This document shows positions 1 to 64,000 of a stretch of 64,000 nucleotides of DNA, piece after piece (positions within the stretch are counted from its first letter, which is position 1; each line of letters opens with the position of its first letter). The notes under the pieces are model-generated. The model was given only the letters and a program-made list of their open reading frames with translations, had not been told where the DNA came from and made no database searches. The stretch covers positions 186,001 through 250,000 of the forward strand of contig NZ_PGGM01000002.1 in assembly GCF_003010965.1 (NCBI RefSeq). Reading direction: 5' to 3'. Position numbers and translations under genes: made by a program. This DNA is from Phyllobacterium sophorae. Lineage in GTDB: Bacteria > Pseudomonadota > Alphaproteobacteria > Rhizobiales > Rhizobiaceae.

Positions 1-1
1 G

Positions 2-2536
2 TCAGCCCTGAGCTACCGGTTTTTCACTGGAACCAATGCGGTGAGCGTGGTTCTTTTCCCACCAGGTTCCCAGCAGCAGCAAGATCGGCGCTGCAATGAA
101 GAGCGAGGAACTCGTTGCAATGACAACGCCGAAGAGCATCGGCAGAGCAAAGTTTTCCACTGCCTTGCCGCCCCAGATCGCCATTGGAAGCATGGCAAGG
201 AAGACGGTCAGTGAGGTGTAGATACAGCGCGCCAACGTCTGATTGATACTCAGATCGATGATCTGACGCAGGGGCATTTTCTTGTGGATGCGCAAATTCT
301 CACGCATGCGATCGTAAACCACAACCTTGTCATTGACGGAGTAGCCAATGATTGTCAGCAGGGCCGCAATCGCCGTCAGATTGAAGTCGAGTCCCATCAG
401 CGCGAAGAAGCCAACCGTTTTGGTGGTGTCGAGGATCAATGTAGCGATCGCACCAAGCGCGAAATGCCATTCGAATCGCCACCAGATGTAAAGCAGCATG
501 GCCAAGCTGGCGAGAACGACCGCGAGGATACCCGACCGAGCCAGTTCTTGACTTACCTTTGGTCCGACGACTTCCGAACTTTCAATCTTCACACCCGGAT
601 CAAGCTGCTCGACCGCCGCCTTGACTTTGGTGACAGCTTCAGTCTGCGCGATCTCGCCACCCTCTTGCCGCTGCACGCGGATAAGAACCCTGTTGTCACC
701 ACCAGCTTGTTGCAGGGCGACTTCTCCGAGACCAAGACCCTCCAGTGTTGAACGCATGGAGGCGAGATCAGCCGGCTTTGAGGTTGTGACGTCGACCTGG
801 ATACCACCCTTGAAATCGATGCCATAGTTCAGGCCAGGGTGGATGAACAGAACGATCGATGCGATCGACAGGAAGATGGAAACGCCGATACCGAAGAAGC
901 GCGCGTTCATGAACGATATGTTCGTGTTTTCCGGAACGAGCTTGAACAGGTGTTCGATACGGATTGTTTTCATTTTCCGGCGGCGGACAATGGCGGTCAT
1001 CATGACGCGGACGACGGTGACAGCAGTGAACATCGAAACGAGCGCGCCGATGATCATGGTGATGGCAAAGCCGCGGATCGGTCCGGTACCGAAAAGGAAT
1101 AGCAGGAGCGTCGCGATAAGGTGTGTGGCCTGCGAGTCTATGATCGTCGAATAGGCCAGCTTAAAGCCGCGATCGACCGCAGCCATGGCGCCGATGCCCT
1201 TGCGCGCTTCTTCGCGAATACGTTCATTGATTAGAATGTTCGCGTCCACGGCAAAGCCAATACCCAAAATGATAGCCGCTATGCCGGGCAGTGTCAGTGT
1301 CGCGCCAAGCAGGCTCAATATGCCGAACGTCAGCACGACATTCAGTGCGAGAGCAAGATTGGCGATCAGACCCCAGCCGCTATAAAGGACGAAGATAAAG
1401 CCGACGACGAGCGCAAAGCCGATCAGACCTGTCAGCAGGCCCATCTTGATGACGTCGCCGCCAAGGTCGGGACCTACCGTGCGTTCTTCAATCACGGTAA
1501 GGGGCGCGGGTAGCGCACCAGCGCGCAGAAGCGCCGCAGTCGTGACCGTGTCCTGGACTGTAAAATTGCCCGTGATCTGACCAGAACCGCCAGTGATCGG
1601 TACCTGGATTACAGGCGCCGTCAGAACCTTGCCGTCGAGAACGATGGCGAAAGGCCGGCCGACATTCTGGCTGGTAATGTCCGCAAATTGACGCGCGCCG
1701 ACGTTGTCAAAGCGGAAGGTTATGATCGGCTGGTTGGTCTGCTGATCGAATGCTGCACGAGCATCGGTCAAGCGCTCACCGCTAATGGCCACCCGGTCTT
1801 CGACCGGATAGGTTATGGCGGGATCCTTCACATCCGGCAGGGTCGTGACGCCTGGTTGCGGCGTTTCACCCGCATTGCGGTCTGCGACCATGTGGAAAGT
1901 CATCTTGGCGGTGCTACCAAGCAAAGCGCGGAGCTGGCTTGGATCTTGCAGGCCCGGAAGCTGGACAACGATGCGATCCGAGCCCACGCGCTGGATGGAG
2001 GGTTCCGCTACGCCGACCTGGTCGACACGGCGACGGACGATTTCAAGGCTCTGCTGCAGTGCATTGTCGAGCTTGTCCTTCATCCCCGCTTCGGTCAGCG
2101 TCAGGCGGATCTGATTGTCGTTGGTAGTGATGTCAATGTCACTGACAGGTGCCGCAAATCCAACCTGCGCAACCTGGGTGGTCAACTCACGCAAGGCAGT
2201 GACCGCAGCGTCGCGTTGGGCAGCATCGGCGAGGGTAACGACAACGCCGTCGCCAGCAACGCGAATGGATTGCGGCTGGATTTTGGCTGTACGCAAATGG
2301 CCGCGTGCGTCATCCAGCATGGACCTGATGCGGTCTTTCTTGAGGGCCGCCGCATCGACTTCGAGAACCAGATAGGACCCGCCGCGAAGGTCAAGACCCA
2401 ATGCTACCTGTTTCTTGGGGAACCAGCTGGGCATGGCATCGAGCTGCGCCTTGGTAAACATGTTGGGGAGAGCGAGGACGATGCCTGCAAGAATGATAAT
2501 AATATAGGTCCATAGAACCCATCTCGAAGTACGCAT
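2..2536 (-). CDS. secDF: Fused protein translocase subunit SecDF
   Basis: Inner-membrane accessory part of the Sec translocon, which uses the proton gradient to pull secreted proteins across the membrane. The 844-residue protein fuses SecD and SecF. Visible are the N-terminal membrane anchor (about 8-26), the SecD signature GLDLRGG (47-53), the SecD transmembrane motif FAVDANILINERIREE, and in the SecF half NYGIDFKGG and YSVNDKVVVYDRMREN. About twelve membrane segments are expected. The gene is complete: the stop (TGA on the minus strand) lies at 2-4. Fusion of SecD and SecF is a normal arrangement in many rhizobia. yajC, often just upstream, is not present in the 3 kb shown; a small unrelated membrane protein lies there instead. 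Confidence 0.97.
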   Translation of the reverse strand: MRTSRWVLWTYIIIILAGIVLALPNMFTKAQLDAMPSWFPKKQVALGLDLRGGSYLVLEVDAAALKKDRIRSMLDDARGHLRTAKIQPQSIRVAGDGVVVTLADAAQRDAAVTALRELTTQVAQVGFAAPVSDIDITTNDNQIRLTLTEAGMKDKLDNALQQSLEIVRRRVDQVGVAEPSIQRVGSDRIVVQLPGLQDPSQLRALLGSTAKMTFHMVADRNAGETPQPGVTTLPDVKDPAITYPVEDRVAISGERLTDARAAFDQQTNQPIITFRFDNVGARQFADITSQNVGRPFAIVLDGKVLTAPVIQVPITGGSGQITGNFTVQDTVTTAALLRAGALPAPLTVIEERTVGPDLGGDVIKMGLLTGLIGFALVVGFIFVLYSGWGLIANLALALNVVLTFGILSLLGATLTLPGIAAIILGIGFAVDANILINERIREEARKGIGAMAAVDRGFKLAYSTIIDSQATHLIATLLLFLFGTGPIRGFAITMIIGALVSMFTAVTVVRVMMTAIVRRRKMKTIRIEHLFKLVPENTNISFMNARFFGIGVSIFLSIASIVLFIHPGLNYGIDFKGGIQVDVTTSKPADLASMRSTLEGLGLGEVALQQAGGDNRVLIRVQRQEGGEIAQTEAVTKVKAAVEQLDPGVKIESSEVVGPKVSQELARSGILAVVLASLAMLLYIWWRFEWHFALGAIATLILDTTKTVGFFALMGLDFNLTAIAALLTIIGYSVNDKVVVYDRMRENLRIHKKMPLRQIIDLSINQTLARCIYTSLTVFLAMLPMAIWGGKAVENFALPMLFGVVIATSSSLFIAAPILLLLGTWWEKNHAHRIGSSEKPVAQG

Positions 2537-2645
2537 ATCTGTGTTCCGTTGTGAGGTGCGGGCATGCTGCCGAGAACTGGATTACGAGTCTGCTTGGCGG
2601 CAGGCGGAGTTTGTTTTCGTCGTATCCTAAGCGGAAACGGTGATG

Positions 2646-3074
2646 TCAGGCCGCGGTCAAAGGAGGCGCGCGGGCGCTGAAAACTGAATTGTGGCCCAGT
2701 GTAAAACTTGAACTGACCTGAACGGAAAGTACATTCTTCCGGTTTGCGATAACCAGTCTTGAACCCGTGGGCAGCAATGTGTCCTGGGGACCGCTATCGG
2801 ATTGCAGGCCACTCTTGATCTTCAAATGCAGCGCTTCCAGCGCCACGACGCGCATTGGCCGCTGCACCGGAGTCGATTGATCGCCGGCCTCGTGGGCGAG
2901 GCGCGTTTCGTTCTTGTTCGGTGTGCCGAATTCGCTGCTCGCGATACCGGCGTCGAGGCCTGTCAAGTAGACAGTCCCCAAGGCGGCCCCGATTGTCGAA
3001 ACGAGCCAGAAAATAGAAATCAGGAGCGGCGCAGCGCTGCGCTTTCCTGTTTTGCTATTTCCATGAATGCCCAT
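2646..3074 (-). CDS. Hypothetical single-pass membrane protein
   Basis: A 142-residue protein of unknown function, 109 bp upstream of secDF on the same strand. It has a basic N-terminus followed by one hydrophobic stretch (roughly residues 15-37, LLISIFWLVSTIGAALGTVYL), then a polar domain with no motif I recognise. The ATG at 3074 is preferred over an in-frame TTG at 3086; the only Shine-Dalgarno-like sequence is a weak AAGAGA. Codon use looks like that of the neighbours and the reading frame fills an otherwise empty gap. A 110-codon frame on the other strand overlaps it, and I judge that to be a shadow. It could be co-transcribed with secDF. Confidence 0.5.
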   Translation of the reverse strand: MGIHGNSKTGKRSAAPLLISIFWLVSTIGAALGTVYLTGLDAGIASSEFGTPNKNETRLAHEAGDQSTPVQRPMRVVALEALHLKIKSGLQSDSGPQDTLLPTGSRLVIANRKNVLSVQVSSSFTLGHNSVFSARAPPLTAA

Positions 3075-3262
3075 TCTCTTATCCAATATTCAATTATCGC
3101 GGTGCTGAGCACCTCGCTGCGACTCTATTTATGAACTCTGGCAGGCTGAGTCACCTAAAATCGTCGTGTTATGGCCAGGATGGCCCGAAAATATGTCGTT
3201 TTGCAGGAAACGGGTGGAACGAAACAGCCAGGATGGCACTCTTGTTCAACAACGGAGAAGTC

Positions 3263-3976
3263 ATGATGGCAGATACAATCAGAAATGCAGCAGCAATCCC
3301 GTGGCGCACGATCGAGACGGAGCTGGACAATTTCGGCTGCGCCATTTTGAAGAATGTGCTGTCCAGGGCGGATTGCGAAGAGCTTGCGACGGGTTATCCC
3401 GATGACAGTCAGTTTCGCAAACGCATCGTCATGGCGCGGCATGGATTTGGGCGCGGCGAATACAAATACTTCAGCTATCCGCTTCCCGGCCTTGTGAGCG
3501 ATCTGCGCCAGTCGCTTTATCCGCCGCTGGCCGGCATCGCCAACCGCTGGAATGAGTTGATGGGCATTGATGTCCATTATCCGGACCAGCATGAAGCTTT
3601 TATCGAGCGATGCCACGAAGCAGGGCAGGACCGGCCAACGCCGTTGCTGCTGGAATATGGCGAAGGCGATTATAACTGCCTGCACCAGGATATATACGGC
3701 GTACACGTCTTTCCGCTCCAGGTCGCGTTTCTGCTGTCCAGACCCCAGGAGGATTTCACGGGTGGCGAGTTTGTCCTGACAGAGCAGCGACCGCGCATGC
3801 AGTCACGTGCCGAGATCGTGCCGTTACAGCAGGGCGACGCAGTGATCTTTCCGGTAAGCCAGCGTCCGGTTAAAGGAACGCGTGGCCACTACCGGGTGAA
3901 TATGCGCCACGGTGTCAGCCGCCTGCGCAGTGGCAAGCGCCATACGCTCGGCATTATCTTCCACGATTCGAAGTAG
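3263..3976 (+). CDS. 2-oxoglutarate/Fe(II)-dependent oxygenase
   Basis: A cytosolic 237-residue protein that looks like a Fe(II)/2-oxoglutarate dioxygenase of the prolyl-hydroxylase-like group (COG3826 type). The key sign is the HxD iron-binding motif in NCLHQDIYG near residue 140, followed by a double-stranded beta-helix pattern with GGEFVLTEQRP, the turn LQQGDAVIFP and the distal histidine/arginine region NMRHGVSRLRSGKRHTLG. The substrate cannot be told from the sequence. The start was moved to ATG 3263 because GGAGAAG lies just upstream; the longer reading frame from 3131 has no ribosome site. ATG 3266 is equally possible. The gene stands alone, followed by a palindromic repeat. Confidence 0.85.
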   Translation: MMADTIRNAAAIPWRTIETELDNFGCAILKNVLSRADCEELATGYPDDSQFRKRIVMARHGFGRGEYKYFSYPLPGLVSDLRQSLYPPLAGIANRWNELMGIDVHYPDQHEAFIERCHEAGQDRPTPLLLEYGEGDYNCLHQDIYGVHVFPLQVAFLLSRPQEDFTGGEFVLTEQRPRMQSRAEIVPLQQGDAVIFPVSQRPVKGTRGHYRVNMRHGVSRLRSGKRHTLGIIFHDSK

Positions 3977-3998
3977 GGTCTGTTGATATTGACGCCAT

Positions 3999-4107
3999 GG
4001 CCGCCTGCAAATGGCACGTTTCTGCGCTTCCGGTGCTCATGTACGACGATGTGCATTGCACTCCGGTGCTTGAAAGCACCATTTTCGGCACACGCTGACC
4101 TGAATCT
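3999..4107. repeat. Palindromic intergenic repeat, copy A
   Basis: This about 109-bp intergenic element matches the element at 44711-44833. Shared blocks include GGCCTGCAAATGGC/GCCGCCTGCAAATGGC at the left, CGCTTCCGGTGCTCA versus CGCTTCCGATGCTCA, CTCCGGTGCT and CACCATTTTCGGC at the right. Each copy is itself a large imperfect palindrome centred near the GTAC motif. It resembles in style the small palindromic intergenic repeats known in Brucella and other rhizobia (Bru-RS, RIME), but I cannot confirm which family. It fills most of the gap between the oxygenase gene and puuD. Confidence 0.75.
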
Positions 4108-4178
4108 CAACGGCCCTCGTTGCATCGACCCGCGAAGAACCGCATTGTGACGCGGTAAACCGCGTGCATGGGGCCTCG

Positions 4179-5408
4179 ATGGATTATCTGATTTTCTGGG
4201 ACTGGCTGAATTTTGCGGCGCGCTGGCTGCACGTGATCACGGCAATCGCCTGGATCGGATCATCTTTCTATTTCATTGCGCTCGACCTCGGATTGCGCCG
4301 CCATGCGAACCTTCCGCAAGGTGTGAATGGCGAGGAATGGCAGGTCCATGGTGGCGGCTTCTACCACATTCAAAAATATATGGTCGCGCCGGCGCATATG
4401 CCTGAACATCTCATCTGGTTCAAATGGGAGTCCTACTTCACATGGCTGTCCGGTTTCGTACTCCTGTGCATCGTCTACTATGCGGGTGCCGATCTCTATC
4501 TGATCGACCGCAATGTTCTTGATGTTTCGACGCCGGTCGCGATTCTGATCTCGCTCGCATCGATTTCAATCGGATGGCTGATCTACGACCTCTTGTGCAA
4601 ATCGCCGCTTGCCGCAAACGATACTGCGCTGATGATCATTCTTTACGCCGTGATCGTCTTCATGGCTTGGGGTTACACGCACCTTTTCACTGGGCGAGCC
4701 GCGTTCCTGCATCTTGGCGCATTCACCGCGACGATCATGTCGGGGAACGTATTCCTGCTGATCATTCCAAACCAGAAGAAGGTTGTTGCCGACCTCATTG
4801 CTGGGAAGGTGCCGGATCCCAAGCTCGGGAAGCAGGCCAAGCAGCGTTCGACACACAACAATTACCTGACCCTTCCGGTTATCTTCCTGATGCTGTCGAA
4901 CCACTATCCGCTCGCTACTTCCACGCAATTCAACTGGGTCATCGCAGCGCTGATATTCATCATCGGCGTGCTCATCCGCCATTACTTCAACTCGCGGCAT
5001 GCGGGGACGGGCAATCCGCACTGGACCTGGCTGGCCAGCACCATTCTGTTCATTATCATTATCTGGCTTTCGACTGTTCCCCAGGCCTTGACGGGCGAGC
5101 GAAAAGCTTCGCGCGCCGCTGAACCCTTCCTGGACGCAGCGAATTTCGAGCAGGTGCGGGATACGGTTATGGGACGTTGCTCCATGTGCCATGCGGCGGA
5201 CCCTTCCTGGGAAGGGATCATGATGCCGCCAAAAGGTATTCGCCTCGATACGGACGAATTGATTGCGACCCATGCGAGCGAGATCTACATTCAGGCGGGC
5301 GCCAGTCATGCCATGCCCCCTGGCAATCTCACACAAATGACTGACGGCGAGCGTGCGCAGATTGTCTCGTGGTATCGTGGGGCAGTAGCGGGAAAATCAA
5401 TGCAATGA
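4179..5408 (+). CDS. puuD: Membrane urate hydroxylase PuuD
   Basis: Membrane-bound urate oxidase that converts urate to 5-hydroxyisourate in purine catabolism, passing electrons to a C-terminal cytochrome c domain. The 409-residue protein has about eight or nine membrane helices with conserved early motifs (RWLHVITAIAWIGSSFYF, HGGGFYHIQKY), and a heme-c site CSMCH at residues 334-338 in the C-terminal domain. ATG 4179 starts the family-typical MDYLIFWDWLNF; an in-frame GTG lies at 4164. The last four bases overlap the guaD start (ATGA), so the two genes are translationally coupled, which fits a guanine-xanthine-urate route. Xanthine dehydrogenase genes are not in the window. Confidence 0.95.
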   Translation: MDYLIFWDWLNFAARWLHVITAIAWIGSSFYFIALDLGLRRHANLPQGVNGEEWQVHGGGFYHIQKYMVAPAHMPEHLIWFKWESYFTWLSGFVLLCIVYYAGADLYLIDRNVLDVSTPVAILISLASISIGWLIYDLLCKSPLAANDTALMIILYAVIVFMAWGYTHLFTGRAAFLHLGAFTATIMSGNVFLLIIPNQKKVVADLIAGKVPDPKLGKQAKQRSTHNNYLTLPVIFLMLSNHYPLATSTQFNWVIAALIFIIGVLIRHYFNSRHAGTGNPHWTWLASTILFIIIIWLSTVPQALTGERKASRAAEPFLDAANFEQVRDTVMGRCSMCHAADPSWEGIMMPPKGIRLDTDELIATHASEIYIQAGASHAMPPGNLTQMTDGERAQIVSWYRGAVAGKSMQ

Positions 5409-6721
5409 CGGAACTATTATTGCGTGGCCGTATCCTGACCTTTCATGACGAACCGCTGGCCGGCGAGACAAGCCCGGAAGCGTTCATTTATCTCGAAGAT
5501 GGCGCCTTGCTCGTACGCGATGGAAAGGTCGTCGCACTCGATGACTATGCGCGGCTGCGGGGAGGGGAAGGCCGCAATGTCGAGGTCATCGACCATCACC
5601 CGCATCTGATCATGCCGGGCTTCATCGACACCCATATCCATTATCCGCAGATGCAGGTCGTTGGTTCCTATGCCGGCGCGCTGATGGAGTGGCTCAATAA
5701 GTATACCTTTGTCGAGGAGCAGAAGTTTTCAAATCAGGGACATCCGGAGCGTATCGCCTCGGCTCTGTTCGATGAACTGATCCGGCATGGCACTACGACA
5801 GCCGCGGCTTACTGTTCGGTACACAAGGCATCGGTCCAGGCGTTCTTTACCGAGGCGCACCGGCGTAACATGCGTATGATTGCCGGTAAGGTCATGATGG
5901 ACCGCAACGCCCCGCCGAGCCTGCTCGATACGGCGCAATCCGGCTACGACGACAGCAAGGCACTGATCGACGAATGGCATGGCAAAGGCCGCCAGCTCTA
6001 TGCGATCACGCCGCGCTTTGCGCCGACATCGACACCGGAACAACTTGAGATGAGCGGTACTCTGGTTCGCGAACATCCGGAACTGCATGTGCAGACGCAT
6101 CTATGCGAAAACAATGCGGAAATCGCCTTTGTTGCGGAGCTGTTTCCGTGGAGCCGGGACTATACGCACGTCTATGAACATTACGGACTGCTCGGGCCGA
6201 AGACGCTGCTGGGGCACTGCATTCATTTGACGGACGCGGAAATCGGGGCAATCGCAAACAGTGCTTCAGTGGCAGTGTTCTGTCCGACCTCCAATCTGTT
6301 CATCGGCAGCGGACTGTTTGATCTTGCACGGCTGCGCGCGTCGGATCCACAGGTTCGGACGGCAATTGCAACGGACATCGGCGGTGGCACTTCCTATTCC
6401 ATGCTGCGCACGCTGGATGAGGGTTACAAAATCCTCAATATTCAAGGCCAGAGATATCATCCCCTGCGCTCGTTCTATCAGGTGACACTTGGCAACGCAC
6501 GGGCACTGTCATTGGAGGGCAATATCGGCTCGTTCGTACTTGGCGCCGAGGCTGACTGTGTCGTGCTAAATGCGCGTGCAACGCCTGCCATGCGCATTCG
6601 TATGGAGACCGTGGAAACGCTTGTGGAAGAGCTCTTCCTGATGCAGACAATGGGCGATGACAGGACGATCGCCGAGGTTTACGTGGCGGGCAGGGCGGCC
6701 AAAAGCACTTTGACAAGCTGA
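5405..6721 (+). CDS. guaD: Guanine deaminase
   Basis: Zinc hydrolase that deaminates guanine to xanthine, feeding the urate step made by the overlapping puuD. The 438-residue protein is of the amidohydrolase superfamily: metal motif PGFIDTHIHYPQ with His77 and His79, then QTHLCEN, GHCIHL and the metal aspartate in IATDIGGGTSYSM. The ATG lies inside the puuD stop (ATGA at 5405-5408). Length and motif spacing are normal for bacterial GuaD. Confidence 0.95.
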   Translation: MTELLLRGRILTFHDEPLAGETSPEAFIYLEDGALLVRDGKVVALDDYARLRGGEGRNVEVIDHHPHLIMPGFIDTHIHYPQMQVVGSYAGALMEWLNKYTFVEEQKFSNQGHPERIASALFDELIRHGTTTAAAYCSVHKASVQAFFTEAHRRNMRMIAGKVMMDRNAPPSLLDTAQSGYDDSKALIDEWHGKGRQLYAITPRFAPTSTPEQLEMSGTLVREHPELHVQTHLCENNAEIAFVAELFPWSRDYTHVYEHYGLLGPKTLLGHCIHLTDAEIGAIANSASVAVFCPTSNLFIGSGLFDLARLRASDPQVRTAIATDIGGGTSYSMLRTLDEGYKILNIQGQRYHPLRSFYQVTLGNARALSLEGNIGSFVLGAEADCVVLNARATPAMRIRMETVETLVEELFLMQTMGDDRTIAEVYVAGRAAKSTLTS

Positions 6722-6791
6722 GGATGTAAGGAACCAAAGGACAGGCTTGGCCGTTCGACACCGTCAACTGCCTCCGACTTCGGGACCTTTC

Positions 6792-8003
6792 ATGATAACA
6801 CAGCATCGGGACTTAAGGAGCGGCCGACCTGTTTGGCTCGGTCGACCGGCCTCCCGTGTCAAGATTGACCTGCTCTCTGATGATATCGAAACCGATATCG
6901 CAATTGTTGGCGCCGGGATAAGCGGCGCGCTGATGGCTGAAAGCTTGAGCGAGGCCGGATTCAGGGTTTCGATCTTCGATCGCCGCGAGCCAGTCACAGG
7001 ATCGACACCGGCCAGCACCGCCCTCCTGCAGTTCGAAATCGACACACCTTTACATCAGCTTGCACGACAAATTGGTCTCAAGGATGCTGAGCGAGCGTGG
7101 CGCCGCTCGAAGCTTGCTGTGGATGCACTGCGCGAGCGGACGCGTGAGCTGAAGATCGCCTGCGAGATGAGAAACAGGAATTCGCTTTACCTTGCCGGCG
7201 ACCTTCTCGACGAGAAAGGCTTGCAGAAAGAATTTCTGGCGCGCCGCCGGGCGGGCTTCGAAACGAAGTTTCTAGATCAAGACGAACTGAAGACCAGATT
7301 CCGCATCGATCGCGAGGCGGCTCTGATGAGCTTCGGCAATATCGAGGCAAACCCGCGTAAACTGGCCCTTGGATATCTGCGCGCGGCGATAGAACGCGAC
7401 GCGAAAATTTATTCGCCTGTCGATGTCATATCGATCGAGCCAAGGTCTCGCGACGTGCTCGCCACGACCCGGGAAGGGCGGAAAATCCGCTGCAAGTATC
7501 TCGTGTCTGCAACGGGGTATGAAATTCCCAAGCAGGTGCCGCAAGAAGGACACGAGATCATCTCCACGTGGGCTCTTGCAACACCACCGCAGAAAGAATG
7601 GCTTTGGCCGGAAGGCTGTCTGATCTGGGAAGCGTCCGATCCATATCTCTATATGCGCACTACAGGCGACGGGCGCATTATTGCTGGCGGTGAAGATGAG
7701 GAATTCGAGGACGAAGGCGAGCGCGACGCGAAACTCCCCGCAAAGACCAGGGCCATTCTGGAAAAGCTTAAAAAGCTGTTTCCCAAAGTGACTGCGGAAG
7801 CGGACTACGCGTGGACAGGTAGTTTCGGTTCCGGTTCCACCGGTCTGCCGACGATAGGATCGATCCCCGGCATGGACCGCTGCTATGCTGTGCTTGGTTA
7901 TGGCGGAAATGGCATTACATTTTCGATGGTCGCGGCACAGCTCATCCGTGGCCTGATCAACGGAACAGGCGATCCGGACGAGGACTTGTTTGCTTTCAAA
8001 TAG
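6792..8003 (+). CDS. FAD-dependent amine oxidoreductase (DadA/glycine oxidase family)
   Basis: A 403-residue soluble flavoprotein. The Rossmann FAD motif DIAIVGAGISGALMAE starts at about residue 35 and a C-terminal FAD-contact motif (GYGGNGITFSMVAAQLI) is present. This is the DAO fold shared by D-amino acid dehydrogenases, glycine and sarcosine oxidases; the substrate is unknown. It lies 70 bp after guaD on the same strand, so it could share that transcript, and ends 2 bp from the convergent soxG. Although it neighbours a sox operon it is not SoxB: it lacks the SoxB N-terminal region and runs the other way. Start chosen at the ATG beginning MITQHRDLRSG; the Shine-Dalgarno sequence is poor. 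Confidence 0.8.
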   Translation: MITQHRDLRSGRPVWLGRPASRVKIDLLSDDIETDIAIVGAGISGALMAESLSEAGFRVSIFDRREPVTGSTPASTALLQFEIDTPLHQLARQIGLKDAERAWRRSKLAVDALRERTRELKIACEMRNRNSLYLAGDLLDEKGLQKEFLARRRAGFETKFLDQDELKTRFRIDREAALMSFGNIEANPRKLALGYLRAAIERDAKIYSPVDVISIEPRSRDVLATTREGRKIRCKYLVSATGYEIPKQVPQEGHEIISTWALATPPQKEWLWPEGCLIWEASDPYLYMRTTGDGRIIAGGEDEEFEDEGERDAKLPAKTRAILEKLKKLFPKVTAEADYAWTGSFGSGSTGLPTIGSIPGMDRCYAVLGYGGNGITFSMVAAQLIRGLINGTGDPDEDLFAFK

Positions 8004-8005
8004 GT

Positions 8006-8593
8006 CTATTCGACGCGGTAGCCTACCTCGGCGGCCGCGTGACCCAAGGTCTGCCAGAACGAGCGAGCGAAGGTGCGGAATACATAGATATCGAATGTTT
8101 CGTCGTCGATCCGCTGGATGTTGGCGTGAATATCGTGGTGCAGCGTTGCGCGCCCATATGCGATGGGAAATGCATGTTCGGAAAAGTCGATCGCAAAGAG
8201 CTTCGACAAAACCCACTCCGAACCTGGTCCGCCGATGCGGATGACGGTGCGGCCATGGGTGAGATCGATCATCGTTCCCAAATCAGATGAAATGGCGGAC
8301 CGTAGTCGCAATTCAAGATCGGGTGTTGCTCCGACCACAAAATAGCGGCCGGGAGCAAATCCGAAGACCGACTTTTCGCCCGCGACGCGGCCAAGACCAG
8401 GTTTATTCTGAAGTACAAGACCGGTGGCGCTGCCTATTGCCGTGAGCACTGCAGGTATCGTATCGATCCACGCAGTGACCTGAACGATCGACAGGTTCTT
8501 GCGCTCTCGCAAGGTCACGCCAACGCCTGCAGCGGCATTGCCGTGATCGCCGGGGACGAAGAATGCTCCGAGCGGGGATTGTCGTTCAGCCAT
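8006..8593 (-). CDS. soxG: Sarcosine oxidase gamma subunit
   Basis: Small subunit of heterotetrameric sarcosine oxidase, which demethylates sarcosine to glycine with tetrahydrofolate as one-carbon acceptor. The 195-residue protein has the gamma-subunit pattern GRYFVVG, DLTHGRTVIRIGGPGSEWVLSK and a terminal FARSFWQTLGHAAAEVGY. The ATG at 8593 lies inside the end of soxA (8-bp overlap), so soxA and soxG are coupled. It is the last gene of soxDAG. Confidence 0.92.
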   Translation of the reverse strand: MAERQSPLGAFFVPGDHGNAAAGVGVTLRERKNLSIVQVTAWIDTIPAVLTAIGSATGLVLQNKPGLGRVAGEKSVFGFAPGRYFVVGATPDLELRLRSAISSDLGTMIDLTHGRTVIRIGGPGSEWVLSKLFAIDFSEHAFPIAYGRATLHHDIHANIQRIDDETFDIYVFRTFARSFWQTLGHAAAEVGYRVE

Positions 8594-11573
8594 GCATCCG
8601 GCTCCCTTCTGGATCGAACATGTGGTGGCTGACGATCTCCACCGCGCAATGCTTGTCACGGAGCAAATCCGTGGCGAAGGCGCGGTTGCCGATCATGGAT
8701 GTTCCGTGTTTGACCAGCGCCAATGCAATATATTTGCCGAGGGCAGGCGAATAGCAAGCTGCCGTGACATGGCCGAAGCTATCGGCTGGTTCGCGGGGAA
8801 CTGGATCGGTTACGATGTGACTGCCGCCAGTAATCGATTGATTATCCATCGAAATCAAACCGACAAGGGTAAGCCGGTTTTCGTCCTTGAGCCCCTCGCG
8901 GTTAATCATGGCGGAACCGATATAGGGCTTCTTTTTTGACAGCATCCAATCGAGATGCAGATCATGGGCGGTCGTTCTGCCGTCGATTTCAGCACCCGTT
9001 ACGTGGCCTTTCTCGATGCGCAACGTGCCAAGTGCCTCAAGTCCGTATGGCATTATGTCAAAAGGCTTGCCGGCGGCGAGCAACGCTTCCCACACCCGGG
9101 TACCAAATCCGGCACCGCAATAGACTTCGTAGGCAAGTTCGCCAGAAAAGGAGAGGCGGCAAATCATGATGGGAATGCCCTCGATTTTTCCATGGACGAT
9201 GCCCATGAAGGGCAAGGTCATGTTGTCGACCTTGGTGCCCGTTACACAAGCCTCTAGCACGGCGCGCGCGTTCGGACCGGAAACGGCCGATCCGGCCCAG
9301 ACATCCGTGACTGAAGTCAGATGGACCCGCAAATCCGGCCATATGCAATCGAGGTAGTATTCCAGATGCTGCATGACCGTTCCGGCGTTGGCCGTGGTCG
9401 TGGTCATCAGAAACTGTGTCTCGCCAAGGCGCCAAGTCGTGCCGTCGTCAAAGGCGATGCCATCCTCCCGCAGCATCAGTCCATAGCGAGCCTTTCCGAC
9501 GGGCAGGGTAGAAAACATGTTGGTATAGACCCGGTCGAGAAGTTCGGCAGCATCCGGGCCCTGGATATCGATCTTGCCAAGCGTGGAAACGTCGACAATG
9601 CCAACGCTCTGCCGAACGGCCCGCGCTTCGCGGATATAGGCCTGCTCGACAGTTTCTCCATGACTGCCGTAGATCATCGGGCGATGCCAAAGCCCCGCCT
9701 CATAAGTTTTTGCGCCATTTGCCAGATGCCAGTCGTGCATGGGTGTCAATCGGTGCGGACGCAGATCGCCGTAACGCTCGCCCGCAAGGACGCCGAGGGA
9801 GACCGGGGTGAAAGGAGGACGAAATCGCGTCGTGCCCGCCTCTGGGATCGATATACCACGCACGTCCGCCATGATGGCGAGGCCGGGAACATTCGAGGTC
9901 TTGCCCTGATCAGTAGCCATGCCGAGCGTGGTGTAACGCTTCAGATGCTCCACTGAATGGAAACCCTCGCGATAGGCGAGGCGGATATCGTCAGCGGTGA
10001 CATCATGCTGAAAATCGACAAACGCTTTTTGCGATTTGACGGAAGGTTCGATCTCGAAGACCGGGGCGGGTGAGGCATCCAGCATCGGCGCTTCGACCTG
10101 AGGAAGGACAAGCCGGCTTTTGGCGGAACCCTTGGTCGCAGCATCGGACAGCACGCTGATCGTGTCCATATATCCGGCAGCCGAGCCTGTGGTTACCCAG
10201 TTCTGGTTTGGCTCCGGCGGCAGAAAGGCTTGCAAATCCTCATCCCATTCGGGTTTGCCGCCTGCCTGGCTCGCCAAATGGATGGCAGGAGACCAGCCAC
10301 CCGAGACACCAAGGCAGTCAGTCCTGATCTCGCGGGGGGCGCCCGAAACCCGGCCAGTCCCGGCGTTGAAATGCTGAACCGTGATTGAGCTGAGTGCCTT
10401 GCCCGCATGCGTACCCGTGACGGCATGCCCAAGGAGCAGTTCGGCCCCGGCGACGCTGGCGATATCACGGCACGCACCAGACACATCGGCGCGCACGTCT
10501 ACGATCGCCGCAATATTGACGCCAGCAAGCGACAGCGCGCGCGCAGCATCGTAAGCGCTATCGTTATTGGTAAAGAGCGTGACATTGTTGCCAGCGGCAA
10601 CGCCGTATTCGGTTGCATAGCGACGCACCGCATCGGCAAGCATTACACCCGGACAATCATTGCCGGGGAAGACGATCGGGCGCTCGAACGCGCCGGTTGC
10701 CAGAATGGTCTTGCCGGCGCGAATGATCCAATGGCGCTGACGCGGTTGGCCTTTCGTCCGGTTCGGCTTGAAATCGGATACACGTTCGACGGCGGTGAGG
10801 ACGTTGCCGTCATAATAGCCCCAGACTGAGGTACGCGTCAGAAACCTGACGTTCGGCAGGTCCGCAAGGCCCGCAGCCTTTTCACGTGCCCAAACGGCAG
10901 GGTTGCGCCCATCGATCAATTCGCCGGATGCGAGCAGGGACCCTCCGGCGATGGGCCTTTCTTCCGCGATGATGACCCTTGCCCCTGTTGTGGCAGCCGC
11001 TTCAGCCGCGATCAGACCCGCAGGACCGCTGCCGACGACAAGAACGTCGCAGAAAGCATTCATTCGTTCATAACGATCCGGATCAGGCGCGGTGCCAGCC
11101 TTACCCAGACCGGCCGCTCTGCGAATGAATTTTTCGCAGAACATCCAGAATGCGGTGTTCTTAAAGGGACCGATCGCCGGCCCCATGAAGGTCTTGTAGT
11201 AGAACCCCGCCGAGAAAAGCGGCCCCGCGAGCTGGTTTGCTGCCATGAAGTCATGTTCCAGCGACGGAAAGCGATTTTGGCTCAGCGCTACCAGACCGTC
11301 GTAAATCTCCAGTTCTGTTGCGCGCATATTGGGCTCGCGCACATCGCCTGACATCACGGTAACGAGTGCATTCGGTTCATCGCTACCCGCGGCGAACACA
11401 CCTCGAGGCCGATGATATTTGAATGAACGTCCGAAAAGAGTAATGCCATTGGCCAGCAGTGCCGACGCAAGCGTATCTCCCTGATGGCCGCCGTAAGCCT
11501 TGCCATCGAATGAAAACCTGACCGATTTGGAACGATCGATGCGTCCGCCCCTGGATAGCCGCGAGCCCGTCAT
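8586..11573 (-). CDS. soxA: Sarcosine oxidase alpha subunit
   Basis: Large subunit (995 residues) of heterotetrameric sarcosine oxidase. Order: an N-terminal ferredoxin-like domain (RFSFDGKAYGGHQGDTLASALLANG region, about 18-100), an NAD/FAD-type Rossmann domain starting at DVLVVGSGPAGLIAAEAA (about 177), then a C-terminal folate-binding aminomethyltransferase domain (GcvT-like, about 610-990). This is the complete family architecture. It overlaps soxD (4 bp) and soxG (8 bp). In the usual soxBDAG operon the beta subunit holds the catalytic covalent flavin; no soxB is found here or elsewhere in the window. Confidence 0.96.
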   Translation of the reverse strand: MTGSRLSRGGRIDRSKSVRFSFDGKAYGGHQGDTLASALLANGITLFGRSFKYHRPRGVFAAGSDEPNALVTVMSGDVREPNMRATELEIYDGLVALSQNRFPSLEHDFMAANQLAGPLFSAGFYYKTFMGPAIGPFKNTAFWMFCEKFIRRAAGLGKAGTAPDPDRYERMNAFCDVLVVGSGPAGLIAAEAAATTGARVIIAEERPIAGGSLLASGELIDGRNPAVWAREKAAGLADLPNVRFLTRTSVWGYYDGNVLTAVERVSDFKPNRTKGQPRQRHWIIRAGKTILATGAFERPIVFPGNDCPGVMLADAVRRYATEYGVAAGNNVTLFTNNDSAYDAARALSLAGVNIAAIVDVRADVSGACRDIASVAGAELLLGHAVTGTHAGKALSSITVQHFNAGTGRVSGAPREIRTDCLGVSGGWSPAIHLASQAGGKPEWDEDLQAFLPPEPNQNWVTTGSAAGYMDTISVLSDAATKGSAKSRLVLPQVEAPMLDASPAPVFEIEPSVKSQKAFVDFQHDVTADDIRLAYREGFHSVEHLKRYTTLGMATDQGKTSNVPGLAIMADVRGISIPEAGTTRFRPPFTPVSLGVLAGERYGDLRPHRLTPMHDWHLANGAKTYEAGLWHRPMIYGSHGETVEQAYIREARAVRQSVGIVDVSTLGKIDIQGPDAAELLDRVYTNMFSTLPVGKARYGLMLREDGIAFDDGTTWRLGETQFLMTTTTANAGTVMQHLEYYLDCIWPDLRVHLTSVTDVWAGSAVSGPNARAVLEACVTGTKVDNMTLPFMGIVHGKIEGIPIMICRLSFSGELAYEVYCGAGFGTRVWEALLAAGKPFDIMPYGLEALGTLRIEKGHVTGAEIDGRTTAHDLHLDWMLSKKKPYIGSAMINREGLKDENRLTLVGLISMDNQSITGGSHIVTDPVPREPADSFGHVTAACYSPALGKYIALALVKHGTSMIGNRAFATDLLRDKHCAVEIVSHHMFDPEGSRMHG

Positions 11574-11857
11574 GCCCGCCCACCGTCGTTGATAGAGGCG
11601 GCTACGTCCCGTGCCAAAGCAACCGACGAAATCGCATGGGAAGACATGTCGCGCGTGACGACGAGATGCTGACGGCAGCCGCCCCCGTGCAGCCAGAACT
11701 CGCGGTGGGAGCCGCCCGTGTTGGTCCGGTCATAGACGTAAGCGTTCCAGGCAGCCTGGTCGGTCGATGCCGGTTCGGGCCGTTTTCGTGTTGCATCGCC
11801 CTGATAGATGAATTCTATGACGTCGCGTGGTCCGCAATAGGGGCATTTGATGATCAT
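11570..11857 (-). CDS. soxD: Sarcosine oxidase delta subunit
   Basis: A 95-residue zinc-binding subunit of sarcosine oxidase. The likely zinc ligands are visible as CPYC (Cys5, Cys8), a histidine in the SHREFWLHGGG segment (His51 or His57) and Cys61. Length is normal. It is the first gene of soxDAG here; its stop overlaps the soxA start by 4 bp. Upstream, where soxB would be expected, there are only 336 non-coding bases before the divergent channel gene. Confidence 0.93.
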   Translation of the reverse strand: MIIKCPYCGPRDVIEFIYQGDATRKRPEPASTDQAAWNAYVYDRTNTGGSHREFWLHGGGCRQHLVVTRDMSSHAISSVALARDVAASINDGGRA

Positions 11858-12193
11858 GGTCTCATTATCTCAAGGCGAATCGGTTCACTGGCTATACGGT
11901 ATATTCGACGTTCTGTTTTCTGGAGAGCCAGTGAACAGATTGTGCTGGAATTGGTCAAGACAGGTGCAGATCGACGGCGGGCAGTCTGTTCTTTCAAAAG
12001 CTGTCCATCCCCATGAATCATGATAACCCTTCTACCATGCTATTGTCAGAACACTGGCGCGATCACCAGGAAAGCGGCGATCAGTATCATTGGGCCGACT
12101 TGTACCGGCACCGAAAGTAAAAAGTGCCTTGATTGTGCCGACATGAACGGGCAAGTCGAGAGATGAAAACTATTCGTACATGGATTTGAACCT
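11858..12193. other. Divergent intergenic region soxD / MscS-type gene
   Basis: No convincing coding frame is seen in these 336 bases. They must hold the promoters for soxDAG (leftward) and for the channel gene (rightward). The clearest structure is the inverted repeat at 11883-11936, listed separately. None of the TGTCGCA-like sites found upstream of other betaine genes is seen here. Confidence 0.6.
11883..11936. repeat. 11-bp perfect inverted repeat with 32-base spacer
   Basis: GTTCACTGGCT (11883-11893) and its exact reverse complement AGCCAGTGAAC (11926-11936) enclose 32 bases, 26 bp upstream of the soxD ATG. It may be a leader RNA stem, a pair of operator half-sites, or a remnant of a lost element. 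No U-tract follows, so it does not look like a simple terminator. Confidence 0.6.
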
Positions 12194-14647
12194 GTGATTT
12201 CTCCTTTCCTCCGGCAGATATTGCTTACGATTGCAGCCGTGTTGATTCTGGCTGCCCCCGTTCGCATGGCGGCCGCGCAAACTCCGGCACCCGGGCAAGT
12301 GCAGGCTCCGGTATCGGGTATTGTCGCTGAACAGCGCCCCGCGATCGATGCCTTGAAAAAGCAGATCGCCGATTATGAACAGAAGAAGGACCAGGCCGAT
12401 ACCGACGCAGCGTTGGCTGATCTGCGCCTCAATCTGGAAGGCACTGCAAAGAAACTGCTGGAGATCGGCGTCTCGTTCAGGCCGCGTATCACCGAAATCA
12501 ATTCGCGCCTCGAGCAACTGGGACCTCCACCGGCGCAGGGACAGCCGCCCGAAGCGCAGGTCGTAACCGATGAGCGGATGCGGCTGACAACTGAAAAAGC
12601 CGAAATCAATGCCGTCCTTGGCGAGACGGAAGATCAGTTGATCGAAGTCAACAAGATGATCGATTCCATTGTCGATGCGCGGCGCGAACTTTTTGCCGAC
12701 ACGCTTTCACAGCGAGTGGACATCAACTACTCGCTCGGAACTGAAATCATCACCGCCTATGGTCAAGAACTGCAGTCGATGAATCAGCTGATTTCGTCGT
12801 GGTGGCGTTTCGTTGTGTCGTTCAAATGGCAATCAATGCTGGCGGCAACTTTCTTCGCGGTCATTGCCGCGCTTGTGCTGCTGATCGGCGGGCAACGGAC
12901 GCTGGGCCACCTCTATCTGCGAGACGCGAAGATTGAATCGCCGTCCTATTTGAGCCGTTTGGCGGTGGCCTTTTGGTCGACGCTTATGCGGTCGCTGACC
13001 GTCGTTGTCTTTCTCGCGACAACCTATCTGTTTCTCGGCTATTTTAACGTGTTGCGTCCGGATATCGCTTCCCTGTTCTACATGCTCTTTTGCGTGATCG
13101 GCATAGTCTATTTCGTTCACGCGCTGGCCCAGGCGGTAATCTGCCCCGGAGCGCCCAACTGGCGCCTGGTGCGCGTCGCGCCAAGACCCGGACGTATCCT
13201 GATGGTTTTGATTACGGCCACGGCAACCATGACCGGGCTGGATTACATCGCGGATACGATCAACCAGATTGCCGCGTCGCCATTGTCGTTGACCGTGGCC
13301 AAGAGCCTCGTCGCTACTGTCCTGGTCGGGCTGCTCATTATCGCGATGGCTTTCCTCAAACCGCTGGAAGATGAGGAGACAGGGAAGACCAAGCCGTGGC
13401 CAAGGGCCATGCGGATATTCCTCTTCACCATTGGGTTTGTTCCCATCATTGGAGCGCTGTTCGGCTATATTGGCTTTGCGCGTTTTGTATCTCAGCAAAT
13501 CGTCATCAATGGCGCCGTCGTTGTCACGATGTATCTGGGTTTTCTCACTGCCCGGGCCGTATCTGATGAGAATGCACTTGCAGGGACCAAACTCGGACGG
13601 GCCGTGCAGACGCGCTTCGGCATGGATGAAACAACGCTGGACCAACTCGGGCTGGTGGCCAGCATTGTCATCAATGTATTTGTCGTTCTCTTTGGTATTC
13701 CGATCATACTGCTTCTCTGGGGATTCCAGTGGAGCGAGATGTCGGCATGGTTCCTGACGATCGCTACAGGCTTTCAGATCGGCTCCGTCAATATTTCTCT
13801 GGTCGCCATCGCGATCGGTATTCTGCTGTTCGCCCTGTTCTATTTCTTTACCCGTTGGTTCCAGGGATGGCTCGACAACAGAGTCATGGCCCGGGGCAAG
13901 CTTGATTCAGGCGTGCGTAATTCTATTCGCACAGCCGTTGGATATCTGGGTTTAGGCATTGCCGGCGTCATAGGTGTTTCGGCCGCGGGGATTAATCTTT
14001 CCAGTCTGGCGCTCGTTGCCGGTGGTCTTTCGCTCGGTATCGGCTTTGGCATGCAAGCGATTGTATCGAACTTTGTTTCCGGTCTTATCTTGCTTGCGGA
14101 GCGTCCTTTCAAGGTAGGGGACTGGATAGAGACAGGTGGCGTCGGCGGTATCGTCAAGAAAATCAGTGTCCGCGCCACCGAAGTGGAAACATTTCAGCGG
14201 CAGTCCCTTATCATTCCGAATTCGTCATTCATCAATGGCAGCGTCGGGAACTGGACTCATCGCAACAAGCTGGGACGTGTCGACATTCCGATCGGCGTGT
14301 CGCACAAAGTGGACCCACGCCGTGTTCACGCGATCCTGATGGATATCGCCCGAGGTCACCCGCTCGTATTGAAGAATCCAGAACCTTTTGTGGCTTTTAA
14401 ATCTATAGTCAATGCAGCAATGGAATTCGAAATACGCGTCCATCTCGCAGATCTTTCCAACTCCGGTACCGTTCAAAATGAAATCCGCTTCACCCTGATT
14501 GACCGCTTTGCCGAAGAAGGGATCGAAATGCCCCATCCGCAACAGGACGTGAATCTTCAAATTGACGATGCAGAGGCAGTTATCGAACTGCTGACCAACC
14601 GGGTGAAGTCCGAACTGGCCGCGGAAACGAAGAAGTTGAGATCCTGA
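12194..14647 (+). CDS. Large MscS-family mechanosensitive channel with DUF3772 domain
   Basis: An 817-residue inner-membrane channel of the MscK/YbiO-like group that would release solutes on osmotic downshock. A signal peptide (residues 1-28, ending near AAAQ) leads into a periplasmic coiled DUF3772-type region (about 40-200), several membrane helices, then the MscS core: the pore helix GGLSLGIGFGMQAIVSNFVSGLILL and the cytoplasmic beta domain beginning ERPFKVGDWIETGGVGGIVKKI and IIPNSSFINGSVGNWTHRN. The start codon is GTG 12194. A betaine importer is also encoded in this window, so an osmotic-stress link is plausible but not shown. Confidence 0.93.
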   Translation: MISPFLRQILLTIAAVLILAAPVRMAAAQTPAPGQVQAPVSGIVAEQRPAIDALKKQIADYEQKKDQADTDAALADLRLNLEGTAKKLLEIGVSFRPRITEINSRLEQLGPPPAQGQPPEAQVVTDERMRLTTEKAEINAVLGETEDQLIEVNKMIDSIVDARRELFADTLSQRVDINYSLGTEIITAYGQELQSMNQLISSWWRFVVSFKWQSMLAATFFAVIAALVLLIGGQRTLGHLYLRDAKIESPSYLSRLAVAFWSTLMRSLTVVVFLATTYLFLGYFNVLRPDIASLFYMLFCVIGIVYFVHALAQAVICPGAPNWRLVRVAPRPGRILMVLITATATMTGLDYIADTINQIAASPLSLTVAKSLVATVLVGLLIIAMAFLKPLEDEETGKTKPWPRAMRIFLFTIGFVPIIGALFGYIGFARFVSQQIVINGAVVVTMYLGFLTARAVSDENALAGTKLGRAVQTRFGMDETTLDQLGLVASIVINVFVVLFGIPIILLLWGFQWSEMSAWFLTIATGFQIGSVNISLVAIAIGILLFALFYFFTRWFQGWLDNRVMARGKLDSGVRNSIRTAVGYLGLGIAGVIGVSAAGINLSSLALVAGGLSLGIGFGMQAIVSNFVSGLILLAERPFKVGDWIETGGVGGIVKKISVRATEVETFQRQSLIIPNSSFINGSVGNWTHRNKLGRVDIPIGVSHKVDPRRVHAILMDIARGHPLVLKNPEPFVAFKSIVNAAMEFEIRVHLADLSNSGTVQNEIRFTLIDRFAEEGIEMPHPQQDVNLQIDDAEAVIELLTNRVKSELAAETKKLRS

Positions 14648-14673
14648 TATAGACTGAGGGAAAACAACGAGGC

Positions 14674-14692
14674 GTTCAGTTGCTGTTCAGTT
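14674..14692 (+). promoter_or_regulatory. Direct repeat GTTCAGTT, 11-bp period
   Basis: GTTCAGTT occurs at 14674-14681 and again at 14685-14692, exactly 11 bp apart, 77 bp upstream of the secreted protein gene at 14769. An 11-bp direct repeat is the usual shape of an OmpR/PhoB-type response-regulator site. The regulator is unknown. Confidence 0.4.
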
Positions 14693-14768
14693 TGATGCCG
14701 CTATAACTGTTATTGAAAAGGGCGGTTGGGCTCTTGTTAACAGGGGCGGTGGAGACACCGGGTAAGAA

Positions 14769-15032
14769 ATGAACAAGTTTGCTGTTGCGGTTCTTCTGAG
14801 CGTCATCTTTGCTGGACCGGCATTTGCTGCCAGCGTCAAGAACGATGAAGCGAGTGCCCAGACCCTTGTTGTCACCGAGGGTTCGAGCAAGACTGAATTG
14901 CAGGTTGGCGCCGGTGAAACGGTTGAGTTCTGCAATAGCGGTTGCTTTGTTACATTTCCCAATGGGGACCGCGAAGCGTTGACGGGCGGTGAAACTGTTG
15001 AAATCAAGGGCGGGAAAGTCTCGATCAAATAA
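14769..15032 (+). CDS. Small secreted protein of unknown function
   Basis: An 87-residue protein with a clear signal peptide (MNKFAVAVLLSVIFAGPAFA, cleavage after residue 20 or so) and a mature part of about 66 residues containing two cysteines in EFCNSGCF, which could form a disulfide or bind a metal. The mature part is beta-rich and acidic. No family is recognised. The gene is followed by a strong terminator (15066-15093) and preceded by an 11-bp-period direct repeat, so it looks like a single-gene, regulated envelope protein. Confidence 0.82.
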   Translation: MNKFAVAVLLSVIFAGPAFAASVKNDEASAQTLVVTEGSSKTELQVGAGETVEFCNSGCFVTFPNGDREALTGGETVEIKGGKVSIK

Positions 15033-15065
15033 TCTACCTGTTTGCCCCGGCGAAAAGTTCACGAG

Positions 15066-15093
15066 CCGGCTGAATTCATTTCAGCCGGTTTTT
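15066..15093 (+). terminator. Rho-independent terminator
   Basis: CCGGCTGAA pairs with TTCAGCCGG around a 5-base loop and is followed by TTTTTAATT. It ends the small secreted protein transcript. Confidence 0.85.
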
Positions 15094-15246
15094 AATTATT
15101 CATTCACTGTCGATACTCTTTTCCAAACTATTAATCGCGGCACGCATTGAGGTTCACCCTTCATTTTTACTTTCCCGGTAAGTCATCCGCTGATAGGCAA
15201 TTAATATTGCTGGCGTCGAGTGGGAAAATGACTTCAGGGACATGTT

Positions 15247-16689
15247 GTGGTGGATGCTCAGTCAGAAAACAAGGCAATCGATCTCGTAGTAGATCTTGAT
15301 GGCACACTGATTGCCACTGATCTTCTATGGGAAAGTACCTTCCAACTGCTCAAACAGAATATGCTGTATCTTTTCCTTTTGCCGATATGGGCTCTGACAG
15401 GAAAAGGATATCTCAAGCATCAGATATCGCTTCGTGTGGCAATCGATCCGACCGTGCTTCCATATAGGGGAGATTTCATTGCCTACCTGCGCGAGGAACA
15501 CGGAAAGGGGCGCCGCCTGGTGCTCGCGACGGGAGCGGCCCGCAGGTTTGCCGAAAGCATAGCTGCGCATCTTGGTTTTTTTGATGCAGTCTATGCAACC
15601 GATGGAACCCGCAATCTGACATCCGCCCACAAGACCAAATTTCTACTTGAAACCTTTGGCAACGTTAAGTTCGCCTATGCGGGAAACAGCAAGGCAGACG
15701 TCCCCGTGTTCAACGCGGCGAGCGAAGCTGTCGTTGTTGCGCCGGACCGAGCCGCGGCAAAGTGGCAGCGTGCGCATTCGGCCCGGCTGTTCGAGGCGCC
15801 GAAAACCAATTGGAAGACTTTTTTCAAGATGCTGCGTGCGCATCAATGGATGAAGAATACCCTGATCTTCGTTCCGGTCATACTCGATCATGAGATCATG
15901 AACTGGAGCATTTTGCGCGATGCAGTCGTTGCATTCCTTGCATTTTCTGCAGCAGCGTCGGCAATCTATATCGTCAACGATCTGTTTGACCTCCCGCTGG
16001 ATCGCCAGCATGCCCGCAAGAGAAACCGGGCGTTTGCCAGCGGAGCATTTTCCATCGCCTTTGGTCTGAAAGTGTCCGTCGGGCTGCTCATTCTGGCCGG
16101 ACTGCTTGCTGCTCAACTGCATTGGATATTTGCTGCGGTGCTGGGGGCATATCTCATTACCACCACGGCCTATTCATTGTCATTGAAGCGAATGTTGCTC
16201 ATCGACGTTTTGACGCTCGCGGGCCTTTATACACTGCGCATCCTGGCTGGAGCCGCCGCCACCCAGATTGAAGGGTCATTCTGGCTATTGGCCTTCTCGT
16301 CGTTCTTCTTTCTATCGCTGGCTCTCGTCAAGCGTTACGTCGAACTGCAAAATACGGCTCTGGTTGAAAAGAGCCGCATCGCAGGCAGAGGATACCGCCA
16401 AGCCGATCGGGAAGTGGTCGCCCAATGTGGCGTCGCATCAGCTTTTGCCGCTGCGACAGTTCTCGCGCTCTATGTCAACAGCGATGCGGTGGTCAGTCTT
16501 TATTCCTACCCATGGATGATCTGGCCACTGTGTCCTATCGTGCTCTATCTAAATATCCGCATCTGGATCCTGGCACATCGGAACGAGATGCATGACGATC
16601 CCGTCGTCTTCATCATTTCCGACTGGCGCAGCCAAATGGTGATCGCTATTGGCGCCGCATTGCTGCTCTATGGCGGCATGCGTTCGTGA
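15247..16689 (+). CDS. HAD phosphatase-UbiA prenyltransferase fusion (DPPR synthase-like)
   Basis: A 480-residue protein with an N-terminal HAD hydrolase domain (VVDLDGTLIATD; nucleophile Asp16 and Asp18; about 1-190) fused to a UbiA-family membrane prenyltransferase (about 195-480). The UbiA part has the NDxxDxxxD motif (NDLFDLPLDRQHARKRNR) and the second loop near LKRMLLIDVLTLAGLYTLRI. Best-known relatives are decaprenyl-phosphate phosphoribosyltransferase (mycobacterial Rv3806c) and rhizobial NoeC. The HAD domain could remove the 5-phosphate from the product. GTG start at 15247. The stop overlaps the next gene (GTGA), a DprE1-like oxidase, which supports a polyprenyl-phosphoryl-pentose role. 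Confidence 0.88.
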   Translation: MVDAQSENKAIDLVVDLDGTLIATDLLWESTFQLLKQNMLYLFLLPIWALTGKGYLKHQISLRVAIDPTVLPYRGDFIAYLREEHGKGRRLVLATGAARRFAESIAAHLGFFDAVYATDGTRNLTSAHKTKFLLETFGNVKFAYAGNSKADVPVFNAASEAVVVAPDRAAAKWQRAHSARLFEAPKTNWKTFFKMLRAHQWMKNTLIFVPVILDHEIMNWSILRDAVVAFLAFSAAASAIYIVNDLFDLPLDRQHARKRNRAFASGAFSIAFGLKVSVGLLILAGLLAAQLHWIFAAVLGAYLITTTAYSLSLKRMLLIDVLTLAGLYTLRILAGAAATQIEGSFWLLAFSSFFFLSLALVKRYVELQNTALVEKSRIAGRGYRQADREVVAQCGVASAFAAATVLALYVNSDAVVSLYSYPWMIWPLCPIVLYLNIRIWILAHRNEMHDDPVVFIISDWRSQMVIAIGAALLLYGGMRS

Positions 16690-18008
16690 TCAGTACTTAC
16701 GACAGTTTCGGGCTGATCGACCGGCGCTCGCGTGCCTCGATTTCGCTTGACGCCGCGCGACAGGTCTTCGAGCATGGAAATCCACAGCCGGGCAGCTTCT
16801 TGCCATTCGGCAATGGCAAGTCTTATGGCGACAGCTGCCATAATGATCATGGTACGCTGGTTGACATGCGAGGCAGCGATGGACTCGTTTCGTTCGATCC
16901 GCAGACCGGTCTGCTGGTGGCGGAAGCCGGTATCCTGCTTTCAGAAATCCTCACGATAGCCGCGCCGCTTGGGTACTTCCTGCCGGTAACGCCCGGTACG
17001 CGTTTCGTTACGCTCGGTGGTGCCATTGCCAATGACGTTCATGGCAAGAACCACCATCGCCGTGGCACATTCGGCCATCATGTCGAGCGGTTCGATTTAT
17101 TGAAATCCGATGGTTCGGTCGTGCCGTGCTCCGCAGCGATGAATTCCGGATTATTTGCCGCGACCATCGGCGGCCTTGGCCTTACCGGTATTATCCTGTC
17201 CGCCAGTATCCGGTTGATGAAAGTCACGTCGCTGGATGTGATGGAACGGATACAAGCCTTCGCCTCACTTGATGAGTATTTCGATCTCGCGCCCCAGGCC
17301 GACATTGATAATGAATATGCTGTCGCCTGGGTAGATCAGCTTCAGGCAGGAGTCAGCGCAGGACGCGGTGTCCTGATTACGGGAAACCACGCGGATAACG
17401 GAAATTTCAAGGTCGGGACAAAGGCATCGAGGCTTGGTGTGCCGTTCGATCTTCCTGTCTCGGCGTTGAACCGTCCGAGCCTGAGGCTTTTCAATGGCGC
17501 CTACTATCACTTGAAGGGCCGAAAACACGAGCCGCATCTTTGCGACTATCAGACGTTTTTTTACCCGCTTGATCAGATTTCCAATTGGAACAGACTTTAT
17601 GGACGCAGGGGCCTCTACCAGCATCAGAGCGTGATCCCTGAAGCACAGGCTCGACTCGTCATACCGCAAATGCTTGCTGCAACACGCGAGGCTGGGCAAA
17701 ATTCGTTCCTGACCGTGCTCAAACGCTTCGGCGCGATCACCTCACCGGGTTTCATGTCGTTTCCGCGGCCCGGCTATACTTTGACCGTGGACTTCCCCAA
17801 CCGCGGCACCCGCACCCTGGCATTGCTGCAACGTCTCGATCAGATGACGGTCCAAGCCGGAGGGCGGGTGAACCCCTACAAGGATCAGCGGATGGGTGCT
17901 GCAGTTTTCAAGGCTGGCTTCCCGGCATGGAGAAGGCTGGAAAAGGAGCGTGATCCGGCATTCATTTCCAATTTCTGGGCGCGAACTGCGTTATCGCAGG
18001 AGAATTAG
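16686..18008 (+). CDS. FAD-binding oxidoreductase, DprE1-like
   Basis: A 440-residue flavoprotein of the FAD_binding_4/VAO family. The FAD domain shows FLPFGNGKSYGDSC and PVTPGTRFVTLGGAIANDVHGKNHH, with the latter matching the DprE1 PGT..VTVGGAIA..VHGKNHH pattern. DprE1 oxidises the C2 hydroxyl of decaprenylphosphoryl-ribose as the first half of its epimerisation to arabinose. It overlaps the UbiA-HAD gene by 4 bp with a GTG start. The exact sugar in this organism is not known. Confidence 0.88.
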   Translation: MISTYDSFGLIDRRSRASISLDAARQVFEHGNPQPGSFLPFGNGKSYGDSCHNDHGTLVDMRGSDGLVSFDPQTGLLVAEAGILLSEILTIAAPLGYFLPVTPGTRFVTLGGAIANDVHGKNHHRRGTFGHHVERFDLLKSDGSVVPCSAAMNSGLFAATIGGLGLTGIILSASIRLMKVTSLDVMERIQAFASLDEYFDLAPQADIDNEYAVAWVDQLQAGVSAGRGVLITGNHADNGNFKVGTKASRLGVPFDLPVSALNRPSLRLFNGAYYHLKGRKHEPHLCDYQTFFYPLDQISNWNRLYGRRGLYQHQSVIPEAQARLVIPQMLAATREAGQNSFLTVLKRFGAITSPGFMSFPRPGYTLTVDFPNRGTRTLALLQRLDQMTVQAGGRVNPYKDQRMGAAVFKAGFPAWRRLEKERDPAFISNFWARTALSQEN

Positions 18009-18104
18009 GCGAATGCGTCAGGTGCTTCAAATTTTAGCAATGTGCTTGGTGTCTTTTCAACGCTGGGTTGTTATTGGGTCAATGAGCTAAAGGACCGATC
18101 TGAC

Positions 18105-18533
18105 ATGACAAAGTATATTCCATTCATCCTGTTTACGGTCATGACCAATGCGGCGGCGCAAGTCATGCTCAAGTACGGCATGATCACACTGGGACCGGTC
18201 AGTTTCAGTATGGACACCATCATCCAGCGGATATTCCAGATCATTTTCAATCCGTGGGTTTTTGCTGGATTGGTTATGTTCGTGATCTCCATGGCGTCGC
18301 ACCTCTACGTGCTCTCCAAGGTCGATCTCTCCTTCGCCTATCCTTTCCTGAGCCTAGCTTATGTTGCAGTCGCTCTGTTTGCATGGCTGGTCTTCAAGGA
18401 AGAACTGGGGGCGTACAAAATTGCGGGTATTGCCTTCATCATGGTTGGAACAGTCCTGATCGCTCAAAGTGGCCGCCATGCAACGGCAGGGCCGAGTGAA
18501 CAGGCACCGCCAGCAACCACAACATCGTCATGA
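18105..18533 (+). CDS. Small four-helix transporter (EamA/SMR, ArnE-like)
   Basis: A 142-residue membrane protein with four predicted helices and a polar C-terminal tail rich in Ala, Pro and Thr. The pattern FTVMTNAAAQVMLKYG and the last helix KIAGIAFIMVGTVLIAQS resemble small multidrug-resistance/EamA half-transporters, including ArnE/ArnF subunits that flip polyprenyl-linked aminosugars. Its place between the DprE1-like and epimerase genes suggests it flips the polyprenyl-phosphate sugar made here. ATG 18105 was chosen because the upstream frame from 18042 has no ribosome site and AAAGGA precedes this ATG. Confidence 0.8.
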   Translation: MTKYIPFILFTVMTNAAAQVMLKYGMITLGPVSFSMDTIIQRIFQIIFNPWVFAGLVMFVISMASHLYVLSKVDLSFAYPFLSLAYVAVALFAWLVFKEELGAYKIAGIAFIMVGTVLIAQSGRHATAGPSEQAPPATTTSS

Positions 18534-18546
18534 GTGAGTCTAATCG

Positions 18547-19557
18547 ATGAGACATATTATATTTGGTGGCGATGGTTTTGTGGGGCGGCATCTAGCGCCA
18601 AAACTCGTCGCGGATGGTGAAGAGGTTATCGTCGCCGATATCGTGAAAAGCGATCTGGCTCACTATGGCGACGTGAATTTCGTCAGATGCGATGTCACGG
18701 AGCCAGCGTCCATCGCTGCTGTCGGCATCACGGCCGATGACGTGGTATACAACCTGTCAGCCAAGATGCTCTCGCCTCTGCAAGTGCGGTCGAAGCGGCA
18801 TGATTTCTTCTTTCCAGTCAACTACTTCGGTACCGAAAACATCATCAAGGCAATGGATGGGGCCGGTGCCAGGAAGCTGGTCCATTACACGACCGACATG
18901 ATCTACGGCCACACCTTTGTCTGGCCACAAACCGAAGAACACCCTGCTGCACCGCTTGGTGAGTACGGTTTGTCGAAACTCAAGACCGAGGAATTGGCGG
19001 CAGAGTGGCGCGAACGCGGGATGAATATTTCACTGTTCCGTCCCCGGTTGATCATAGGACCCGGTCGCCTCGGAATTCTCGAAAAGCTGTTCAAGCTCAT
19101 TGATTTCAACCTGCCGGTGCCAATGATCGGCTCGGGCAAGAATCCCTATCAGTTTATTTCCGTCTTCGACTGTGCCGAGGCCGCGCGTGCCGCCTGGAAA
19201 GCCGGTGTGCCGAATGAGGCATACAACCTGGGTTCGCTCAACCCTCCGCCTGTCCGTAAACTGCTCGGCGATCTGGTGAAGTTTGCTGGATCAAAATCGA
19301 TCCTGCTGCCGACGCCGGCATGGGCGGTGAAGCGGACACTGGACTTCTTCGATTGGGCGAACATGCCGATCATGGATCCGGAGCAATACCTGATTGCGGA
19401 CGAGATGTGCGTGCTGGATGTGTCGAAGGCGGAACGTCAGCTTGGCTGGAGACCGCAATATCGCGACGAAGACATGCTGATCGCGGCATACAAGGAATAT
19501 CGCAACAAGAAAGACGGCAATACCGTACAGCAACCATCGTCCATAGCGGCGGAATAA
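18547..19557 (+). CDS. NAD-dependent epimerase/dehydratase (extended SDR)
   Basis: A 336-residue extended short-chain dehydrogenase. The nucleotide motif is GGDGFVG (7-13), and the catalytic YxxxK is in GEYGLSKLKTEE. It lies 13 bp after the small transporter and 6 bp before the aminotransferase, so it is part of the same operon. It could be the reductase partner of the DprE1-like oxidase (a DprE2 role), though DprE2 proteins are shorter classical SDRs, or it could act on a nucleotide sugar. Confidence 0.85.
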   Translation: MRHIIFGGDGFVGRHLAPKLVADGEEVIVADIVKSDLAHYGDVNFVRCDVTEPASIAAVGITADDVVYNLSAKMLSPLQVRSKRHDFFFPVNYFGTENIIKAMDGAGARKLVHYTTDMIYGHTFVWPQTEEHPAAPLGEYGLSKLKTEELAAEWRERGMNISLFRPRLIIGPGRLGILEKLFKLIDFNLPVPMIGSGKNPYQFISVFDCAEAARAAWKAGVPNEAYNLGSLNPPPVRKLLGDLVKFAGSKSILLPTPAWAVKRTLDFFDWANMPIMDPEQYLIADEMCVLDVSKAERQLGWRPQYRDEDMLIAAYKEYRNKKDGNTVQQPSSIAAE

Positions 19558-19563
19558 CGGGGA

Positions 19564-21015
19564 ATGGCGATGAATAAGGTGACAACGGCGATGCAGCACC
19601 AGACGGTGCAGGGACTGATCAGCAAGCCGGATCTGCTTACGGTCGAAGATGCAAAGGTGATGTCGCTGCCGCGCATGACCGAGATTTTCACCAAGCATCT
19701 CAATCCGGGCCAGCTGCATTTCATGAAGCTGCTTGGTTTTCACAAGGTGAAGATCGAGCGCGCCGATGGCATGTATTATTATGACCAGAACGGCCGCGCC
19801 ATCCTTGATTTCTTCGGCGGTTTTGGTTCGCTCGCTTTTGGCCACAATCATCCGCGGATCGTTGAAGCACGCAAGAAATTCCAGGATGAGAAGCGTCAGG
19901 AGATCGCCATCGCCTTCATGTCGCAATATGCGAGCGCCCTTGCGTACAATCTGGCAGCCTGTTCACCGGGCGATCTCGACATGGTGTTCCTGGGCTCTTC
20001 CGGCTCGGAAGCAATGGAAGCGGCGATCAAGGTTGCGGAGCGCGCCGCGGGACCGAAGAAGCCGAAGATCGTCTATGCCGAGAATTCCTTTCACGGCAAA
20101 ACCAAGGGTGTGTTGTCGATCACCGACGGCCAGCTCTATCGCGGCGATTTCAAGCTCGTCGACAATACCGTTCGTGTTCCATTCGGCGATATTGACGCTA
20201 TTGAAAATGCCTTCCGCTCCGATCCTGAAATCGGTGTGATCGTGCTGGAAACCATCCAGGGCGGCGGCGGCATTATCCAGGCGCCGAACGAATTTTGGCA
20301 GAAGTTGCGGGCGCTGTGCGATCAGTACGGCGTGTTGTGGGTAGCTGACGAGGTCCAATGCGGTTTTGGCCGGTCTGGCAGATTCTATGCCTTCGAACAT
20401 GCCGGTGTGGTCCCCGATGTGACCGCTTTGGCTAAATCGCTTGGTGGCGGCAAGGCTGCTGTCGGTGCGATGATCGCCCGGCGTGAGGTTTATATGAAGG
20501 CCTATGGCACGCCGAAGACGGCGATGATCCATGCCATGGCCACTTTCGGCGGTATTGGCGAAGCCTGTGCAACGTCCATAGAAGCGATCAATATCCTTTA
20601 CGACGATCATCTGATCGACAACGCCGCTACGACAGGTGACTACCTGTTGCAAAGGCTGGAAGAGCTTAAAGCCAAGTATCCGGCCATGATCAAGGATGTA
20701 CGCGGCAAGGGCCTGATGGTTGGCCTGGAATTCCATGACTTTTCCAAGACCGTGCCGGTCGTGCTGCGTCCGGTTCTGGCTGTGCTCGACGACAAGCTGA
20801 AAGGCTCGCTGCCTGGCTTTATCGGCAGCCATCTCCTGCGCGACCATGGTGTGCTAGTCGCCTTCACCGAGTATAATCGCAATGTGGTGCGCCTTGAACC
20901 ACCGCTCATTTGCGGACGGGACCATGTCGACGACTTCATCAAGGCGCTGAACGAGGTGCTTTCGCGTGGGATCGTGCGCATTGTCAAGGACTTCGTCAAG
21001 GCGCAGGTGAAGTAG
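19564..21015 (+). CDS. Class III aminotransferase (PLP)
   Basis: A 483-residue PLP enzyme of the acetylornithine/GABA aminotransferase group. Visible are FGSLAFGHNHPRI, the cofactor glycine loop GSSGSEAMEAAIKVAE, the aspartate in WVADEVQCGFGRSG and the likely Schiff-base lysine in TALAKSLGGGK. The substrate is unknown. Being last in the polyprenyl-sugar operon it might make an amino compound attached to the lipid-linked sugar, but general amino-acid use is equally possible. Confidence 0.85.
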   Translation: MAMNKVTTAMQHQTVQGLISKPDLLTVEDAKVMSLPRMTEIFTKHLNPGQLHFMKLLGFHKVKIERADGMYYYDQNGRAILDFFGGFGSLAFGHNHPRIVEARKKFQDEKRQEIAIAFMSQYASALAYNLAACSPGDLDMVFLGSSGSEAMEAAIKVAERAAGPKKPKIVYAENSFHGKTKGVLSITDGQLYRGDFKLVDNTVRVPFGDIDAIENAFRSDPEIGVIVLETIQGGGGIIQAPNEFWQKLRALCDQYGVLWVADEVQCGFGRSGRFYAFEHAGVVPDVTALAKSLGGGKAAVGAMIARREVYMKAYGTPKTAMIHAMATFGGIGEACATSIEAINILYDDHLIDNAATTGDYLLQRLEELKAKYPAMIKDVRGKGLMVGLEFHDFSKTVPVVLRPVLAVLDDKLKGSLPGFIGSHLLRDHGVLVAFTEYNRNVVRLEPPLICGRDHVDDFIKALNEVLSRGIVRIVKDFVKAQVK

Positions 21016-21032
21016 GCCGGGACACTTGCGTT

Positions 21033-22757
21033 TTATTGTCGGGCAAGCTTGATGTCTGACCGGATTAGCAGATCCCAACAGTCGTCGAGCTTGACCACCT
21101 TCCGGTCGGAAAGCGCTTTCTCGTAGATGCGCTGCAGAGAAAGACGCGCGCTTGTCGTCGGGCAGGAGGGGCGCAAAACGCCATCGGTAGCGCGAAAAGA
21201 TGCTTCCTCTCCAGCTGTCAGACTACCGACCGTGCGAAAAGGATCAGCACCGATCTGGATGTTCCTTGGTGCATCCCGATCCAGAATCCAGGGAAACGGG
21301 TTGACGAAGTCCAGCGTCATCAGTGTGTTCAGCCGGACGCCGTTTTCGCTTTCGAACTGCTTGACGGCTTTCACTACACGGTCTGCCGAGATGACCCAGT
21401 ACATTTGATAGTCGAGTTCGGAATAAAGCTGCCAGCTCGGCAATTGATCCTGTTGCGCAAGTTGGCGGTAGGCGCCCGGGTTTTGCGCATAGTGTAATTC
21501 CAGCAGCTCGGCACGATCCATTAGGTCCCGGCGGGTTGAAACGAGGGCCATGGTTTTGACGTCGGTCACCGGGGCGGCCACATAGGTTGGCGCGACGGCA
21601 ATAAAGCGCAGCGTGCCGTGCAGAACTTTGGTGACCGTCGGGATCGCCGTGAAGGCGACGAGACAATAGACTATCAACCGGTGCTTTTCGGTCAGCACGG
21701 AAGTCTTGAGCAACATTGCCAGCAGCACGGGCCAAAGGAAGATGAACTCCTGACTGCCGGTATTCTGGGTTTCGAGGAAAATGCCCGCGACGAGTACAAC
21801 GCCGATCCAAAGCCAATCCCGATCGAAACCCGATGCGAAGCCCTTTGATGTTTCGCTCTGACGTGAGCTGTTCAGGTTTTTCAGAAGAGTGCCTCGATCC
21901 AACCAGAACAGGAGCAGGATGAGGGCCCCGGCAGCCAGGATAACGTCGAGCTTGATTGAGAACACCGTCAAAAAGCGGGAAAGAAGAAGGCCTTCATTCA
22001 TGCCGATCAGCGCCGCGATGCTTTTGAGATAGGCCGATATCATCCCGTGGTTCAGTTCGAGTCCCAAAAGCACCAGGGCAAAAAAGCAGGCCGCAAGCAA
22101 GACATGGCGCCACATGAACCGGCCCGCGAGGATTGCGAAAAGGCCGATAAGCCCGCCCGCGAAAAAACCGGTAATCTTGGTCAGGAAAAGCGCGAGCATG
22201 GCCAGCGCGGCGACAACGGCAAGCTTGCGACCGCTTGGCAGAAAGACGAGGGCGCTTGTCAGCACGTAGAGCAGCACCGAGGTGTGCCGATTATAAATGC
22301 CAAAACCGTTCACGCCGGGGTAGGAGTGAAAGCTCTGGGTGTTGATCGGACAGAGGGCAAAGATAAGAAAAGGCACGAGGATCGCAAATGCAATCTTGCG
22401 GCTCCGCCTGTCGATGTCGGCAATGATCACCGCCATCAACGGGGCTGCAGAGATCAGTCCTGACCACTGTGCGAGAAGGGTGGGCTGACCGCCGGGAAAC
22501 AGCCTCTGCAGCCAATAGAACTGATAGTATTCCAGTGCGCCAACCGGAGCGTGGAAATCCACTGCGGGGATTTGCCCAAGCTTTATGCGCTGGGCCGCGT
22601 CAAGATAGATGTAAGTGTCCCAATACATCGGGCCGATTGGCAGGATCAGCGGCAGCGATAACAGCACGCATATCGTGACCAGAACGAGAGCGAGCAAAGC
22701 CAGCGGCGAACAAATCAGGGCGTAAGGTCTGGTGATGCCGCTGGAAAGAACTGACAT
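21033..22757 (-). CDS. Polytopic membrane protein, possible GT-C glycosyltransferase
   Basis: A 574-residue protein with about 10-12 membrane helices in the first 400 residues and a C-terminal soluble part of about 170. An acidic residue sits just after the first helix (PMYWDTYIYLDAAQRIKLGQ), where GT-C glycosyltransferases that use polyprenyl-phosphate sugars have their catalytic Asp/Glu. No exact family is recognised. It is convergent with the polyprenyl-sugar operon (17 bp between the ends), which fits a role as the transferase that uses its product. Confidence 0.65.
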   Translation of the reverse strand: MSVLSSGITRPYALICSPLALLALVLVTICVLLSLPLILPIGPMYWDTYIYLDAAQRIKLGQIPAVDFHAPVGALEYYQFYWLQRLFPGGQPTLLAQWSGLISAAPLMAVIIADIDRRSRKIAFAILVPFLIFALCPINTQSFHSYPGVNGFGIYNRHTSVLLYVLTSALVFLPSGRKLAVVAALAMLALFLTKITGFFAGGLIGLFAILAGRFMWRHVLLAACFFALVLLGLELNHGMISAYLKSIAALIGMNEGLLLSRFLTVFSIKLDVILAAGALILLLFWLDRGTLLKNLNSSRQSETSKGFASGFDRDWLWIGVVLVAGIFLETQNTGSQEFIFLWPVLLAMLLKTSVLTEKHRLIVYCLVAFTAIPTVTKVLHGTLRFIAVAPTYVAAPVTDVKTMALVSTRRDLMDRAELLELHYAQNPGAYRQLAQQDQLPSWQLYSELDYQMYWVISADRVVKAVKQFESENGVRLNTLMTLDFVNPFPWILDRDAPRNIQIGADPFRTVGSLTAGEEASFRATDGVLRPSCPTTSARLSLQRIYEKALSDRKVVKLDDCWDLLIRSDIKLARQ

Positions 22758-22902
22758 GCTTCTTCGTTTCGATTTCTACGACGTATGAAGACTATCTTTA
22801 AGGCCTCAATCCTCCACATTGCGTTAAACTGCCGCTGGGATTTGCTGCGGCTTTGCAGCAAAACACTGTCGTTTTGCCGCGCGTCGCGGCGTGTTTTGGC
22901 CA

Positions 22903-22911
22903 TGTCGCAAA
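22903..22911 (+). promoter_or_regulatory. TGTCGCAAA motif upstream of the GcvT-type dehydrogenase
   Basis: TGTCGCAAA reads in the direction of the gene at 23004, 101 bp before its ATG. GCGATAGACA follows on the right, making a loose inverted repeat. It is one of several TGTCGCA-like sites in front of betaine or one-carbon genes in this window (see findings). The regulator may be the GbdR-like protein at 26496-27494; this is inference. Confidence 0.35.
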
Positions 22912-23003
22912 CAGGCCTTAGCGATAGACACGAGGAACGGCATAGTGCACAAAATCGGCAAGGGCCGTTCCGACCATCGATCGATACCAGAGGATAGAGT
23001 GAA

Positions 23004-25520
23004 ATGAAGACTGAGGCGCGTGTTGTCGTTATCGGCGGTGGTGTGGTGGGTGTCTCGACACTCTATCATTTAGCCAAGAAGGGCTGGAGCGATGTTGTTC
23101 TGATCGAGCGCAAGGAACTGACATCCGGATCGACCTGGCATGCAGCCGGCCTTTTGCCATTGTTCAACATGAGCTATTCGGTTGGCCAGATACACAAGTA
23201 TTCGGTCAAGTTCTATCAGGAGCTGCAACAGGAAACTGGCATGAATGTCGGTTTCACCAATTGCAGCAATATCCGCCTCGCCCGTACCAAGGACCGCTGG
23301 GACGAATATATGTATTATGCCGGTGTTGCGGAGACCATCGGCGTGCCGGTCAAGTTGTTGACACCGGAACAGGTCAAGGAAATCTGGCCGCTTGCGGAAA
23401 TGGACGGCATTCTCGGGGCAATCCAGCATCCCGAGGATGGCTACATCCAGCCTGCGGACTTGACGCAGGCCCTGGCAAAGGGTGCGCGCGACCGCGGCGC
23501 AACGATCTATCGCTACACGGCCGTCCTTGGCATCGAGCAGTTGCCTTCGGGCCAGTGGCTGGTGAAGACCGACAAGGGCGACATCACTGCCGAACACGTC
23601 GTGTCGGCAACGGGTAACTTTGCCCGCAAGACCGGCAGGATGGTTGGTCTGGATGTACCCGTCATTCCGGTTGAGCACCAGTATATCGTGACTGAACCGC
23701 ATCCGGCTATTCTTGAGCGCAAGGCCAAGGGTCTACCGGAAATGGGCGTCCTGCGCGAAAGCGACTCGTCATGGTATATGCGTGAGGAGAATGGTGGCTT
23801 GCTGCTCGGACCTTACGAAAAGGGCGCGCCGGTCTGCTATGTCGACGGACCCTCGGATGAGAGCGAGTACGAACTTTTCCAGGAAGATCTCGATCGCCTT
23901 GAAATTCATATCGAAACTGCGATAGCTCGTGTTCCGGCATTCGGCGAAGTCGGTATCAAGAAAGTCTACAATGGCGCAATCGCGTACACGCCTGACGGTT
24001 CGCCGATCATCGGACCTGCTCCGCGCCTGAAGAATTTCTGGCTGAATGAAGGTCATTCCTTTGGCGTCACCGCAGCCGGCGGTGCCGGCTGGCAGCTGGC
24101 GGAATGGATCGTCGAGGGCGAACCGTCCATCGACATGATGGGCGTCGACCCGCGCCGGTTCGGCCCCTACGCGACCGAAGGTTATCTGAAGGAAAAGAAT
24201 GAGGAAGCTTACGCCGAGGTTTTCTCCGTGCATTATCCCGACGAGGAACGCGGCGCGGCGCGCCCGTTGAAGCGTTCCCCATCCTATGATCGTCAGAAGG
24301 CACTCGGCGCCGTCTTTGGCACGGTCTATGGCTGGGAACGGGCCAACTGGTTTGCACCTCAGGGCTATGGCCTCGATGTCGCCAAGCTCGACAAGCCAGA
24401 CGTGATTATGAACCACAATCATCCCAAGCCCGATGCCGATGGCAAGGTCAAGGAACTGTGGTCATTCCGCCGGTCCAACTATTTCGAACATGTTGGCCAT
24501 GAGATAAAAAACGTGACGAACAATGTCGGTCTTCTCGACATGTCGGCCTTTGCCAAGATGGAAGTTTCCGGTCCGGGTGCTCGCGGCTGGCTGGATTCGA
24601 TCCTCGCGAATCGCATCCCGAAGAAACAGGGTCGCATCGCCCTGTGCCACCTTCTGACGCCGCTGGGTGGCGTCCGTTCGGAGTTCACTGTCTACGAATG
24701 GGCTCCGGGCAAATTCTACCTCGTGTCTGCGGGTGCCTACGAGAACCACGACCACGACTATCTGCACAAGCTTTTGCCAGCGGATGGTTCGGTAACACTG
24801 CGTCCGATCACACAGATGTATGGCGTTCTGGTCCTGGCAGGACCCAAGAGCCGTCAGGTCCTCGAGAAGCTTACCCGCGCGGATCTTTCCAACGAGGCAT
24901 TCCCTTGGCTCTCTGGCAAGGAAATCAGCGTGGGCACAGCAACTGCACATGCGCTGCGTGTCAACTTCGTTGGCGAGTTGGGCTGGGAGCTGCATCATCC
25001 GATCGAACAGCAGAATACCCTCTATGACCTGCTGCTCGAGGCCGGCGCAGAATTCGGCATCAAGCCATTCGGCATCCGCGCGATGACAGCGATGGCCGTT
25101 GAAAAATCCTATCGTCTGATCCCTCGAGAATTGTCGATTGAATACAATGCGTTCGAAAGCGGTCTTGATCGTTTCGTTCATCCGAACAAGGGCGAGTTCA
25201 TCGGCCGGGATGCGGTGGTCAAGGCGCGCGAAGAGGGCTTGAAGTGGAATTTCGTGACCTTGGAGGTGCATGTTCCTGGCGTCTCCGATGTCGATGCGCG
25301 CGGAAGTGAGCCGATCTACTTCAAGGGAGAACTGATTGGCCGCGCTACCCATGGCGGCTATGGCTGGCGCCTTGGCAAGAGCCTCGCCCTGGCCATGGTA
25401 AAGCCCGACTATTCCGCACTCGGTACTGAACTTGAGATCAAAATCCTCGGCAAGACACACAAGGCAACCGTTATTCCTGAGTCGCCATTCGATACCGAAA
25501 ACGAGCGCTTGAAAGCTTAA
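23004..25520 (+). CDS. GcvT-type FAD dehydrogenase (dimethylglycine/sarcosine dehydrogenase)
   Basis: An 838-residue two-part enzyme that oxidatively removes an N-methyl group and passes the carbon to tetrahydrofolate. N-terminal DAO/FAD domain: VVVIGGGVVGVSTLYHLAKKG (about 8-28), and SGSTWHAAG, where the histidine is the covalent flavin site in mammalian dimethylglycine dehydrogenase. C-terminal half (about 430-838) is a GcvT aminomethyltransferase-like folate domain ending in AMVKPDYSALGTELEIKILG. The sequence alone does not separate dimethylglycine from sarcosine as substrate. A second paralogue is at 45599-48175. A strong terminator follows. Confidence 0.9.
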   Translation: MKTEARVVVIGGGVVGVSTLYHLAKKGWSDVVLIERKELTSGSTWHAAGLLPLFNMSYSVGQIHKYSVKFYQELQQETGMNVGFTNCSNIRLARTKDRWDEYMYYAGVAETIGVPVKLLTPEQVKEIWPLAEMDGILGAIQHPEDGYIQPADLTQALAKGARDRGATIYRYTAVLGIEQLPSGQWLVKTDKGDITAEHVVSATGNFARKTGRMVGLDVPVIPVEHQYIVTEPHPAILERKAKGLPEMGVLRESDSSWYMREENGGLLLGPYEKGAPVCYVDGPSDESEYELFQEDLDRLEIHIETAIARVPAFGEVGIKKVYNGAIAYTPDGSPIIGPAPRLKNFWLNEGHSFGVTAAGGAGWQLAEWIVEGEPSIDMMGVDPRRFGPYATEGYLKEKNEEAYAEVFSVHYPDEERGAARPLKRSPSYDRQKALGAVFGTVYGWERANWFAPQGYGLDVAKLDKPDVIMNHNHPKPDADGKVKELWSFRRSNYFEHVGHEIKNVTNNVGLLDMSAFAKMEVSGPGARGWLDSILANRIPKKQGRIALCHLLTPLGGVRSEFTVYEWAPGKFYLVSAGAYENHDHDYLHKLLPADGSVTLRPITQMYGVLVLAGPKSRQVLEKLTRADLSNEAFPWLSGKEISVGTATAHALRVNFVGELGWELHHPIEQQNTLYDLLLEAGAEFGIKPFGIRAMTAMAVEKSYRLIPRELSIEYNAFESGLDRFVHPNKGEFIGRDAVVKAREEGLKWNFVTLEVHVPGVSDVDARGSEPIYFKGELIGRATHGGYGWRLGKSLALAMVKPDYSALGTELEIKILGKTHKATVIPESPFDTENERLKA

Positions 25521-25546
25521 AGCGCCGCGCTCATTCAAACTTGATG

Positions 25547-25580
25547 AAAATGGCGCGCCGAAAGGGGCGCCATTTTCTTT
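25547..25580 (+). terminator. Rho-independent terminator
   Basis: AAAATGGCGC (25547-25556) pairs with GCGCCATTTT (25567-25576) around a 10-base loop, followed by CTTT. It ends the dehydrogenase transcript. Confidence 0.8.
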
Positions 25581-25657
25581 GAGCGGGACTCGTTCAACTG
25601 AATGTGAACGAGTCCAAAGTCGCTTTGCGTTCTCACGTTTTGCGGTACACTTCAGGC

Positions 25658-26476
25658 ATGTCATCGCGAAAGAGAGCTCTGAGCAGTTTTCTGTCACTGG
25701 CGGCTTTGTTGGCCAGTTTTTCTGCGCGTGCCCAAACAGCCGAGACCGATGTTGATGTTGAACTGGTACTCGCGGTAGACGCATCGCGGTCCATGGAACC
25801 TTTCGAACAGAAAATTCAGCGCGATGGTTATATTGCCGCCTTCCGCCGCAAGGAGGTAATCGATGCCATTCGCGAGGGCGTTCATGGACGCGTCGCGATC
25901 ACCTATGTGGAGTGGGCAGGGTCGACAGTACAACGGACGATTGTCCCTTGGACATTGATTGATAGCACTGAGTCTGCCGAACGGCTCGCGGCCGCACTTG
26001 GTCAGCCTATCCCGTCGACACAGAGCAGGACTTCAATTTCCGGTGCGATCGATTACAGCAGCACGCTGTTCGACAATAACGGTTTCAAAGGGATGCGAAA
26101 GGTCATCGATATATCAGGTGATGGCGCCAATAATAATGGCCGGCCGGTCGCGGAGGCACGAGAGGAGGCAGTGGCCAAAGGGATCACTGTCAATGGCTTG
26201 CCCCTAATGACGCGTGGTGATTTCTATTCCGACTGGGCAGTTGCTGATCTTGATATCTATTATAGTAACTGCGTCATCGGCGGGCCTGGTGCATTCATGA
26301 TCCCGGTCAATTCGTGGGACCAATTTCCCGAGGCCGTTCGCCGTAAGCTCGTGCTGGAACTTGCCGGGAAGGAGACGCTTCCCACAATCCTTATTGCCCA
26401 AAACAGACCAGAATATGATTGCCTGTCCGGCGAGCGCATATGGCAACGGCGCATGCAGGACTGGGAATCGCGATAG
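25658..26476 (+). CDS. DUF1194 (von Willebrand A-like) secreted protein
   Basis: A 272-residue exported protein of the DUF1194 family, common in rhizobia, with no defined function. A signal peptide (about residues 1-26, ending SARAQ) precedes a vWA fold with the MIDAS metal motif DASRSM near residue 40 and later conserved patches DISGDGANNNGRPV and YYSNCVIGGPGAF. The start was set at ATG 25658 because it gives a clean signal peptide; a GTG lies in frame at 25604. The gene is convergent with the GbdR-like regulator. Confidence 0.85.
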   Translation: MSSRKRALSSFLSLAALLASFSARAQTAETDVDVELVLAVDASRSMEPFEQKIQRDGYIAAFRRKEVIDAIREGVHGRVAITYVEWAGSTVQRTIVPWTLIDSTESAERLAAALGQPIPSTQSRTSISGAIDYSSTLFDNNGFKGMRKVIDISGDGANNNGRPVAEAREEAVAKGITVNGLPLMTRGDFYSDWAVADLDIYYSNCVIGGPGAFMIPVNSWDQFPEAVRRKLVLELAGKETLPTILIAQNRPEYDCLSGERIWQRRMQDWESR

Positions 26477-26495
26477 AGACTTCTGTTTCTTCGCT

Positions 26496-27494
26496 CTAGG
26501 CGGCCATCAATTGCTTGCGGTCAGCGCGTTCCTGCTGTGGCGAGCGGCCGTAAAGTTCGCGATAGCACTTCGAAAAATGCGATGCTGAAACAAACCCGCA
26601 CGCCACTGCCACTTCGACGATCGGCATGGATGACTGAATCAGCAGGTGCCGCGCGCGATCAAGTCGAATCTCGAGATAGTAGCGGGCAGGGGAGCGCCCC
26701 ATTTCCTGGCGGAACAGCCGCTCGATTTGACGGCGTGACAGCCCGACGTGATCGGCGATCTCGATCAACGAAAGCGGTTCGGAGAGACGTGCCTCCATCA
26801 ACTCGATGATAGTCAGCACCTTGGAGTTCTGTACCCCAAGCCGGGCCCGCAGCGGCAAACGCTGCCGGTCGTGGGGGCTGCGGACACGGTCGGTCAGAGC
26901 TTGTTCGCAAACGCGGTTGACGATGTTGTCGCCAAAGTCGTCCCCGATAAGTTTTAACATCATGTCCAGCGCTGCCGTGCCACCGGCACAGGTGTAAATA
27001 TTGCCATCCACCTCGAAGAGGTCGGCATAGACATCAGCCTTTGGAAAAGATTCAGCGAAGCCCGGCAAATTCTCCCAGTGAATGGCGCAGCGCTTGCCCG
27101 AAAGCAGGCCAGCTGCGGCGAGAATATGGGCGCCGGTGCACAGACCGCCGACGGCAACGCCGCGGTTGAATTCTTCACGGAGCCAGGCAAAGACCGACTT
27201 GTTCTGGAATTTTTCGACATGCACACCGGAACAAACGAAAACCATGGAGGGACGCTCTTCACCGGTCAGATACCGGCGCTCGTCCTCGAGTGATGAAGTG
27301 GTGGCGCATTCAACGCCATTGGATGCCGTGACCGGTTTCGCGTCCACGGACGCAAGACGCCAGCGATAGGCTTCGTAACCGAGCATGCGATTTGCAATGC
27401 GCAGCGGTTCAATCGCCGTCGCAAAGGCGATCATCGAAAAGCTCGGTACCAGGAAAAAAACGAAAGATCGTTTCGTGAGGCCAACTTGATCCAT
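26496..27494 (-). CDS. GlxA/GbdR-like AraC-family regulator
   Basis: A 332-residue regulator with an N-terminal DJ-1/PfpI-like domain (about 8-190; AVGGLCTGAHILAAAGLL at the elbow) and a C-terminal AraC DNA-binding domain (about 215-325; EIADHVGLSRRQIERLFRQEMG and PIVEVAVACGFVSASHFSKCYRELYG). Pseudomonas GbdR, SouR and CdhR, which sense glycine betaine/dimethylglycine, sarcosine and carnitine, have this architecture. Its place beside a GcvT-type dehydrogenase and within 30 kb of a betaine catabolic cluster makes a GbdR-like role likely. A direct assignment needs ligand or regulon data. Confidence 0.85.
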   Translation of the reverse strand: MDQVGLTKRSFVFFLVPSFSMIAFATAIEPLRIANRMLGYEAYRWRLASVDAKPVTASNGVECATTSSLEDERRYLTGEERPSMVFVCSGVHVEKFQNKSVFAWLREEFNRGVAVGGLCTGAHILAAAGLLSGKRCAIHWENLPGFAESFPKADVYADLFEVDGNIYTCAGGTAALDMMLKLIGDDFGDNIVNRVCEQALTDRVRSPHDRQRLPLRARLGVQNSKVLTIIELMEARLSEPLSLIEIADHVGLSRRQIERLFRQEMGRSPARYYLEIRLDRARHLLIQSSMPIVEVAVACGFVSASHFSKCYRELYGRSPQQERADRKQLMAA

Positions 27495-27661
27495 GATGAT
27501 TCTATGTTCCCGTATCTGGCTTTCGAGCCATGTCGCAGCTGAAGTAGCAACTTCAATTCCTGGACGCGGTCTCTAGAGCTTTTTTACAGATAGAACCATA
27601 GAATTATTCTAAATGGAAGGGATCTAACCTGTGTCGCAAAAGCGCAGGTATCACATATGAT

Positions 27662-27700
27662 AAAGGGAGCAGACAGGCTGTTATCTGCTCCCTTTGTTTG
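27662..27700. terminator. Strong 12-bp hairpin terminator
   Basis: AAAGGGAGCAGA (27662-27673) pairs perfectly with TCTGCTCCCTTT (27684-27695) around a 10-base loop. It lies 12 bp past the stop of the small gene at 27713 (minus strand). The T-rich flank GTTTGTCTGTTT is on the plus side, so it may act in both directions. Confidence 0.75.
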
Positions 27701-27712
27701 TCTGTTTCATGG

Positions 27713-27970
27713 CTAGCGCCGGAACTTCAACTTGTTGAATTCGCTGACCTGCCGTTCGTATAGATCTGGCCAGCCGATGTCGCATCGAATGTCGTCTGGC
27801 AATCCATCAAGCGCCATTTCGGTTGCCCGCAACCGGCGCTCGCGAATGAAGACCTCGTGGGCGCGCGTAATGGCCCGGGTAAGACGATTCGCTTGATCAA
27901 CAACAGAGGTAGTTGCGCGTTCTGCAAGACTACGTGTGTGGCTGTGATAGAGTTCATCGCAAGTGGTCAT
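27713..27970 (-). CDS. Small DUF1127-like protein
   Basis: An 85-residue basic protein. Its middle (REFI-type RERRLRATEMALDGLPDDIRCDIGW) resembles the DUF1127/YjiS pattern of Arg-rich helix followed by L-x2-L-x-D-x4-DIG, a family of small rhizobial RNA-binding or regulatory proteins. The start is set at ATG 27970 by a GAGGAG sequence 7 bases upstream; an ATG two codons earlier is too close to it. It is followed by a strong hairpin. Confidence 0.7.
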   Translation of the reverse strand: MTTCDELYHSHTRSLAERATTSVVDQANRLTRAITRAHEVFIRERRLRATEMALDGLPDDIRCDIGWPDLYERQVSEFNKLKFRR

Positions 27971-28107
27971 TTTCATACTCCTCTTGATTATCGGCATTTT
28001 CCGATGCCGTCCGCTTCCTGATCTTGACTATCGTCTCGAGTTGATGTTCAATCAAACGAAATTATAGAACAGTATGTTTCAGAAAAATTGATGGAGGATA
28101 CGACGTC

Positions 28108-29010
28108 ATGTCAGCACCCATGCATCATCCCATCCCGATCCTGGATCTCGATGTATTGCGTACGTTCGCAATGATTGCCGAGACCGGGAGTTTCTCGAGC
28201 GCTGCCAACGCGGTATTTCGCACGCCGTCGGCGGTTTCCATGCAGATCAAGAAGCTTGAAGAAACATTGGGCCACGTGCTGCTCGAGCGTGATGCGCGCT
28301 CCGTGAAATTGACGCCGAGCGGCGAGATTCTTCTGGGCTATGCCCGGCGCATGCTGGCGCTCAACCGCGAGACGGTCGCCAAATTCATAGCGCCGACAGT
28401 CTCGGGCATTGTGAGGCTCGGTGCTCCAGATGATATCGGCGAGCGCGTATTGCCGTTCGTACTCAAGCGGTTCTCGGAATCACATCCCGACGTAACGGTC
28501 GATGTCGTGATCGATCAGAGCAATAGCCTGCGCAAACGACTGGACGAGCAACGACTTGATGTCACGCTCGTCAATGTGAACGAGACGCTGGCCAAGGTCG
28601 ATGAGATCGAAATTCTGATGACCGAGGACATTATCTGGGCGGGCGCCAAATGTGGCACGGCCCATGAGCGCAATCCCCTGCCACTTTCCATGTGGGAAGA
28701 GGGATGCATCTGGCGTGCCGATGCGATCAACGCGCTGGAAAGTGCCGGCAGGGAATATCGCGTTGCCTATATGAGTGCCCATACAATGGGACAGCGCGCC
28801 GCTATTATAGCCGACCTTGCCGTTGCGCCGTTTTCGAAGTTCCTGCTGGACGACCACATGGTTCAGCTTGGCCCTGAGCATGGTCTGCCGCCGCTAGGCG
28901 AATCCAAACTCGGTATGCTTGTCGCCAAGAATGCGGGCGCGCACGTCAAAGCGGTTGCCCAGCATTTGCGGGTTTATTTTGAAGGTTATGAGAGGACGGG
29001 GAAACTGTAA
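28108..29010 (+). CDS. LysR-family transcriptional regulator
   Basis: A 300-residue LysR-type regulator with an N-terminal winged helix (about 14-72: LDVLRTFAMIAETGSFSSAA, PSAVSMQIKKLEETLG) and a periplasmic-binding-like effector domain. The target is not clear: the nearest genes, cutC and a ROK kinase, are convergent with it (2 bp between ends). Upstream AT-rich DNA with GGAGG before the ATG supports the start. Confidence 0.92.
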   Translation: MSAPMHHPIPILDLDVLRTFAMIAETGSFSSAANAVFRTPSAVSMQIKKLEETLGHVLLERDARSVKLTPSGEILLGYARRMLALNRETVAKFIAPTVSGIVRLGAPDDIGERVLPFVLKRFSESHPDVTVDVVIDQSNSLRKRLDEQRLDVTLVNVNETLAKVDEIEILMTEDIIWAGAKCGTAHERNPLPLSMWEEGCIWRADAINALESAGREYRVAYMSAHTMGQRAAIIADLAVAPFSKFLLDDHMVQLGPEHGLPPLGESKLGMLVAKNAGAHVKAVAQHLRVYFEGYERTGKL

Positions 29011-29012
29011 GT

Positions 29013-29735
29013 TTACCTGCTCCGGCAATATGCCTTCAACGCCCTGACGGCATCCACGCTCGTCTGCTTGCGCGAGGCGGTTTCGAAACCAAGCCGCCTT
29101 GCCGCTTCGCTGACCGGGGCTGTCAGGACTGCGCAGGATGAGTGTATCTCGTCAAACGGCACGCGATCCATCAAGAGGTATGCATTGCCGATATTGATCC
29201 CGGAGCCGGGCATGATCTTGATCCTGCCCATGGCGAGCTCATACGTCGCTTCCAGATCGCTGATGCCGGCAAGGGCGTCCAATGACCGGCCCGACGTCAA
29301 AATGCGTTCAAATCCGAGTTCGACGGCCATGGTGACGGCTTCGTCGAGGTCCGGGACGAGGTCGAATGCACGGTGCAGTGTGACGCCGAGCCCCTGGCAC
29401 TGGCGCATCAGCCGCTCCAGGGTTGAATAGTCGAGCTCACCGTTGGCGAGATTTGCGCCAAACACCACACCGGCCAATCCCGCAGAGCGAACGGCATCAA
29501 TCTCGCGCAGCATTGCATCGATATCAGCCTCGGCGAAAACAAAATTGCCTGGCCGGGGCCGGATCATGGCGTAGATGGGGATCGGCGAAACGGTTGCCTG
29601 TCCAATCAGGCCAGGGGTTGGTGTCAGCCCGCCCAGTTCGAGCGCCGAGCAGAGTTCGACCCGGTCCGCACCACCGCAAATGGCCGCCGCCAATCCTTCG
29701 GAACTGTCGACGCAAACCTCCAGCAAGACGCTCAT
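29013..29735 (-). CDS. cutC: CutC family protein
   Basis: A 240-residue TIM-barrel protein of the CutC family, once called copper homeostasis protein; its true reaction remains unsettled. Motifs LEVCVDSSEGLAAAICGGADRVELCSAL, VFGANLANGELD and GFERILTSGRS are typical. It overlaps the ROK kinase gene by 4 bp and would be translated with it. Confidence 0.93.
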   Translation of the reverse strand: MSVLLEVCVDSSEGLAAAICGGADRVELCSALELGGLTPTPGLIGQATVSPIPIYAMIRPRPGNFVFAEADIDAMLREIDAVRSAGLAGVVFGANLANGELDYSTLERLMRQCQGLGVTLHRAFDLVPDLDEAVTMAVELGFERILTSGRSLDALAGISDLEATYELAMGRIKIMPGSGINIGNAYLLMDRVPFDEIHSSCAVLTAPVSEAARRLGFETASRKQTSVDAVRALKAYCRSR

Positions 29736-30646
29736 TTCGTGACTTCCATCAATCCGAGCACGCCGGCGCCGATCAGACCGGGCTCGATCTTGAGCTCGCC
29801 GGGGATGACCAATGGTTTGTCGGTCCTGCGCAAGATGCGTGCGCGAACGGCCTCATCCAAGCGTTGGATGAGAGGGACTGAATTGGCAAGCCCGCCGCCA
29901 ACAGGCACGATGGATGCGCCGATAACATTGATTGTCATCGCGAGCGGACCGCTGACTATGTCGATGTAGCAATCGATTGTTTGCTCTGCCGCAGGGTGGC
30001 CAGCATTCCATGCGGCAATAATCTCGGTGCTTGGCAAATTCACGCCGTGCAGGTGGGCGTGCAGCCTCTCCATGCCACGTGCAGCACCAACCGCATCGAC
30101 ACAGCCGACCTGTCCGCAGCCACAGGCATAGCGCGGAATGGCCACTGGCGGATTGCCGGCGAGCGTCGCTGAAACGGGTCCGTGACCCCATTCGCCGGCG
30201 AAACCGCCGGCGCCTTCGTGAATCTTGCCGTTGATGACAATACCACCGCCTACACCTGTACCGAGAATAATGCCGAAGACGATGCGATGACCGCGTCCCG
30301 CACCAACCACGGCTTCAGAAAGCGCAAAGCAGTCGGCATCATTGGCGACGAGAACAGGTCTTTGCAGCTTTTCGCTGAGATCGGCGACAAGCGTTCTGCC
30401 ATGAATGCACGGAATATTGGCGCACGTAATCTTGCCGGTATCGGAATCGACGACGCCGGCAATCGAGATGGAGACAGGGTTTGCCGGATCAACGCCGCCA
30501 TCCGCAGCGATCTTTTCAATGGCCGCCGCAAATGCGTCGAAGTCATGCAGCGGCGTCGGTACTTTCGGCAGCGGCCTTATATCTTCGGGCGAATAGGCAA
30601 TCGCGCCCTTGATGGCAGAACCGCCAATGTCAAAGCAGGCTATCAT
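29732..30646 (-). CDS. ROK-family sugar kinase
   Basis: A 304-residue sugar kinase of the ROK family. The ATP motif DIGGSAIKGAIAY is at the N-terminus, the catalytic aspartate is in VANDADCFALSEA, and the ROK zinc site GEWGHG...CGCGQVGCVD is present. Likely substrates are N-acetylglucosamine or N-acetylmannosamine. It overlaps cutC (ATGA), and lies 66 bp downstream of the corrinoid activator gene on the same strand, though a functional link to it is not evident. Confidence 0.88.
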   Translation of the reverse strand: MIACFDIGGSAIKGAIAYSPEDIRPLPKVPTPLHDFDAFAAAIEKIAADGGVDPANPVSISIAGVVDSDTGKITCANIPCIHGRTLVADLSEKLQRPVLVANDADCFALSEAVVGAGRGHRIVFGIILGTGVGGGIVINGKIHEGAGGFAGEWGHGPVSATLAGNPPVAIPRYACGCGQVGCVDAVGAARGMERLHAHLHGVNLPSTEIIAAWNAGHPAAEQTIDCYIDIVSGPLAMTINVIGASIVPVGGGLANSVPLIQRLDEAVRARILRRTDKPLVIPGELKIEPGLIGAGVLGLMEVTK

Positions 30647-30712
30647 GGCAAGCTAATTCCGGAATCAAATGATCGTGGATGCTTGATAGCGGAAATTGAC
30701 TGCTGGACAAAG

Positions 30713-32797
30713 CTATTCGCGGTTGCGCCGTGCTGCACGATCCTCTCGCGAGCGGCGTCGCGGCGTTGCATCGCCAGCAATACCATCCTCGCTGACATTC
30801 TTGCGTGGCGGCAGGGTCACAGCCAAAGATAGCTTCGGGAATGGATCGATCTTGTTCGGCATGGCCATGGCATAAACGAAATGTTGCTGGAATTTTGGTT
30901 CCAGCGCCGTCTCGATCTTCTCGATGCGGGTAACTGTGTCTTCAATCTCGCGGCGATAGTTGCGATTAAGCAGGGCCATACGCGCGCCCGTACCGGCGGC
31001 GTTGCCCACGGCCAGGACCTTATCCAGATCGCAATCCGGGATCAGACCCAGGACCATGGCGTATTTGGGGTCGATGAAGGAACCAAACGCACCTGCAAAC
31101 CGGATCTGGTCGACATGATCGATACCGAGCTTGTCCATCAAAAGCTTCACACCGGCATAAAGTGCCGCCTTGGCAAGCTGGATTGCGCGAACGTCGTTCT
31201 GCGTGATGATGATTGTCGGCGAACCTTCATGCAGAAGGTACGAAAAGGTCCGTCCGGTGGCCCTGACACGGGGGGATTTTGCAGCCAGGGCGCCGTCGAC
31301 AACGCCATCTTCGGAGATGATTCCGGAAAGGTACATCTCGGCAATGACTTCAATGATGGCCGATCCACAAATACCCGTGATACCGCTGGCCTGCACGGCT
31401 TCGGCAAAGCCTGCCTCGTCGGACCATTGTTCCGTGCCAATGACGCGGAAACGCGGCTCCAGCGTCACGGGGTCAATGCGCACGCGTTCAATTGCGCCAG
31501 GCGCGGCGCGCTGGCCGCCGGAGATCTCCGCGCCTTCGAAGGCGGGACCAGTCGGAGATGAGGCAGCGACAGTGCGGTGCCTGTTGCCCAGGACGATTTC
31601 GGCGTTGGTCCCGACATCCACGAGCAGCATCATTTCGTCCTGGCGATGCGGGCCTTCGGCCAACGTCGCAGCGGCGGCATCGGCGCCGACGTGCCCCGCA
31701 ATACAGGGCAGCATATAGACCCGTGTTCCGGCGTTCATTGCCAAGCCGATGTCCGTCGCCTTCAGATGAACCGCGCCAGAAACAGCAAGCGCAAAAGGCG
31801 CCCCGCCGAGCTCTGTCGGATCAATGCCAAGGAACAAGTGATGCATAATCGGATTGCCGACGAAGACGGCATCAAGAATGTCTTCGCGCGCAACGCCGCC
31901 CTCGGCGCAAACCTTGTCGATCAGTCCATTTATGGCCTCGCGCACAGCCTGCGTCATGCCTTCCCGGCCGTCCGGGTTCATCATGACGTAGGAGACGCGG
32001 CTCATCAGATCTTCGCCGAAGCGGATTTGCGGATTGGACGTGCCAGCGGATGCGATGGTGCGGACTGAGAGCAGCGACGACAGATGCATGGCGATGGTCG
32101 TCGAGCCGATATCGCAGGCGATGCCATAGGCTTCGTTCTTCAGGCCGGGCCATAGGCCAATCATGGTCGGCCGCGATGTCTCCTCGTCCTGGTATATGGC
32201 GGCTGTAACGCCCCACTCACCCTTGCGCAAAATCTTCTGGACGTTCGGCAGGATGTGGGCATCGACTTCAAGATTGCGGACGCCCCATTCCTTTTCGAGG
32301 GCAGCTTTCAGGCGATCGAGATCACCGAGCGGCTTGTGCATGTCGGGCTCTTCCACCTCGACGTAGCACATATGAACCGCGGGGTTGCGCTCGATGATGC
32401 GCGTATCGGCATCCTTGCGCACAACCTGCGCGTTGACCTGAACATCGTGAGGAACGTCAACGACCAAATCGCCGAGAATTGTCGCCGAGCATGACAGACG
32501 CCGGCCTTCCTTCAGGTCGCGCTTTTCCGCATAGCGCTGTTCCTTCGGCCCGAACTCTGAAATGTGTTCATTGGAGGAAGTAATGCCGTGTTTGGCAAAC
32601 TGCCCCTCCTGCACTTCGACCTGGCAGCGTCCACAAATACCGCGACCACCGCAGACACTTTCGACATACACCCCGAGGGTGCGCGCAGCGTCCAGTACAG
32701 GAGTGCCTACAGGAAAGCGTCCACGCTTACCCGACGGCATGAAGAGAACAAGCGCTTCCTTTGCCGATGCCTCTGGTGCTTTGACGGGTGCGTTCAC
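30713..32797 (-). CDS. Reductive activator of corrinoid methyltransferases (RACo/RamA-like)
   Basis: A 694-residue ATP-dependent activator that reduces an inactive Co(II) corrinoid to Co(I). The N-terminal plant-type [2Fe-2S] ferredoxin domain has Cys49, Cys55, Cys58 and Cys103 (CGGRGICGRC...LSCSA). The rest is the ASKHA/DUF4445 nucleotide-binding region: GIACDIGSTTIAMHL, LLVDVGTNAEIVLG and FAGAFGSFIDPKYAM. A [2Fe-2S] domain makes it RACo-type rather than the two-[4Fe-4S] methanogen RamA. The last 20 residues are strongly basic (PRRRSREDRAARRNRE). Last of the apparent operon vf-MTHFR-Mtr-activator. Such enzymes are best known from anaerobes. Confidence 0.9.
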   Translation of the reverse strand: MNAPVKAPEASAKEALVLFMPSGKRGRFPVGTPVLDAARTLGVYVESVCGGRGICGRCQVEVQEGQFAKHGITSSNEHISEFGPKEQRYAEKRDLKEGRRLSCSATILGDLVVDVPHDVQVNAQVVRKDADTRIIERNPAVHMCYVEVEEPDMHKPLGDLDRLKAALEKEWGVRNLEVDAHILPNVQKILRKGEWGVTAAIYQDEETSRPTMIGLWPGLKNEAYGIACDIGSTTIAMHLSSLLSVRTIASAGTSNPQIRFGEDLMSRVSYVMMNPDGREGMTQAVREAINGLIDKVCAEGGVAREDILDAVFVGNPIMHHLFLGIDPTELGGAPFALAVSGAVHLKATDIGLAMNAGTRVYMLPCIAGHVGADAAAATLAEGPHRQDEMMLLVDVGTNAEIVLGNRHRTVAASSPTGPAFEGAEISGGQRAAPGAIERVRIDPVTLEPRFRVIGTEQWSDEAGFAEAVQASGITGICGSAIIEVIAEMYLSGIISEDGVVDGALAAKSPRVRATGRTFSYLLHEGSPTIIITQNDVRAIQLAKAALYAGVKLLMDKLGIDHVDQIRFAGAFGSFIDPKYAMVLGLIPDCDLDKVLAVGNAAGTGARMALLNRNYRREIEDTVTRIEKIETALEPKFQQHFVYAMAMPNKIDPFPKLSLAVTLPPRKNVSEDGIAGDATPRRRSREDRAARRNRE

Positions 32798-32882
32798 AAT
32801 CGATGCTCCAAACTTTCAAGGCGAGGGGCAGTTTAACCGCCCGCCGCCTTTGTATGCTGGTCAGTTTGCGTAACGCAAACCG

Positions 32883-33845
32883 TCAGCCTGCGGCGCCGCG
32901 CCGCGCCTCGCGACCGCCACGACGGCGACCGCCACCGGCGGAATCGGCCGGCACGGATACAGAGGGCGCTGCTCCTGCCGCTGCTGGCTGGTGATCGCGA
33001 TATTTCTTGATCCAATAGGTGCAATTGGCGTCCGTTCCGTTGAGAACGTTGGCCGCATGAACGGCTTCCATTTCCTGCGGACGGCAGGGGTTCATGATCG
33101 CCGACGTCATGCCGGCGCCGATTACCATCGGAATGAAGCCGGCATTGATGCCATGGCGATGCGGCAGGCCGAAGGATATGTTGGAAAGACCGCAGGTCGT
33201 GTTAACCTTCAGCTCCTCGCGCAAGCGGCGCAGCAGCGCGAAGACCTGGCGGCCAGCGTCGCCAAGCGCGCCAATAGGCATAACCAGCGGATCGACCACG
33301 ATGTCATGCGCTGGAATGCCGAAATCGGCGGCACGCTGCACGATTTTCTTGGCCACGGCGAAACGAACGTCGGGGTCCATAGAAATGCCGGTCTCGTCGT
33401 TGGAGATCGCAACGACAGGCACATTGTATTTCTTGATCAGCGGCAGGATGGCTTCGAGCTTCTCCTCTTCGCCGGTCACGGAGTTGACGAGGGGACGGCC
33501 CTTGGCAACCTTCAGTGCAGCTTCGATGGCAGCGGTAACCGAACTGTCGATAGACAGCGGCACATCGACCAGGTTCTGGACGATTTCCAAGGTCTGAACC
33601 AATAGACCCGGCTCTGTTGCATTTGGATCAACCGCCGTAACACCCGCATTGACATCCAGCATGGTTGCGCCGGCAGCCACCTGCTCCAGCGCATCCTTGA
33701 TGACGGTGTCGAAATTGCCGGATATCATTTCCGCCGCGAGTTTTTTGCGGCCTGTCGGATTGATCCTCTCGCCGATCACGCAGAAGGGCTGATCAAATCC
33801 GATGATGATTTCTTTGGTCGCCGAGGCAACGATCGTGCGGGTCAT
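32883..33845 (-). CDS. Methyltetrahydrofolate:corrinoid methyltransferase (AcsE/MtvA-like)
   Basis: A 320-residue pterin-binding TIM barrel that moves a methyl group between the corrinoid protein and tetrahydrofolate. Pterin-binding motifs are FCVIGERINPTGRKKL, GATMLDVNAG, PLSIDSS, PLVNSVTGE and GLSNISFGLP. Here the direction is probably corrinoid to folate, the catabolic sense. The C-terminal 36 or so residues are a low-complexity Ala/Pro linker ending in GGGRRRGGREARRGAAG. The start ATG 33845 has AGGAAAGG upstream; the frame extends further up to 33935 but overlaps the MTHFR gene there. Confidence 0.88.
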   Translation of the reverse strand: MTRTIVASATKEIIIGFDQPFCVIGERINPTGRKKLAAEMISGNFDTVIKDALEQVAAGATMLDVNAGVTAVDPNATEPGLLVQTLEIVQNLVDVPLSIDSSVTAAIEAALKVAKGRPLVNSVTGEEEKLEAILPLIKKYNVPVVAISNDETGISMDPDVRFAVAKKIVQRAADFGIPAHDIVVDPLVMPIGALGDAGRQVFALLRRLREELKVNTTCGLSNISFGLPHRHGINAGFIPMVIGAGMTSAIMNPCRPQEMEAVHAANVLNGTDANCTYWIKKYRDHQPAAAGAAPSVSVPADSAGGGRRRGGREARRGAAG

Positions 33846-33876
33846 AAGTGCCTTTCCTGGCCGTGCTGGCCGTTCC

Positions 33877-34779
33877 TCAGCTGGCTGCTGCGTTTGCGGA
33901 TGTGTGGGAAGCGTTGTGTACTTTCCACGAGCCACGATCGACGAGCCATTCGGACGATTTTTTCAGGCCGCCGAAGGGGAAGATGTGGATCTGTTTGATC
34001 GCGGAAGCCGGATTTGCAATGGCATGCTGTTCGATCGGGCCAACAACACCCTCGGGTGAGTGGCTCGTGGCGAGCGCCGTCAGGGAGAGGGCATTCTTCT
34101 TCAGGAAGCTGATGGAATTGCCAACACCGCACATGGCGGCATATTTGATCAAAGTGGTGATCTTGGCAGGACCGGCAACGCCAAGGTGCACAGGCAGATC
34201 AACGCCGTGTTCGCGCAGTGATTCCGAATATCGGATGAAGCGATCGGCGTCGAAGCCGAACTGGGTAACAACGCGCAGCTTGGCGCCAGTGCGCTCGCCG
34301 AAATTCTTCTTCAGGCGCAATGCCTCGATTGCGACAGCTTCAGAGAACTCAGGGCTGCCTTCAGGATGACCGGCCACACCCATCTCGGTGATGCCGTATT
34401 TGTCGAAGAAGCCTGTCTCCAGCACTTCCATCGTCGATGAGAATTCCCCGGCCTGACGCTCAAGGCCGCCGCCGATAACGAGAACGTCGGTAACGCCAGC
34501 CTCCTGAGCGGCGCGGCGGATACGGGTTTCGAGGGCTGCCTTGGTCGACAGCCGCCGTGACGCAAAGTGCGGCACCGGCTTGTAACCAAGATCATGAATG
34601 CGCTTGGCCGCAGACGTCAGCGTATCCACGCTGTCGGTGCCCATGTCGGTAATATAGACGCGGGTACCCGCTGGAAACAGACCAGGCAGGTCCTGCGATT
34701 CAATGGCCTGGCGTGCTGCCACTTCGATGGATGCTGCGATCTTTGTCATTGGCTTCGCTCTCAATTCATGAATTGTCAT
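33877..34779 (-). CDS. Methylenetetrahydrofolate reductase-like enzyme
   Basis: A 300-residue MetF-family protein. MTHFR-like segments are GYKPVPHFASRRL, VLVIGGGLER, EMGVAGHPEGSPEFS, LRVVTQFGFDADRF, and HLGVAGPAKITTLIKYA. In this cluster it probably oxidises methyl-THF to methylene-THF. Start taken at ATG 34779 (a GTG is two codons upstream at 34785); either way it overlaps the end of the 100-aa gene upstream, suggesting translational coupling and perhaps a complex. It is distinct from the biosynthetic MetF normally found beside metE/metH. Confidence 0.85.
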   Translation of the reverse strand: MTIHELRAKPMTKIAASIEVAARQAIESQDLPGLFPAGTRVYITDMGTDSVDTLTSAAKRIHDLGYKPVPHFASRRLSTKAALETRIRRAAQEAGVTDVLVIGGGLERQAGEFSSTMEVLETGFFDKYGITEMGVAGHPEGSPEFSEAVAIEALRLKKNFGERTGAKLRVVTQFGFDADRFIRYSESLREHGVDLPVHLGVAGPAKITTLIKYAAMCGVGNSISFLKKNALSLTALATSHSPEGVVGPIEQHAIANPASAIKQIHIFPFGGLKKSSEWLVDRGSWKVHNASHTSANAAAS

Positions 34780-35068
34780 GTCCACCTGCCTTTACAAGCG
34801 CCACAAGGCGTTCCCGATCATATTCGTTTTCAATTCGCGCCAAGGCTGCATCAGCCTCAGTATCCAGATCATCACTTACAGGCACCGGAGTGCCGCGACG
34901 CCATTCCGCCAGATAGGCGTCCGAATCTTTGGCGCCAATCCGCATGGCACACATGTCGATGGCTTCGGTAAAACGAAGGGGAAGCTCGCGCTTTGCTGCC
35001 TGACGGCCCTTCTTGACGGTCACTTGAGCAGGAATGTCCCGCCAATAAACGACAATGAGATCAGCCAT
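34766..35068 (-). CDS. PF13769 'virulence factor' family small protein
   Basis: A 100-residue soluble protein matching the small family labelled 'virulence factor' (PF13769) in rhizobial genomes: MADLIVVYWRDIPAQV, the basic KKGRQAAKRELPLRF, and AYLAEWRRG. The label has no functional basis here. It is the first gene of the operon with the MTHFR-like enzyme and overlaps it, so a subunit or partner role for that enzyme is a reasonable inference. Only one cysteine, so not a MetV-like zinc/Fe-S protein. Two TGTCGCA-like sites lie upstream. Confidence 0.82.
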   Translation of the reverse strand: MADLIVVYWRDIPAQVTVKKGRQAAKRELPLRFTEAIDMCAMRIGAKDSDAYLAEWRRGTPVPVSDDLDTEADAALARIENEYDRERLVALVKAGGHDNS

Positions 35069-35146
35069 GCAATCAATCCTCCGATGAGGACCCTTTTGCC
35101 GGAATATCAGGGGTTAAGCTTGCTATCTCACGACGCGCGCGCACTC

Positions 35147-35180
35147 AAATGCGACGTGCTTCATTAGTGTTTTTGCGACA
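35147..35180 (-). promoter_or_regulatory. Two TGTCGCA-like motifs upstream of the vf-MTHFR-Mtr operon
   Basis: Read on the minus strand, TGTCGCAAAA (35180-35171) and CGTCGCATTT (35156-35147) lie in the same direction, 112 and 88 bp before the ATG at 35068. The 9-mer GTCGCATTT is also found at 38312-38320 and 53613-53621. Candidate operators of a betaine-responsive regulator. Confidence 0.35.
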
Positions 35181-35186
35181 GGCGAT

Positions 35187-35858
35187 TCAGAAAGGCCAAA
35201 AGCTTGCGGCGTAAGCAACCACACTCGCGGCAATGAAGGCAAAGCCGAAGACAATACTGATAGAGACGACGCCGAGAATGAGTCCTGCGAGCATCAGTCT
35301 GCCGTCCCGCTCGCAGAGCGCAATGCCTATGATTGCGGTAGCCAAGGCAGGAAGCCAATTGGAAAGGGGCATAGGAAGCACGACGGACATGCCAAGAATA
35401 GTGGTGAACACACCCAACCAGCGATCACCTTGTTTGCGTCCGAATGGCCAGTTGCGCGGCCGGATGAACCGCTCCAGCCATTGCAACCAGGGAACGACCT
35501 TGTCCGATATTTGCCGAAAGCGCTCGGGAGAGATCGTTTTGTCGCGCATAAAGGCAGGAAGCCAGACTGACTCGCGGCCCATAACCATCTGCACGGAAAC
35601 AAGAACGAGGGGAATTCCCGTGACGACACCGGTCCCTGGTGGCAGTGGCAAGAGATTCAAAATGGCAAAAAATGTGAGGAGTGCCGCAAAACTTCGATCG
35701 GTAAAGGCGTCTTCAAGCTCGGTGAACGATACCGGCACGACGGCGGTAAGCGACAGATCCTCGAAGACCTGCGAAAGAGAGCGCGGGTCATTGTCCGCTG
35801 TTGAATGTATGGTCGCCTCATCGGGCTTTATTTCATGATCTGCGTCGATAGCGGCCAT
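35187..35858 (-). CDS. ExoD family membrane protein
   Basis: A 223-residue protein of the ExoD family (exopolysaccharide synthesis/alkaline adaptation in Sinorhizobium). About four membrane helices; conserved patches are LLTFFAILNLLPLPPGTGVVTGIPLVLVS and PLSNWLPALATAIIGIALCERDG. The start is uncertain: ATG 35858 follows a purine-rich stretch, and in-frame ATGs are at 35888 and 35909. The real biochemical role of ExoD is unknown. It lies 69 bp after the DUF4893 gene on the same strand. Confidence 0.85.
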   Translation of the reverse strand: MAAIDADHEIKPDEATIHSTADNDPRSLSQVFEDLSLTAVVPVSFTELEDAFTDRSFAALLTFFAILNLLPLPPGTGVVTGIPLVLVSVQMVMGRESVWLPAFMRDKTISPERFRQISDKVVPWLQWLERFIRPRNWPFGRKQGDRWLGVFTTILGMSVVLPMPLSNWLPALATAIIGIALCERDGRLMLAGLILGVVSISIVFGFAFIAASVVAYAASFWPF

Positions 35859-35927
35859 CGTCTCGTCTTTGTTCGTATTTTGACGCATATGGAGCGATAA
35901 TGGTGACATTGCAATGACGAAAGCAAT

Positions 35928-36506
35928 TCAGCGCTTCAATTCAAGAATATCCATGAGCGATTCGAGGGCAGGGGCGGGAAACTCGATCCGGAATTCATTG
36001 CTGCCGGTACGATAGGCATAACCCACCTGGTCATTGTCCGGTCCCGCGCTATACGCCTTCGGCTTCTGGCCGGCAATATAACCGACTCCGAGATAGGTGA
36101 GGCGGTTATCGCTGTCGGTGTAAAAACGTCCCTTCGTCCGCTGTGAACCGCTTGTCTTTTCCAGCACCCAGCCTGACCCATCGTCGATGACACGGCAATC
36201 GAACCAGTCATAGACGGTCAACGGTGGTTCGTTGCCAAGTTTTGTCGTCCGGCATTTCCAGTCGCCGGTCATATTGAAGTCTTCACTGAAAGTGAGGTTG
36301 GCTTTGGCAAGCGTGGCGTTCAACACCTGCACATCCGCTGCAGCGCCGCCCTTTCGCGCCTCATCGAGCGCCTTATTCCTGGTTTCCTCGTATTTGTCGA
36401 GCCGGGCCTGATCGGACTTGGTAATCAGCCGAGTGATCGCCCCGTCGGCGTGAGCATAATTTGCACAAGAAAGGCACAAAATGGTTGCGATAGCGGCGCG
36501 AAACAT
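35928..36506 (-). CDS. DUF4893 secreted protein
   Basis: A 192-residue exported protein of the DUF4893 family, function unknown. A signal peptide (about residues 1-21, FRAAIATILCLSCANYAHA) precedes a domain with the conserved segments DWKCRTTKLGNEPP and VYDWFDCRV. The two cysteines in these may form a disulfide. ATG 36506 starts the signal peptide and has GGAG upstream; the frame runs on to 36551 without a better site. Confidence 0.8.
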   Translation of the reverse strand: MFRAAIATILCLSCANYAHADGAITRLITKSDQARLDKYEETRNKALDEARKGGAAADVQVLNATLAKANLTFSEDFNMTGDWKCRTTKLGNEPPLTVYDWFDCRVIDDGSGWVLEKTSGSQRTKGRFYTDSDNRLTYLGVGYIAGQKPKAYSAGPDNDQVGYAYRTGSNEFRIEFPAPALESLMDILELKR

Positions 36507-36584
36507 CGTGGGATTACTCCTGTTTTGGTCCGGTTTTGTGCAAATGAACAAAGAAACGGTTCATTTGATGGCGCCCGACGCGAG

Positions 36585-37208
36585 CTAATGACCTGTCACA
36601 GATATCAGGGCGGGAACCAGATCGCCATAACCGGTGAGGCGGCGCTCATAGGTCAGACCAAGAAAAGCGGCAGCCTCTTCGGCTTTGGCAGTCAACTCAG
36701 CATCATCTGTTTGCGCCAGATAGATCATTTTCGTGTAGTTGCCGAAGTACATATCACGTAATTCGGGATGACGATCCAACCCAAGGGGCTTCACCAGAAA
36801 TGCGTCGAAATGGCGGGCGAGAAAATCCGTCATGAAAAACGAGGTCATGTCGTCGTCCCACTGCGTGGCGAACGTTTCATTCCCGACATAGAATGAAAAG
36901 CAATGCGGTCCGGCGATGCGTTCGACGCCATGTTTTTCACAGACGCGATCGAGCATTCCGCCTGTGCCGCAATCGGCATAACCGACAAAAATGCGTTTGA
37001 TACCCTCAGCTTTTGCCTTGATAATCGCGCGATCCACGGATGGTGCAATCTTGTCGGGGTAGTGATGATAGATCGCAGGCAGGCATTTCAGGTCTATATG
37101 ATCGAGGCCAAATTGTTCGCGTATCGCCAGGATTTCACGGGCGATCATCCCGCAGGCAATAACCCTCACGGTCTCTGCGGATCTCGTTGACTTTCGGCTT
37201 ACATTCAT
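36585..37208 (-). CDS. DUF1638 protein
   Basis: A 207-residue protein of the DUF1638 family, whose function is not established. It has five cysteines (Cys19, 42, 80, 90, 103) in conserved patches: VIACGMIARE, CLPAIYHHYP, VGYADCGTGG and GPHCFSFYVG, which could bind a metal, cluster or corrinoid. DUF1638 genes often lie beside MttB-type methyltransferases and corrinoid proteins; here it is 1 kb from the corrinoid protein gene. A TCGCATAACGCGATGG sequence 16-31 bp before its ATG resembles the other TCGCA-type sites. Confidence 0.85.
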   Translation of the reverse strand: MNVSRKSTRSAETVRVIACGMIAREILAIREQFGLDHIDLKCLPAIYHHYPDKIAPSVDRAIIKAKAEGIKRIFVGYADCGTGGMLDRVCEKHGVERIAGPHCFSFYVGNETFATQWDDDMTSFFMTDFLARHFDAFLVKPLGLDRHPELRDMYFGNYTKMIYLAQTDDAELTAKAEEAAAFLGLTYERRLTGYGDLVPALISVTGH

Positions 37209-37277
37209 GGAACTGATTTTGCTCCATCGCGTTATGCGAGCGTTGGATTTATTTTACCAAAACGGGAGATATCGTCC

Positions 37278-37433
37278 ATGAGACTATCACACATCGCTCC
37301 GATTGCCGCCATTCTTGCCGTTGTCGCTCTTGCAGGCTGCGCAAATACCATTCGCGGCATGGGTGCGGACGCGGCCAATACGGTCAACGCGACCCAGAGC
37401 GCTGGTCAAAGGGTGGCAAGATCTGCCAATTAA
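37278..37433 (+). CDS. Entericidin-type small lipoprotein
   Basis: A 51-residue lipoprotein resembling entericidin A/B. The signal peptide ends in a lipobox LAGC (acylated Cys21), followed by a short helix ANTIRGMGADAANTVNATQ. GGGAGAT lies 7-13 bases before the ATG at 37278. A perfect hairpin terminator follows at 37489. Entericidins are stress-induced outer-membrane antidote/toxin peptides in enterobacteria; in rhizobia the role is unclear. Confidence 0.82.
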   Translation: MRLSHIAPIAAILAVVALAGCANTIRGMGADAANTVNATQSAGQRVARSAN

Positions 37434-37485
37434 CTAACGATGTCGAGCCCGCGAGGTGTTTCTCATTGGCTCCAGCCAGCATTTC

Positions 37486-37514
37486 AAGAGCGGCCGCATT
37501 TGCGGCCGCTTTTG
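37486..37514 (+). terminator. Rho-independent terminator (bidirectional)
   Basis: AGCGGCCGCA (37489-37498) and TGCGGCCGCT (37501-37510) form a 10-bp perfect hairpin with T-rich flank TTTTG. It sits between the lipoprotein gene and the convergent corrinoid protein gene and could serve both. Confidence 0.85.
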
Positions 37515-37520
37515 TAATGT

Positions 37521-38219
37521 TCAGGCACCCGAGAGTTGGTTGTGCTTGCGCTTCATGAACGCCTTGGCCGTCTCCACCGCTACCGCCGCATCGCGGCAGT
37601 AAGCGTCGGCGCCGACAGCCTTGCCGAACTCTTCATTCAGCGGCGCACCACCAACCAGCACGACATAGTCGTCACGAATGCCCTTTTCCTTCATCGTGTC
37701 GATCACGACTTTCATATAGGGCATCGTTGTCGTGAGTAGTGCCGACATGCCCAGAATGTCAGGCTGATGCTCTTCGATGGCGGCGAGATAGTTTTCGACG
37801 GGGTTGTTGATGCCAAGGTCGATCACGTCGAAGCCGGCACCTTCCATCATCATCCCGACGAGGTTTTTGCCAATGTCGTGAATATCGCCTTTGACCGTTC
37901 CAATTACGAGCTTGCCCTGTTTGGGGGCGCCGGTGGCGGCGAGAAGGGGACGCAGAATAAACATGCCGGCTTTCATCGCATTGGCTGAAAGCAGAACTTC
38001 CGGCACGAAAAGAATGCCGTCGCGGAAATCCTCGCCGACGATGCGCATTCCCTCGACCAGAGCTTCGGTAAGGACCTTGTAGGGTGCCCAGCCGCGCTCA
38101 AGAAGAATTTGAGTGCCTTCCTCGATTTCTTCCTTCAATCCGTCATACAGATCATCGTGCATTTGCTCGACGAGTTCATCGTCCGAAAGCTCCGAAAGAA
38201 TGATTTCATCATCGGCCAT
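37521..38219 (-). CDS. Cobalamin-binding corrinoid protein (MtbC/MtgC-like)
   Basis: A 232-residue carrier that holds B12 and passes methyl groups between methyltransferases. The N-terminal helical cap (about 1-90) is followed by the B12 Rossmann domain with the His-on signature GDIHDIGKNLVGMMMEGAGF and later GMSALLTTTMPYMK and VLVGGAPLN. The first 37 residues are strikingly acidic (about 15 Asp/Glu, one Lys), opposite in charge to the Arg-rich tails of its likely partners. ATG 38219 has GAAAGG upstream; the frame start at 38237 is a TTG. Divergent from mttB at 38462, with a shared 242-bp promoter region. Confidence 0.93.
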   Translation of the reverse strand: MADDEIILSELSDDELVEQMHDDLYDGLKEEIEEGTQILLERGWAPYKVLTEALVEGMRIVGEDFRDGILFVPEVLLSANAMKAGMFILRPLLAATGAPKQGKLVIGTVKGDIHDIGKNLVGMMMEGAGFDVIDLGINNPVENYLAAIEEHQPDILGMSALLTTTMPYMKVVIDTMKEKGIRDDYVVLVGGAPLNEEFGKAVGADAYCRDAAVAVETAKAFMKRKHNQLSGA

Positions 38220-38311
38220 GGGTATGCGTCCTTTCAAGCGTTATGCACAGGTCAGTATCATAACTGGCGTTCTATTAACATATCGGGCAAGTTGCTGAAA
38301 ACGCATCGCTT

Positions 38312-38320
38312 AAATGCGAC
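38312..38320 (-). promoter_or_regulatory. GTCGCATTT motif upstream of the corrinoid protein gene
   Basis: GTCGCATTT on the minus strand, 101 bp before the ATG of the corrinoid protein; AAGCGATG follows so that TCGCATTTAAGCGA forms an inverted repeat. It is in the divergent promoter region shared with the first mttB gene. Confidence 0.35.
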
Positions 38321-38461
38321 CTAGTAAATGACGAAAACGACTGGGTGTTTGTCTTCGATGCGCCATTGCGTGCCGCACACGGAAACGCCATTACAAGCGT
38401 CGGCGTTAGGATTTGGTCTGGTTAAGAAGCAGTCCGCGCTTCGAGCGCTTGGAGAAAGATA

Positions 38462-40048
38462 ATGATTGAGGAAACGCCAATCGATGCACCCGCTGAAGCG
38501 GAGACAAGCAGTGGACGGCGCGGCCGCGGCGCTGGTGCAGGTGCTGCCGCGCGTCGAGCAGCCCGTTCCGGTGGTGGTCCCGGCAAGTCTCTCACCTATA
38601 TCACGCGCAAGATTCGCACCTATGAAGTGCTGGACGAAGAGGGCCTGGCGCTGATCGAGGCGAATGCGGATACCATTCTCGAAGAGATTGGCATCGAATT
38701 TCGCGATGATGCCGAAGCTCTTGCTTTGTGGAAGGAAGCTGGTGCTGACGTTAAAGGCGAACGCGTGCATTTCCCCAAGGGGCTTCCACGGTCCCTGCTA
38801 AAGACAGCCCCTTCAATTTATACGCAACATGCCCGCAATCCCGAGCGCGCTGTGCAAATCGGCGGCAATGCTACCGTTTTTGCGCCGGTGTACGGCCCGC
38901 CCTTTGTGCGTGACCTTGATGGCAATCGCCGCTATGCAACGATTGAAGACTTCAACAATTTCGTCAAACTTGCCTATATGGCGCCATCCATACATCACTC
39001 CGGTGGTACCGTATGCGAACCGGTCGATGTACCGGTCAACAAGCGCCACCTTGATATGGTCTATGCTCATATCAAATATTCTGACAAGCCCTTCATGGGG
39101 TCTGTAACCGCACCGGAGCGTGCGGAAGATACTATTTCAATGTGCAAGCTGGTATTTGGCGAAGATTATCTCGATCAGAACACCGTTTTGACCAGTCTTA
39201 TCAATGCAAATTCGCCGATGGTATTCGATGAAACCATGGTCGGTGCGTTGAAGGTGTATGCACGCAACAACCAGGCATGCATCGTCACGCCGTTCATTCT
39301 CGCAGGTGCGATGAGTCCAGTGACGGTGGCAGGTACGCTGACGCAGGTTCTGGCGGAAGTTCTCGCGGGTGCATCGTTCACACAGCTGATACGACCAGGC
39401 GCACCGGTTATCTTCGGCACGTTCGCTTCATCGATCTCAATGCAGTCGGGCGCGCCGACCTTCGGTACACCGGAACCGTCGCTGGTTTCCTATGGCGCGG
39501 CGCAATTGGCGCGCCGTCTCGGATTGCCTTTCCGTACGGGCGGCTCGCTGTGCGCTTCGAAAGTACCCGATGCGCAGGCTGCTTACGAGAGTGCCAATAC
39601 ATTGAATTCCACGCTGCTTGCCGGCACGAACTTCGTTCTGCATTCGGCGGGTTGGCTCGAAGGCGGTCTGGTCTCGTCCTATGAGAAGTTCATGATGGAT
39701 ATCGACCAGCTCGGCATGGCGCAGAAGATCGCCGAAGGCGTGGACCTTTCCGAGAATGGTCAGGCAATGGACGCCATTCGGCAGGTTGGGCCAGGAAGCC
39801 ACTATCTTGGTTGCGACCACACCCAGGCGAATTTCCAGACGGCTTTCTATCGCTCGAATATCGCAGACAACAATTCCTACGAGCAGTGGCTGGCCGAGGG
39901 CGAGAAGCGTGCGGACCAGCGTGCCAACGAACTCGCGCGCCGCTGGCTTGAGACTTACGAAGCGCCTTATCTCGATCCGGCAATCGACGAATCCCTGAAA
40001 GAGTTCATTGCCAAGAAGAAGGCTTCGATGCCCGACGCCTTCACTTGA
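38462..40048 (+). CDS. MttB-family methylamine:corrinoid methyltransferase, copy 1
   Basis: A 528-residue TIM-barrel methyltransferase of the trimethylamine methyltransferase superfamily. There is no in-frame amber codon, so no pyrrolysine: this places it with the non-Pyl MttB homologues such as glycine betaine:corrinoid methyltransferase (MtgB). It is expected to demethylate a quaternary amine (glycine or proline betaine, carnitine) onto the adjacent corrinoid protein. An unusual N-terminal leader contains SSGRRGRGAGAGAAARRAAR (residues 16-35) before the barrel starts near residue 45. Divergent from the corrinoid protein gene; followed by an Fe-S protein gene at 86 bp. A paralogue is at 48235-49815. 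Confidence 0.9.
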   Translation: MIEETPIDAPAEAETSSGRRGRGAGAGAAARRAARSGGGPGKSLTYITRKIRTYEVLDEEGLALIEANADTILEEIGIEFRDDAEALALWKEAGADVKGERVHFPKGLPRSLLKTAPSIYTQHARNPERAVQIGGNATVFAPVYGPPFVRDLDGNRRYATIEDFNNFVKLAYMAPSIHHSGGTVCEPVDVPVNKRHLDMVYAHIKYSDKPFMGSVTAPERAEDTISMCKLVFGEDYLDQNTVLTSLINANSPMVFDETMVGALKVYARNNQACIVTPFILAGAMSPVTVAGTLTQVLAEVLAGASFTQLIRPGAPVIFGTFASSISMQSGAPTFGTPEPSLVSYGAAQLARRLGLPFRTGGSLCASKVPDAQAAYESANTLNSTLLAGTNFVLHSAGWLEGGLVSSYEKFMMDIDQLGMAQKIAEGVDLSENGQAMDAIRQVGPGSHYLGCDHTQANFQTAFYRSNIADNNSYEQWLAEGEKRADQRANELARRWLETYEAPYLDPAIDESLKEFIAKKKASMPDAFT

Positions 40049-40134
40049 AAGAAGCCCGAGGACGGCCGGGCTAAAGTGGCCAATTTGATCCACAAGGAAG
40101 TCTGGGCCTCTGCTGTAAAGGGCTCAGATGCCGG

Positions 40135-40821
40135 ATGACCGTTACTCATCCGATCCTCGATCAAATCGCCGCCGCGCTGGAGCCATATGGTTTGGTCCAG
40201 CGCGGCGGTATTGTTTTTGATGAAGTTAACGTTCCTTCGCCCTTGATCCGGGGATCGCATTTTCGAAGCGTCGTCCTGGTGGGGCACTTCGGCTCATCGA
40301 TTTGGCCGCATTTCGTACGATGGCGAGAAGATCATCCGGGCGCGCAAGATCCGCTCGATACCTGGTCCAGGGAAGTGTTGACTGCGGTGGCCGCAAGATT
40401 TGGCGCAACGGCGGTGTTTCCGTCCGACCAGCCCTATCTGCCGTTTCAGCAATGGGCGATGTGCGCCGAAGGACTGAATACTTCTCCGCTCGGAATATTG
40501 ATTCATCCGCAATATGGGCTATGGCACGCATTTCGTGGGGCACTTCTGTTTGATCATGTGCTCGACTTGTCCAGCGGTGGTCCGCAACGTCATCCCTGTG
40601 ACGATTGCCGGGACAGGCCGTGCCTTTCAGCCTGCCCAGTGAATGCTTTCTCCATTGACGGATATGATGTCGTTCGTTGCCGTGGCCATCTTGCTTCCGG
40701 AGAAGGGGACACGTGCATAACCGGCGGTTGCCTGGCGCGCCGCGCCTGTCCTGTCGGACACGAGCATGCCTACTCTGCACAACAGATGCGGTTTCATATG
40801 CATGCATTCGCGAAAGCCTGA
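40135..40821 (+). CDS. Ferredoxin-like Fe-S protein
   Basis: A 228-residue protein with a C-terminal cysteine cluster: CDDCRDRPCLSACP (CxxCx4CxxxCP) followed by DTCITGGCLARRACP, eight or more cysteines in all, enough for two [4Fe-4S] clusters. The N-terminal part (about 1-145) has SVVLVGHFGSSIWPHF and GILIHPQYGLWHAFRGALLF and may be a nucleotide or cofactor-binding domain, distantly like QueG. Place directly behind mttB suggests an electron donor for corrinoid reactivation, but that is inference. It precedes padR by 147 bp. Confidence 0.75.
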   Translation: MTVTHPILDQIAAALEPYGLVQRGGIVFDEVNVPSPLIRGSHFRSVVLVGHFGSSIWPHFVRWREDHPGAQDPLDTWSREVLTAVAARFGATAVFPSDQPYLPFQQWAMCAEGLNTSPLGILIHPQYGLWHAFRGALLFDHVLDLSSGGPQRHPCDDCRDRPCLSACPVNAFSIDGYDVVRCRGHLASGEGDTCITGGCLARRACPVGHEHAYSAQQMRFHMHAFAKA

Positions 40822-40886
40822 GGCCGGGCAGACCTGCGCGCAAGAAAACTTATGCTATTTCAAATGCTTAGCCGAGTTTCCCAACA

Positions 40887-40950
40887 AAAGATATATCGTT
40901 GGCTTGATAAAAGATATATCTTTGTATAGATATTACTTATGAAAGATATA
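40887..40950 (+). promoter_or_regulatory. Candidate PadR autoregulatory operator with three AAAGATATA repeats
   Basis: AAAGATATATC begins at 40887; AAAGATATATCTTT, a perfect 14-bp palindrome, is at 40910-40923; and AAAGATATA recurs at 40942-40950, which is upstream of the chosen ATG of padR (40969). The copies are 23 and 32 bp apart. Placement over the padR promoter is typical of self-repression by PadR proteins. Confidence 0.5.
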
Positions 40951-40968
40951 ACTAGGAGACATCATTCC

Positions 40969-41574
40969 ATGTATGGTCATTGCAGAAAACACCACGGCCA
41001 CGGCGGCGATCATTGGTCGCGCGTTGAAACAATGTCAGGTTCGCACGAGGGCGGGGGCCGCTTTGGCGGACGCGGACGCGGCGGTCCATTCGGGCGGCAT
41101 AGAGACGGTCCGTTTGGCGGGCGTGGTCCCCGTATGTTCGATCCAGGTGCATTGCGCCTTGTCGTCCTCGGTTTGATCGCGGAAGAGCCACGTCACGGCT
41201 ACGACGTCATCAAGGCGCTGGAGGCAAGGTTCCAGGGCGCCTACAGCCCGAGTGCAGGTGCGATTTACCCGATGCTGCAGATGATGGAGGAGGCCGATCT
41301 TGTCACTTCCACCACAACTGGCAACAAGCGGCTCTATACGATCACGGAACAGGGGCTTGCCTATCTCGAAGAGAATCGCGCGGAGCTGGACAAGATCAAC
41401 GCCCAACTCGACAATGCTTCTGGCGAGATACGTGGTGCCGCTTTGGGCGAGGAAATGCATGCGTTGAGCTTCGCGCTTCGCTCGAAGCTTCGCAGCGGTT
41501 CGCTGACTGCCGAAAAGGCGGATCAGCTGCGCGAAATCCTGAAAAGGGTCCGCCGCGAGATCGAGGACCTTTGA
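40969..41574 (+). CDS. PadR-family regulator with Gly/Arg-rich N-terminus
   Basis: A 201-residue PadR winged-helix regulator. The first 55 residues are a low-complexity His/Gly/Arg stretch (GGGRFGGRGRGGPFGRHR and GPFGGRGPR), followed by the PadR domain (ALRLVVLGLIAEEPRHGYDVIKALE, PSAGAIYPMLQMMEEADLV, KRLYTITEQG) and a C-terminal helical dimerisation domain. Start set at ATG 40969 because AGGAG lies 10 bases upstream; the frame from 40939 lacks a ribosome site and would overlap the operator repeats. Confidence 0.85.
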   Translation: MYGHCRKHHGHGGDHWSRVETMSGSHEGGGRFGGRGRGGPFGRHRDGPFGGRGPRMFDPGALRLVVLGLIAEEPRHGYDVIKALEARFQGAYSPSAGAIYPMLQMMEEADLVTSTTTGNKRLYTITEQGLAYLEENRAELDKINAQLDNASGEIRGAALGEEMHALSFALRSKLRSGSLTAEKADQLREILKRVRREIEDL

Positions 41575-41592
41575 CGGCCCCAGAATAAAATA

Positions 41593-41617
41593 GAACCAGC
41601 GGATGAACCGCTGGTTC
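41593..41617. terminator. Bidirectional hairpin terminator
   Basis: GAACCAGCGG (41593-41602) pairs with CCGCTGGTTC (41608-41617) around ATGAA, between the convergent ends of padR and bmt. Confidence 0.75.
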
Positions 41618-41623
41618 CTATGT

Positions 41624-42637
41624 CTAGCCGCGGCGCCCGCGACGCTCGCGCTTTGGTGTGTCGTCCGCGTGGGCGGCGAGCTTGTTGCGCATCGGTCCAA
41701 TAGTTTCGACGATCGTCTCAACAGTAGGGCGTGGCCCATGAACATGGCTGTCGAGCGCCTTGCGCATCGCTGCCAGATGCTCAAATGACGTACCGCAGCA
41801 GCCGCCGATGATCCTAGCGCCGCCATCAATGGCAAGGCGAGCGTAATTAGCCATCAAATCGGGTGTTCCGGAATAGAAAATCTCGGATCCACGAAATTCG
41901 GGAATGCCGCAATTCCCCTTGATGACAATAGTCGCAGACGGATCGGCCTCGCTCATGTCAAGCAGGGACGCGAGAATGTCTGAAGCGCCGACGCCGCAAT
42001 TAGCACCAACGGCAACCGGCTTTTCGCCGAGACCATCGACAACGCCATGAATTTCTTTCGGTGGCAGGCCCATCATCGTCTTGCCCGCCGTATCGAACGA
42101 ACCCGTATAGACGTAGGGGAGGCCGACCTTGACCGCAGCTTCGGCAGCGGCGCGGATTTCGCCGGGCGCCGACATGGTTTCAATCCAGGCGACATCGACG
42201 CCGCCGGCCTTCAAGCCTTCCAGTTGCTCTGTGAAGGCTGCGACTGCGTCTGCCTCGGTCAAGGCACCAAGCGGCACAAGCAATTCGCCCGTTGGACCGA
42301 CCGATCCAGCAACGATGACCTTTCGATCCGCCTTGTCGGCGACACCGCGGGCAAGTTCCGCCGCTTTCTTGTTGAGCTCAAACACTCGATCCTGTGCATG
42401 ATGCAGCTTCAGTCGATGCCTCGTGCCGCCAAAGGAATTGGTCAGGATGATATCTGCACCGGCATCCACAAAACCCTGATGCAGCGCGGTGATCTTTTCC
42501 GGCTGGGCATCGTTCCAGAGTTCTGGCGCTTCGCCTGCTTCGAGGCCAGTCGCAAACAGGTTCGTACCGGTTGCGCCATCAGCCAGCAAAACGCCTTTTT
42601 CGGCGATGAGTTCAGCGAGTGGATTTGCAATGGTCAT
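41624..42637 (-). CDS. bmt: Betaine-homocysteine S-methyltransferase
   Basis: A 337-residue zinc methyltransferase that uses glycine betaine to methylate homocysteine, giving dimethylglycine and methionine. The TIM barrel shows LLADGATGTNLF, a first zinc cysteine in GANCGVGASD and the second and third in IIGGCCGTSFEHL. This is the BHMT form rather than MetH. The C-terminal tail DTPKRERRGRRG is basic and resembles the tail of the corrinoid activator (GDATPRRRS). AAGGA precedes the ATG. A 20-bp palindrome sits 35 bp upstream. Confidence 0.92.
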   Translation of the reverse strand: MTIANPLAELIAEKGVLLADGATGTNLFATGLEAGEAPELWNDAQPEKITALHQGFVDAGADIILTNSFGGTRHRLKLHHAQDRVFELNKKAAELARGVADKADRKVIVAGSVGPTGELLVPLGALTEADAVAAFTEQLEGLKAGGVDVAWIETMSAPGEIRAAAEAAVKVGLPYVYTGSFDTAGKTMMGLPPKEIHGVVDGLGEKPVAVGANCGVGASDILASLLDMSEADPSATIVIKGNCGIPEFRGSEIFYSGTPDLMANYARLAIDGGARIIGGCCGTSFEHLAAMRKALDSHVHGPRPTVETIVETIGPMRNKLAAHADDTPKRERRGRRG

Positions 42638-42671
42638 GACGGATATTCCTTTAGGATCGAATAGATAACGA

Positions 42672-42691
42672 TATAAGGAAGTCTTTATATG
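42672..42691 (-). promoter_or_regulatory. 20-bp palindrome upstream of bmt (SAM/methionine-type operator?)
   Basis: ATATAAGGAAGTCTTTATAT matches its own reverse complement except at two central-flank positions. It lies 35-54 bp before the bmt start, overlapping the expected promoter. Palindromes of this kind front methionine-cycle genes controlled by ArsR-type SAM or SAH sensors in alphaproteobacteria; I recall this only in outline. Confidence 0.5.
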
Positions 42692-42704
42692 TGGTCAATC
42701 GTCA

Positions 42705-42715
42705 TTTGCGACAAG
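42705..42715 (-). promoter_or_regulatory. TTGTCGCAAAT motif upstream of bmt
   Basis: TTGTCGCAAAT on the minus strand, 77 bp before the bmt start; TTTGCGCAAAC lies about 12 bases further upstream as a possible second half-site. Part of the recurring TGTCGCA pattern. Confidence 0.35.
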
Positions 42716-42726
42716 GTTTGCGCAAA

Positions 42727-43563
42727 TTAGACCACCTTCAAGGAGGGAATGTACGCCGCCACTTCGTGCGCATTGATCTTGGCGACACGGATCAGGCCGT
42801 CAAAATGCCGCTGCAAGGTAAGTACCGCCTCGGTCGTGTTTAAAACCAGATACATTTCGCCGACAAAGATAGCCGCGCGATAGGGTCCGAAAACCGTGTA
42901 GGGGACCGAATACCGCTCCCTCCCGTCGAATAGGTAGAGGCGGAAGGAGGGGTAAAGCTCATCCAACAGCACTGCCATATGTTCGAGCTGCTGGAGGCGG
43001 ACACTGCGGGGAAGGTCGCTCCATATGCCGCAGCCGGCAGCGAAATCCTGCAGTCTCTGGAACGGCATACAGACCTCCATATCCGTACCTGGTTGCCGGT
43101 TATAGTCCAGGCGAAATGCGGTTTCGCTTATCTGTGTCGCCGGGTCGCGGTGAACCATTGAGGTTTCATAGGCGATAACCGCCCGGGTGCGCAGGAGGTC
43201 GGGGAAGCGGGCAGGCACATAGCGTATCTTGCTGCCTGTGGCTTCCGCATGCCAGCGAACCAGCAGCGTCTGTTCGAAACCGTCCACGCCCTCTTCGATT
43301 TCGAGACTTGGTCGCAGTTCACCAATGATGCCTTCATCCTGGCTGAGACCCAACAGCCAATCAAGGGACACCCCATAGCGCTCCGCGATGTTGAGCAGCG
43401 TTTCGACGCGGGGGAGTCGCGTGGACTGTCCGGACAGAAGTTGTGAAAGCGCCGACCGATCGATTCCGACCGATGCGGCAAATGACGACTGGTTGTCACC
43501 GCTGCGTAAGAGAAGGCTTTTCACACGCTCCTGGAACAGGCGAGAAAGATCGCGTTTATCCAT
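42727..43563 (-). CDS. XRE-family regulator with C-terminal sensor domain
   Basis: A 278-residue regulator with an N-terminal Cro/CI helix-turn-helix (about 10-70: NQSSFAASVGIDRSALSQLLSG, RVETLLNIAERYGVSLDWLLGLS) and a large C-terminal domain of unknown ligand. It starts 106 bp from the divergent desaturase-like gene and ends 89 bp from the start of bmt, and is likely to control one or both. The intergenic DNA has a CTGACAA direct repeat (43646 and 43656). Confidence 0.87.
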   Translation of the reverse strand: MDKRDLSRLFQERVKSLLLRSGDNQSSFAASVGIDRSALSQLLSGQSTRLPRVETLLNIAERYGVSLDWLLGLSQDEGIIGELRPSLEIEEGVDGFEQTLLVRWHAEATGSKIRYVPARFPDLLRTRAVIAYETSMVHRDPATQISETAFRLDYNRQPGTDMEVCMPFQRLQDFAAGCGIWSDLPRSVRLQQLEHMAVLLDELYPSFRLYLFDGRERYSVPYTVFGPYRAAIFVGEMYLVLNTTEAVLTLQRHFDGLIRVAKINAHEVAAYIPSLKVV

Positions 43564-43669
43564 TTCTTCTCCGCATTGTTTACTAAGTACAACATATGCT
43601 TCATTTGGTGCGCATAATCAACACTTTCTCACAATAATCGCATTGCTGACAACTCCTGACAATGAGACC

Positions 43670-44710
43670 ATGAAAAACATGGAATCAGAAAGACATACGG
43701 AAACAACTGCATACCAGCCCCGGCGAAAGCGCCTTGGCATTGAATGGCCAACCATCGGTCTCATGATCGTCTGCTACGGGCTTTGGTTAACCGCCGGCTA
43801 TTACATTTATCCCGTCATGCCGATCCTGGCTTTGGCCCTGATGGCGGTTTCAGTGGCATTCCATTCGTCCTTGCAACATGAAGTATTGCACGGCCATCCG
43901 ACACGTAACGGCATGATCAATGAAATTCTTGTCTCGCTGCCGATAGGCCTTGTCTTTCCCTATCGGCGTTACAAGCACTTGCATCTGAAACACCATGCGG
44001 ACGAACGGCTGACAGATCCCTATGACGACCCTGAGAGCTATTATCGGGCTTTGGGTGATTGGGAGAAGCTGCCTTCGTTCGTCAGGGCATTGCTCGGCTG
44101 GAACAATTCCCTTGTGGGCCGGATCGTTATTGGACCGGCGCTGATGGTCGTCGGCTTTGTTGTCAACGAGACAAGATTGGTTGTTGGGGGCGATGACAAG
44201 ACCCGCACCGCCTGGGTGCTGCATGGACTGGGTCTTGTTCCGATGCTGGCGACGGTGTGGTTCGTATTCGGCATCCCGCTCTGGCTCTATGCGCTGACGG
44301 CTGTTTATTGGGGGTTGTCGATCATCTCGATCCGCAGCTATTGTGAGCATCAATGGTCGGAACGTCCGGACGGGCGGACCGTCATTGTCGAAAAATCGCC
44401 TTTGGCGCTTATATTCCTCAACAACAATCTGCATTTCGTCCATCACAAGCGTCCAACGGCGCCGTGGTATGATCTGCCACAACTTTACCGCGAGCAGCGC
44501 GAGGAGTGGCAGCGCATGAATGGCGGCTATGTCTTCCGCAACTATTTCGAGATCTTGCGGGCTTACGCTTTCCGCAAGAAGCAGGAAGTGGTTCACCCCG
44601 TTCTGCGGCGCGAACCGGCACCTGGACGCGCTTTCCGTCCGCGCCGCCACGGCATCAGTTTGCAGGGCGGCTCTACACTTCCCATTCCCGCCGAGCCGCC
44701 TAAAGAGTAG
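43670..44710 (+). CDS. Fatty acid desaturase/hydroxylase family membrane di-iron enzyme
   Basis: A 346-residue membrane protein with the three His boxes of the desaturase superfamily: HSSLQHEVLHGHP (HxxxxH type), HLHLKHHADERL (HxxHH) and HFVHHKRPTAPW (HxxHH). About four membrane helices. The substrate is not known; next to bmt and a betaine cluster it might hydroxylate an N-methylated compound instead of a fatty acid, but this is speculation. ATG 43670 starts the clean N-terminus; an ATG three codons on is an alternative. Confidence 0.85.
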   Translation: MKNMESERHTETTAYQPRRKRLGIEWPTIGLMIVCYGLWLTAGYYIYPVMPILALALMAVSVAFHSSLQHEVLHGHPTRNGMINEILVSLPIGLVFPYRRYKHLHLKHHADERLTDPYDDPESYYRALGDWEKLPSFVRALLGWNNSLVGRIVIGPALMVVGFVVNETRLVVGGDDKTRTAWVLHGLGLVPMLATVWFVFGIPLWLYALTAVYWGLSIISIRSYCEHQWSERPDGRTVIVEKSPLALIFLNNNLHFVHHKRPTAPWYDLPQLYREQREEWQRMNGGYVFRNYFEILRAYAFRKKQEVVHPVLRREPAPGRAFRPRRHGISLQGGSTLPIPAEPPKE

Positions 44711-44833
44711 GACACTCAGGTCGAGGCGGCCTGCAAATGGCGTTTTTCTACGCTTCCGATGCTCACGTACTCAATGTACGCTGCGCTCCGGTGCTCGAAA
44801 ACCACCATTTTCGGCTCGCCCTCATCTGAGTCC
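44711..44833. repeat. Palindromic intergenic repeat, copy B
   Basis: Second copy of the element at 3999-4107. The outer ends GACACTCAGGTCGAGG and CCCTCATCTGAGTCC are also inverted relative to each other, so the whole about 120 bp can fold. It fills the gap between the desaturase-like gene and the PhnD-like gene. Confidence 0.78.
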
Positions 44834-44854
44834 ACTAGACCTTAAGTGTAGAAC

Positions 44855-45622
44855 ATGACCTTTGTTGCGGCTCTGCCGATGTACGATCTGCCCGAACGGC
44901 GCGCCGAAGTGGACGCGCAGTGGATAAGCATGCGCGCTATCCTTCGCTCAAACGGATATGACGCACCTGAATATCTGATACGGCGCAATGCCGATCTTCC
45001 GGCGGTCCCCGGCGGTATCAAGGATGCTGCGGGCAATGTCATCGCGCCTGACCCGGCGACGCTTCCCCCCGACGAGCTCGATCTGCCGACGATGTGGCGC
45101 CATCCGGATTTGCTGATAACGCAAAGCTGTTGGGGCCCGATGGAACTGGGTCTCGACCGGCATGTCCATCTCGCCGGGCAGGACGACTATTCAGGCATAG
45201 AGGGCGGCGATGGTGAACTTTACTCCAGCGCGCTGGTCATGCGGCGAGGCGAGGGAGAGCCGGTCGCGGCCCCGGCGGACGGGAGAGCGAGACTCCCGAT
45301 CGATCTCATGCGGCACAAGCGGCTGGCCTTCAACAGCCGCGACTCGATGTCCGGCTACCTTGCGCTTCATCGTGATTTGAAAGCGCAGGACAAAACGTTT
45401 GGCCTGTTCGGCGGTCTTGTCGAGACCGGCGGGCACCGCGCCTCGATTGAGACGGTTGCCACGGGCCGCGCCGATATCGCCGCCATTGATTGCAAATCAT
45501 GGGAGCTGGCGCAGCGGTATGACGAGGCGGCGAGTGCGTTGATTGTCGTTGGCTGGACGGGCAGGCGCAAGGGCCTGCCCTTTATCTCTTCTCGAAAGCT
45601 ACCCGCGCATCTTTTCGCCTGA
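44855..45622 (+). CDS. PhnD-like substrate-binding protein without signal peptide
   Basis: A 255-residue protein of the phosphate/phosphonate-binding (PhnD, COG3221) group: LITQSCWGPMELG, RLAFNSRDSMSGYLALHRDL, and IAAIDCKSWELAQRYD match the ligand-binding fold. There is no signal peptide (starts MTFVAALPMYDLPERRAE) and no permease or ATPase next to it, so it is probably a cytosolic binding or sensor protein. Its last 24 bases overlap the end of the convergent dehydrogenase gene. Confidence 0.8.
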   Translation: MTFVAALPMYDLPERRAEVDAQWISMRAILRSNGYDAPEYLIRRNADLPAVPGGIKDAAGNVIAPDPATLPPDELDLPTMWRHPDLLITQSCWGPMELGLDRHVHLAGQDDYSGIEGGDGELYSSALVMRRGEGEPVAAPADGRARLPIDLMRHKRLAFNSRDSMSGYLALHRDLKAQDKTFGLFGGLVETGGHRASIETVATGRADIAAIDCKSWELAQRYDEAASALIVVGWTGRRKGLPFISSRKLPAHLFA

Positions 45623-48175
45623 CGGATCAAACGGCGGCTCGACAGTGATGCGGGCGGCACGGCGGATACCGAGGATCTCCACCTCGAACATCCCCTGATC
45701 TTCATGGGTTGCAAGCTCTGCGGGCACGTAGCCCTGTGCCATGGAATGGCCGACGAAGTGAGCGTAGCCGCCGGACGTGACCCACCCGACAACGCGCCAC
45801 TCACCTTGGATGGCACCCTTGTCGCCCGCGTTGGCGACGACCTCTCCGGTCGCGTCAAAGCGCGGCGCGCCGACGCCATGACCGGCCTGCACGACGCCGT
45901 AATCCTTTGAAGTTTTTGCCCAGATCGGCTCATCGCCCATCACATCGGCAGCGCCATCGCCATGCGGCACGTCAATCAGGAAAGAAACACGGCGCAGTCT
46001 TGTACTGGTTCCTGCGTCGAATTCCGCCTTTTCCTTGGCGGCTGCTTCGCGGCCGATAAAATCATTCTTGGATAGTTTGATGAAACGGTCCATCGAGCCT
46101 TCGTATGGCCCGTAGATCGGTCGCAGCTCACGGAACCAAGTCGGAAAGTTCTTCTCAAGCCGCATGGCGAGCAGGGCGCGCATGCCGAAATCGACGATGT
46201 TGTATTCGGCTCCAGCTTCCTTGATCCTCTTGTAGACGAGGCGCTGGTAAGCTGGCTCCATCCAGATTTCATAACCCAGGTCGCCCGTATAGGAGATGCG
46301 GTTGACCTTGCATGGAGCGCCGCCAACGGCCATCTCGCGGAAATCCATGAAGCGGAATGCGGCGTTAGACACATCTTCATCGACGAGTTTGGCAAGGAGG
46401 TCGCGGGCTTTCGGACCGGCAATTGCAAGGCCCACGAGCGTCTGGTCGAAGCGGTGAATGCGGACTGAGCCATCCTTCGGTTGATGCTTCTGAAACCAGC
46501 GCATGTGATAGCGCTGGGCGGCGGACGACCCCCAGATCAGAAAGCGATCATCAGCGGCCTTGGCAATGGTGAAGTCGCCGATCAGTTTCCCCTTTTCATT
46601 GAGCATTGGGGTAAGGACGAGGCGTCCCGTCTTCGGCATTGTATTGGTCATCAGGTGCGAGAGGTAGGCTTCAGCGCCGCTGCCCGTCACTTCATATTTG
46701 GCGAAGTTGGCGATTTCCGTAATGCCGACACTTGTCCGTGTGGCGCGGACCTCATTGCCGACATGCTCGAAGTCGTTGGAACGATGGTAGGATACGATGT
46801 CGCGCGCTTCAGTGCCCTCGGGTGCGAACCAAAGCGGCGTTTCGAGGCCCCAGGAATCGCCCATCACAGCATTCTGGCCGAGCATCGTATCGTAGAGGGG
46901 CGTGGTCTGTTGCGGACGCCCTGCCGGCAGTTCCTCGTTGGGGAAGCGGATGGAGAAACGCCGCGAATAGTTCTCACGCACCTTGGCGTTGGTGTAGCGC
47001 AGGGTCGCCCATTCGCCGAAGCGGGCAACATCCATGCCCCAGACGTCGAAGCCCGGTTCGCCATGCACCATCCAGTTGGAGAGAGCGAGGCCTACGCCGC
47101 CGCCCTGGCTGAACCCGGCCATGACGGCGCAGGCAGTCCAATAATTGGTGAGGCCCGGTACCGGACCTACCAGCGGGTTGCCGTCGGGTGCGAAGGTGAA
47201 CGGACCGTTGATGATCTGCTTGATCCCGGCCCTTTCGATGCCGGGAAAATGCTTGAAGCCGACTTCGAGGGAAGGCGCGATACGATCGATGTCCGGCGGC
47301 AAAAGCTCATGGCCGAAATCCCACGGCGTATTGACCGGAGACCATGGCTTGGCAGCCTTTTCATAGGTGCCGAGGAGGATGCCGTTGCGTTCCTGGCGCG
47401 TGTAGATCTCACCCTTGAAGTCCATGACGCCGATAAGTTCACGCCCTGTCGATTTGTTGAACTCCATGACTTCCGGCACGTCCTCTGTCAGGAGATACAT
47501 GTGTTCCATGGCGAGAACCGGCAGTTCCAAACCGACCATGCGGCCGACTTCGCGCGCCCACAGCCCGCCGCAATTGACAACGTGCTCGGCCTTCACGGTG
47601 CCTTGCTCCGTGACGACGTTCCAGGTGCCATCGGTTTCCTGCGTCAGTTCGACGACACGATTGCGCAGGGAAATTTCGGCACCAAGCTTTCGAGCGGCCT
47701 TGGCATAGGCGTGGGTTGTGCCCGACGGATCAAGGTGGCCCTCGACCGGATCCCACATGGCACCGACGAAATTGGTCTCGTCCATGAGGGGGAACATGGC
47801 CTTCGCCTCGGATGGCGTTATCAGTTCGGTGTCCATGCCGAGATAGCGGCCGCGAGCATGGGCAAGCCGAAGAAAATCCATACGCTCCGGTGAATCCGCC
47901 ATCATGACCCCACCGGTCAGATGCAGACCACAGGACTGGCCCGAAAGCTCCTCGATCTCCTTGTAGAGGCTGACCGTATAGGCCTGCAGCTTGGCAACAT
48001 TCGGATCGCCATTAAGCGTATGGAAACCGCCGGCCGCATGCCAGGAAGAGCCGGATGTCAGTTCCGATCGCTCGATCAGCATCACGTCGGTCCAGCCGGC
48101 GCGTGCAAGGTGATAGAGGACCGAGCATCCGACAACGCCACCGCCAATGACCACTGCTTTAACGTGCGATTTCAT
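45599..48175 (-). CDS. GcvT-type FAD dehydrogenase, second copy (dimethylglycine dehydrogenase-like)
   Basis: An 858-residue paralogue of the enzyme at 23004-25520: VVIGGGVVGCSVLYHLARAG, the covalent-flavin histidine in SGSSWHAAGG, and a C-terminal GcvT folate domain. It is longer at the C-terminus by about 20 residues, with an insert near MGDEPIWAK. Placed 59 bp downstream of the second mttB and co-directional with it, so the pair probably demethylates one compound in turn. ATG 48175 is preferred to the ATG at 48190 (GAGG upstream). Confidence 0.88.
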   Translation of the reverse strand: MKSHVKAVVIGGGVVGCSVLYHLARAGWTDVMLIERSELTSGSSWHAAGGFHTLNGDPNVAKLQAYTVSLYKEIEELSGQSCGLHLTGGVMMADSPERMDFLRLAHARGRYLGMDTELITPSEAKAMFPLMDETNFVGAMWDPVEGHLDPSGTTHAYAKAARKLGAEISLRNRVVELTQETDGTWNVVTEQGTVKAEHVVNCGGLWAREVGRMVGLELPVLAMEHMYLLTEDVPEVMEFNKSTGRELIGVMDFKGEIYTRQERNGILLGTYEKAAKPWSPVNTPWDFGHELLPPDIDRIAPSLEVGFKHFPGIERAGIKQIINGPFTFAPDGNPLVGPVPGLTNYWTACAVMAGFSQGGGVGLALSNWMVHGEPGFDVWGMDVARFGEWATLRYTNAKVRENYSRRFSIRFPNEELPAGRPQQTTPLYDTMLGQNAVMGDSWGLETPLWFAPEGTEARDIVSYHRSNDFEHVGNEVRATRTSVGITEIANFAKYEVTGSGAEAYLSHLMTNTMPKTGRLVLTPMLNEKGKLIGDFTIAKAADDRFLIWGSSAAQRYHMRWFQKHQPKDGSVRIHRFDQTLVGLAIAGPKARDLLAKLVDEDVSNAAFRFMDFREMAVGGAPCKVNRISYTGDLGYEIWMEPAYQRLVYKRIKEAGAEYNIVDFGMRALLAMRLEKNFPTWFRELRPIYGPYEGSMDRFIKLSKNDFIGREAAAKEKAEFDAGTSTRLRRVSFLIDVPHGDGAADVMGDEPIWAKTSKDYGVVQAGHGVGAPRFDATGEVVANAGDKGAIQGEWRVVGWVTSGGYAHFVGHSMAQGYVPAELATHEDQGMFEVEILGIRRAARITVEPPFDPSGEKMRG

Positions 48176-48234
48176 AGTCTTATGCCTCATGTATGGGAAT
48201 GTGATTCAATTCGTTGAGAATGCGATTCAACTGG

Positions 48235-49815
48235 TCAGAAATCAGTTGGCGCGCCACCTTCGGCCTTGCGCTTCGCGACAAAGGCATTGATTTCCTCCTC
48301 GATCCCGGGGTCGATTTCCGGTTTCTGGTAGGTCGCCAGACGCTCTTTCCAGACCCGGTTGGCGCGTTCGATGGCCGTGGGCGAACCGGCCTCCTGCCAG
48401 GTTTCATAATTGCGCCAGTCTGAAATAATCGGCGCGTAGAAGGCAGTCTTGTAACGTGATTGCGTATGGGCCGTGCCGAAGAAATGGCCGCCCGGACCTA
48501 CATCGCGCATCGCATCGATGCCGAGTGCGTCTTCAGACAGATCAAGCGGCGTCAGGAATTCCGCCACCATTTGCAACAGGTCGAAATCCAGGATCATCTT
48601 TTCATAGGAGCAGCAGAGTCCGCCTTCGAGCCAACCGGCGGAATGCAGCATGAAATTGGCGCCCCCCTGGATCGCGCCCCAGAGCGAGAACACCGATTCG
48701 TAGGCAGCCTGGGCATCGACGGTGTTCGCGGCGCAGACATTCGAGGTGCGGTAGGGGATGCCGTACCGGCGGGCGAGCTGGCCGCCGACCATCTGGGCTT
48801 TCATGTATTCAGGCGTACCGAAGGCCGGGGCTCCGGATTTCATATCGACATTGGACGTGAAGCCGCCATAGCCGACGGGCGCACCCTTCTTGACCATCTG
48901 GGTGAAGGAGATACCAGCGAGAGCCTCTGCATTCTGCTGGACCAGCGCACCAGCGATCGTTACCGGGGCCATGGCGCCGGCGAGCGTGAAAGGCGTCACA
49001 ATGACGACCTGGCCGTTGCCCGACATCTGTATGATGCCTTCCATCATCGGAATGTCGAGCTTCAGCGGAGAATTGGTATTGATGATCGTGTAGCAGGATG
49101 CCTCGCTCTGCAGCTGTTCATGGCTGACGCCACGGGCGAGGCGGGCAATCTCAATGCCGTCCTGATTGCGTTCTTTACCGAGCGAATAGATATGGAACGG
49201 TTTGTCGGTCAACGTTGCCAGATCGCGGATACATTCCAGATGACGAACCGATGGGTGAATGTCGATTGGCTCGACGGGATAGCCACCGGTCGCATTTATG
49301 ATGTTGTGCATCTGCGCCAGTTTCAGGAAATTGCGGAAATCCGCCTGGTTGCCCGAACGTCTGCCATTGTCGGTATCCGAACAATTGGGCGCCGATCCCA
49401 TCTGCGCAAGAATCAAATTGTTACCGCCAAAGCGGACATTGTGTGCCGGATTGCGGGCACGCAGCGTGAATTCGGATGGTGCATGGCTGACATATTCGAG
49501 GATCATGTCCTTGTCGAAATGTACGCGCATCGTGCCAGGGGTGACATCGGCACCAGCCCTTTTCATGATTTCACGCGCACCGTCATGCAGAACGTCGACG
49601 CCGATTTCCTCCAACACTCTCAGCGAACCGTTGTGAATGGATTCCAGTTCATCGTCGGAAACGATTTTTGTCGGCGCGAATGGAATTTTCAGCTGGCGGA
49701 ATGGTGGCTGGTCGAAGGCTCCGCTTTCCACGCTGCGGGGCCGGGACCGACCACCACGCCGGCCATGATCCCGCGATGATGTGTTCGTGTCGATCTCAAC
49801 TGCAGGTTCATTCAT
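48235..49815 (-). CDS. MttB-family methylamine:corrinoid methyltransferase, copy 2
   Basis: A 526-residue non-pyrrolysine MttB homologue, paralogous to the one at 38462-40048 (shared GAMAPVTIAGALVQQ/GAMSPVTVAGTLTQV and MLHSAGWLEGGL/VLHSAGWLEGGL blocks). Its N-terminus is Arg-rich (RDHGRRGGRSRPRS, residues 15-28) before the barrel. No corrinoid protein gene adjoins it, so it would share the one at 37521. It heads a two-gene operon with the GcvT-type dehydrogenase. Confidence 0.88.
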   Translation of the reverse strand: MNEPAVEIDTNTSSRDHGRRGGRSRPRSVESGAFDQPPFRQLKIPFAPTKIVSDDELESIHNGSLRVLEEIGVDVLHDGAREIMKRAGADVTPGTMRVHFDKDMILEYVSHAPSEFTLRARNPAHNVRFGGNNLILAQMGSAPNCSDTDNGRRSGNQADFRNFLKLAQMHNIINATGGYPVEPIDIHPSVRHLECIRDLATLTDKPFHIYSLGKERNQDGIEIARLARGVSHEQLQSEASCYTIINTNSPLKLDIPMMEGIIQMSGNGQVVIVTPFTLAGAMAPVTIAGALVQQNAEALAGISFTQMVKKGAPVGYGGFTSNVDMKSGAPAFGTPEYMKAQMVGGQLARRYGIPYRTSNVCAANTVDAQAAYESVFSLWGAIQGGANFMLHSAGWLEGGLCCSYEKMILDFDLLQMVAEFLTPLDLSEDALGIDAMRDVGPGGHFFGTAHTQSRYKTAFYAPIISDWRNYETWQEAGSPTAIERANRVWKERLATYQKPEIDPGIEEEINAFVAKRKAEGGAPTDF

Positions 49816-49911
49816 TGCTCATGCCCTTTGCTTACACCCATGGCGGGCGATCTTGCCACTATCGCCAGAGGCGCAATCAGCGTGCGCGGCGTGAGCGACG
49901 CCGAGCGCAAG

Positions 49912-49921
49912 GGAAGCGACA
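49912..49921 (-). promoter_or_regulatory. TGTCGCTTCC motif upstream of mttB copy 2
   Basis: TGTCGCTTCC on the minus strand, 106 bp before the ATG. TGCGCTC and GTCGCTC follow at 11- and 21-bp steps (in the same direction), giving three phased near-copies. Confidence 0.3.
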
Positions 49922-49958
49922 TGCTATAGTGGCGCCTATCTTTCTTGTGGGGGAGAAA

Positions 49959-50003
49959 GCGATTTCAGCATCTTGAGCCCTTCGCTCAAGTGCTGAAAAT
50001 CGC
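49959..50003. terminator. Long imperfect hairpin downstream of proXWV
   Basis: GCGATTTCAGCATCTTGAG (49959-49977) and CTCAAGTGCTGAAAATCGC (49985-50003) form an about 18-bp stem with one bulge each side. It lies 110 bp past the proV stop in the leftward direction and is followed there by CTTTCT, so it may end that operon. This 297-bp gap otherwise holds only the mttB promoter. Confidence 0.6.
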
Positions 50004-50112
50004 AGGTGATGGGATTGCAGTCAGTAGCTTGGATCTTCCAAGAATTCAGCAAAGAGGCAAATTCAAGAACATCCTATCCCTCCCTCAATGGGAGAGATCA
50101 AAGGCCCTTGGC

Positions 50113-51186
50113 TTACTCCGCCGCGGCCCGGGAGGTCAGGTGGCTGATCGGTGTCACCATGGCCTGGATCAGGCTGTTCATGCTGATCACGCCGGTCGGC
50201 TTGCCACTATCGTCGACAACCGTCGCATATTGCTGGTTGGCGTCGGTCATGGTTTTGGCAGCTTCTTCCAGGATGGTCCCGCTCTTGACCGTAACGCCTC
50301 CCGTTGCAGCCGGAGCACCCGAATGAGTCGCGATGGTATCGACCATGATGACGCGGCCGCGGTTGACTTCCTTGACAAAGCTCGAGATGTACTCGTCCGC
50401 GGGCTTCAGAACGATGTCCTGGCCAGTCCCTTGCTGGACGACTTCGCCATCGCGCAGGATTGCGATGCGGTCTCCAAGCCGCAGTGCTTCGTCGAGATCG
50501 TGGGTGATAAAAACGACGGTCTTCTTGATTTCCTTCTGCAGATCGAGAAGCACTGATTGCATATCCATGCGGATCAGCGGGTCGAGCGCGGAAAACGCTT
50601 CGTCCATCAGCAGGATAGGAGCGTCATTCGTCAGCGCGCGGGCGAGGCCGACACGCTGCTGCATACCACCGGAAAGCTGATTTGGATAATGGTCCTCAAA
50701 GCCTTTCAACCCGACTCTTGCGATCCAGCGGCGCGCCTGTTCTTCCTGTTTTTCCCGGGAAAGCCCCTGGATTTCCAGACCGTAAACGGTGTTGTCGAGC
50801 ACCGTGCGATGGGGAAGCAGGGCGAACTTCTGGAAAACCATCGCTGTCTTGTGCCGGCGGAACTGGCGCAGATCGTTCTGGTTCATCTTGCAGACGTCGG
50901 CGTTGTCAATGATGACCTCGCCCGCCGTCGGGTCGATCAAACGATTGATGTGGCGGATCAGCGTGGATTTTCCCGAACCGGAAAGGCCCATGACCACCTG
51001 AATGCAACCAGCCGGCATGTCGATATTGATATCGCGTAGGCCAAGGACATGACCGTGTTTTTCATTCAGTTCCGTCTTGGACATACCCTTCTTGACGGCT
51101 TCGACATAGGCGTCCGGTCTTTGACCAAAAATCTTGTATAGATTCTTGATCTTGATACCGGCGCCTTGAACGTTGCGATCAGCCAT
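50113..51186 (-). CDS. proV: Glycine betaine/proline ABC transporter ATP-binding protein
   Basis: A 357-residue ATPase of the betaine importer. Walker A GLSGSGKST, signature LSGGMQQRVGLARAL, Walker B ILLMDEAFSALDP, and a C-terminal CBS-like regulatory region (about 280-357: ATVVDDSGKPTGVISMNSL). ATG 51186 lies 8 bp inside the end of proW; the frame runs to 51333 without another site. Confidence 0.95.
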   Translation of the reverse strand: MADRNVQGAGIKIKNLYKIFGQRPDAYVEAVKKGMSKTELNEKHGHVLGLRDINIDMPAGCIQVVMGLSGSGKSTLIRHINRLIDPTAGEVIIDNADVCKMNQNDLRQFRRHKTAMVFQKFALLPHRTVLDNTVYGLEIQGLSREKQEEQARRWIARVGLKGFEDHYPNQLSGGMQQRVGLARALTNDAPILLMDEAFSALDPLIRMDMQSVLLDLQKEIKKTVVFITHDLDEALRLGDRIAILRDGEVVQQGTGQDIVLKPADEYISSFVKEVNRGRVIMVDTIATHSGAPAATGGVTVKSGTILEEAAKTMTDANQQYATVVDDSGKPTGVISMNSLIQAMVTPISHLTSRAAAE

Positions 51187-52066
51187 GGACCACCTCCTGG
51201 TGCTTCTGAAGACGCTTGCCATAGGCCTGACTAACGCGATCGAAAATGATGGCAATGCCAACGATGGCAAGGCCGTTGAAAAGTCCGAGAGAGAAGAACT
51301 GGCCATTGACGGAACGCAGCACCGGCTGGCCAAGACCCTGAACGCCGATCATCGAGGCGATGACCACCATGGCAAGAGCCATCATGATGGTCTGGTTGAT
51401 GCCAGCCATGATCGTGGGAAGGGCGAGAGGTATCTGCACATTCTTCAAACGCTGCCAGCTGGAGGACCCGAAAGCATCCGCTGCTTCCAGCACGTCCTTG
51501 TCGACAAGCCTGATGCCCAGATTTGTCAGGCGGATCATCGGCGGAATGGCATAGATGACTACAGCGATCAGCCCCGGCACCTTGCCGATACCCAAAAGCA
51601 TGACGACGGGGATCAGGTAGACGAAACTCGGCATGGTTTGCATCACGTCGAGAATGGGATTGACAAGACGCTGGAAACTATCCGAACGCGCCATGACGAT
51701 GCCTATGGGAATGCCGACGACAATGGAGACGACCGTTCCGACGAAAATCATGGCGATGGTCTTCATCGCATCGCTCCACATGTCGAAATAGCCAATGAGG
51801 AGCAGGGTGATGACGGTTCCTGCAACGATCTTCCAGTTGCGGCTGGCGATCCAGGCGATGCCACCGATCAGGAGGATCATGATGGGCCAGGGCGTCGCCG
51901 TCATAAAGCGCTCGGCCTGGATAAGAAAATACTGCAGCGGCTCGAAAAAGGATTCGATGACATCGCCATATTGACGGGTGAAAGCCTTGAAGCCCTCATC
52001 CAATGTCTTTTTCAGATTGCGCAGCGTGTCGTCATTCATATTTGGGAATGAGTAGAACCAATCCAT
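51179..52066 (-). CDS. proW: Glycine betaine/proline ABC transporter permease
   Basis: A 295-residue inner-membrane permease with about six helices and the permease EAA loop EAADAFGSSSWQRLKNVQIPLALPTIMAG. Overlaps proV by 8 bp. It imports betaine for osmoprotection or, as here likely, as a carbon and methyl source. Confidence 0.95.
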   Translation of the reverse strand: MDWFYSFPNMNDDTLRNLKKTLDEGFKAFTRQYGDVIESFFEPLQYFLIQAERFMTATPWPIMILLIGGIAWIASRNWKIVAGTVITLLLIGYFDMWSDAMKTIAMIFVGTVVSIVVGIPIGIVMARSDSFQRLVNPILDVMQTMPSFVYLIPVVMLLGIGKVPGLIAVVIYAIPPMIRLTNLGIRLVDKDVLEAADAFGSSSWQRLKNVQIPLALPTIMAGINQTIMMALAMVVIASMIGVQGLGQPVLRSVNGQFFSLGLFNGLAIVGIAIIFDRVSQAYGKRLQKHQEVVHG

Positions 52067-52155
52067 GTCAGTACCCTTCTATAGCCATCCCCAGCGCTAC
52101 GCCCTTGAATGACTGAAGCGGTTGAAAGCGATGGCGTTCAACCTATCGAGAGTGG

Positions 52156-52184
52156 AGTACGGCGAAGCCCTGTTTCGCCGTACT
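52156..52184 (-). promoter_or_regulatory. Stem-loop between proX and proW
   Basis: AGTACGGCGAA (52156-52166) pairs with TTCGCCGTACT (52174-52184) in the 127-bp gap. No U-run follows, so it is more likely an RNA-stabilising or processing hairpin that raises the binding protein above the membrane subunits than a terminator. Confidence 0.6.
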
Positions 52185-52193
52185 TGACTGTCG

Positions 52194-53195
52194 TTATTGT
52201 ATGGCCGCTTTAACTTTATCTGCGGCTTCCGGAGAAACCCACTTTGTCCAAACGGCCTCATTGTTCTTGAGGTAGTATTTAGCGCCATCTTCGCCTGTCG
52301 CCTGATTGTCGACCATCCAGGCAAGCAGCTTGTTGAATTCGTCAGTCGAAAGCTGCCGCTTTTTCAGATAGTCGAACGCTGGACCCGAAGAGTCGGCGAA
52401 CTTCTTTGTAACAACCGTATAAATATCAGAGATTGCCCAACCATTGGGTTTTGGATCCGGGCAGTCGGCAACGACAGTGCATCGTTTCCATTCCGCTTCG
52501 TCAAACGGTACGCCGTTCTCGAGCTTGACCATGGGATACTTGCCGAGAATGGCCGTGGGACCCCAATAATAGCCCAGCCAGGGATCCTTGCGCTCATACG
52601 CCTTTGCAATCGAACCATCGAGGCCGGCAGCAGATCCTGTGTCGACGAGTGTGAAGCCATTTTTTTCGCCTTCATAGGCTTTGAAAAAATTGGTCGTCGT
52701 AATCTGGCAGGCCCAACCCGATGGACAGTTAAAGACCGCGCCCTTCTTCGGATCTTCCGGCGAGGGAAACAGCTCCGGATGTTTCATGGCATCGGCGATC
52801 GTCTTGATTTCAGGATGCTCATCAGCGAAATATTTGGGAATCCACCAGCTTTCCGTACCGCCTTCGGTGATCGCAGGCGCGGCATAGACTAGCTTTTCTT
52901 CCTTGACCGCCTTTTCCAGCTGGTCGCGAACGGTGTTGAGCCAGCCCTCCGGCGCGATGTCCGGCTGACCTTTCTCAATCATTGATGTAAACGTCGGGAC
53001 TGTATCACCCGCAACGAGTTCGGCATCGCAACCATAGCCTTCGCTAAGGATGATCTTGTCGAGATTGGCAAGGGCTTCTGCCGACTGCCAGTTCATGTTG
53101 GCGATTGTAACTGTACCGCATTCAGCCGCTGATGCCGATCCGGCATAACCGAACAGACCAGCGGCCAATATAGTTGAAGCGAGCAGCTTCTTCAT
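52194..53195 (-). CDS. proX: Glycine betaine/proline substrate-binding protein
   Basis: A 333-residue periplasmic binding protein of the OpuAC/ProX type with a signal peptide (about 1-23, GYAGSASA). Trp-rich ligand region: ANMNWQSAEALANLDK, PEGWLNTVRDQL, GGTESWWIPKYFADEH. First gene of proXWV. Confidence 0.95.
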   Translation of the reverse strand: MKKLLASTILAAGLFGYAGSASAAECGTVTIANMNWQSAEALANLDKIILSEGYGCDAELVAGDTVPTFTSMIEKGQPDIAPEGWLNTVRDQLEKAVKEEKLVYAAPAITEGGTESWWIPKYFADEHPEIKTIADAMKHPELFPSPEDPKKGAVFNCPSGWACQITTTNFFKAYEGEKNGFTLVDTGSAAGLDGSIAKAYERKDPWLGYYWGPTAILGKYPMVKLENGVPFDEAEWKRCTVVADCPDPKPNGWAISDIYTVVTKKFADSSGPAFDYLKKRQLSTDEFNKLLAWMVDNQATGEDGAKYYLKNNEAVWTKWVSPEAADKVKAAIQ

Positions 53196-53705
53196 GTTCT
53201 TTATCTCCCACTCATTTGACAGTTCACCCGAAAACGAATTCTAACTTGGTACTGCCTTACCCAGTCGTTCGCCTATGTGCCATTTGGCATCTTTATCCCG
53301 GCAGAATGCAATGGTTTCATTGAATAAATGCGGTATATCGCGACAACGCCTATCGATATAACGACGCCGGGAATATGAATGCGATGTCAGACGGTACATT
53401 GTCATCGACGCATCGTAACAAACGAACAAACGAAAGATCAACGTTTTAGGCAATTTTTCCTGTCGTACATGGTGGCAGCGGCGCTGAATATGGCTTTTCC
53501 ATTAGCGTCACGCCAAGGCGAGCATACTTTTTTAGCCAAACTGCCCAAGGTGTTAAGGCAGACAAGTGGCTTTGGCATACCTGCCATGCAAATTTGCATG
53601 CGTGATTACTGTAAATGCGACACGCTGTGGCGAAATTTCCTGATCAAACATTAGGCAAAGAGCGCATTTGAGTGGCAACAACAGTTTACTCATCGAGGTG
53701 CAGAA
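53196..53705. other. 510-bp AT-richer intergenic region upstream of proX
   Basis: No credible long gene. It must hold the proX promoter (leftward). Noted motifs: a CATGCAAATTTGCATG palindrome at 53585, an AAATGCGAC motif at 53613, and TGTCGC at 53345-53340 on the minus strand (150 bp before proX). Confidence 0.6.
53585..53600. promoter_or_regulatory. 16-bp perfect palindrome
   Basis: CATGCAAATTTGCATG is its own reverse complement. It lies 390 bp upstream of proX and 106 bp upstream of the small ORF at 53706. A site for an unknown dimeric regulator. Confidence 0.45.
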
Positions 53706-53843
53706 ATGCTCTATATTTTTAACCGCAACAACCGCGTACACATTTCGTGGAATGCCACCGAAAAGCGTAACGCGCCTTCCGGCAACGCGAAGAGCGGCAT
53801 TGGCTCTGCGCTGTCCTTCATCTGGACCCGTTCGGCCGGCTGA
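53706..53843 (+). CDS. Small ORF, 45 codons, unknown product
   Basis: A short reading frame (MLYIFNRNNRVHISWN to the stop at 53841) with GAGGTG 5 bases before its ATG and two strong terminators 28 and 90 bp after its stop. The peptide is basic, with a hydrophobic patch SALSFIW. The layout (ribosome site, short gene, terminator) argues for a real transcript; whether it makes a peptide or is an sRNA cannot be said. Confidence 0.5.
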   Translation: MLYIFNRNNRVHISWNATEKRNAPSGNAKSGIGSALSFIWTRSAG

Positions 53844-53870
53844 TTTACGGCTAAGGCCGTTCAACTCGAG

Positions 53871-53902
53871 AACCGCTGCCTTCAAAAAAGGTAGCGGTTT
53901 TT
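53871..53902 (+). terminator. Rho-independent terminator
   Basis: AACCGCTGCCTT (53871-53882) pairs with AAGGTAGCGGTT (53888-53899), then TTTT. It ends the transcript of the small ORF. Confidence 0.85.
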
Positions 53903-53932
53903 CTATGCAGGCTGATCTATAGCGTCCATATC

Positions 53933-53972
53933 AAAAAACCGCCCTGTCCGTGATGGAACAGTGCGGTTTTTT
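53933..53972. terminator. Bidirectional terminator
   Basis: AAAAAACCGC (53933-53942) pairs with GCGGTTTTTT (53963-53972), with CTGT/ACAG extending the stem. T-runs on both strands. It can stop the mmsB transcript coming from the right. Confidence 0.8.
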
Positions 53973-54171
53973 GCCAAATTACGCATGGCTTTCCGCCGAA
54001 CGATACCCTGGCAGAAATAACGACTCCGGTACGCAGTACCTGATCCGGAGCAGGGAGCAGGGTCTTGGTCTGCTCACCTGTAAAGTTTTAACCGGACATC
54101 GTTACCGCGAGGTTATCGAGAACTTAATCAAATCTAAATTCTGGAACTTTCCGGGCGTTTCTTTGTGATAA

Positions 54172-55062
54172 TCAGCCTTGGCGCTTTGCATCACGCAAAT
54201 AATTGATGATGCCTGAAAAATCAGAACCTTCATTACCCGCCGCACCAAACTGCGCATAAATCTCCTCGGCATGCGCACCAAGCGGTGTCGCTGCGCCAAC
54301 ACTGTTGGCGGCTTCCTGCGAAAGTTTCAGATCTTTCAACATCAGCGCCGCGGCAAAACCGGGCTTGTAGCCATTGTTGGCAGGGGAGGCCGGTACAGGT
54401 CCAGGTACCGGGCAATAGGTGGTCAGCGACCAGCATTGACCGGAGGAGGTGGAGGCAACATCGAAGAGGGCCTGATGCGAAAGGCCAAGCTTTTCCGCGA
54501 GTGCGAAAGCCTCGCTGACCCCGATCATCGAAATGCCGAGGATCATGTTGTTGCAGATTTTCGCTGCCTGACCGTTGCCCGCTTCGCCGCAGTGGACAAT
54601 TCTGGCTCCCATCTGCTTCAGGACGGGTTCGGCCTTGACGAATGCCTCTGTGCTGCCGCCGACCATGAAGGTCAAGGTACCGGCCGCGGCGCCGCCAATG
54701 CCGCCGGATACGGGGGCATCTACCGACAGCAAGCCATTCTTTTGCGCGATATCATGAGCCTTGCGCGCCGAATCGACGTCAATTGTCGAGGAATCGATGA
54801 AAAGCGCGCCATTTTTCGCGGTCTTGACAACGGATTCATAAACCGACAGCACGTGTTTTCCCGCCGGTAGCATGGTAATGACGACCTCGGCGTCGGCGAC
54901 AGCAGCCTCGGCGTTGGCGGCGATTGTTACGCCGTTGCCTTTGGCCGTATCCAGGTTTTCTGGCAACAGGTCAAAGCCAAGAACCGTGTGTCCGGCTTTC
55001 ACAAGATTGGCGGCCATTGGATTGCCCATATGTCCAAGACCGATAAAAGCGACTGTTGTCAT
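54172..55062 (-). CDS. mmsB: 3-hydroxyisobutyrate dehydrogenase
   Basis: A 296-residue NAD-dependent dehydrogenase of valine degradation: FIGLGHMGNPMAANLVKAGH (nucleotide motif), VDAPVSGGIGGAAAGTLTFMVGG, and the catalytic lysine in AAKICNNMILG. Lies 29 bp downstream of the acyl-CoA dehydrogenase gene. The remainder of the valine route is not in the window. Confidence 0.93.
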   Translation of the reverse strand: MTTVAFIGLGHMGNPMAANLVKAGHTVLGFDLLPENLDTAKGNGVTIAANAEAAVADAEVVITMLPAGKHVLSVYESVVKTAKNGALFIDSSTIDVDSARKAHDIAQKNGLLSVDAPVSGGIGGAAAGTLTFMVGGSTEAFVKAEPVLKQMGARIVHCGEAGNGQAAKICNNMILGISMIGVSEAFALAEKLGLSHQALFDVASTSSGQCWSLTTYCPVPGPVPASPANNGYKPGFAAALMLKDLKLSQEAANSVGAATPLGAHAEEIYAQFGAAGNEGSDFSGIINYLRDAKRQG

Positions 55063-55091
55063 CGCAACGTTTCTCCCTGATATAATTTTGT

Positions 55092-56258
55092 TTAACGGCC
55101 CGTCATATGCCGGGCGATGATGACCCGCATTATTTCGTTGGTGCCTTCCAGAATCTGGTGAACACGCAGATCGCGGACGATTTTTTCGATGCCATAGTCG
55201 TGCAGGTAGCCATAGCCTCCATGGATTTGCAGTGCGTCATTGGCGACGTTGAACCCGGTATCGGTGACAAATCGCTTGGCCATTGCCGACCATTTCGAGG
55301 CGTCATGTGTCTTGTGGTCGAGCTTCGACGCGGCGGTATAGAGCAGCATCCGCGCGGCGGAAAGCTCGGTCTCCATGTCGGCGAGCTTGAACTGCAAGGC
55401 CTGGAACTGGTTGATCGCCTTGCCGAATGCCTTGCGCTCAGCCGCATAAGTAATCGCCTTGTCGAGTGCGGACTGCGCGCCACCGAGCGAACAGGCGGCG
55501 ATATTCAAGCGTCCGCCATCGAGCCCGCCCATTGCTATGCGGAAACCGTCGCCTTCCTCGCCAAGCCGGTTTGCTACCGGAACGCGACAATTGTCGAAGA
55601 TGACCTGCCTGGTCGATTGCATGTTCCAGCCCATCTTGTATTCGTTGGCGCCAAATGACAGGCCGGGCGAGTCCTTTGGAACAACCAATGCGGAGATTCC
55701 CTTCGGTCCATCCTCGCCGGTCCGTACCATAGTGACGTAAACGTCCGAATCGCCCGCGCCGGAAATAAACTGCTTGGCGCCGTTCAGCACATAATGATCG
55801 CCGTCACGCACGGCGCGTGTCTTGAGTGCGGCAGCGTCGGAACCTGAATTTGGCTCGGTCAGGCAGTAACTCGCCAGCCATTCCATGGATGTCAATCGCG
55901 GCACGAAGCGCTGACGCTGCTCTTCATTGCCGAAAAGATCGATCATCCATGTTCCCATATTGTGAATCGATATGAACGCCGAGAATGCCGGGCATGCGGC
56001 TGATAGCGCCTCGAAGATCAGCACTGCATCCAGTCGTTTCAGCCCGGAGCCACCCACATCCTCGCGCACATAAATGCCACCCATGCCGAGCGGCCCGGTT
56101 TCCCGAATGACATCTGCCGGAAAATGCTTGTCACGATCCCAGGCGAGTGCATTGGGCGCTACGCGGTCTGCTGCAAAAGCCCGTGCCATGTCCTGGATAG
56201 CCAATTGATCCTCGTTGAGTTCAAACTGGCCCGACGCGGATTCCACGCTGCTATCCAT
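55092..56258 (-). CDS. Isobutyryl-CoA-type acyl-CoA dehydrogenase
   Basis: A 388-residue flavoprotein that introduces the double bond in branched acyl-CoAs. ASYCLTEPNSGSDAAALKTRA (FAD/substrate motif), and the C-terminal LQIHGGYGYLHDYGIEKIVRDLRVHQILEGTNEIMR with the catalytic glutamate. Operon with mmsB suggests isobutyryl-CoA. Start ATG 56258 has GGGAGG six bases upstream; the reading frame to 56381 is not needed. Confidence 0.92.
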   Translation of the reverse strand: MDSSVESASGQFELNEDQLAIQDMARAFAADRVAPNALAWDRDKHFPADVIRETGPLGMGGIYVREDVGGSGLKRLDAVLIFEALSAACPAFSAFISIHNMGTWMIDLFGNEEQRQRFVPRLTSMEWLASYCLTEPNSGSDAAALKTRAVRDGDHYVLNGAKQFISGAGDSDVYVTMVRTGEDGPKGISALVVPKDSPGLSFGANEYKMGWNMQSTRQVIFDNCRVPVANRLGEEGDGFRIAMGGLDGGRLNIAACSLGGAQSALDKAITYAAERKAFGKAINQFQALQFKLADMETELSAARMLLYTAASKLDHKTHDASKWSAMAKRFVTDTGFNVANDALQIHGGYGYLHDYGIEKIVRDLRVHQILEGTNEIMRVIIARHMTGR

Positions 56259-56368
56259 GGCTAACCTCCCTTTATTCTTAGTTGTTCCCCACTCTATCCC
56301 ATGCTCCAAGCCGTGCAACGTCTTCGGTGGGGCTAGGAAGAGAAAGACATATCCGCTACTCAAAGCGC

Positions 56369-57829
56369 ATGACACGCGCAATCATGTTGCAAGGAACCGG
56401 CTCTGACGTTGGTAAATCCGTCCTGGTGGCCGGGCTTTGCCGGCTTGCGCGCAATCGCGGGCTGAACGTGCGTCCGTTCAAACCGCAGAATATGTCGAAC
56501 AATGCTGCTGTCAGCGACGACGGCGGCGAGATCGGCCGGGCGCAGTGGCTGCAGGCACTTGCCTGTGGCGTGCCATCCTCGGTGCACATGAATCCGGTGC
56601 TGCTGAAACCGCAATCGGAAACCGGCAGTCAGATCATCGTTCAGGGCAAGGTCTGGGGACAGGCCAAGGGCAGGGATTATCAGAAATTCAAGGCGCAGCT
56701 GCTCGATGCGGTGATGGCGTCGTGGAATGTTGTTTGCGATGGCGCCGATCTGGTAATCGTGGAGGGGGCGGGCTCACCTGCGGAAATCAACCTGCGTGCC
56801 GGTGATATTGCCAATATGGGCTTCGCCACGCGGGCCAACGTGCCAGTCGTTCTGGTTGGCGATATCGACCGGGGTGGCGTGATCGCGTCGATCGTTGGCA
56901 CGCACGCGATCCTTCAGCCTGAAGATCGCGATATGATCATCGGCTACATCATCAACAAGTTTCGCGGCGACGTTTCCCTTTTCGACGAGGGGCTGAAATC
57001 GATAACCCAATTCACCGGCTGGCCGTCATTCGGCGTTGTCCCGTGGTTAAGGGATGCCTCCCATTTGCCTGCGGAAGACTCTGTCGTCCTGGAGCGGCTG
57101 GTCAAGGGTGAGGGGCGGGCGCTGAGGATCGCAGTCCCCGTTCTCGATCGCATTGCCAATTTTGACGATCTGGATCCGCTGATGGCGGAACCGCAGGTGG
57201 ACGTCGTGATGGTCCGCAGCGGCGAAAGGTTGCCAGCGGACGCAGGACTGGTAATCATACCGGGTTCAAAGTCGACGATTGGCGATCTGTTGCGCTTCCG
57301 GGAAAATGGCTGGGACCGCGATCTCGACATGCACAGGCGGCGCGGCGGCCACATCATCGGCATTTGCGGTGGCTATCAGATGCTCGGCCGGACCGTTCGC
57401 GATCCCGAGGGAATCGAAGGCGGTGTCACGGAAGCCGAAGGGCTGGGCCATCTTGATATCGACACGGTGATGGAACCGGAAAAGACTGTGCGCAACGTCG
57501 AGGCGCATTCATTGCAATTCGATCTTCCCTTGCAGGGCTATGAAATCCATCTCGGTAGAACGACGGGCCCGGACTGCGAGCGTCCGACAGCGCGCATCAA
57601 TGGCACTGCAGACGGTGCTGCGTCCGTGGACGGCAAAGTCTTTGGTACTTATCTGCATGGGATATTCGGGGCGGATGACTTCAGAGCGGCATTGTTACGA
57701 TCCATGGGAATTGCGGCCGAGTCATTTGACTATCGCGCCAGAGTGGATGCGGCCCTCGATTCGATAGCCGGCCAACTGGCTGAAGTTCTCGATATTGACG
57801 CATTGTTGAAGGCAAAATCGCAGCGATGA
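56369..57829 (+). CDS. cobQ: Cobyric acid synthase
   Basis: A 486-residue amidotransferase that amidates four side chains of adenosylcobyrinic acid diamide in B12 synthesis. N-terminal synthetase domain with MLQGTGSDVGKSVLVAGLCR and RPFKPQNMSNNA; C-terminal triad-type glutaminase domain with Cys in HIIGICGGYQMLGR and His in GTYLHGIF. ATG 56369 starts MTRAIMLQGT; the frame upstream to 56282 is antisense to the acyl-CoA dehydrogenase promoter. Confidence 0.96.
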   Translation: MTRAIMLQGTGSDVGKSVLVAGLCRLARNRGLNVRPFKPQNMSNNAAVSDDGGEIGRAQWLQALACGVPSSVHMNPVLLKPQSETGSQIIVQGKVWGQAKGRDYQKFKAQLLDAVMASWNVVCDGADLVIVEGAGSPAEINLRAGDIANMGFATRANVPVVLVGDIDRGGVIASIVGTHAILQPEDRDMIIGYIINKFRGDVSLFDEGLKSITQFTGWPSFGVVPWLRDASHLPAEDSVVLERLVKGEGRALRIAVPVLDRIANFDDLDPLMAEPQVDVVMVRSGERLPADAGLVIIPGSKSTIGDLLRFRENGWDRDLDMHRRRGGHIIGICGGYQMLGRTVRDPEGIEGGVTEAEGLGHLDIDTVMEPEKTVRNVEAHSLQFDLPLQGYEIHLGRTTGPDCERPTARINGTADGAASVDGKVFGTYLHGIFGADDFRAALLRSMGIAAESFDYRARVDAALDSIAGQLAEVLDIDALLKAKSQR

Positions 57830-57903
57830 CGCGGCAGGCGGCGTTGATGTCGCAGATTCGTTTGACATTTCTGGCGCTTGATGAATAACGTTCAACCCAT
57901 GAT

Positions 57904-58108
57904 TGGTTCCCGCATCGGCCAAAGGCCAAGGGATCAAAAGGGAATGTGACGGCCGTACCCATCAGGGCGGCCTAACCGCAGCCGACCCCGCGACTGTAGA
58001 GCGGCGAGGGTCAATGTCAGTGCCAGAAGCGAAAGCCGACGGCAGCCACTGGGAAACCGGGAAGGCGGCATTGATCTTGCGACCCGCGAGCCAGGAGACC
58101 TGCCAGTC
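57904..58108 (+). ncRNA. Cobalamin riboswitch
   Basis: The about 205-base leader contains the cobalamin aptamer landmarks: GGTTCCC start, GCCACTGGGAAACCGGGAAGGC core, and the B12 box AGCCAGGAGACCTGCC (58089-58104). It lies on the plus strand, 64 bp before cbtB, and should shut down cbtB-cbtA-cobP-cobW-cobN when adenosylcobalamin is plentiful. Confidence 0.95.
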
Positions 58109-58171
58109 ATAGGGCAATAGTGCCGAAAACCGAAGGGGATTGTCCCTTCAAGGCCCTACACGGAGGTTGTT

Positions 58172-58351
58172 ATGGCTGCTGCACGTACTTCGACTACGAT
58201 TTCGCTCCCCCTCGCTACGCGTCTGACAACGGCGGTTTTTTCGCTGATGCTCGGCGTGTTCATAATTTATGGCGTCGGCCTGTCCCATTCCGAAACGCTG
58301 CATGACACAGCGCATGACACGCGCCATTCATACGGATTCCCTTGCCACTAA
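58172..58351 (+). CDS. cbtB: Cobalt transporter subunit CbtB
   Basis: A 59-residue membrane protein, too short to be found by length filters. One helix (LTTAVFSLMLGVFIIYGVGL) and a His-rich C-terminus (HSETLHDTAHDTRHSYGFPCH) that may bind cobalt. GGAGG lies 7 bases before the ATG and it is directly downstream of the cobalamin riboswitch, followed by cbtA. Confidence 0.9.
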   Translation: MAAARTSTTISLPLATRLTTAVFSLMLGVFIIYGVGLSHSETLHDTAHDTRHSYGFPCH

Positions 58352-58474
58352 GGCTGATAACGGCTGGATAGACTGATTCAGCCGCCAGCGCTTACGCATT
58401 GAAAAATACGGTTTGTTTGCCCGGGACGTTTTTGCGTACCCGGCATCTTGCTTTAGGGATTGGGAGCAGATCTC

Positions 58475-59206
58475 ATGTTGGTAAAATATCTTCTGGCTAC
58501 GATCGTAGCTGGTTTGTTGGCTGGTATCCTTTTGACGCCGGCCATGTATGTGCGGGTTGTTCCGCTCATTCTTCACGCCGAGGAATATGAAAATGCCGGC
58601 GGACACGAACATAGCCATGACACTGCTGCGGCGACCACGGCGGAAAGCGCACCGGCTGCCGTCGCTCCGCATGCGCACGAAGAAGAGGAGGCGGGACCTG
58701 AGCTTCCATTTGGACGACTCGGCAATACACTGCTGATCAACCTGGTTGCCGGTGCAGGCTTTGCGCTCGTCACAGGTGCTGCAGCGCTTATTCTTGGCAG
58801 GAAGATTACACTGCAGAACGGGATTTACTGGGGTCTCGCAGGCTTCTTCATCTTCAATTTCGCACCCGCATTCAGCCTTGCGCCGGAATTGCCGGCAATG
58901 CCTGCCCCCGATCTCGCCGCGCGGCAGGCCTGGTGGCTTGTCACCGTCTTTCTCACAGCAGGCGGCGTCTATCTCCTCGTCCTTCGCGAGGAGGTTTGGG
59001 CCAAGGTCCTGGGTGTTGCGCTGATCGTTGCGCCGCATGTCTATGGTGCACCGGAAGCAGAAGATCTTTCGTCACCCGTGCCACCTACGCTCGCGTCGGA
59101 ATTTGCTGTATCAACGCTGGCGACCAACCTGTTTTTCTGGGTTGTGCTTGGAACGGCGCTGGGCTGGGCCATTCAGCACTATGCGGCATCGGAGCTGGAT
59201 GCCTGA
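58475..59206 (+). CDS. cbtA: Cobalt transporter subunit CbtA
   Basis: A 243-residue membrane protein of the CbtA family with about five helices, and a His/Glu-rich loop GGHEHSHD and HAHEEEE that suggests metal capture. The ATG at 58475 has GGGAG upstream. Works with CbtB to import Co(II) for B12. Confidence 0.92.
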
Positions 59207-59237
59207 TGATAATTCCACCCCCAAAAGGCCCCCGGCA

Positions 59238-59756
59238 ATGTTAGGACATGGGGTCACCTTTATCCTTGGCGGTGCGCGTTCCGGTAAATCTTCTTTTGCC
59301 GAGGGTTTGATTGAAGCATCCGGTTTGGAAGCTGTCTATCTGGCCACCGGCAAAGCGTGGGACGATGAAATGTCTGCGCGGATAGGGCTGCACAAAGCGC
59401 GGCGCGGGTCCGCCTGGACGACGATTGAAGAGCCACTCGATCTGGTCGGCCTTTTGCAAAGCGAATCCGCTGGCAACAGAGCGGTCCTTGTCGATTGTCT
59501 CACACTTTGGCTCACCAATCTGATGATGGCGGAGCGCGATATAGAGGCGGAGACGGCGGAGCTTGTGGCCGTGCTGCCACGACTCAAGGGGCCCCTGGTG
59601 TTCGTATCGAATGAGGTGGGTCTCGGAATCGTTCCGGAAAACCGCATGGCGCGCGAGTTTCGCGATCATGCGGGGCGCCTCCATCAAGCCGTGGCCGGGG
59701 CCGCGGCAACTGTCTATTTCGTGGCAGCAGGACTGCCGCTCAAAATGAAGGGATAA
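59238..59756 (+). CDS. cobP: Adenosylcobinamide kinase/guanylyltransferase
   Basis: A 172-residue bifunctional enzyme (CobP/CobU) that activates adenosylcobinamide: P-loop [28 protein letters not shown] and [24 protein letters not shown] 59238 chosen; the frame extends upstream through cbtA in another frame. 4 bp before cobW. Confidence 0.94.
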
Positions 59757-59760
59757 GAAC

Positions 59761-60828
59761 ATGCAGGGTCAAAAGATGCTTGATCAAAAGATTCCGGCAA
59801 CGGTCATCACCGGCTTCCTCGGCTCGGGCAAGACGACGATGATCCGCAACCTGCTCGAGAATGCCAATGGCAAGCGCATCGCACTGATCATCAATGAATT
59901 TGGCGATCTGGGCGTCGATGGCGGTCTGCTCAAAGGCTGCGGTATCGAGGCATGCCGCGATGAGGATGTGATCGAGCTCAACAATGGCTGCATCTGCTGC
60001 ACTGTGGCCGATGACTTCATCCCGACGATGACCAAATTGCTTGACCGTCCCGACCGTCCGGATCACATCGTGATCGAGACCTCCGGCCTCGCATTGCCGC
60101 AGCCGCTGGTTGCGGCCTTCAACTGGCCGGAAATCAAGACGCAGGTGACCGTCGATGGTGTCGTCACGGTCATCGACGCTGCCGCCGTTTCGGAAGGCCG
60201 CTTTGCCGACGACCACGATAAAGTCGACGCGCAGCGTGTCCAGGATGAATCGCTCGACCACGACAGCCCGCTTGAGGAACTGTTCGAGGACCAAATACGG
60301 GCCGCCGATCTCATCATTTTGAACAAAACCGACCTCATCAGCGGCGCTCAGCTCGACGCGGTCAAAAACGATGTACAGAGCCGGTCAATACGCGCGCTCA
60401 ACATGGTTCCGGCGAGTTTCGGTAAACTCAGCAATCAGTTGCTGCTCGGACTTGGCGTGGGCACCGAGGACGATATCGCCAACCGCAAATCGCATCATGA
60501 GATGGAACACGAAGCGGGCGAAGAACATGACCACGACGAATTCGAAAGCTTCGTCGTCGGGCTTGGTCCGGTGGCCGAGCCGAAATCATTTGTCGAGAAG
60601 CTGAAGAGCGTGATTGCCGACCATGATGTTCTGCGGCTCAAGGGCTTCGTCAACGTACCTGGCAAGCCGATGCGCCTTGTCGTGCAAGCGGTGGGTTCGC
60701 GGATTGAACACTACTTCGACCGCAGCTGGCATCCCGGTGAAGAGCGCCAGACGCGACTGGTTGTTATCGGTCTGCACGATATCGACACGGCGGCCATCTC
60801 AAGTGCAATGAATGCCGCAGCGGCCTGA
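59761..60828 (+). CDS. cobW: CobW GTPase
   Basis: A 355-residue metallochaperone of the COG0523 family: GFLGSGKTTMIRNL (P-loop), ELNNGCICCTV (CxCC metal site), ETSGLALPQPL, NKTDL, and a His/Glu-rich loop EHEAGEEHDHDEFE. It supplies cobalt to the cobaltochelatase whose large subunit is coded next. Confidence 0.95.
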   Translation: MQGQKMLDQKIPATVITGFLGSGKTTMIRNLLENANGKRIALIINEFGDLGVDGGLLKGCGIEACRDEDVIELNNGCICCTVADDFIPTMTKLLDRPDRPDHIVIETSGLALPQPLVAAFNWPEIKTQVTVDGVVTVIDAAAVSEGRFADDHDKVDAQRVQDESLDHDSPLEELFEDQIRAADLIILNKTDLISGAQLDAVKNDVQSRSIRALNMVPASFGKLSNQLLLGLGVGTEDDIANRKSHHEMEHEAGEEHDHDEFESFVVGLGPVAEPKSFVEKLKSVIADHDVLRLKGFVNVPGKPMRLVVQAVGSRIEHYFDRSWHPGEERQTRLVVIGLHDIDTAAISSAMNAAAA

Positions 60829-60842
60829 TTAGAGGAAACCGA

Positions 60843-63800
60843 ATGCATCTCCTGCTTGCCCAGAAAGGCACCATAGCCGAAGGCACCGAGGCGGTTGATC
60901 TCGGCCAGACGCCGGGGGATGTGCTGTTTCTCTCCGCCGCAGATACGGAGTTGGCGAGTCTCGCATCTGCCCGGCGGCAGGCCGGTGATGGGGTGTCTCT
61001 GCGCCTCGCCAATATGATGTCGCTGGCGCATCCGATGTCCGTCGATGCTTATGTCGAGCGGACCGCGCGCCACGCCAAGCTCATTGTCGTGCGGATTATC
61101 GGCGGCGAGAGCTATTGGCCCTATGGGCTGGAAGCTCTGCATGCCTGCGCCGTCAATCACAAGGTCATGCTTGCCGTTCTGTCCGGCGACGACAAGCCGG
61201 ATCCAGGACTCGACCGGTTCTCGACGATTGCGCGGCAGGATCGGGATGCGCTGTGGCACTATCTGCTTGAAGGGGGAGCGCAAAACGCCCAGCGCTTCCT
61301 CGACTATTGCGCTGCGTTGATCGACGGCAAGGACAAGCCGCAGGAAGCAGCGCCACTGCTTAAAGCCGGACTGTGGTGGCCGGGGAGTAGCGCTCCCTCG
61401 CTTGATGAAATGCGGAGGCACTGGCGGGAAGATTCTCCGGTTGCCGCGATTTGCTTCTACCGCGCGTTGGTGCAGAGCGGACAGACGCAACCGGTAGAGG
61501 CATTGATCGAGGCGCTGAAGGCGAAGGGCCTGAATCCGATGCCGCTATTTGTCTCGAGCCTGAAAGACCCAGTCTCGGTGGCGACACTGGAGGCCATTTT
61601 CGGAGAGGCCCCGCCGGCAGTCGTCCTCAACGCAACTGGGTTCGCGGTATCCGCACCCGGCGCTGCGCGCAAACCCACCGTGCTCGAGCATGATGGCGCG
61701 GTGGTGCTGCAGGTGATCTTTTCCGGATCGAGCGCCGAGCAATGGCGCAATTCCGGCCAGGGCCTCTCGGCTCGCGATCTGGCCATGAATGTGGCGCTGC
61801 CGGAGGTGGACGGACGCGTACTTTCTCGCGCGGTGTCGTTCAAATCGGCACGGCAATACGATGAGGCGGTCGAAGCCAATATCGTCACGCATGAACCGCT
61901 GGCCGATCGCGTTGAATTCGTTGCCGCGCTGGCGGCGAACTGGGCGAGGCTGCGGGCAGCAAAACCCGAGGCGCGGCGTGTTGCCTTGATCATGGCCAAT
62001 TATCCCAACCGCGATGGGCGGCTTGGCAATGGAGTGGGCCTCGATACCCCGGCAGGCACGTGGCACATGCTGAATTCGATGCGCGATCATGGCTATCGCA
62101 TTGCCGATATTCCCGCCGATGGCGACGCGCTGATCCACCATATGATGGCGGGGCCGACCAACGCAGCGAGCGATGGCAGGGAAATCCGCGAAACCATTTC
62201 CCTTAAACAATACAAGAGCTTCTACGGGAAGCTTCCACAATCGATTCAGCAGGCGATTGCTGCACGTTGGGGCGAACCCGCCACTGATCCATACTTCATG
62301 GCGCAGGCAGAGATGTTTGCGCTGCCGCTCGCGCGCTTCGGCGAAACGCTGCTCGGTATTCAACCGGCACGCGGCTACAATATCGATCCGAAGGAGACAT
62401 ACCATTCGCCGGACCTCGTACCGCCGCATGGTTATCTCGCCTTCTATGCCTATCTGCGAGAGGTCTATGGAGCGCACGCCATCGTGCATGTCGGCAAGCA
62501 TGGCAATCTCGAATGGCTTCCGGGCAAATCTCTCGCACTGTCGGAAACCTGCTATCCGGAAGCCGTGCTTGGCCCGATACCTCATATCTATCCGTTCATC
62601 GTCAACGACCCGGGCGAGGGAACCCAGGCAAAGCGCCGCTCGGCTGCTGTCATTATCGACCATCTTACACCGCCGCTGACGCGCGCCGAGAGTTATGGAC
62701 CGCTGAAGGACCTCGAAGCGCTGGTGGATGAGTATTACGAAGCCTCGGGTGTCGATCCACGCCGCTTGGTGCGGTTGAAAGTCCAGATCCTTGATCTGGT
62801 ACGCGACATCGGGCTCGACAGCGATGCGGGTATTCATGACCATGATCCCGACGATCTCGCCTTGCAAAAGCTGGACGCCTATCTTTGTGATCTGAAGGAA
62901 ATGCAGATCCGTGACGGCCTGCATATCTTCGGACGCTCACCGGAAGGGCGTCTGATGACTGACCTTGTTGTTGCCTTGGCACGTGTTCCGCGTGGTTCCG
63001 GCCATGGTGCAGATCAAAGTCTGCAGCGGGCGATCGCGTTCGATCTTGGACTTGATGGCTTCGATCCGCTTGACAGCGAGATGGCCGCGCCATGGAACGG
63101 GGCCCGGCCCGATATCCTGCAGGCGGTTTCGGATGATCCATGGCGTATCGCGGGCGATACGGTGGAACGTGTCGAACTTCTGGCAGCGAGGCTGGTGTCG
63201 GCGGAAGTCGAATGCCCTTCAACGTGGACGGCGACTGCCGAAGTGATTGAGGGCATCCGCACGAATCTGCATCCTGCTGTGATTGCCTGCGGCGACGCGG
63301 AGATGAAAGCCCTGTTGATGGCGCTGGACGGCCGGTTCATCGCCCCCGGTCCTTCAGGAGCGCCAACGCGTGGCCGCCCCGACGTGCTGCCGACCGGGCG
63401 TAATTTCTTTTCGGTCGATACGCGGGCCGTGCCAACGCCCGCGGCATGGGAACTCGGGCAGAAATCCGCCGAGCTTTTGATCCGCCGTTACACGCAGGAT
63501 CATGGCGAATGGCCGACTTCGTTTGGACTGACTGCCTGGGGCACGTCCAATATGCGCACCGGTGGTGATGATATTGCCCAGGCGCTGGCTCTGATCGGCG
63601 TCAAGCCGATATGGGACATGGCCTCACGCCGGGTCACCGGCTACGAAATTATCCCGATTGCCGTGCTCGGTCGTCCGCGCGTTGACGTCACCCTGCGCAT
63701 TTCCGGCTTCTTCCGCGATGCCTTTCCCGAGCAGATCGCCTTGTTCGATACGGCAGTGCGGGCGGTCGGTGCTCTCGATGAGGATACTCAGGACAATCCG

Positions 63801-64000
63801 GTCGCAGCCAGAATGCGCAGCGAGCAGGCGCGGCTTATTACGGAAGGTGTAGAGGAAAAGCTGGCCAGGCAGCGCGCCGGTTTCCGCGTCTTTGGCTCCA
63901 AACTGGGGGCCTATGGCGCTGGATTGCAGGCGCTCATGGACGAAAATGCCTGGGCAAAGCGGGACGATCTGGCTGAAGCATGGCTCGTATGGGGTGGCTA
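60843..64000 (+). CDS. cobN: Cobaltochelatase subunit CobN (3' truncated by window)
   Basis: Large subunit of aerobic cobaltochelatase, which inserts cobalt into hydrogenobyrinic acid diamide. The reading frame starts at ATG 60843 (GAGGAAACC upstream) and runs 1,052 codons to the window edge without a stop; full proteins are about 1,270. Typical segments are VALIMANYPNRDGRLGNGVGLDTPAG, VHVGKHGNLEWLPGKSLALS, and IYPFIVNDPGEGTQAKRR. Long frames on the other strand (such as 61545-62924) are antisense shadows. Confidence 0.95.
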   Translation, partial: MHLLLAQKGTIAEGTEAVDLGQTPGDVLFLSAADTELASLASARRQAGDGVSLRLANMMSLAHPMSVDAYVERTARHAKLIVVRIIGGESYWPYGLEALHACAVNHKVMLAVLSGDDKPDPGLDRFSTIARQDRDALWHYLLEGGAQNAQRFLDYCAALIDGKDKPQEAAPLLKAGLWWPGSSAPSLDEMRRHWREDSPVAAICFYRALVQSGQTQPVEALIEALKAKGLNPMPLFVSSLKDPVSVATLEAIFGEAPPAVVLNATGFAVSAPGAARKPTVLEHDGAVVLQVIFSGSSAEQWRNSGQGLSARDLAMNVALPEVDGRVLSRAVSFKSARQYDEAVEANIVTHEPLADRVEFVAALAANWARLRAAKPEARRVALIMANYPNRDGRLGNGVGLDTPAGTWHMLNSMRDHGYRIADIPADGDALIHHMMAGPTNAASDGREIRETISLKQYKSFYGKLPQSIQQAIAARWGEPATDPYFMAQAEMFALPLARFGETLLGIQPARGYNIDPKETYHSPDLVPPHGYLAFYAYLREVYGAHAIVHVGKHGNLEWLPGKSLALSETCYPEAVLGPIPHIYPFIVNDPGEGTQAKRRSAAVIIDHLTPPLTRAESYGPLKDLEALVDEYYEASGVDPRRLVRLKVQILDLVRDIGLDSDAGIHDHDPDDLALQKLDAYLCDLKEMQIRDGLHIFGRSPEGRLMTDLVVALARVPRGSGHGADQSLQRAIAFDLGLDGFDPLDSEMAAPWNGARPDILQAVSDDPWRIAGDTVERVELLAARLVSAEVECPSTWTATAEVIEGIRTNLHPAVIACGDAEMKALLMALDGRFIAPGPSGAPTRGRPDVLPTGRNFFSVDTRAVPTPAAWELGQKSAELLIRRYTQDHGEWPTSFGLTAWGTSNMRTGGDDIAQALALIGVKPIWDMASRRVTGYEIIPIAVLGRPRVDVTLRISGFFRDAFPEQIALFDTAVRAVGALDEDTQDNPVAARMRSEQARLITEGVEEKLARQRAGFRVFGSKLGAYGAGLQALMDENAWAKRDDLAEAWLVWGG

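What the first reader, a model, noticed from the sequence alone, without database searches (positions are those of the whole stretch)
30713..53195. Apparent corrinoid-dependent betaine demethylation supercluster in an alphaproteobacterium
Within about 22 kb lie every part of a methyl-transfer chain known best from anaerobes: two non-pyrrolysine MttB methyltransferases, a His-on corrinoid protein, an AcsE/MtvA-like folate methyltransferase, a RACo-type reductive activator, and an MTHFR-like oxidising enzyme, together with bmt, a dimethylglycine dehydrogenase-like enzyme and ProXWV. The host encodes oxygen-dependent systems (sarcosine oxidase, PuuD, cobN route), so this Co(I)-dependent chain may work in a largely aerobic cell. 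The seen genes support the pathway; substrate and direction are inferred.
Basis: partly seen in the sequence, partly recalled or inferred. Interest (0 to 1): 0.75.

Follow-up and report, generated by a model that had tools for sequence, protein, structure and literature searches.

The report
Vitamin B12 betaine-demethylation gene cluster
A bacterium related to Phyllobacterium carries a full B12-based gene set for stripping methyl groups from betaines; the core system is already known from air-breathing relatives, but a conserved neighbour gene looks like an undescribed bacterial B12-handling iron-sulfur protein.

Summary
The core is the MtgBCDE system, published as an aerobic corrinoid-dependent glycine-betaine demethylase and methionine synthase in Ruegeria; that paper names the same colocalisation in Sinorhizobium meliloti (PMC12478193). 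Genes shared with a S. meliloti locus are 51-91% identical, and the core recurs in 55-63 of 63 full-length related loci. "bmt" is best read as MtgE.

Three things look new. (1) The gene beside MttB1 (40135-40821, no Pfam match over cut-off) has eight invariant cysteines, a sub-threshold MMACHC/CblC match in 30 of 30 aligned members, and a predicted fold closest to MMACHC, QueG and reductive dehalogenases: a candidate undescribed B12/[4Fe-4S] family. (2) The MetF-MetV pair of other clusters is replaced here by a different MTHFR. (3) MttB2, paired with a dimethylglycine-dehydrogenase-like enzyme, lacks a predicted betaine-binding tyrosine and probably acts on another betaine. Substrates, oxygen behaviour and B12 binding are inferred.

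The parts
30713..32797 (-). RACo/RamA-type reductive activator (N-terminal 2Fe-2S domain, ASKHA C-terminal)
   Evidence: PF14574 300 bits, PF17651, PF17650, PF00111; 76% to the S. meliloti protein
32883..33935 (-). MtgD: methyl-THF:corrinoid methyltransferase (true start probably internal; the family match starts at residue 51)
   Evidence: NF005719 396 bits, over cut-off; PF00809; 91% to S. meliloti
33877..34785 (-). MetF2: divergent MTHFR, candidate methyl-THF oxidising enzyme, in place of MetF-MetV
   Evidence: PF02219 35 bits; PDB 7xg9 E 9.6e-51, next 3.4e-6
34769..35068 (-). small 'virulence factor'-type ORF (100 aa) shared with MetF-MetV clusters; the name is only an annotation label
   Evidence: 74% to the S. 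meliloti ORF
35187..35909 (-). ExoD-family protein, role in the cluster unknown
   Evidence: PF06055 168 bits; 11 of 63 full-length loci
35928..36551 (-). DUF4893 protein, role unknown; in 57 of 63 full-length loci
   Evidence: PF16233 155 bits
36585..37208 (-). DUF1638 protein, second corrinoid-activation factor
   Evidence: PF07796 92 bits; 60% to S. meliloti; fitness link to B12 reactivation in Phaeobacter (PMC5764234 passages)
37521..38237 (-). MtgC: corrinoid protein with DxHxxG
   Evidence: PF02310, PF02607; MtgC models match below their cut-offs; DIHDIG at 118; 89% to S. meliloti
38462..40048 (+). MttB1 / MtgB: non-pyrrolysine, probable glycine betaine:corrinoid methyltransferase
   Evidence: PF06253 788 bits; 83% to S. 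meliloti; keeps Y94/N199/R309/H345 of D. hafniense MtgB
40135..40821 (+). Candidate MMACHC(CblC)-fold protein with eight Fe-S-type cysteines; proposed corrinoid reductase/loader (inferred)
40939..41574 (+). PadR-family regulator
   Evidence: PF03551 67 bits; 10 of 63 full-length loci
41624..42637 (-). MtgE ('bmt'): homocysteine S-methyltransferase module
   Evidence: NF005718 560 bits; C214 and GGCCG at 278; 80% to S. meliloti bmt
42727..43563 (-). HTH-type regulator
   Evidence: PF01381; 44 of 63 full-length loci
43388..44710 (+). fatty-acid-desaturase-like protein, role unknown
   Evidence: PF00487 113 bits; 39 of 63
44855..45622 (+). PhnD-like binding protein, role unknown
   Evidence: PF12974 41 bits; 36 of 63
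45599..48190 (-). dimethylglycine-dehydrogenase-like FAD/GcvT enzyme, partner of MttB2
   Evidence: PF01266, PF01571, PF16350, PF08669; present in 14 of 20 chosen MttB2 regions
48235..49815 (-). MttB2: second non-pyrrolysine MttB, substrate probably a different betaine
   Evidence: PF06253 670 bits; 42% to MttB1; G at the Y94 position
50113..51333 (-). ProV-type ATPase of a betaine/choline-type ABC importer
   Evidence: TIGR01186 360 bits, over cut-off
51179..52066 (-). ProW-type permease
   Evidence: TIGR03416 274 bits, below cut-off 363; PF00528
52194..53195 (-). ProX/OpuAC-type binding protein
   Evidence: PF04069 218 bits
57887..58121 (+). cobalamin riboswitch between cobQ and cobU/cobW
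   Evidence: RF00174 86.1 bits, E 7.7e-20; CobQ, CobU, CobW

Best explanation
This is a Phyllobacterium-type version of the aerobic MtgBCDE system. MttB1 moves a methyl group from a quaternary betaine, most likely glycine betaine, to Co(I) of MtgC. MtgD moves it on to tetrahydrofolate. MetF2 oxidises methyl-THF to methylene-THF, which enters C1 oxidation. MtgE can divert the methyl group to homocysteine. RACo and DUF1638 reactivate corrinoid that has slipped to Co(II). Family assignments and gene order are shown here; the chemistry and direction are inferred from published genetics in Ruegeria, Phaeobacter and S. meliloti. MttB2 with the dimethylglycine-dehydrogenase-like enzyme and, in this genome, ProXWV is a second substrate module feeding the same MtgC, probably from another betaine (inferred). 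The ORF beside MttB1 is probably a B12-binding, double [4Fe-4S] protein that helps to load or reduce the corrinoid (inferred).
For: Family matches. S. meliloti counterpart locus: MttB 83%, MtgC 89%, MtgD 91%, RACo 76%, bmt 80%, DUF1638 60% identical. Core synteny in 63 full-length loci of 80: RACo 56, MtgD 61, DUF1638 62, MtgC 62, MttB1 63 (the query), MtgE 55. In 240 alphaproteobacterial genomes MttB and RACo co-occur (49 both, 2 MttB only, 6 RACo only, 183 neither), and DUF1638 with MttB (42 both, 1 DUF1638 only, 9 MttB only, 188 neither). MttB1 keeps all four shared docked betaine residues. Ruegeria mtgC and mtgD mutant phenotypes (PMC12478193); Phaeobacter fitness data for RamA-like and DUF1638 proteins (PMC5764234 passages).
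Against: No substrate, direction or oxygen tolerance was tested. MtgC scores 215 and 180 bits, below the curated MtgC cut-offs of 370 and 310. The docked residues are themselves predictions, and the aromatic F353 of D. hafniense MtgB is G in both window MttBs. The genome also has full-length MetH and two GbcAB-like Rieske pairs, so the chain may be redundant or conditional.
Confidence: 0.85

Rival explanations
1. The chain mainly runs towards methionine (methyl-THF to MtgD to MtgC to MtgE), with betaine use minor.
For: MtgE sits in the cluster and in 55 of 63 full-length loci; the Phaeobacter split methionine synthase uses these parts (PMC5764234 passages).
Against: The host has a full MetH (1746 bits); two MttB genes and a dimethylglycine-dehydrogenase-like gene are in the cluster; in Ruegeria MtgBCD rise and MtgE falls slightly on N-osmolytes (PMC12478193).
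Confidence: 0.12
2. MttB2 is just a second glycine betaine methyltransferase under different control, not a different-substrate enzyme.
For: It keeps N199, R309 and H345 and sits with a dimethylglycine-dehydrogenase-like enzyme and a betaine-type importer.
Against: G replaces Y94; only 42% identical to MttB1 and 37% to D. hafniense MtgB; three plasmid relatives that I looked at sit near Rieske, Ldh-family, 2OG-Fe(II) or mandelate-racemase-family genes, some of which I recall from proline-betaine-type catabolism.
Confidence: 0.35
3. The ORF at 40135-40821 is only a ferredoxin-like electron carrier with no B12 function, kept nearby by chance or shared regulation.
For: The S. meliloti homologue is annotated ferredoxin; MMACHC matches are below the Pfam cut-off; Foldseek has no match at E 0.001 or better; 13 of 50 alphaproteobacterial genomes with it lack MttB at E 1e-60, and ten nearby ORFs scanned in six of those loci match no B12 family.
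Confidence: 0.3
4. Aerobically, betaine is demethylated by the GbcAB-like Rieske oxygenases, and the corrinoid chain serves only low-oxygen niches.
For: Two GbcAB-like pairs in the genome (GbcA 514 and 523 bits, cut-off 670; GbcB 340 and 381, cut-off 500), besides three further Rieske alpha-type matches.
Against: PMC12478193 shows MtgBCD-type betaine growth in Ruegeria and presents it as an aerobic system; the Rieske pairs score below the equivalog cut-offs and may act on other betaines.
Confidence: 0.2

Closest known systems
MtgBCDE glycine betaine demethylase / split methionine synthase of Ruegeria pomeroyi and S. meliloti (PMC12478193; PMC5764234)
   Same: Same modules (PF06253, PF02310, PF00809, PF02574, RamA/RACo, DUF1638); shared genes lie in the same order as in S. 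meliloti apart from bmt's surroundings.
   Different: MetF, MetV and the formyl transferase of the S. meliloti locus are absent from the window and a different MTHFR stands in their place; a second MttB2 module and ProXWV lie in the same supercluster. MetH is retained, as PMC12478193 says of Hyphomicrobiales.
Desulfitobacterium hafniense MtgABC (anaerobic glycine betaine system)
   Same: MttB1 is 45% identical to MtgB and keeps four docked residues; a corrinoid protein and a folate step are present.
   Different: Its second-step enzyme is called MtgA; PMC12478193 places roseobacter MtgC apart from the D. hafniense one (I made no tree of MtgC).
MMACHC/CblC and the class III B12/[4Fe-4S] enzymes QueG and reductive dehalogenase (for the ORF at 40135-40821)
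   Same: Predicted fold over about 180 residues; weak motif match to MMACHC 147-167 (E 0.27); eight cysteines as in QueG (PMC4646009 passages).
   Different: About 60% of QueG's length, ending 23 residues after the last cysteine, so no room for QueG's C-terminal helical domain; MMACHC lacks the ferredoxin part (PMC4646009); score below the PF16690 cut-off.
Oxidising MTHFR subfamily (Sphingobium SYK-6 type, PMC13001107) and PDB 7xg9
   Same: MetF2's best solved relative by far is 7xg9; catabolic use of the cluster needs the oxidising direction.
   Different: Here it is paired with a corrinoid chain, not with a LigM demethylase; that 7xg9 is the SYK-6 enzyme is recalled, not shown by a call.

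Membership tests
MtgBCDE aerobic betaine system | Non-pyrrolysine PF06253 methyltransferase (MtgB) | tested here: met
   MttB1 788 bits, no in-frame TAG
MtgBCDE aerobic betaine system | Stand-alone B12-binding protein MtgC with DxHxxG | tested here: met
   PF02310/PF02607, DIHDIG at 118, 89% to the S. meliloti protein; NCBIfam MtgC models match below cut-off
MtgBCDE aerobic betaine system | Pterin-binding MtgD | tested here: met
   NF005719 over cut-off; 91% to S. meliloti
MtgBCDE aerobic betaine system | Homocysteine module MtgE with cysteine ligands | tested here: met
   NF005718 over cut-off; C214 and GGCCG 278; that these are the zinc ligands is recalled
MtgBCDE aerobic betaine system | RamA/RACo and DUF1638 reactivation proteins | tested here: met
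   PF14574 and PF07796
MtgBCDE aerobic betaine system | MtgC and MtgD needed for betaine growth and for methionine synthesis | not testable with these tools
   Needs mutants of this strain; shown for Ruegeria in PMC12478193
MMACHC (Pfam PF16690) for ORF 40135-40821 | Score at or above the Pfam gathering cut-off | tested here: not met
   20.8 bits against 27, E 3.3e-4, the best of the 30 members, all 30 of which match at E up to 1
MMACHC (Pfam PF16690) for ORF 40135-40821 | MMACHC-type fold | tested here: met
Class III B12/[4Fe-4S] enzymes (QueG, RdhA) for ORF 40135-40821 | Eight cysteines for two [4Fe-4S] clusters after the B12 domain | tested here: met
   Invariant in 30 of 30 and all eight in 46 of 48 homologues from other families
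Class III B12/[4Fe-4S] enzymes (QueG, RdhA) for ORF 40135-40821 | Binds base-off cobalamin | not testable with these tools
   Needs purified protein and spectra
QueG epoxyqueuosine reductase for ORF 40135-40821 | C-terminal helical-repeat domain after the ferredoxin region | tested here: not met
   The protein ends 23 residues after the last cysteine (domain layout from PMC4646009 passages)
Acetogen-type MetF-MetV reductase | MetV partner (PF12225) in the genome | tested here: not met
   0 matches in the own genome at E 0.001, against 58 of 80 neighbour loci with a MetV homologue
Oxidising SYK-6-type MTHFR | Prefers oxidation of methyl-THF | not testable with these tools
   Only similarity to PDB 7xg9

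The most novel reading that the evidence does not exclude
The ORF at 40135-40821 founds an undescribed, widespread family of compact class III cobalamin proteins: a bacterial CblC-type B12 module joined to a double [4Fe-4S] relay. It takes oxidised or alkylated cobalamin, reduces or dealkylates it and delivers it to MtgC, which is what lets a Co(I)-dependent methyl-transfer chain run in an air-breathing cell.
Probability: 0.33. Interest if true: 0.8.

Novelty: new variant of a known kind. Interest (0 to 1): 0.5.

Why it matters
The aerobic betaine-demethylating system, described mainly for marine bacteria, is common in the host's own family: an MttB in 110 of 151 genomes. The conserved MMACHC-like iron-sulfur protein makes an open question testable: how aerobes keep a Co(I) methyl-transfer chain alive, and whether bacteria have CblC-type B12 handling at all (a 2016 paper on Salmonella says that bacteria do not have CblC homologues; PMC5070874, passage seen). 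PMC4646009 (passage) suggested that further B12/[4Fe-4S] families might exist and would have to be sought among genes with C-terminal ferredoxin-like modules; this protein fits that description.
Full report
Observation. Both MttB genes are continuous ORFs; MttB1 has no in-frame TAG, and MtgC has DxHxxG. A cobalamin riboswitch lies at 57887-58121, with cobQ before it and cobU and cobW after it. The host is close to Phyllobacterium: MttB1 is 98% identical to that of Phyllobacterium sp. 2063. The genome (6.35 Mb, 99.3% complete) has a third MttB on another contig, 54% identical to MttB1 and keeping all four docked residues, between an MFS transporter and an SbmA-like ABC protein.

What the core is. 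A S. meliloti locus (L112) holds bmt, a 'ferredoxin', MttB, the corrinoid protein, DUF1638, a formyl transferase, a small 'virulence factor' (VF), an MTHFR C-terminal-domain protein that I call MetV, an MTHFR (MetF), MtgD and the ASKHA activator. Identities to the window: MttB 83%, MtgC 89%, MtgD 91%, RACo 76%, DUF1638 60%, bmt 80%, VF 74%, 'ferredoxin' 51%; MetF, MetV and the formyl transferase gave no match in the window. Of the 80, 63 are full-length (21 kb or more); at 45% identity and 40% coverage the counts are RACo 56, MtgD 61, DUF4893 57, DUF1638 62, MtgC 62, MttB1 63, the ORF at 40135 62, MtgE 55 of 63; the 17 shorter loci were left out of these counts. PMC12478193 (main text parts 1-4 of 6 read; passages) describes this system in Ruegeria pomeroyi: mtgC and mtgD mutants lose methionine prototrophy and growth on betaine, MetF2 is the most increased protein on N-osmolytes, RamA and DUF1638 rise too, and the S. 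meliloti cluster is named. [quoted passage not shown] So the core is a known kind.

Do the parts always co-occur? In samples of 240 alphaproteobacterial genomes (the same request each time, with shared handles): MttB (E 1e-60 or better) in 51, DUF1638 in 43, RACo in 55. MttB with RACo: 49 both, 2 MttB only, 6 RACo only, 183 neither. DUF1638 with MttB: 42 both, 1 DUF1638 only, 9 MttB only, 188 neither. So nearly, not always. Relatedness was not corrected for, so the Fisher values overstate the evidence.

Second module. MttB2 is 42% identical to MttB1 and 37% to D. hafniense MtgB; MttB1 is 45% identical to MtgB. PMC6855144 (passages) proposed Y94, N199, R309 and H345 as betaine contacts by docking. 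MttB1 keeps all four; MttB2 has G for Y94 and keeps the rest; F353, also proposed there, is G in both. In 20 MttB2 regions that I chose from the 110 of 151 family genomes with a match, the dimethylglycine-dehydrogenase-like gene lies with it in 14, and 11 also show the HTH, desaturase and PhnD genes of the window; a twelfth (L132) shows MtgE. ProX, ProW and ProV together lie beside it in 1 of the 20 (L113, same genus). In one search MttB2 appears in 6 of 63 loci and ProXWV in 2, but the 10-kb flank barely reaches MttB2 and ends before ProV, so those counts are lower bounds. Three plasmid relatives at 47-57% identity (of 196 records with a match) lie near Rieske, Ldh-family, 2OG-Fe(II), FAD-oxidoreductase or mandelate-racemase-family genes, one of them also near a glycine-betaine-type binding protein. 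I infer a different betaine, possibly proline-betaine-like; this is not shown.

MTHFR swap. Of 80 loci, 58 have homologues of S. meliloti MetF and MetV; nine (L010-L017 and L020) have the window-type MetF2 instead, and none shows both; the small VF ORF is present in all 67 of these; 13 loci, most of them short, show none of these. A further family genome (L117) has MetF2 with VF. The own genome has no MetV family match and two MTHFR matches, a standard one and MetF2. MetF2's best solved relative is 7xg9 at E 9.6e-51, the next at 3.4e-6. PMC13001107 (passages) describes an MTHFR subfamily from Sphingobium SYK-6 that prefers oxidation; that 7xg9 is that enzyme is recalled. This looks like a lineage-specific replacement of the methyl-oxidising step.

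How tightly is it tied to the chain? In 151 genomes of the family 92 have it, and all 92 have an MttB; 18 have MttB without it and 41 have neither. In the class sample 50 of 240 have it: 37 with MttB, 13 without, and 14 MttB genomes lack it. Outside the family mtg or activation genes lie nearby in only 4 of 48 loci, and ten nearby ORFs in six loci of MttB-less genomes match no B12 family. In a 398-genome phylum sample 59 have it; only some first-look candidates were scored, so these numbers may be low. A general B12-handling role, recruited into the betaine cluster in this family, fits better than a dedicated MttB subunit.

Redundancy in the host. Full-length MetH (1746 bits) and two GbcAB-like pairs (GbcA 514 and 523 bits, cut-off 670) are present.

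Verdict. Core: a new member of a known system. With the MTHFR swap, the second module and the candidate B12/[4Fe-4S] protein: a new variant of a known kind. Interest 0.5.

Noticed in passing
window 42727-45622: An HTH regulator, a fatty-acid-desaturase-like protein and a PhnD-like binding protein sit beside mtgE in 44, 39 and 36 of 63 full-length loci; I know of no role for them in betaine use.
   Followed up: no
window 34769-35068: The small VF ORF is kept where MetF and MetV are missing (67 of 80 loci have it: 58 with MetF-MetV and 9 with MetF2), so it may serve the methyl-oxidising step or MtgD rather than MetV.
   Followed up: partly
L090 9968-11509 (own genome C5): A third MttB, 54% identical to MttB1 and with all four docked betaine residues, between an MFS transporter and an SbmA-like ABC protein.
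   Followed up: partly
window 36585-37208: The DUF1638 model is confident but has no clear fold match; its role in B12 reactivation remains unexplained.
   Followed up: partly
window 8006-11573, 23004-25520, 26496-27494: Sarcosine-oxidase-type genes, a second dimethylglycine-dehydrogenase-like gene and a GbdR-like regulator (below its cut-off) lie in the same 64 kb, so the later demethylation steps are probably local too.
   Followed up: no
window 21033-22757: A 574-aa ORF on the minus strand with no NCBIfam match at 1e-30.
   Followed up: no
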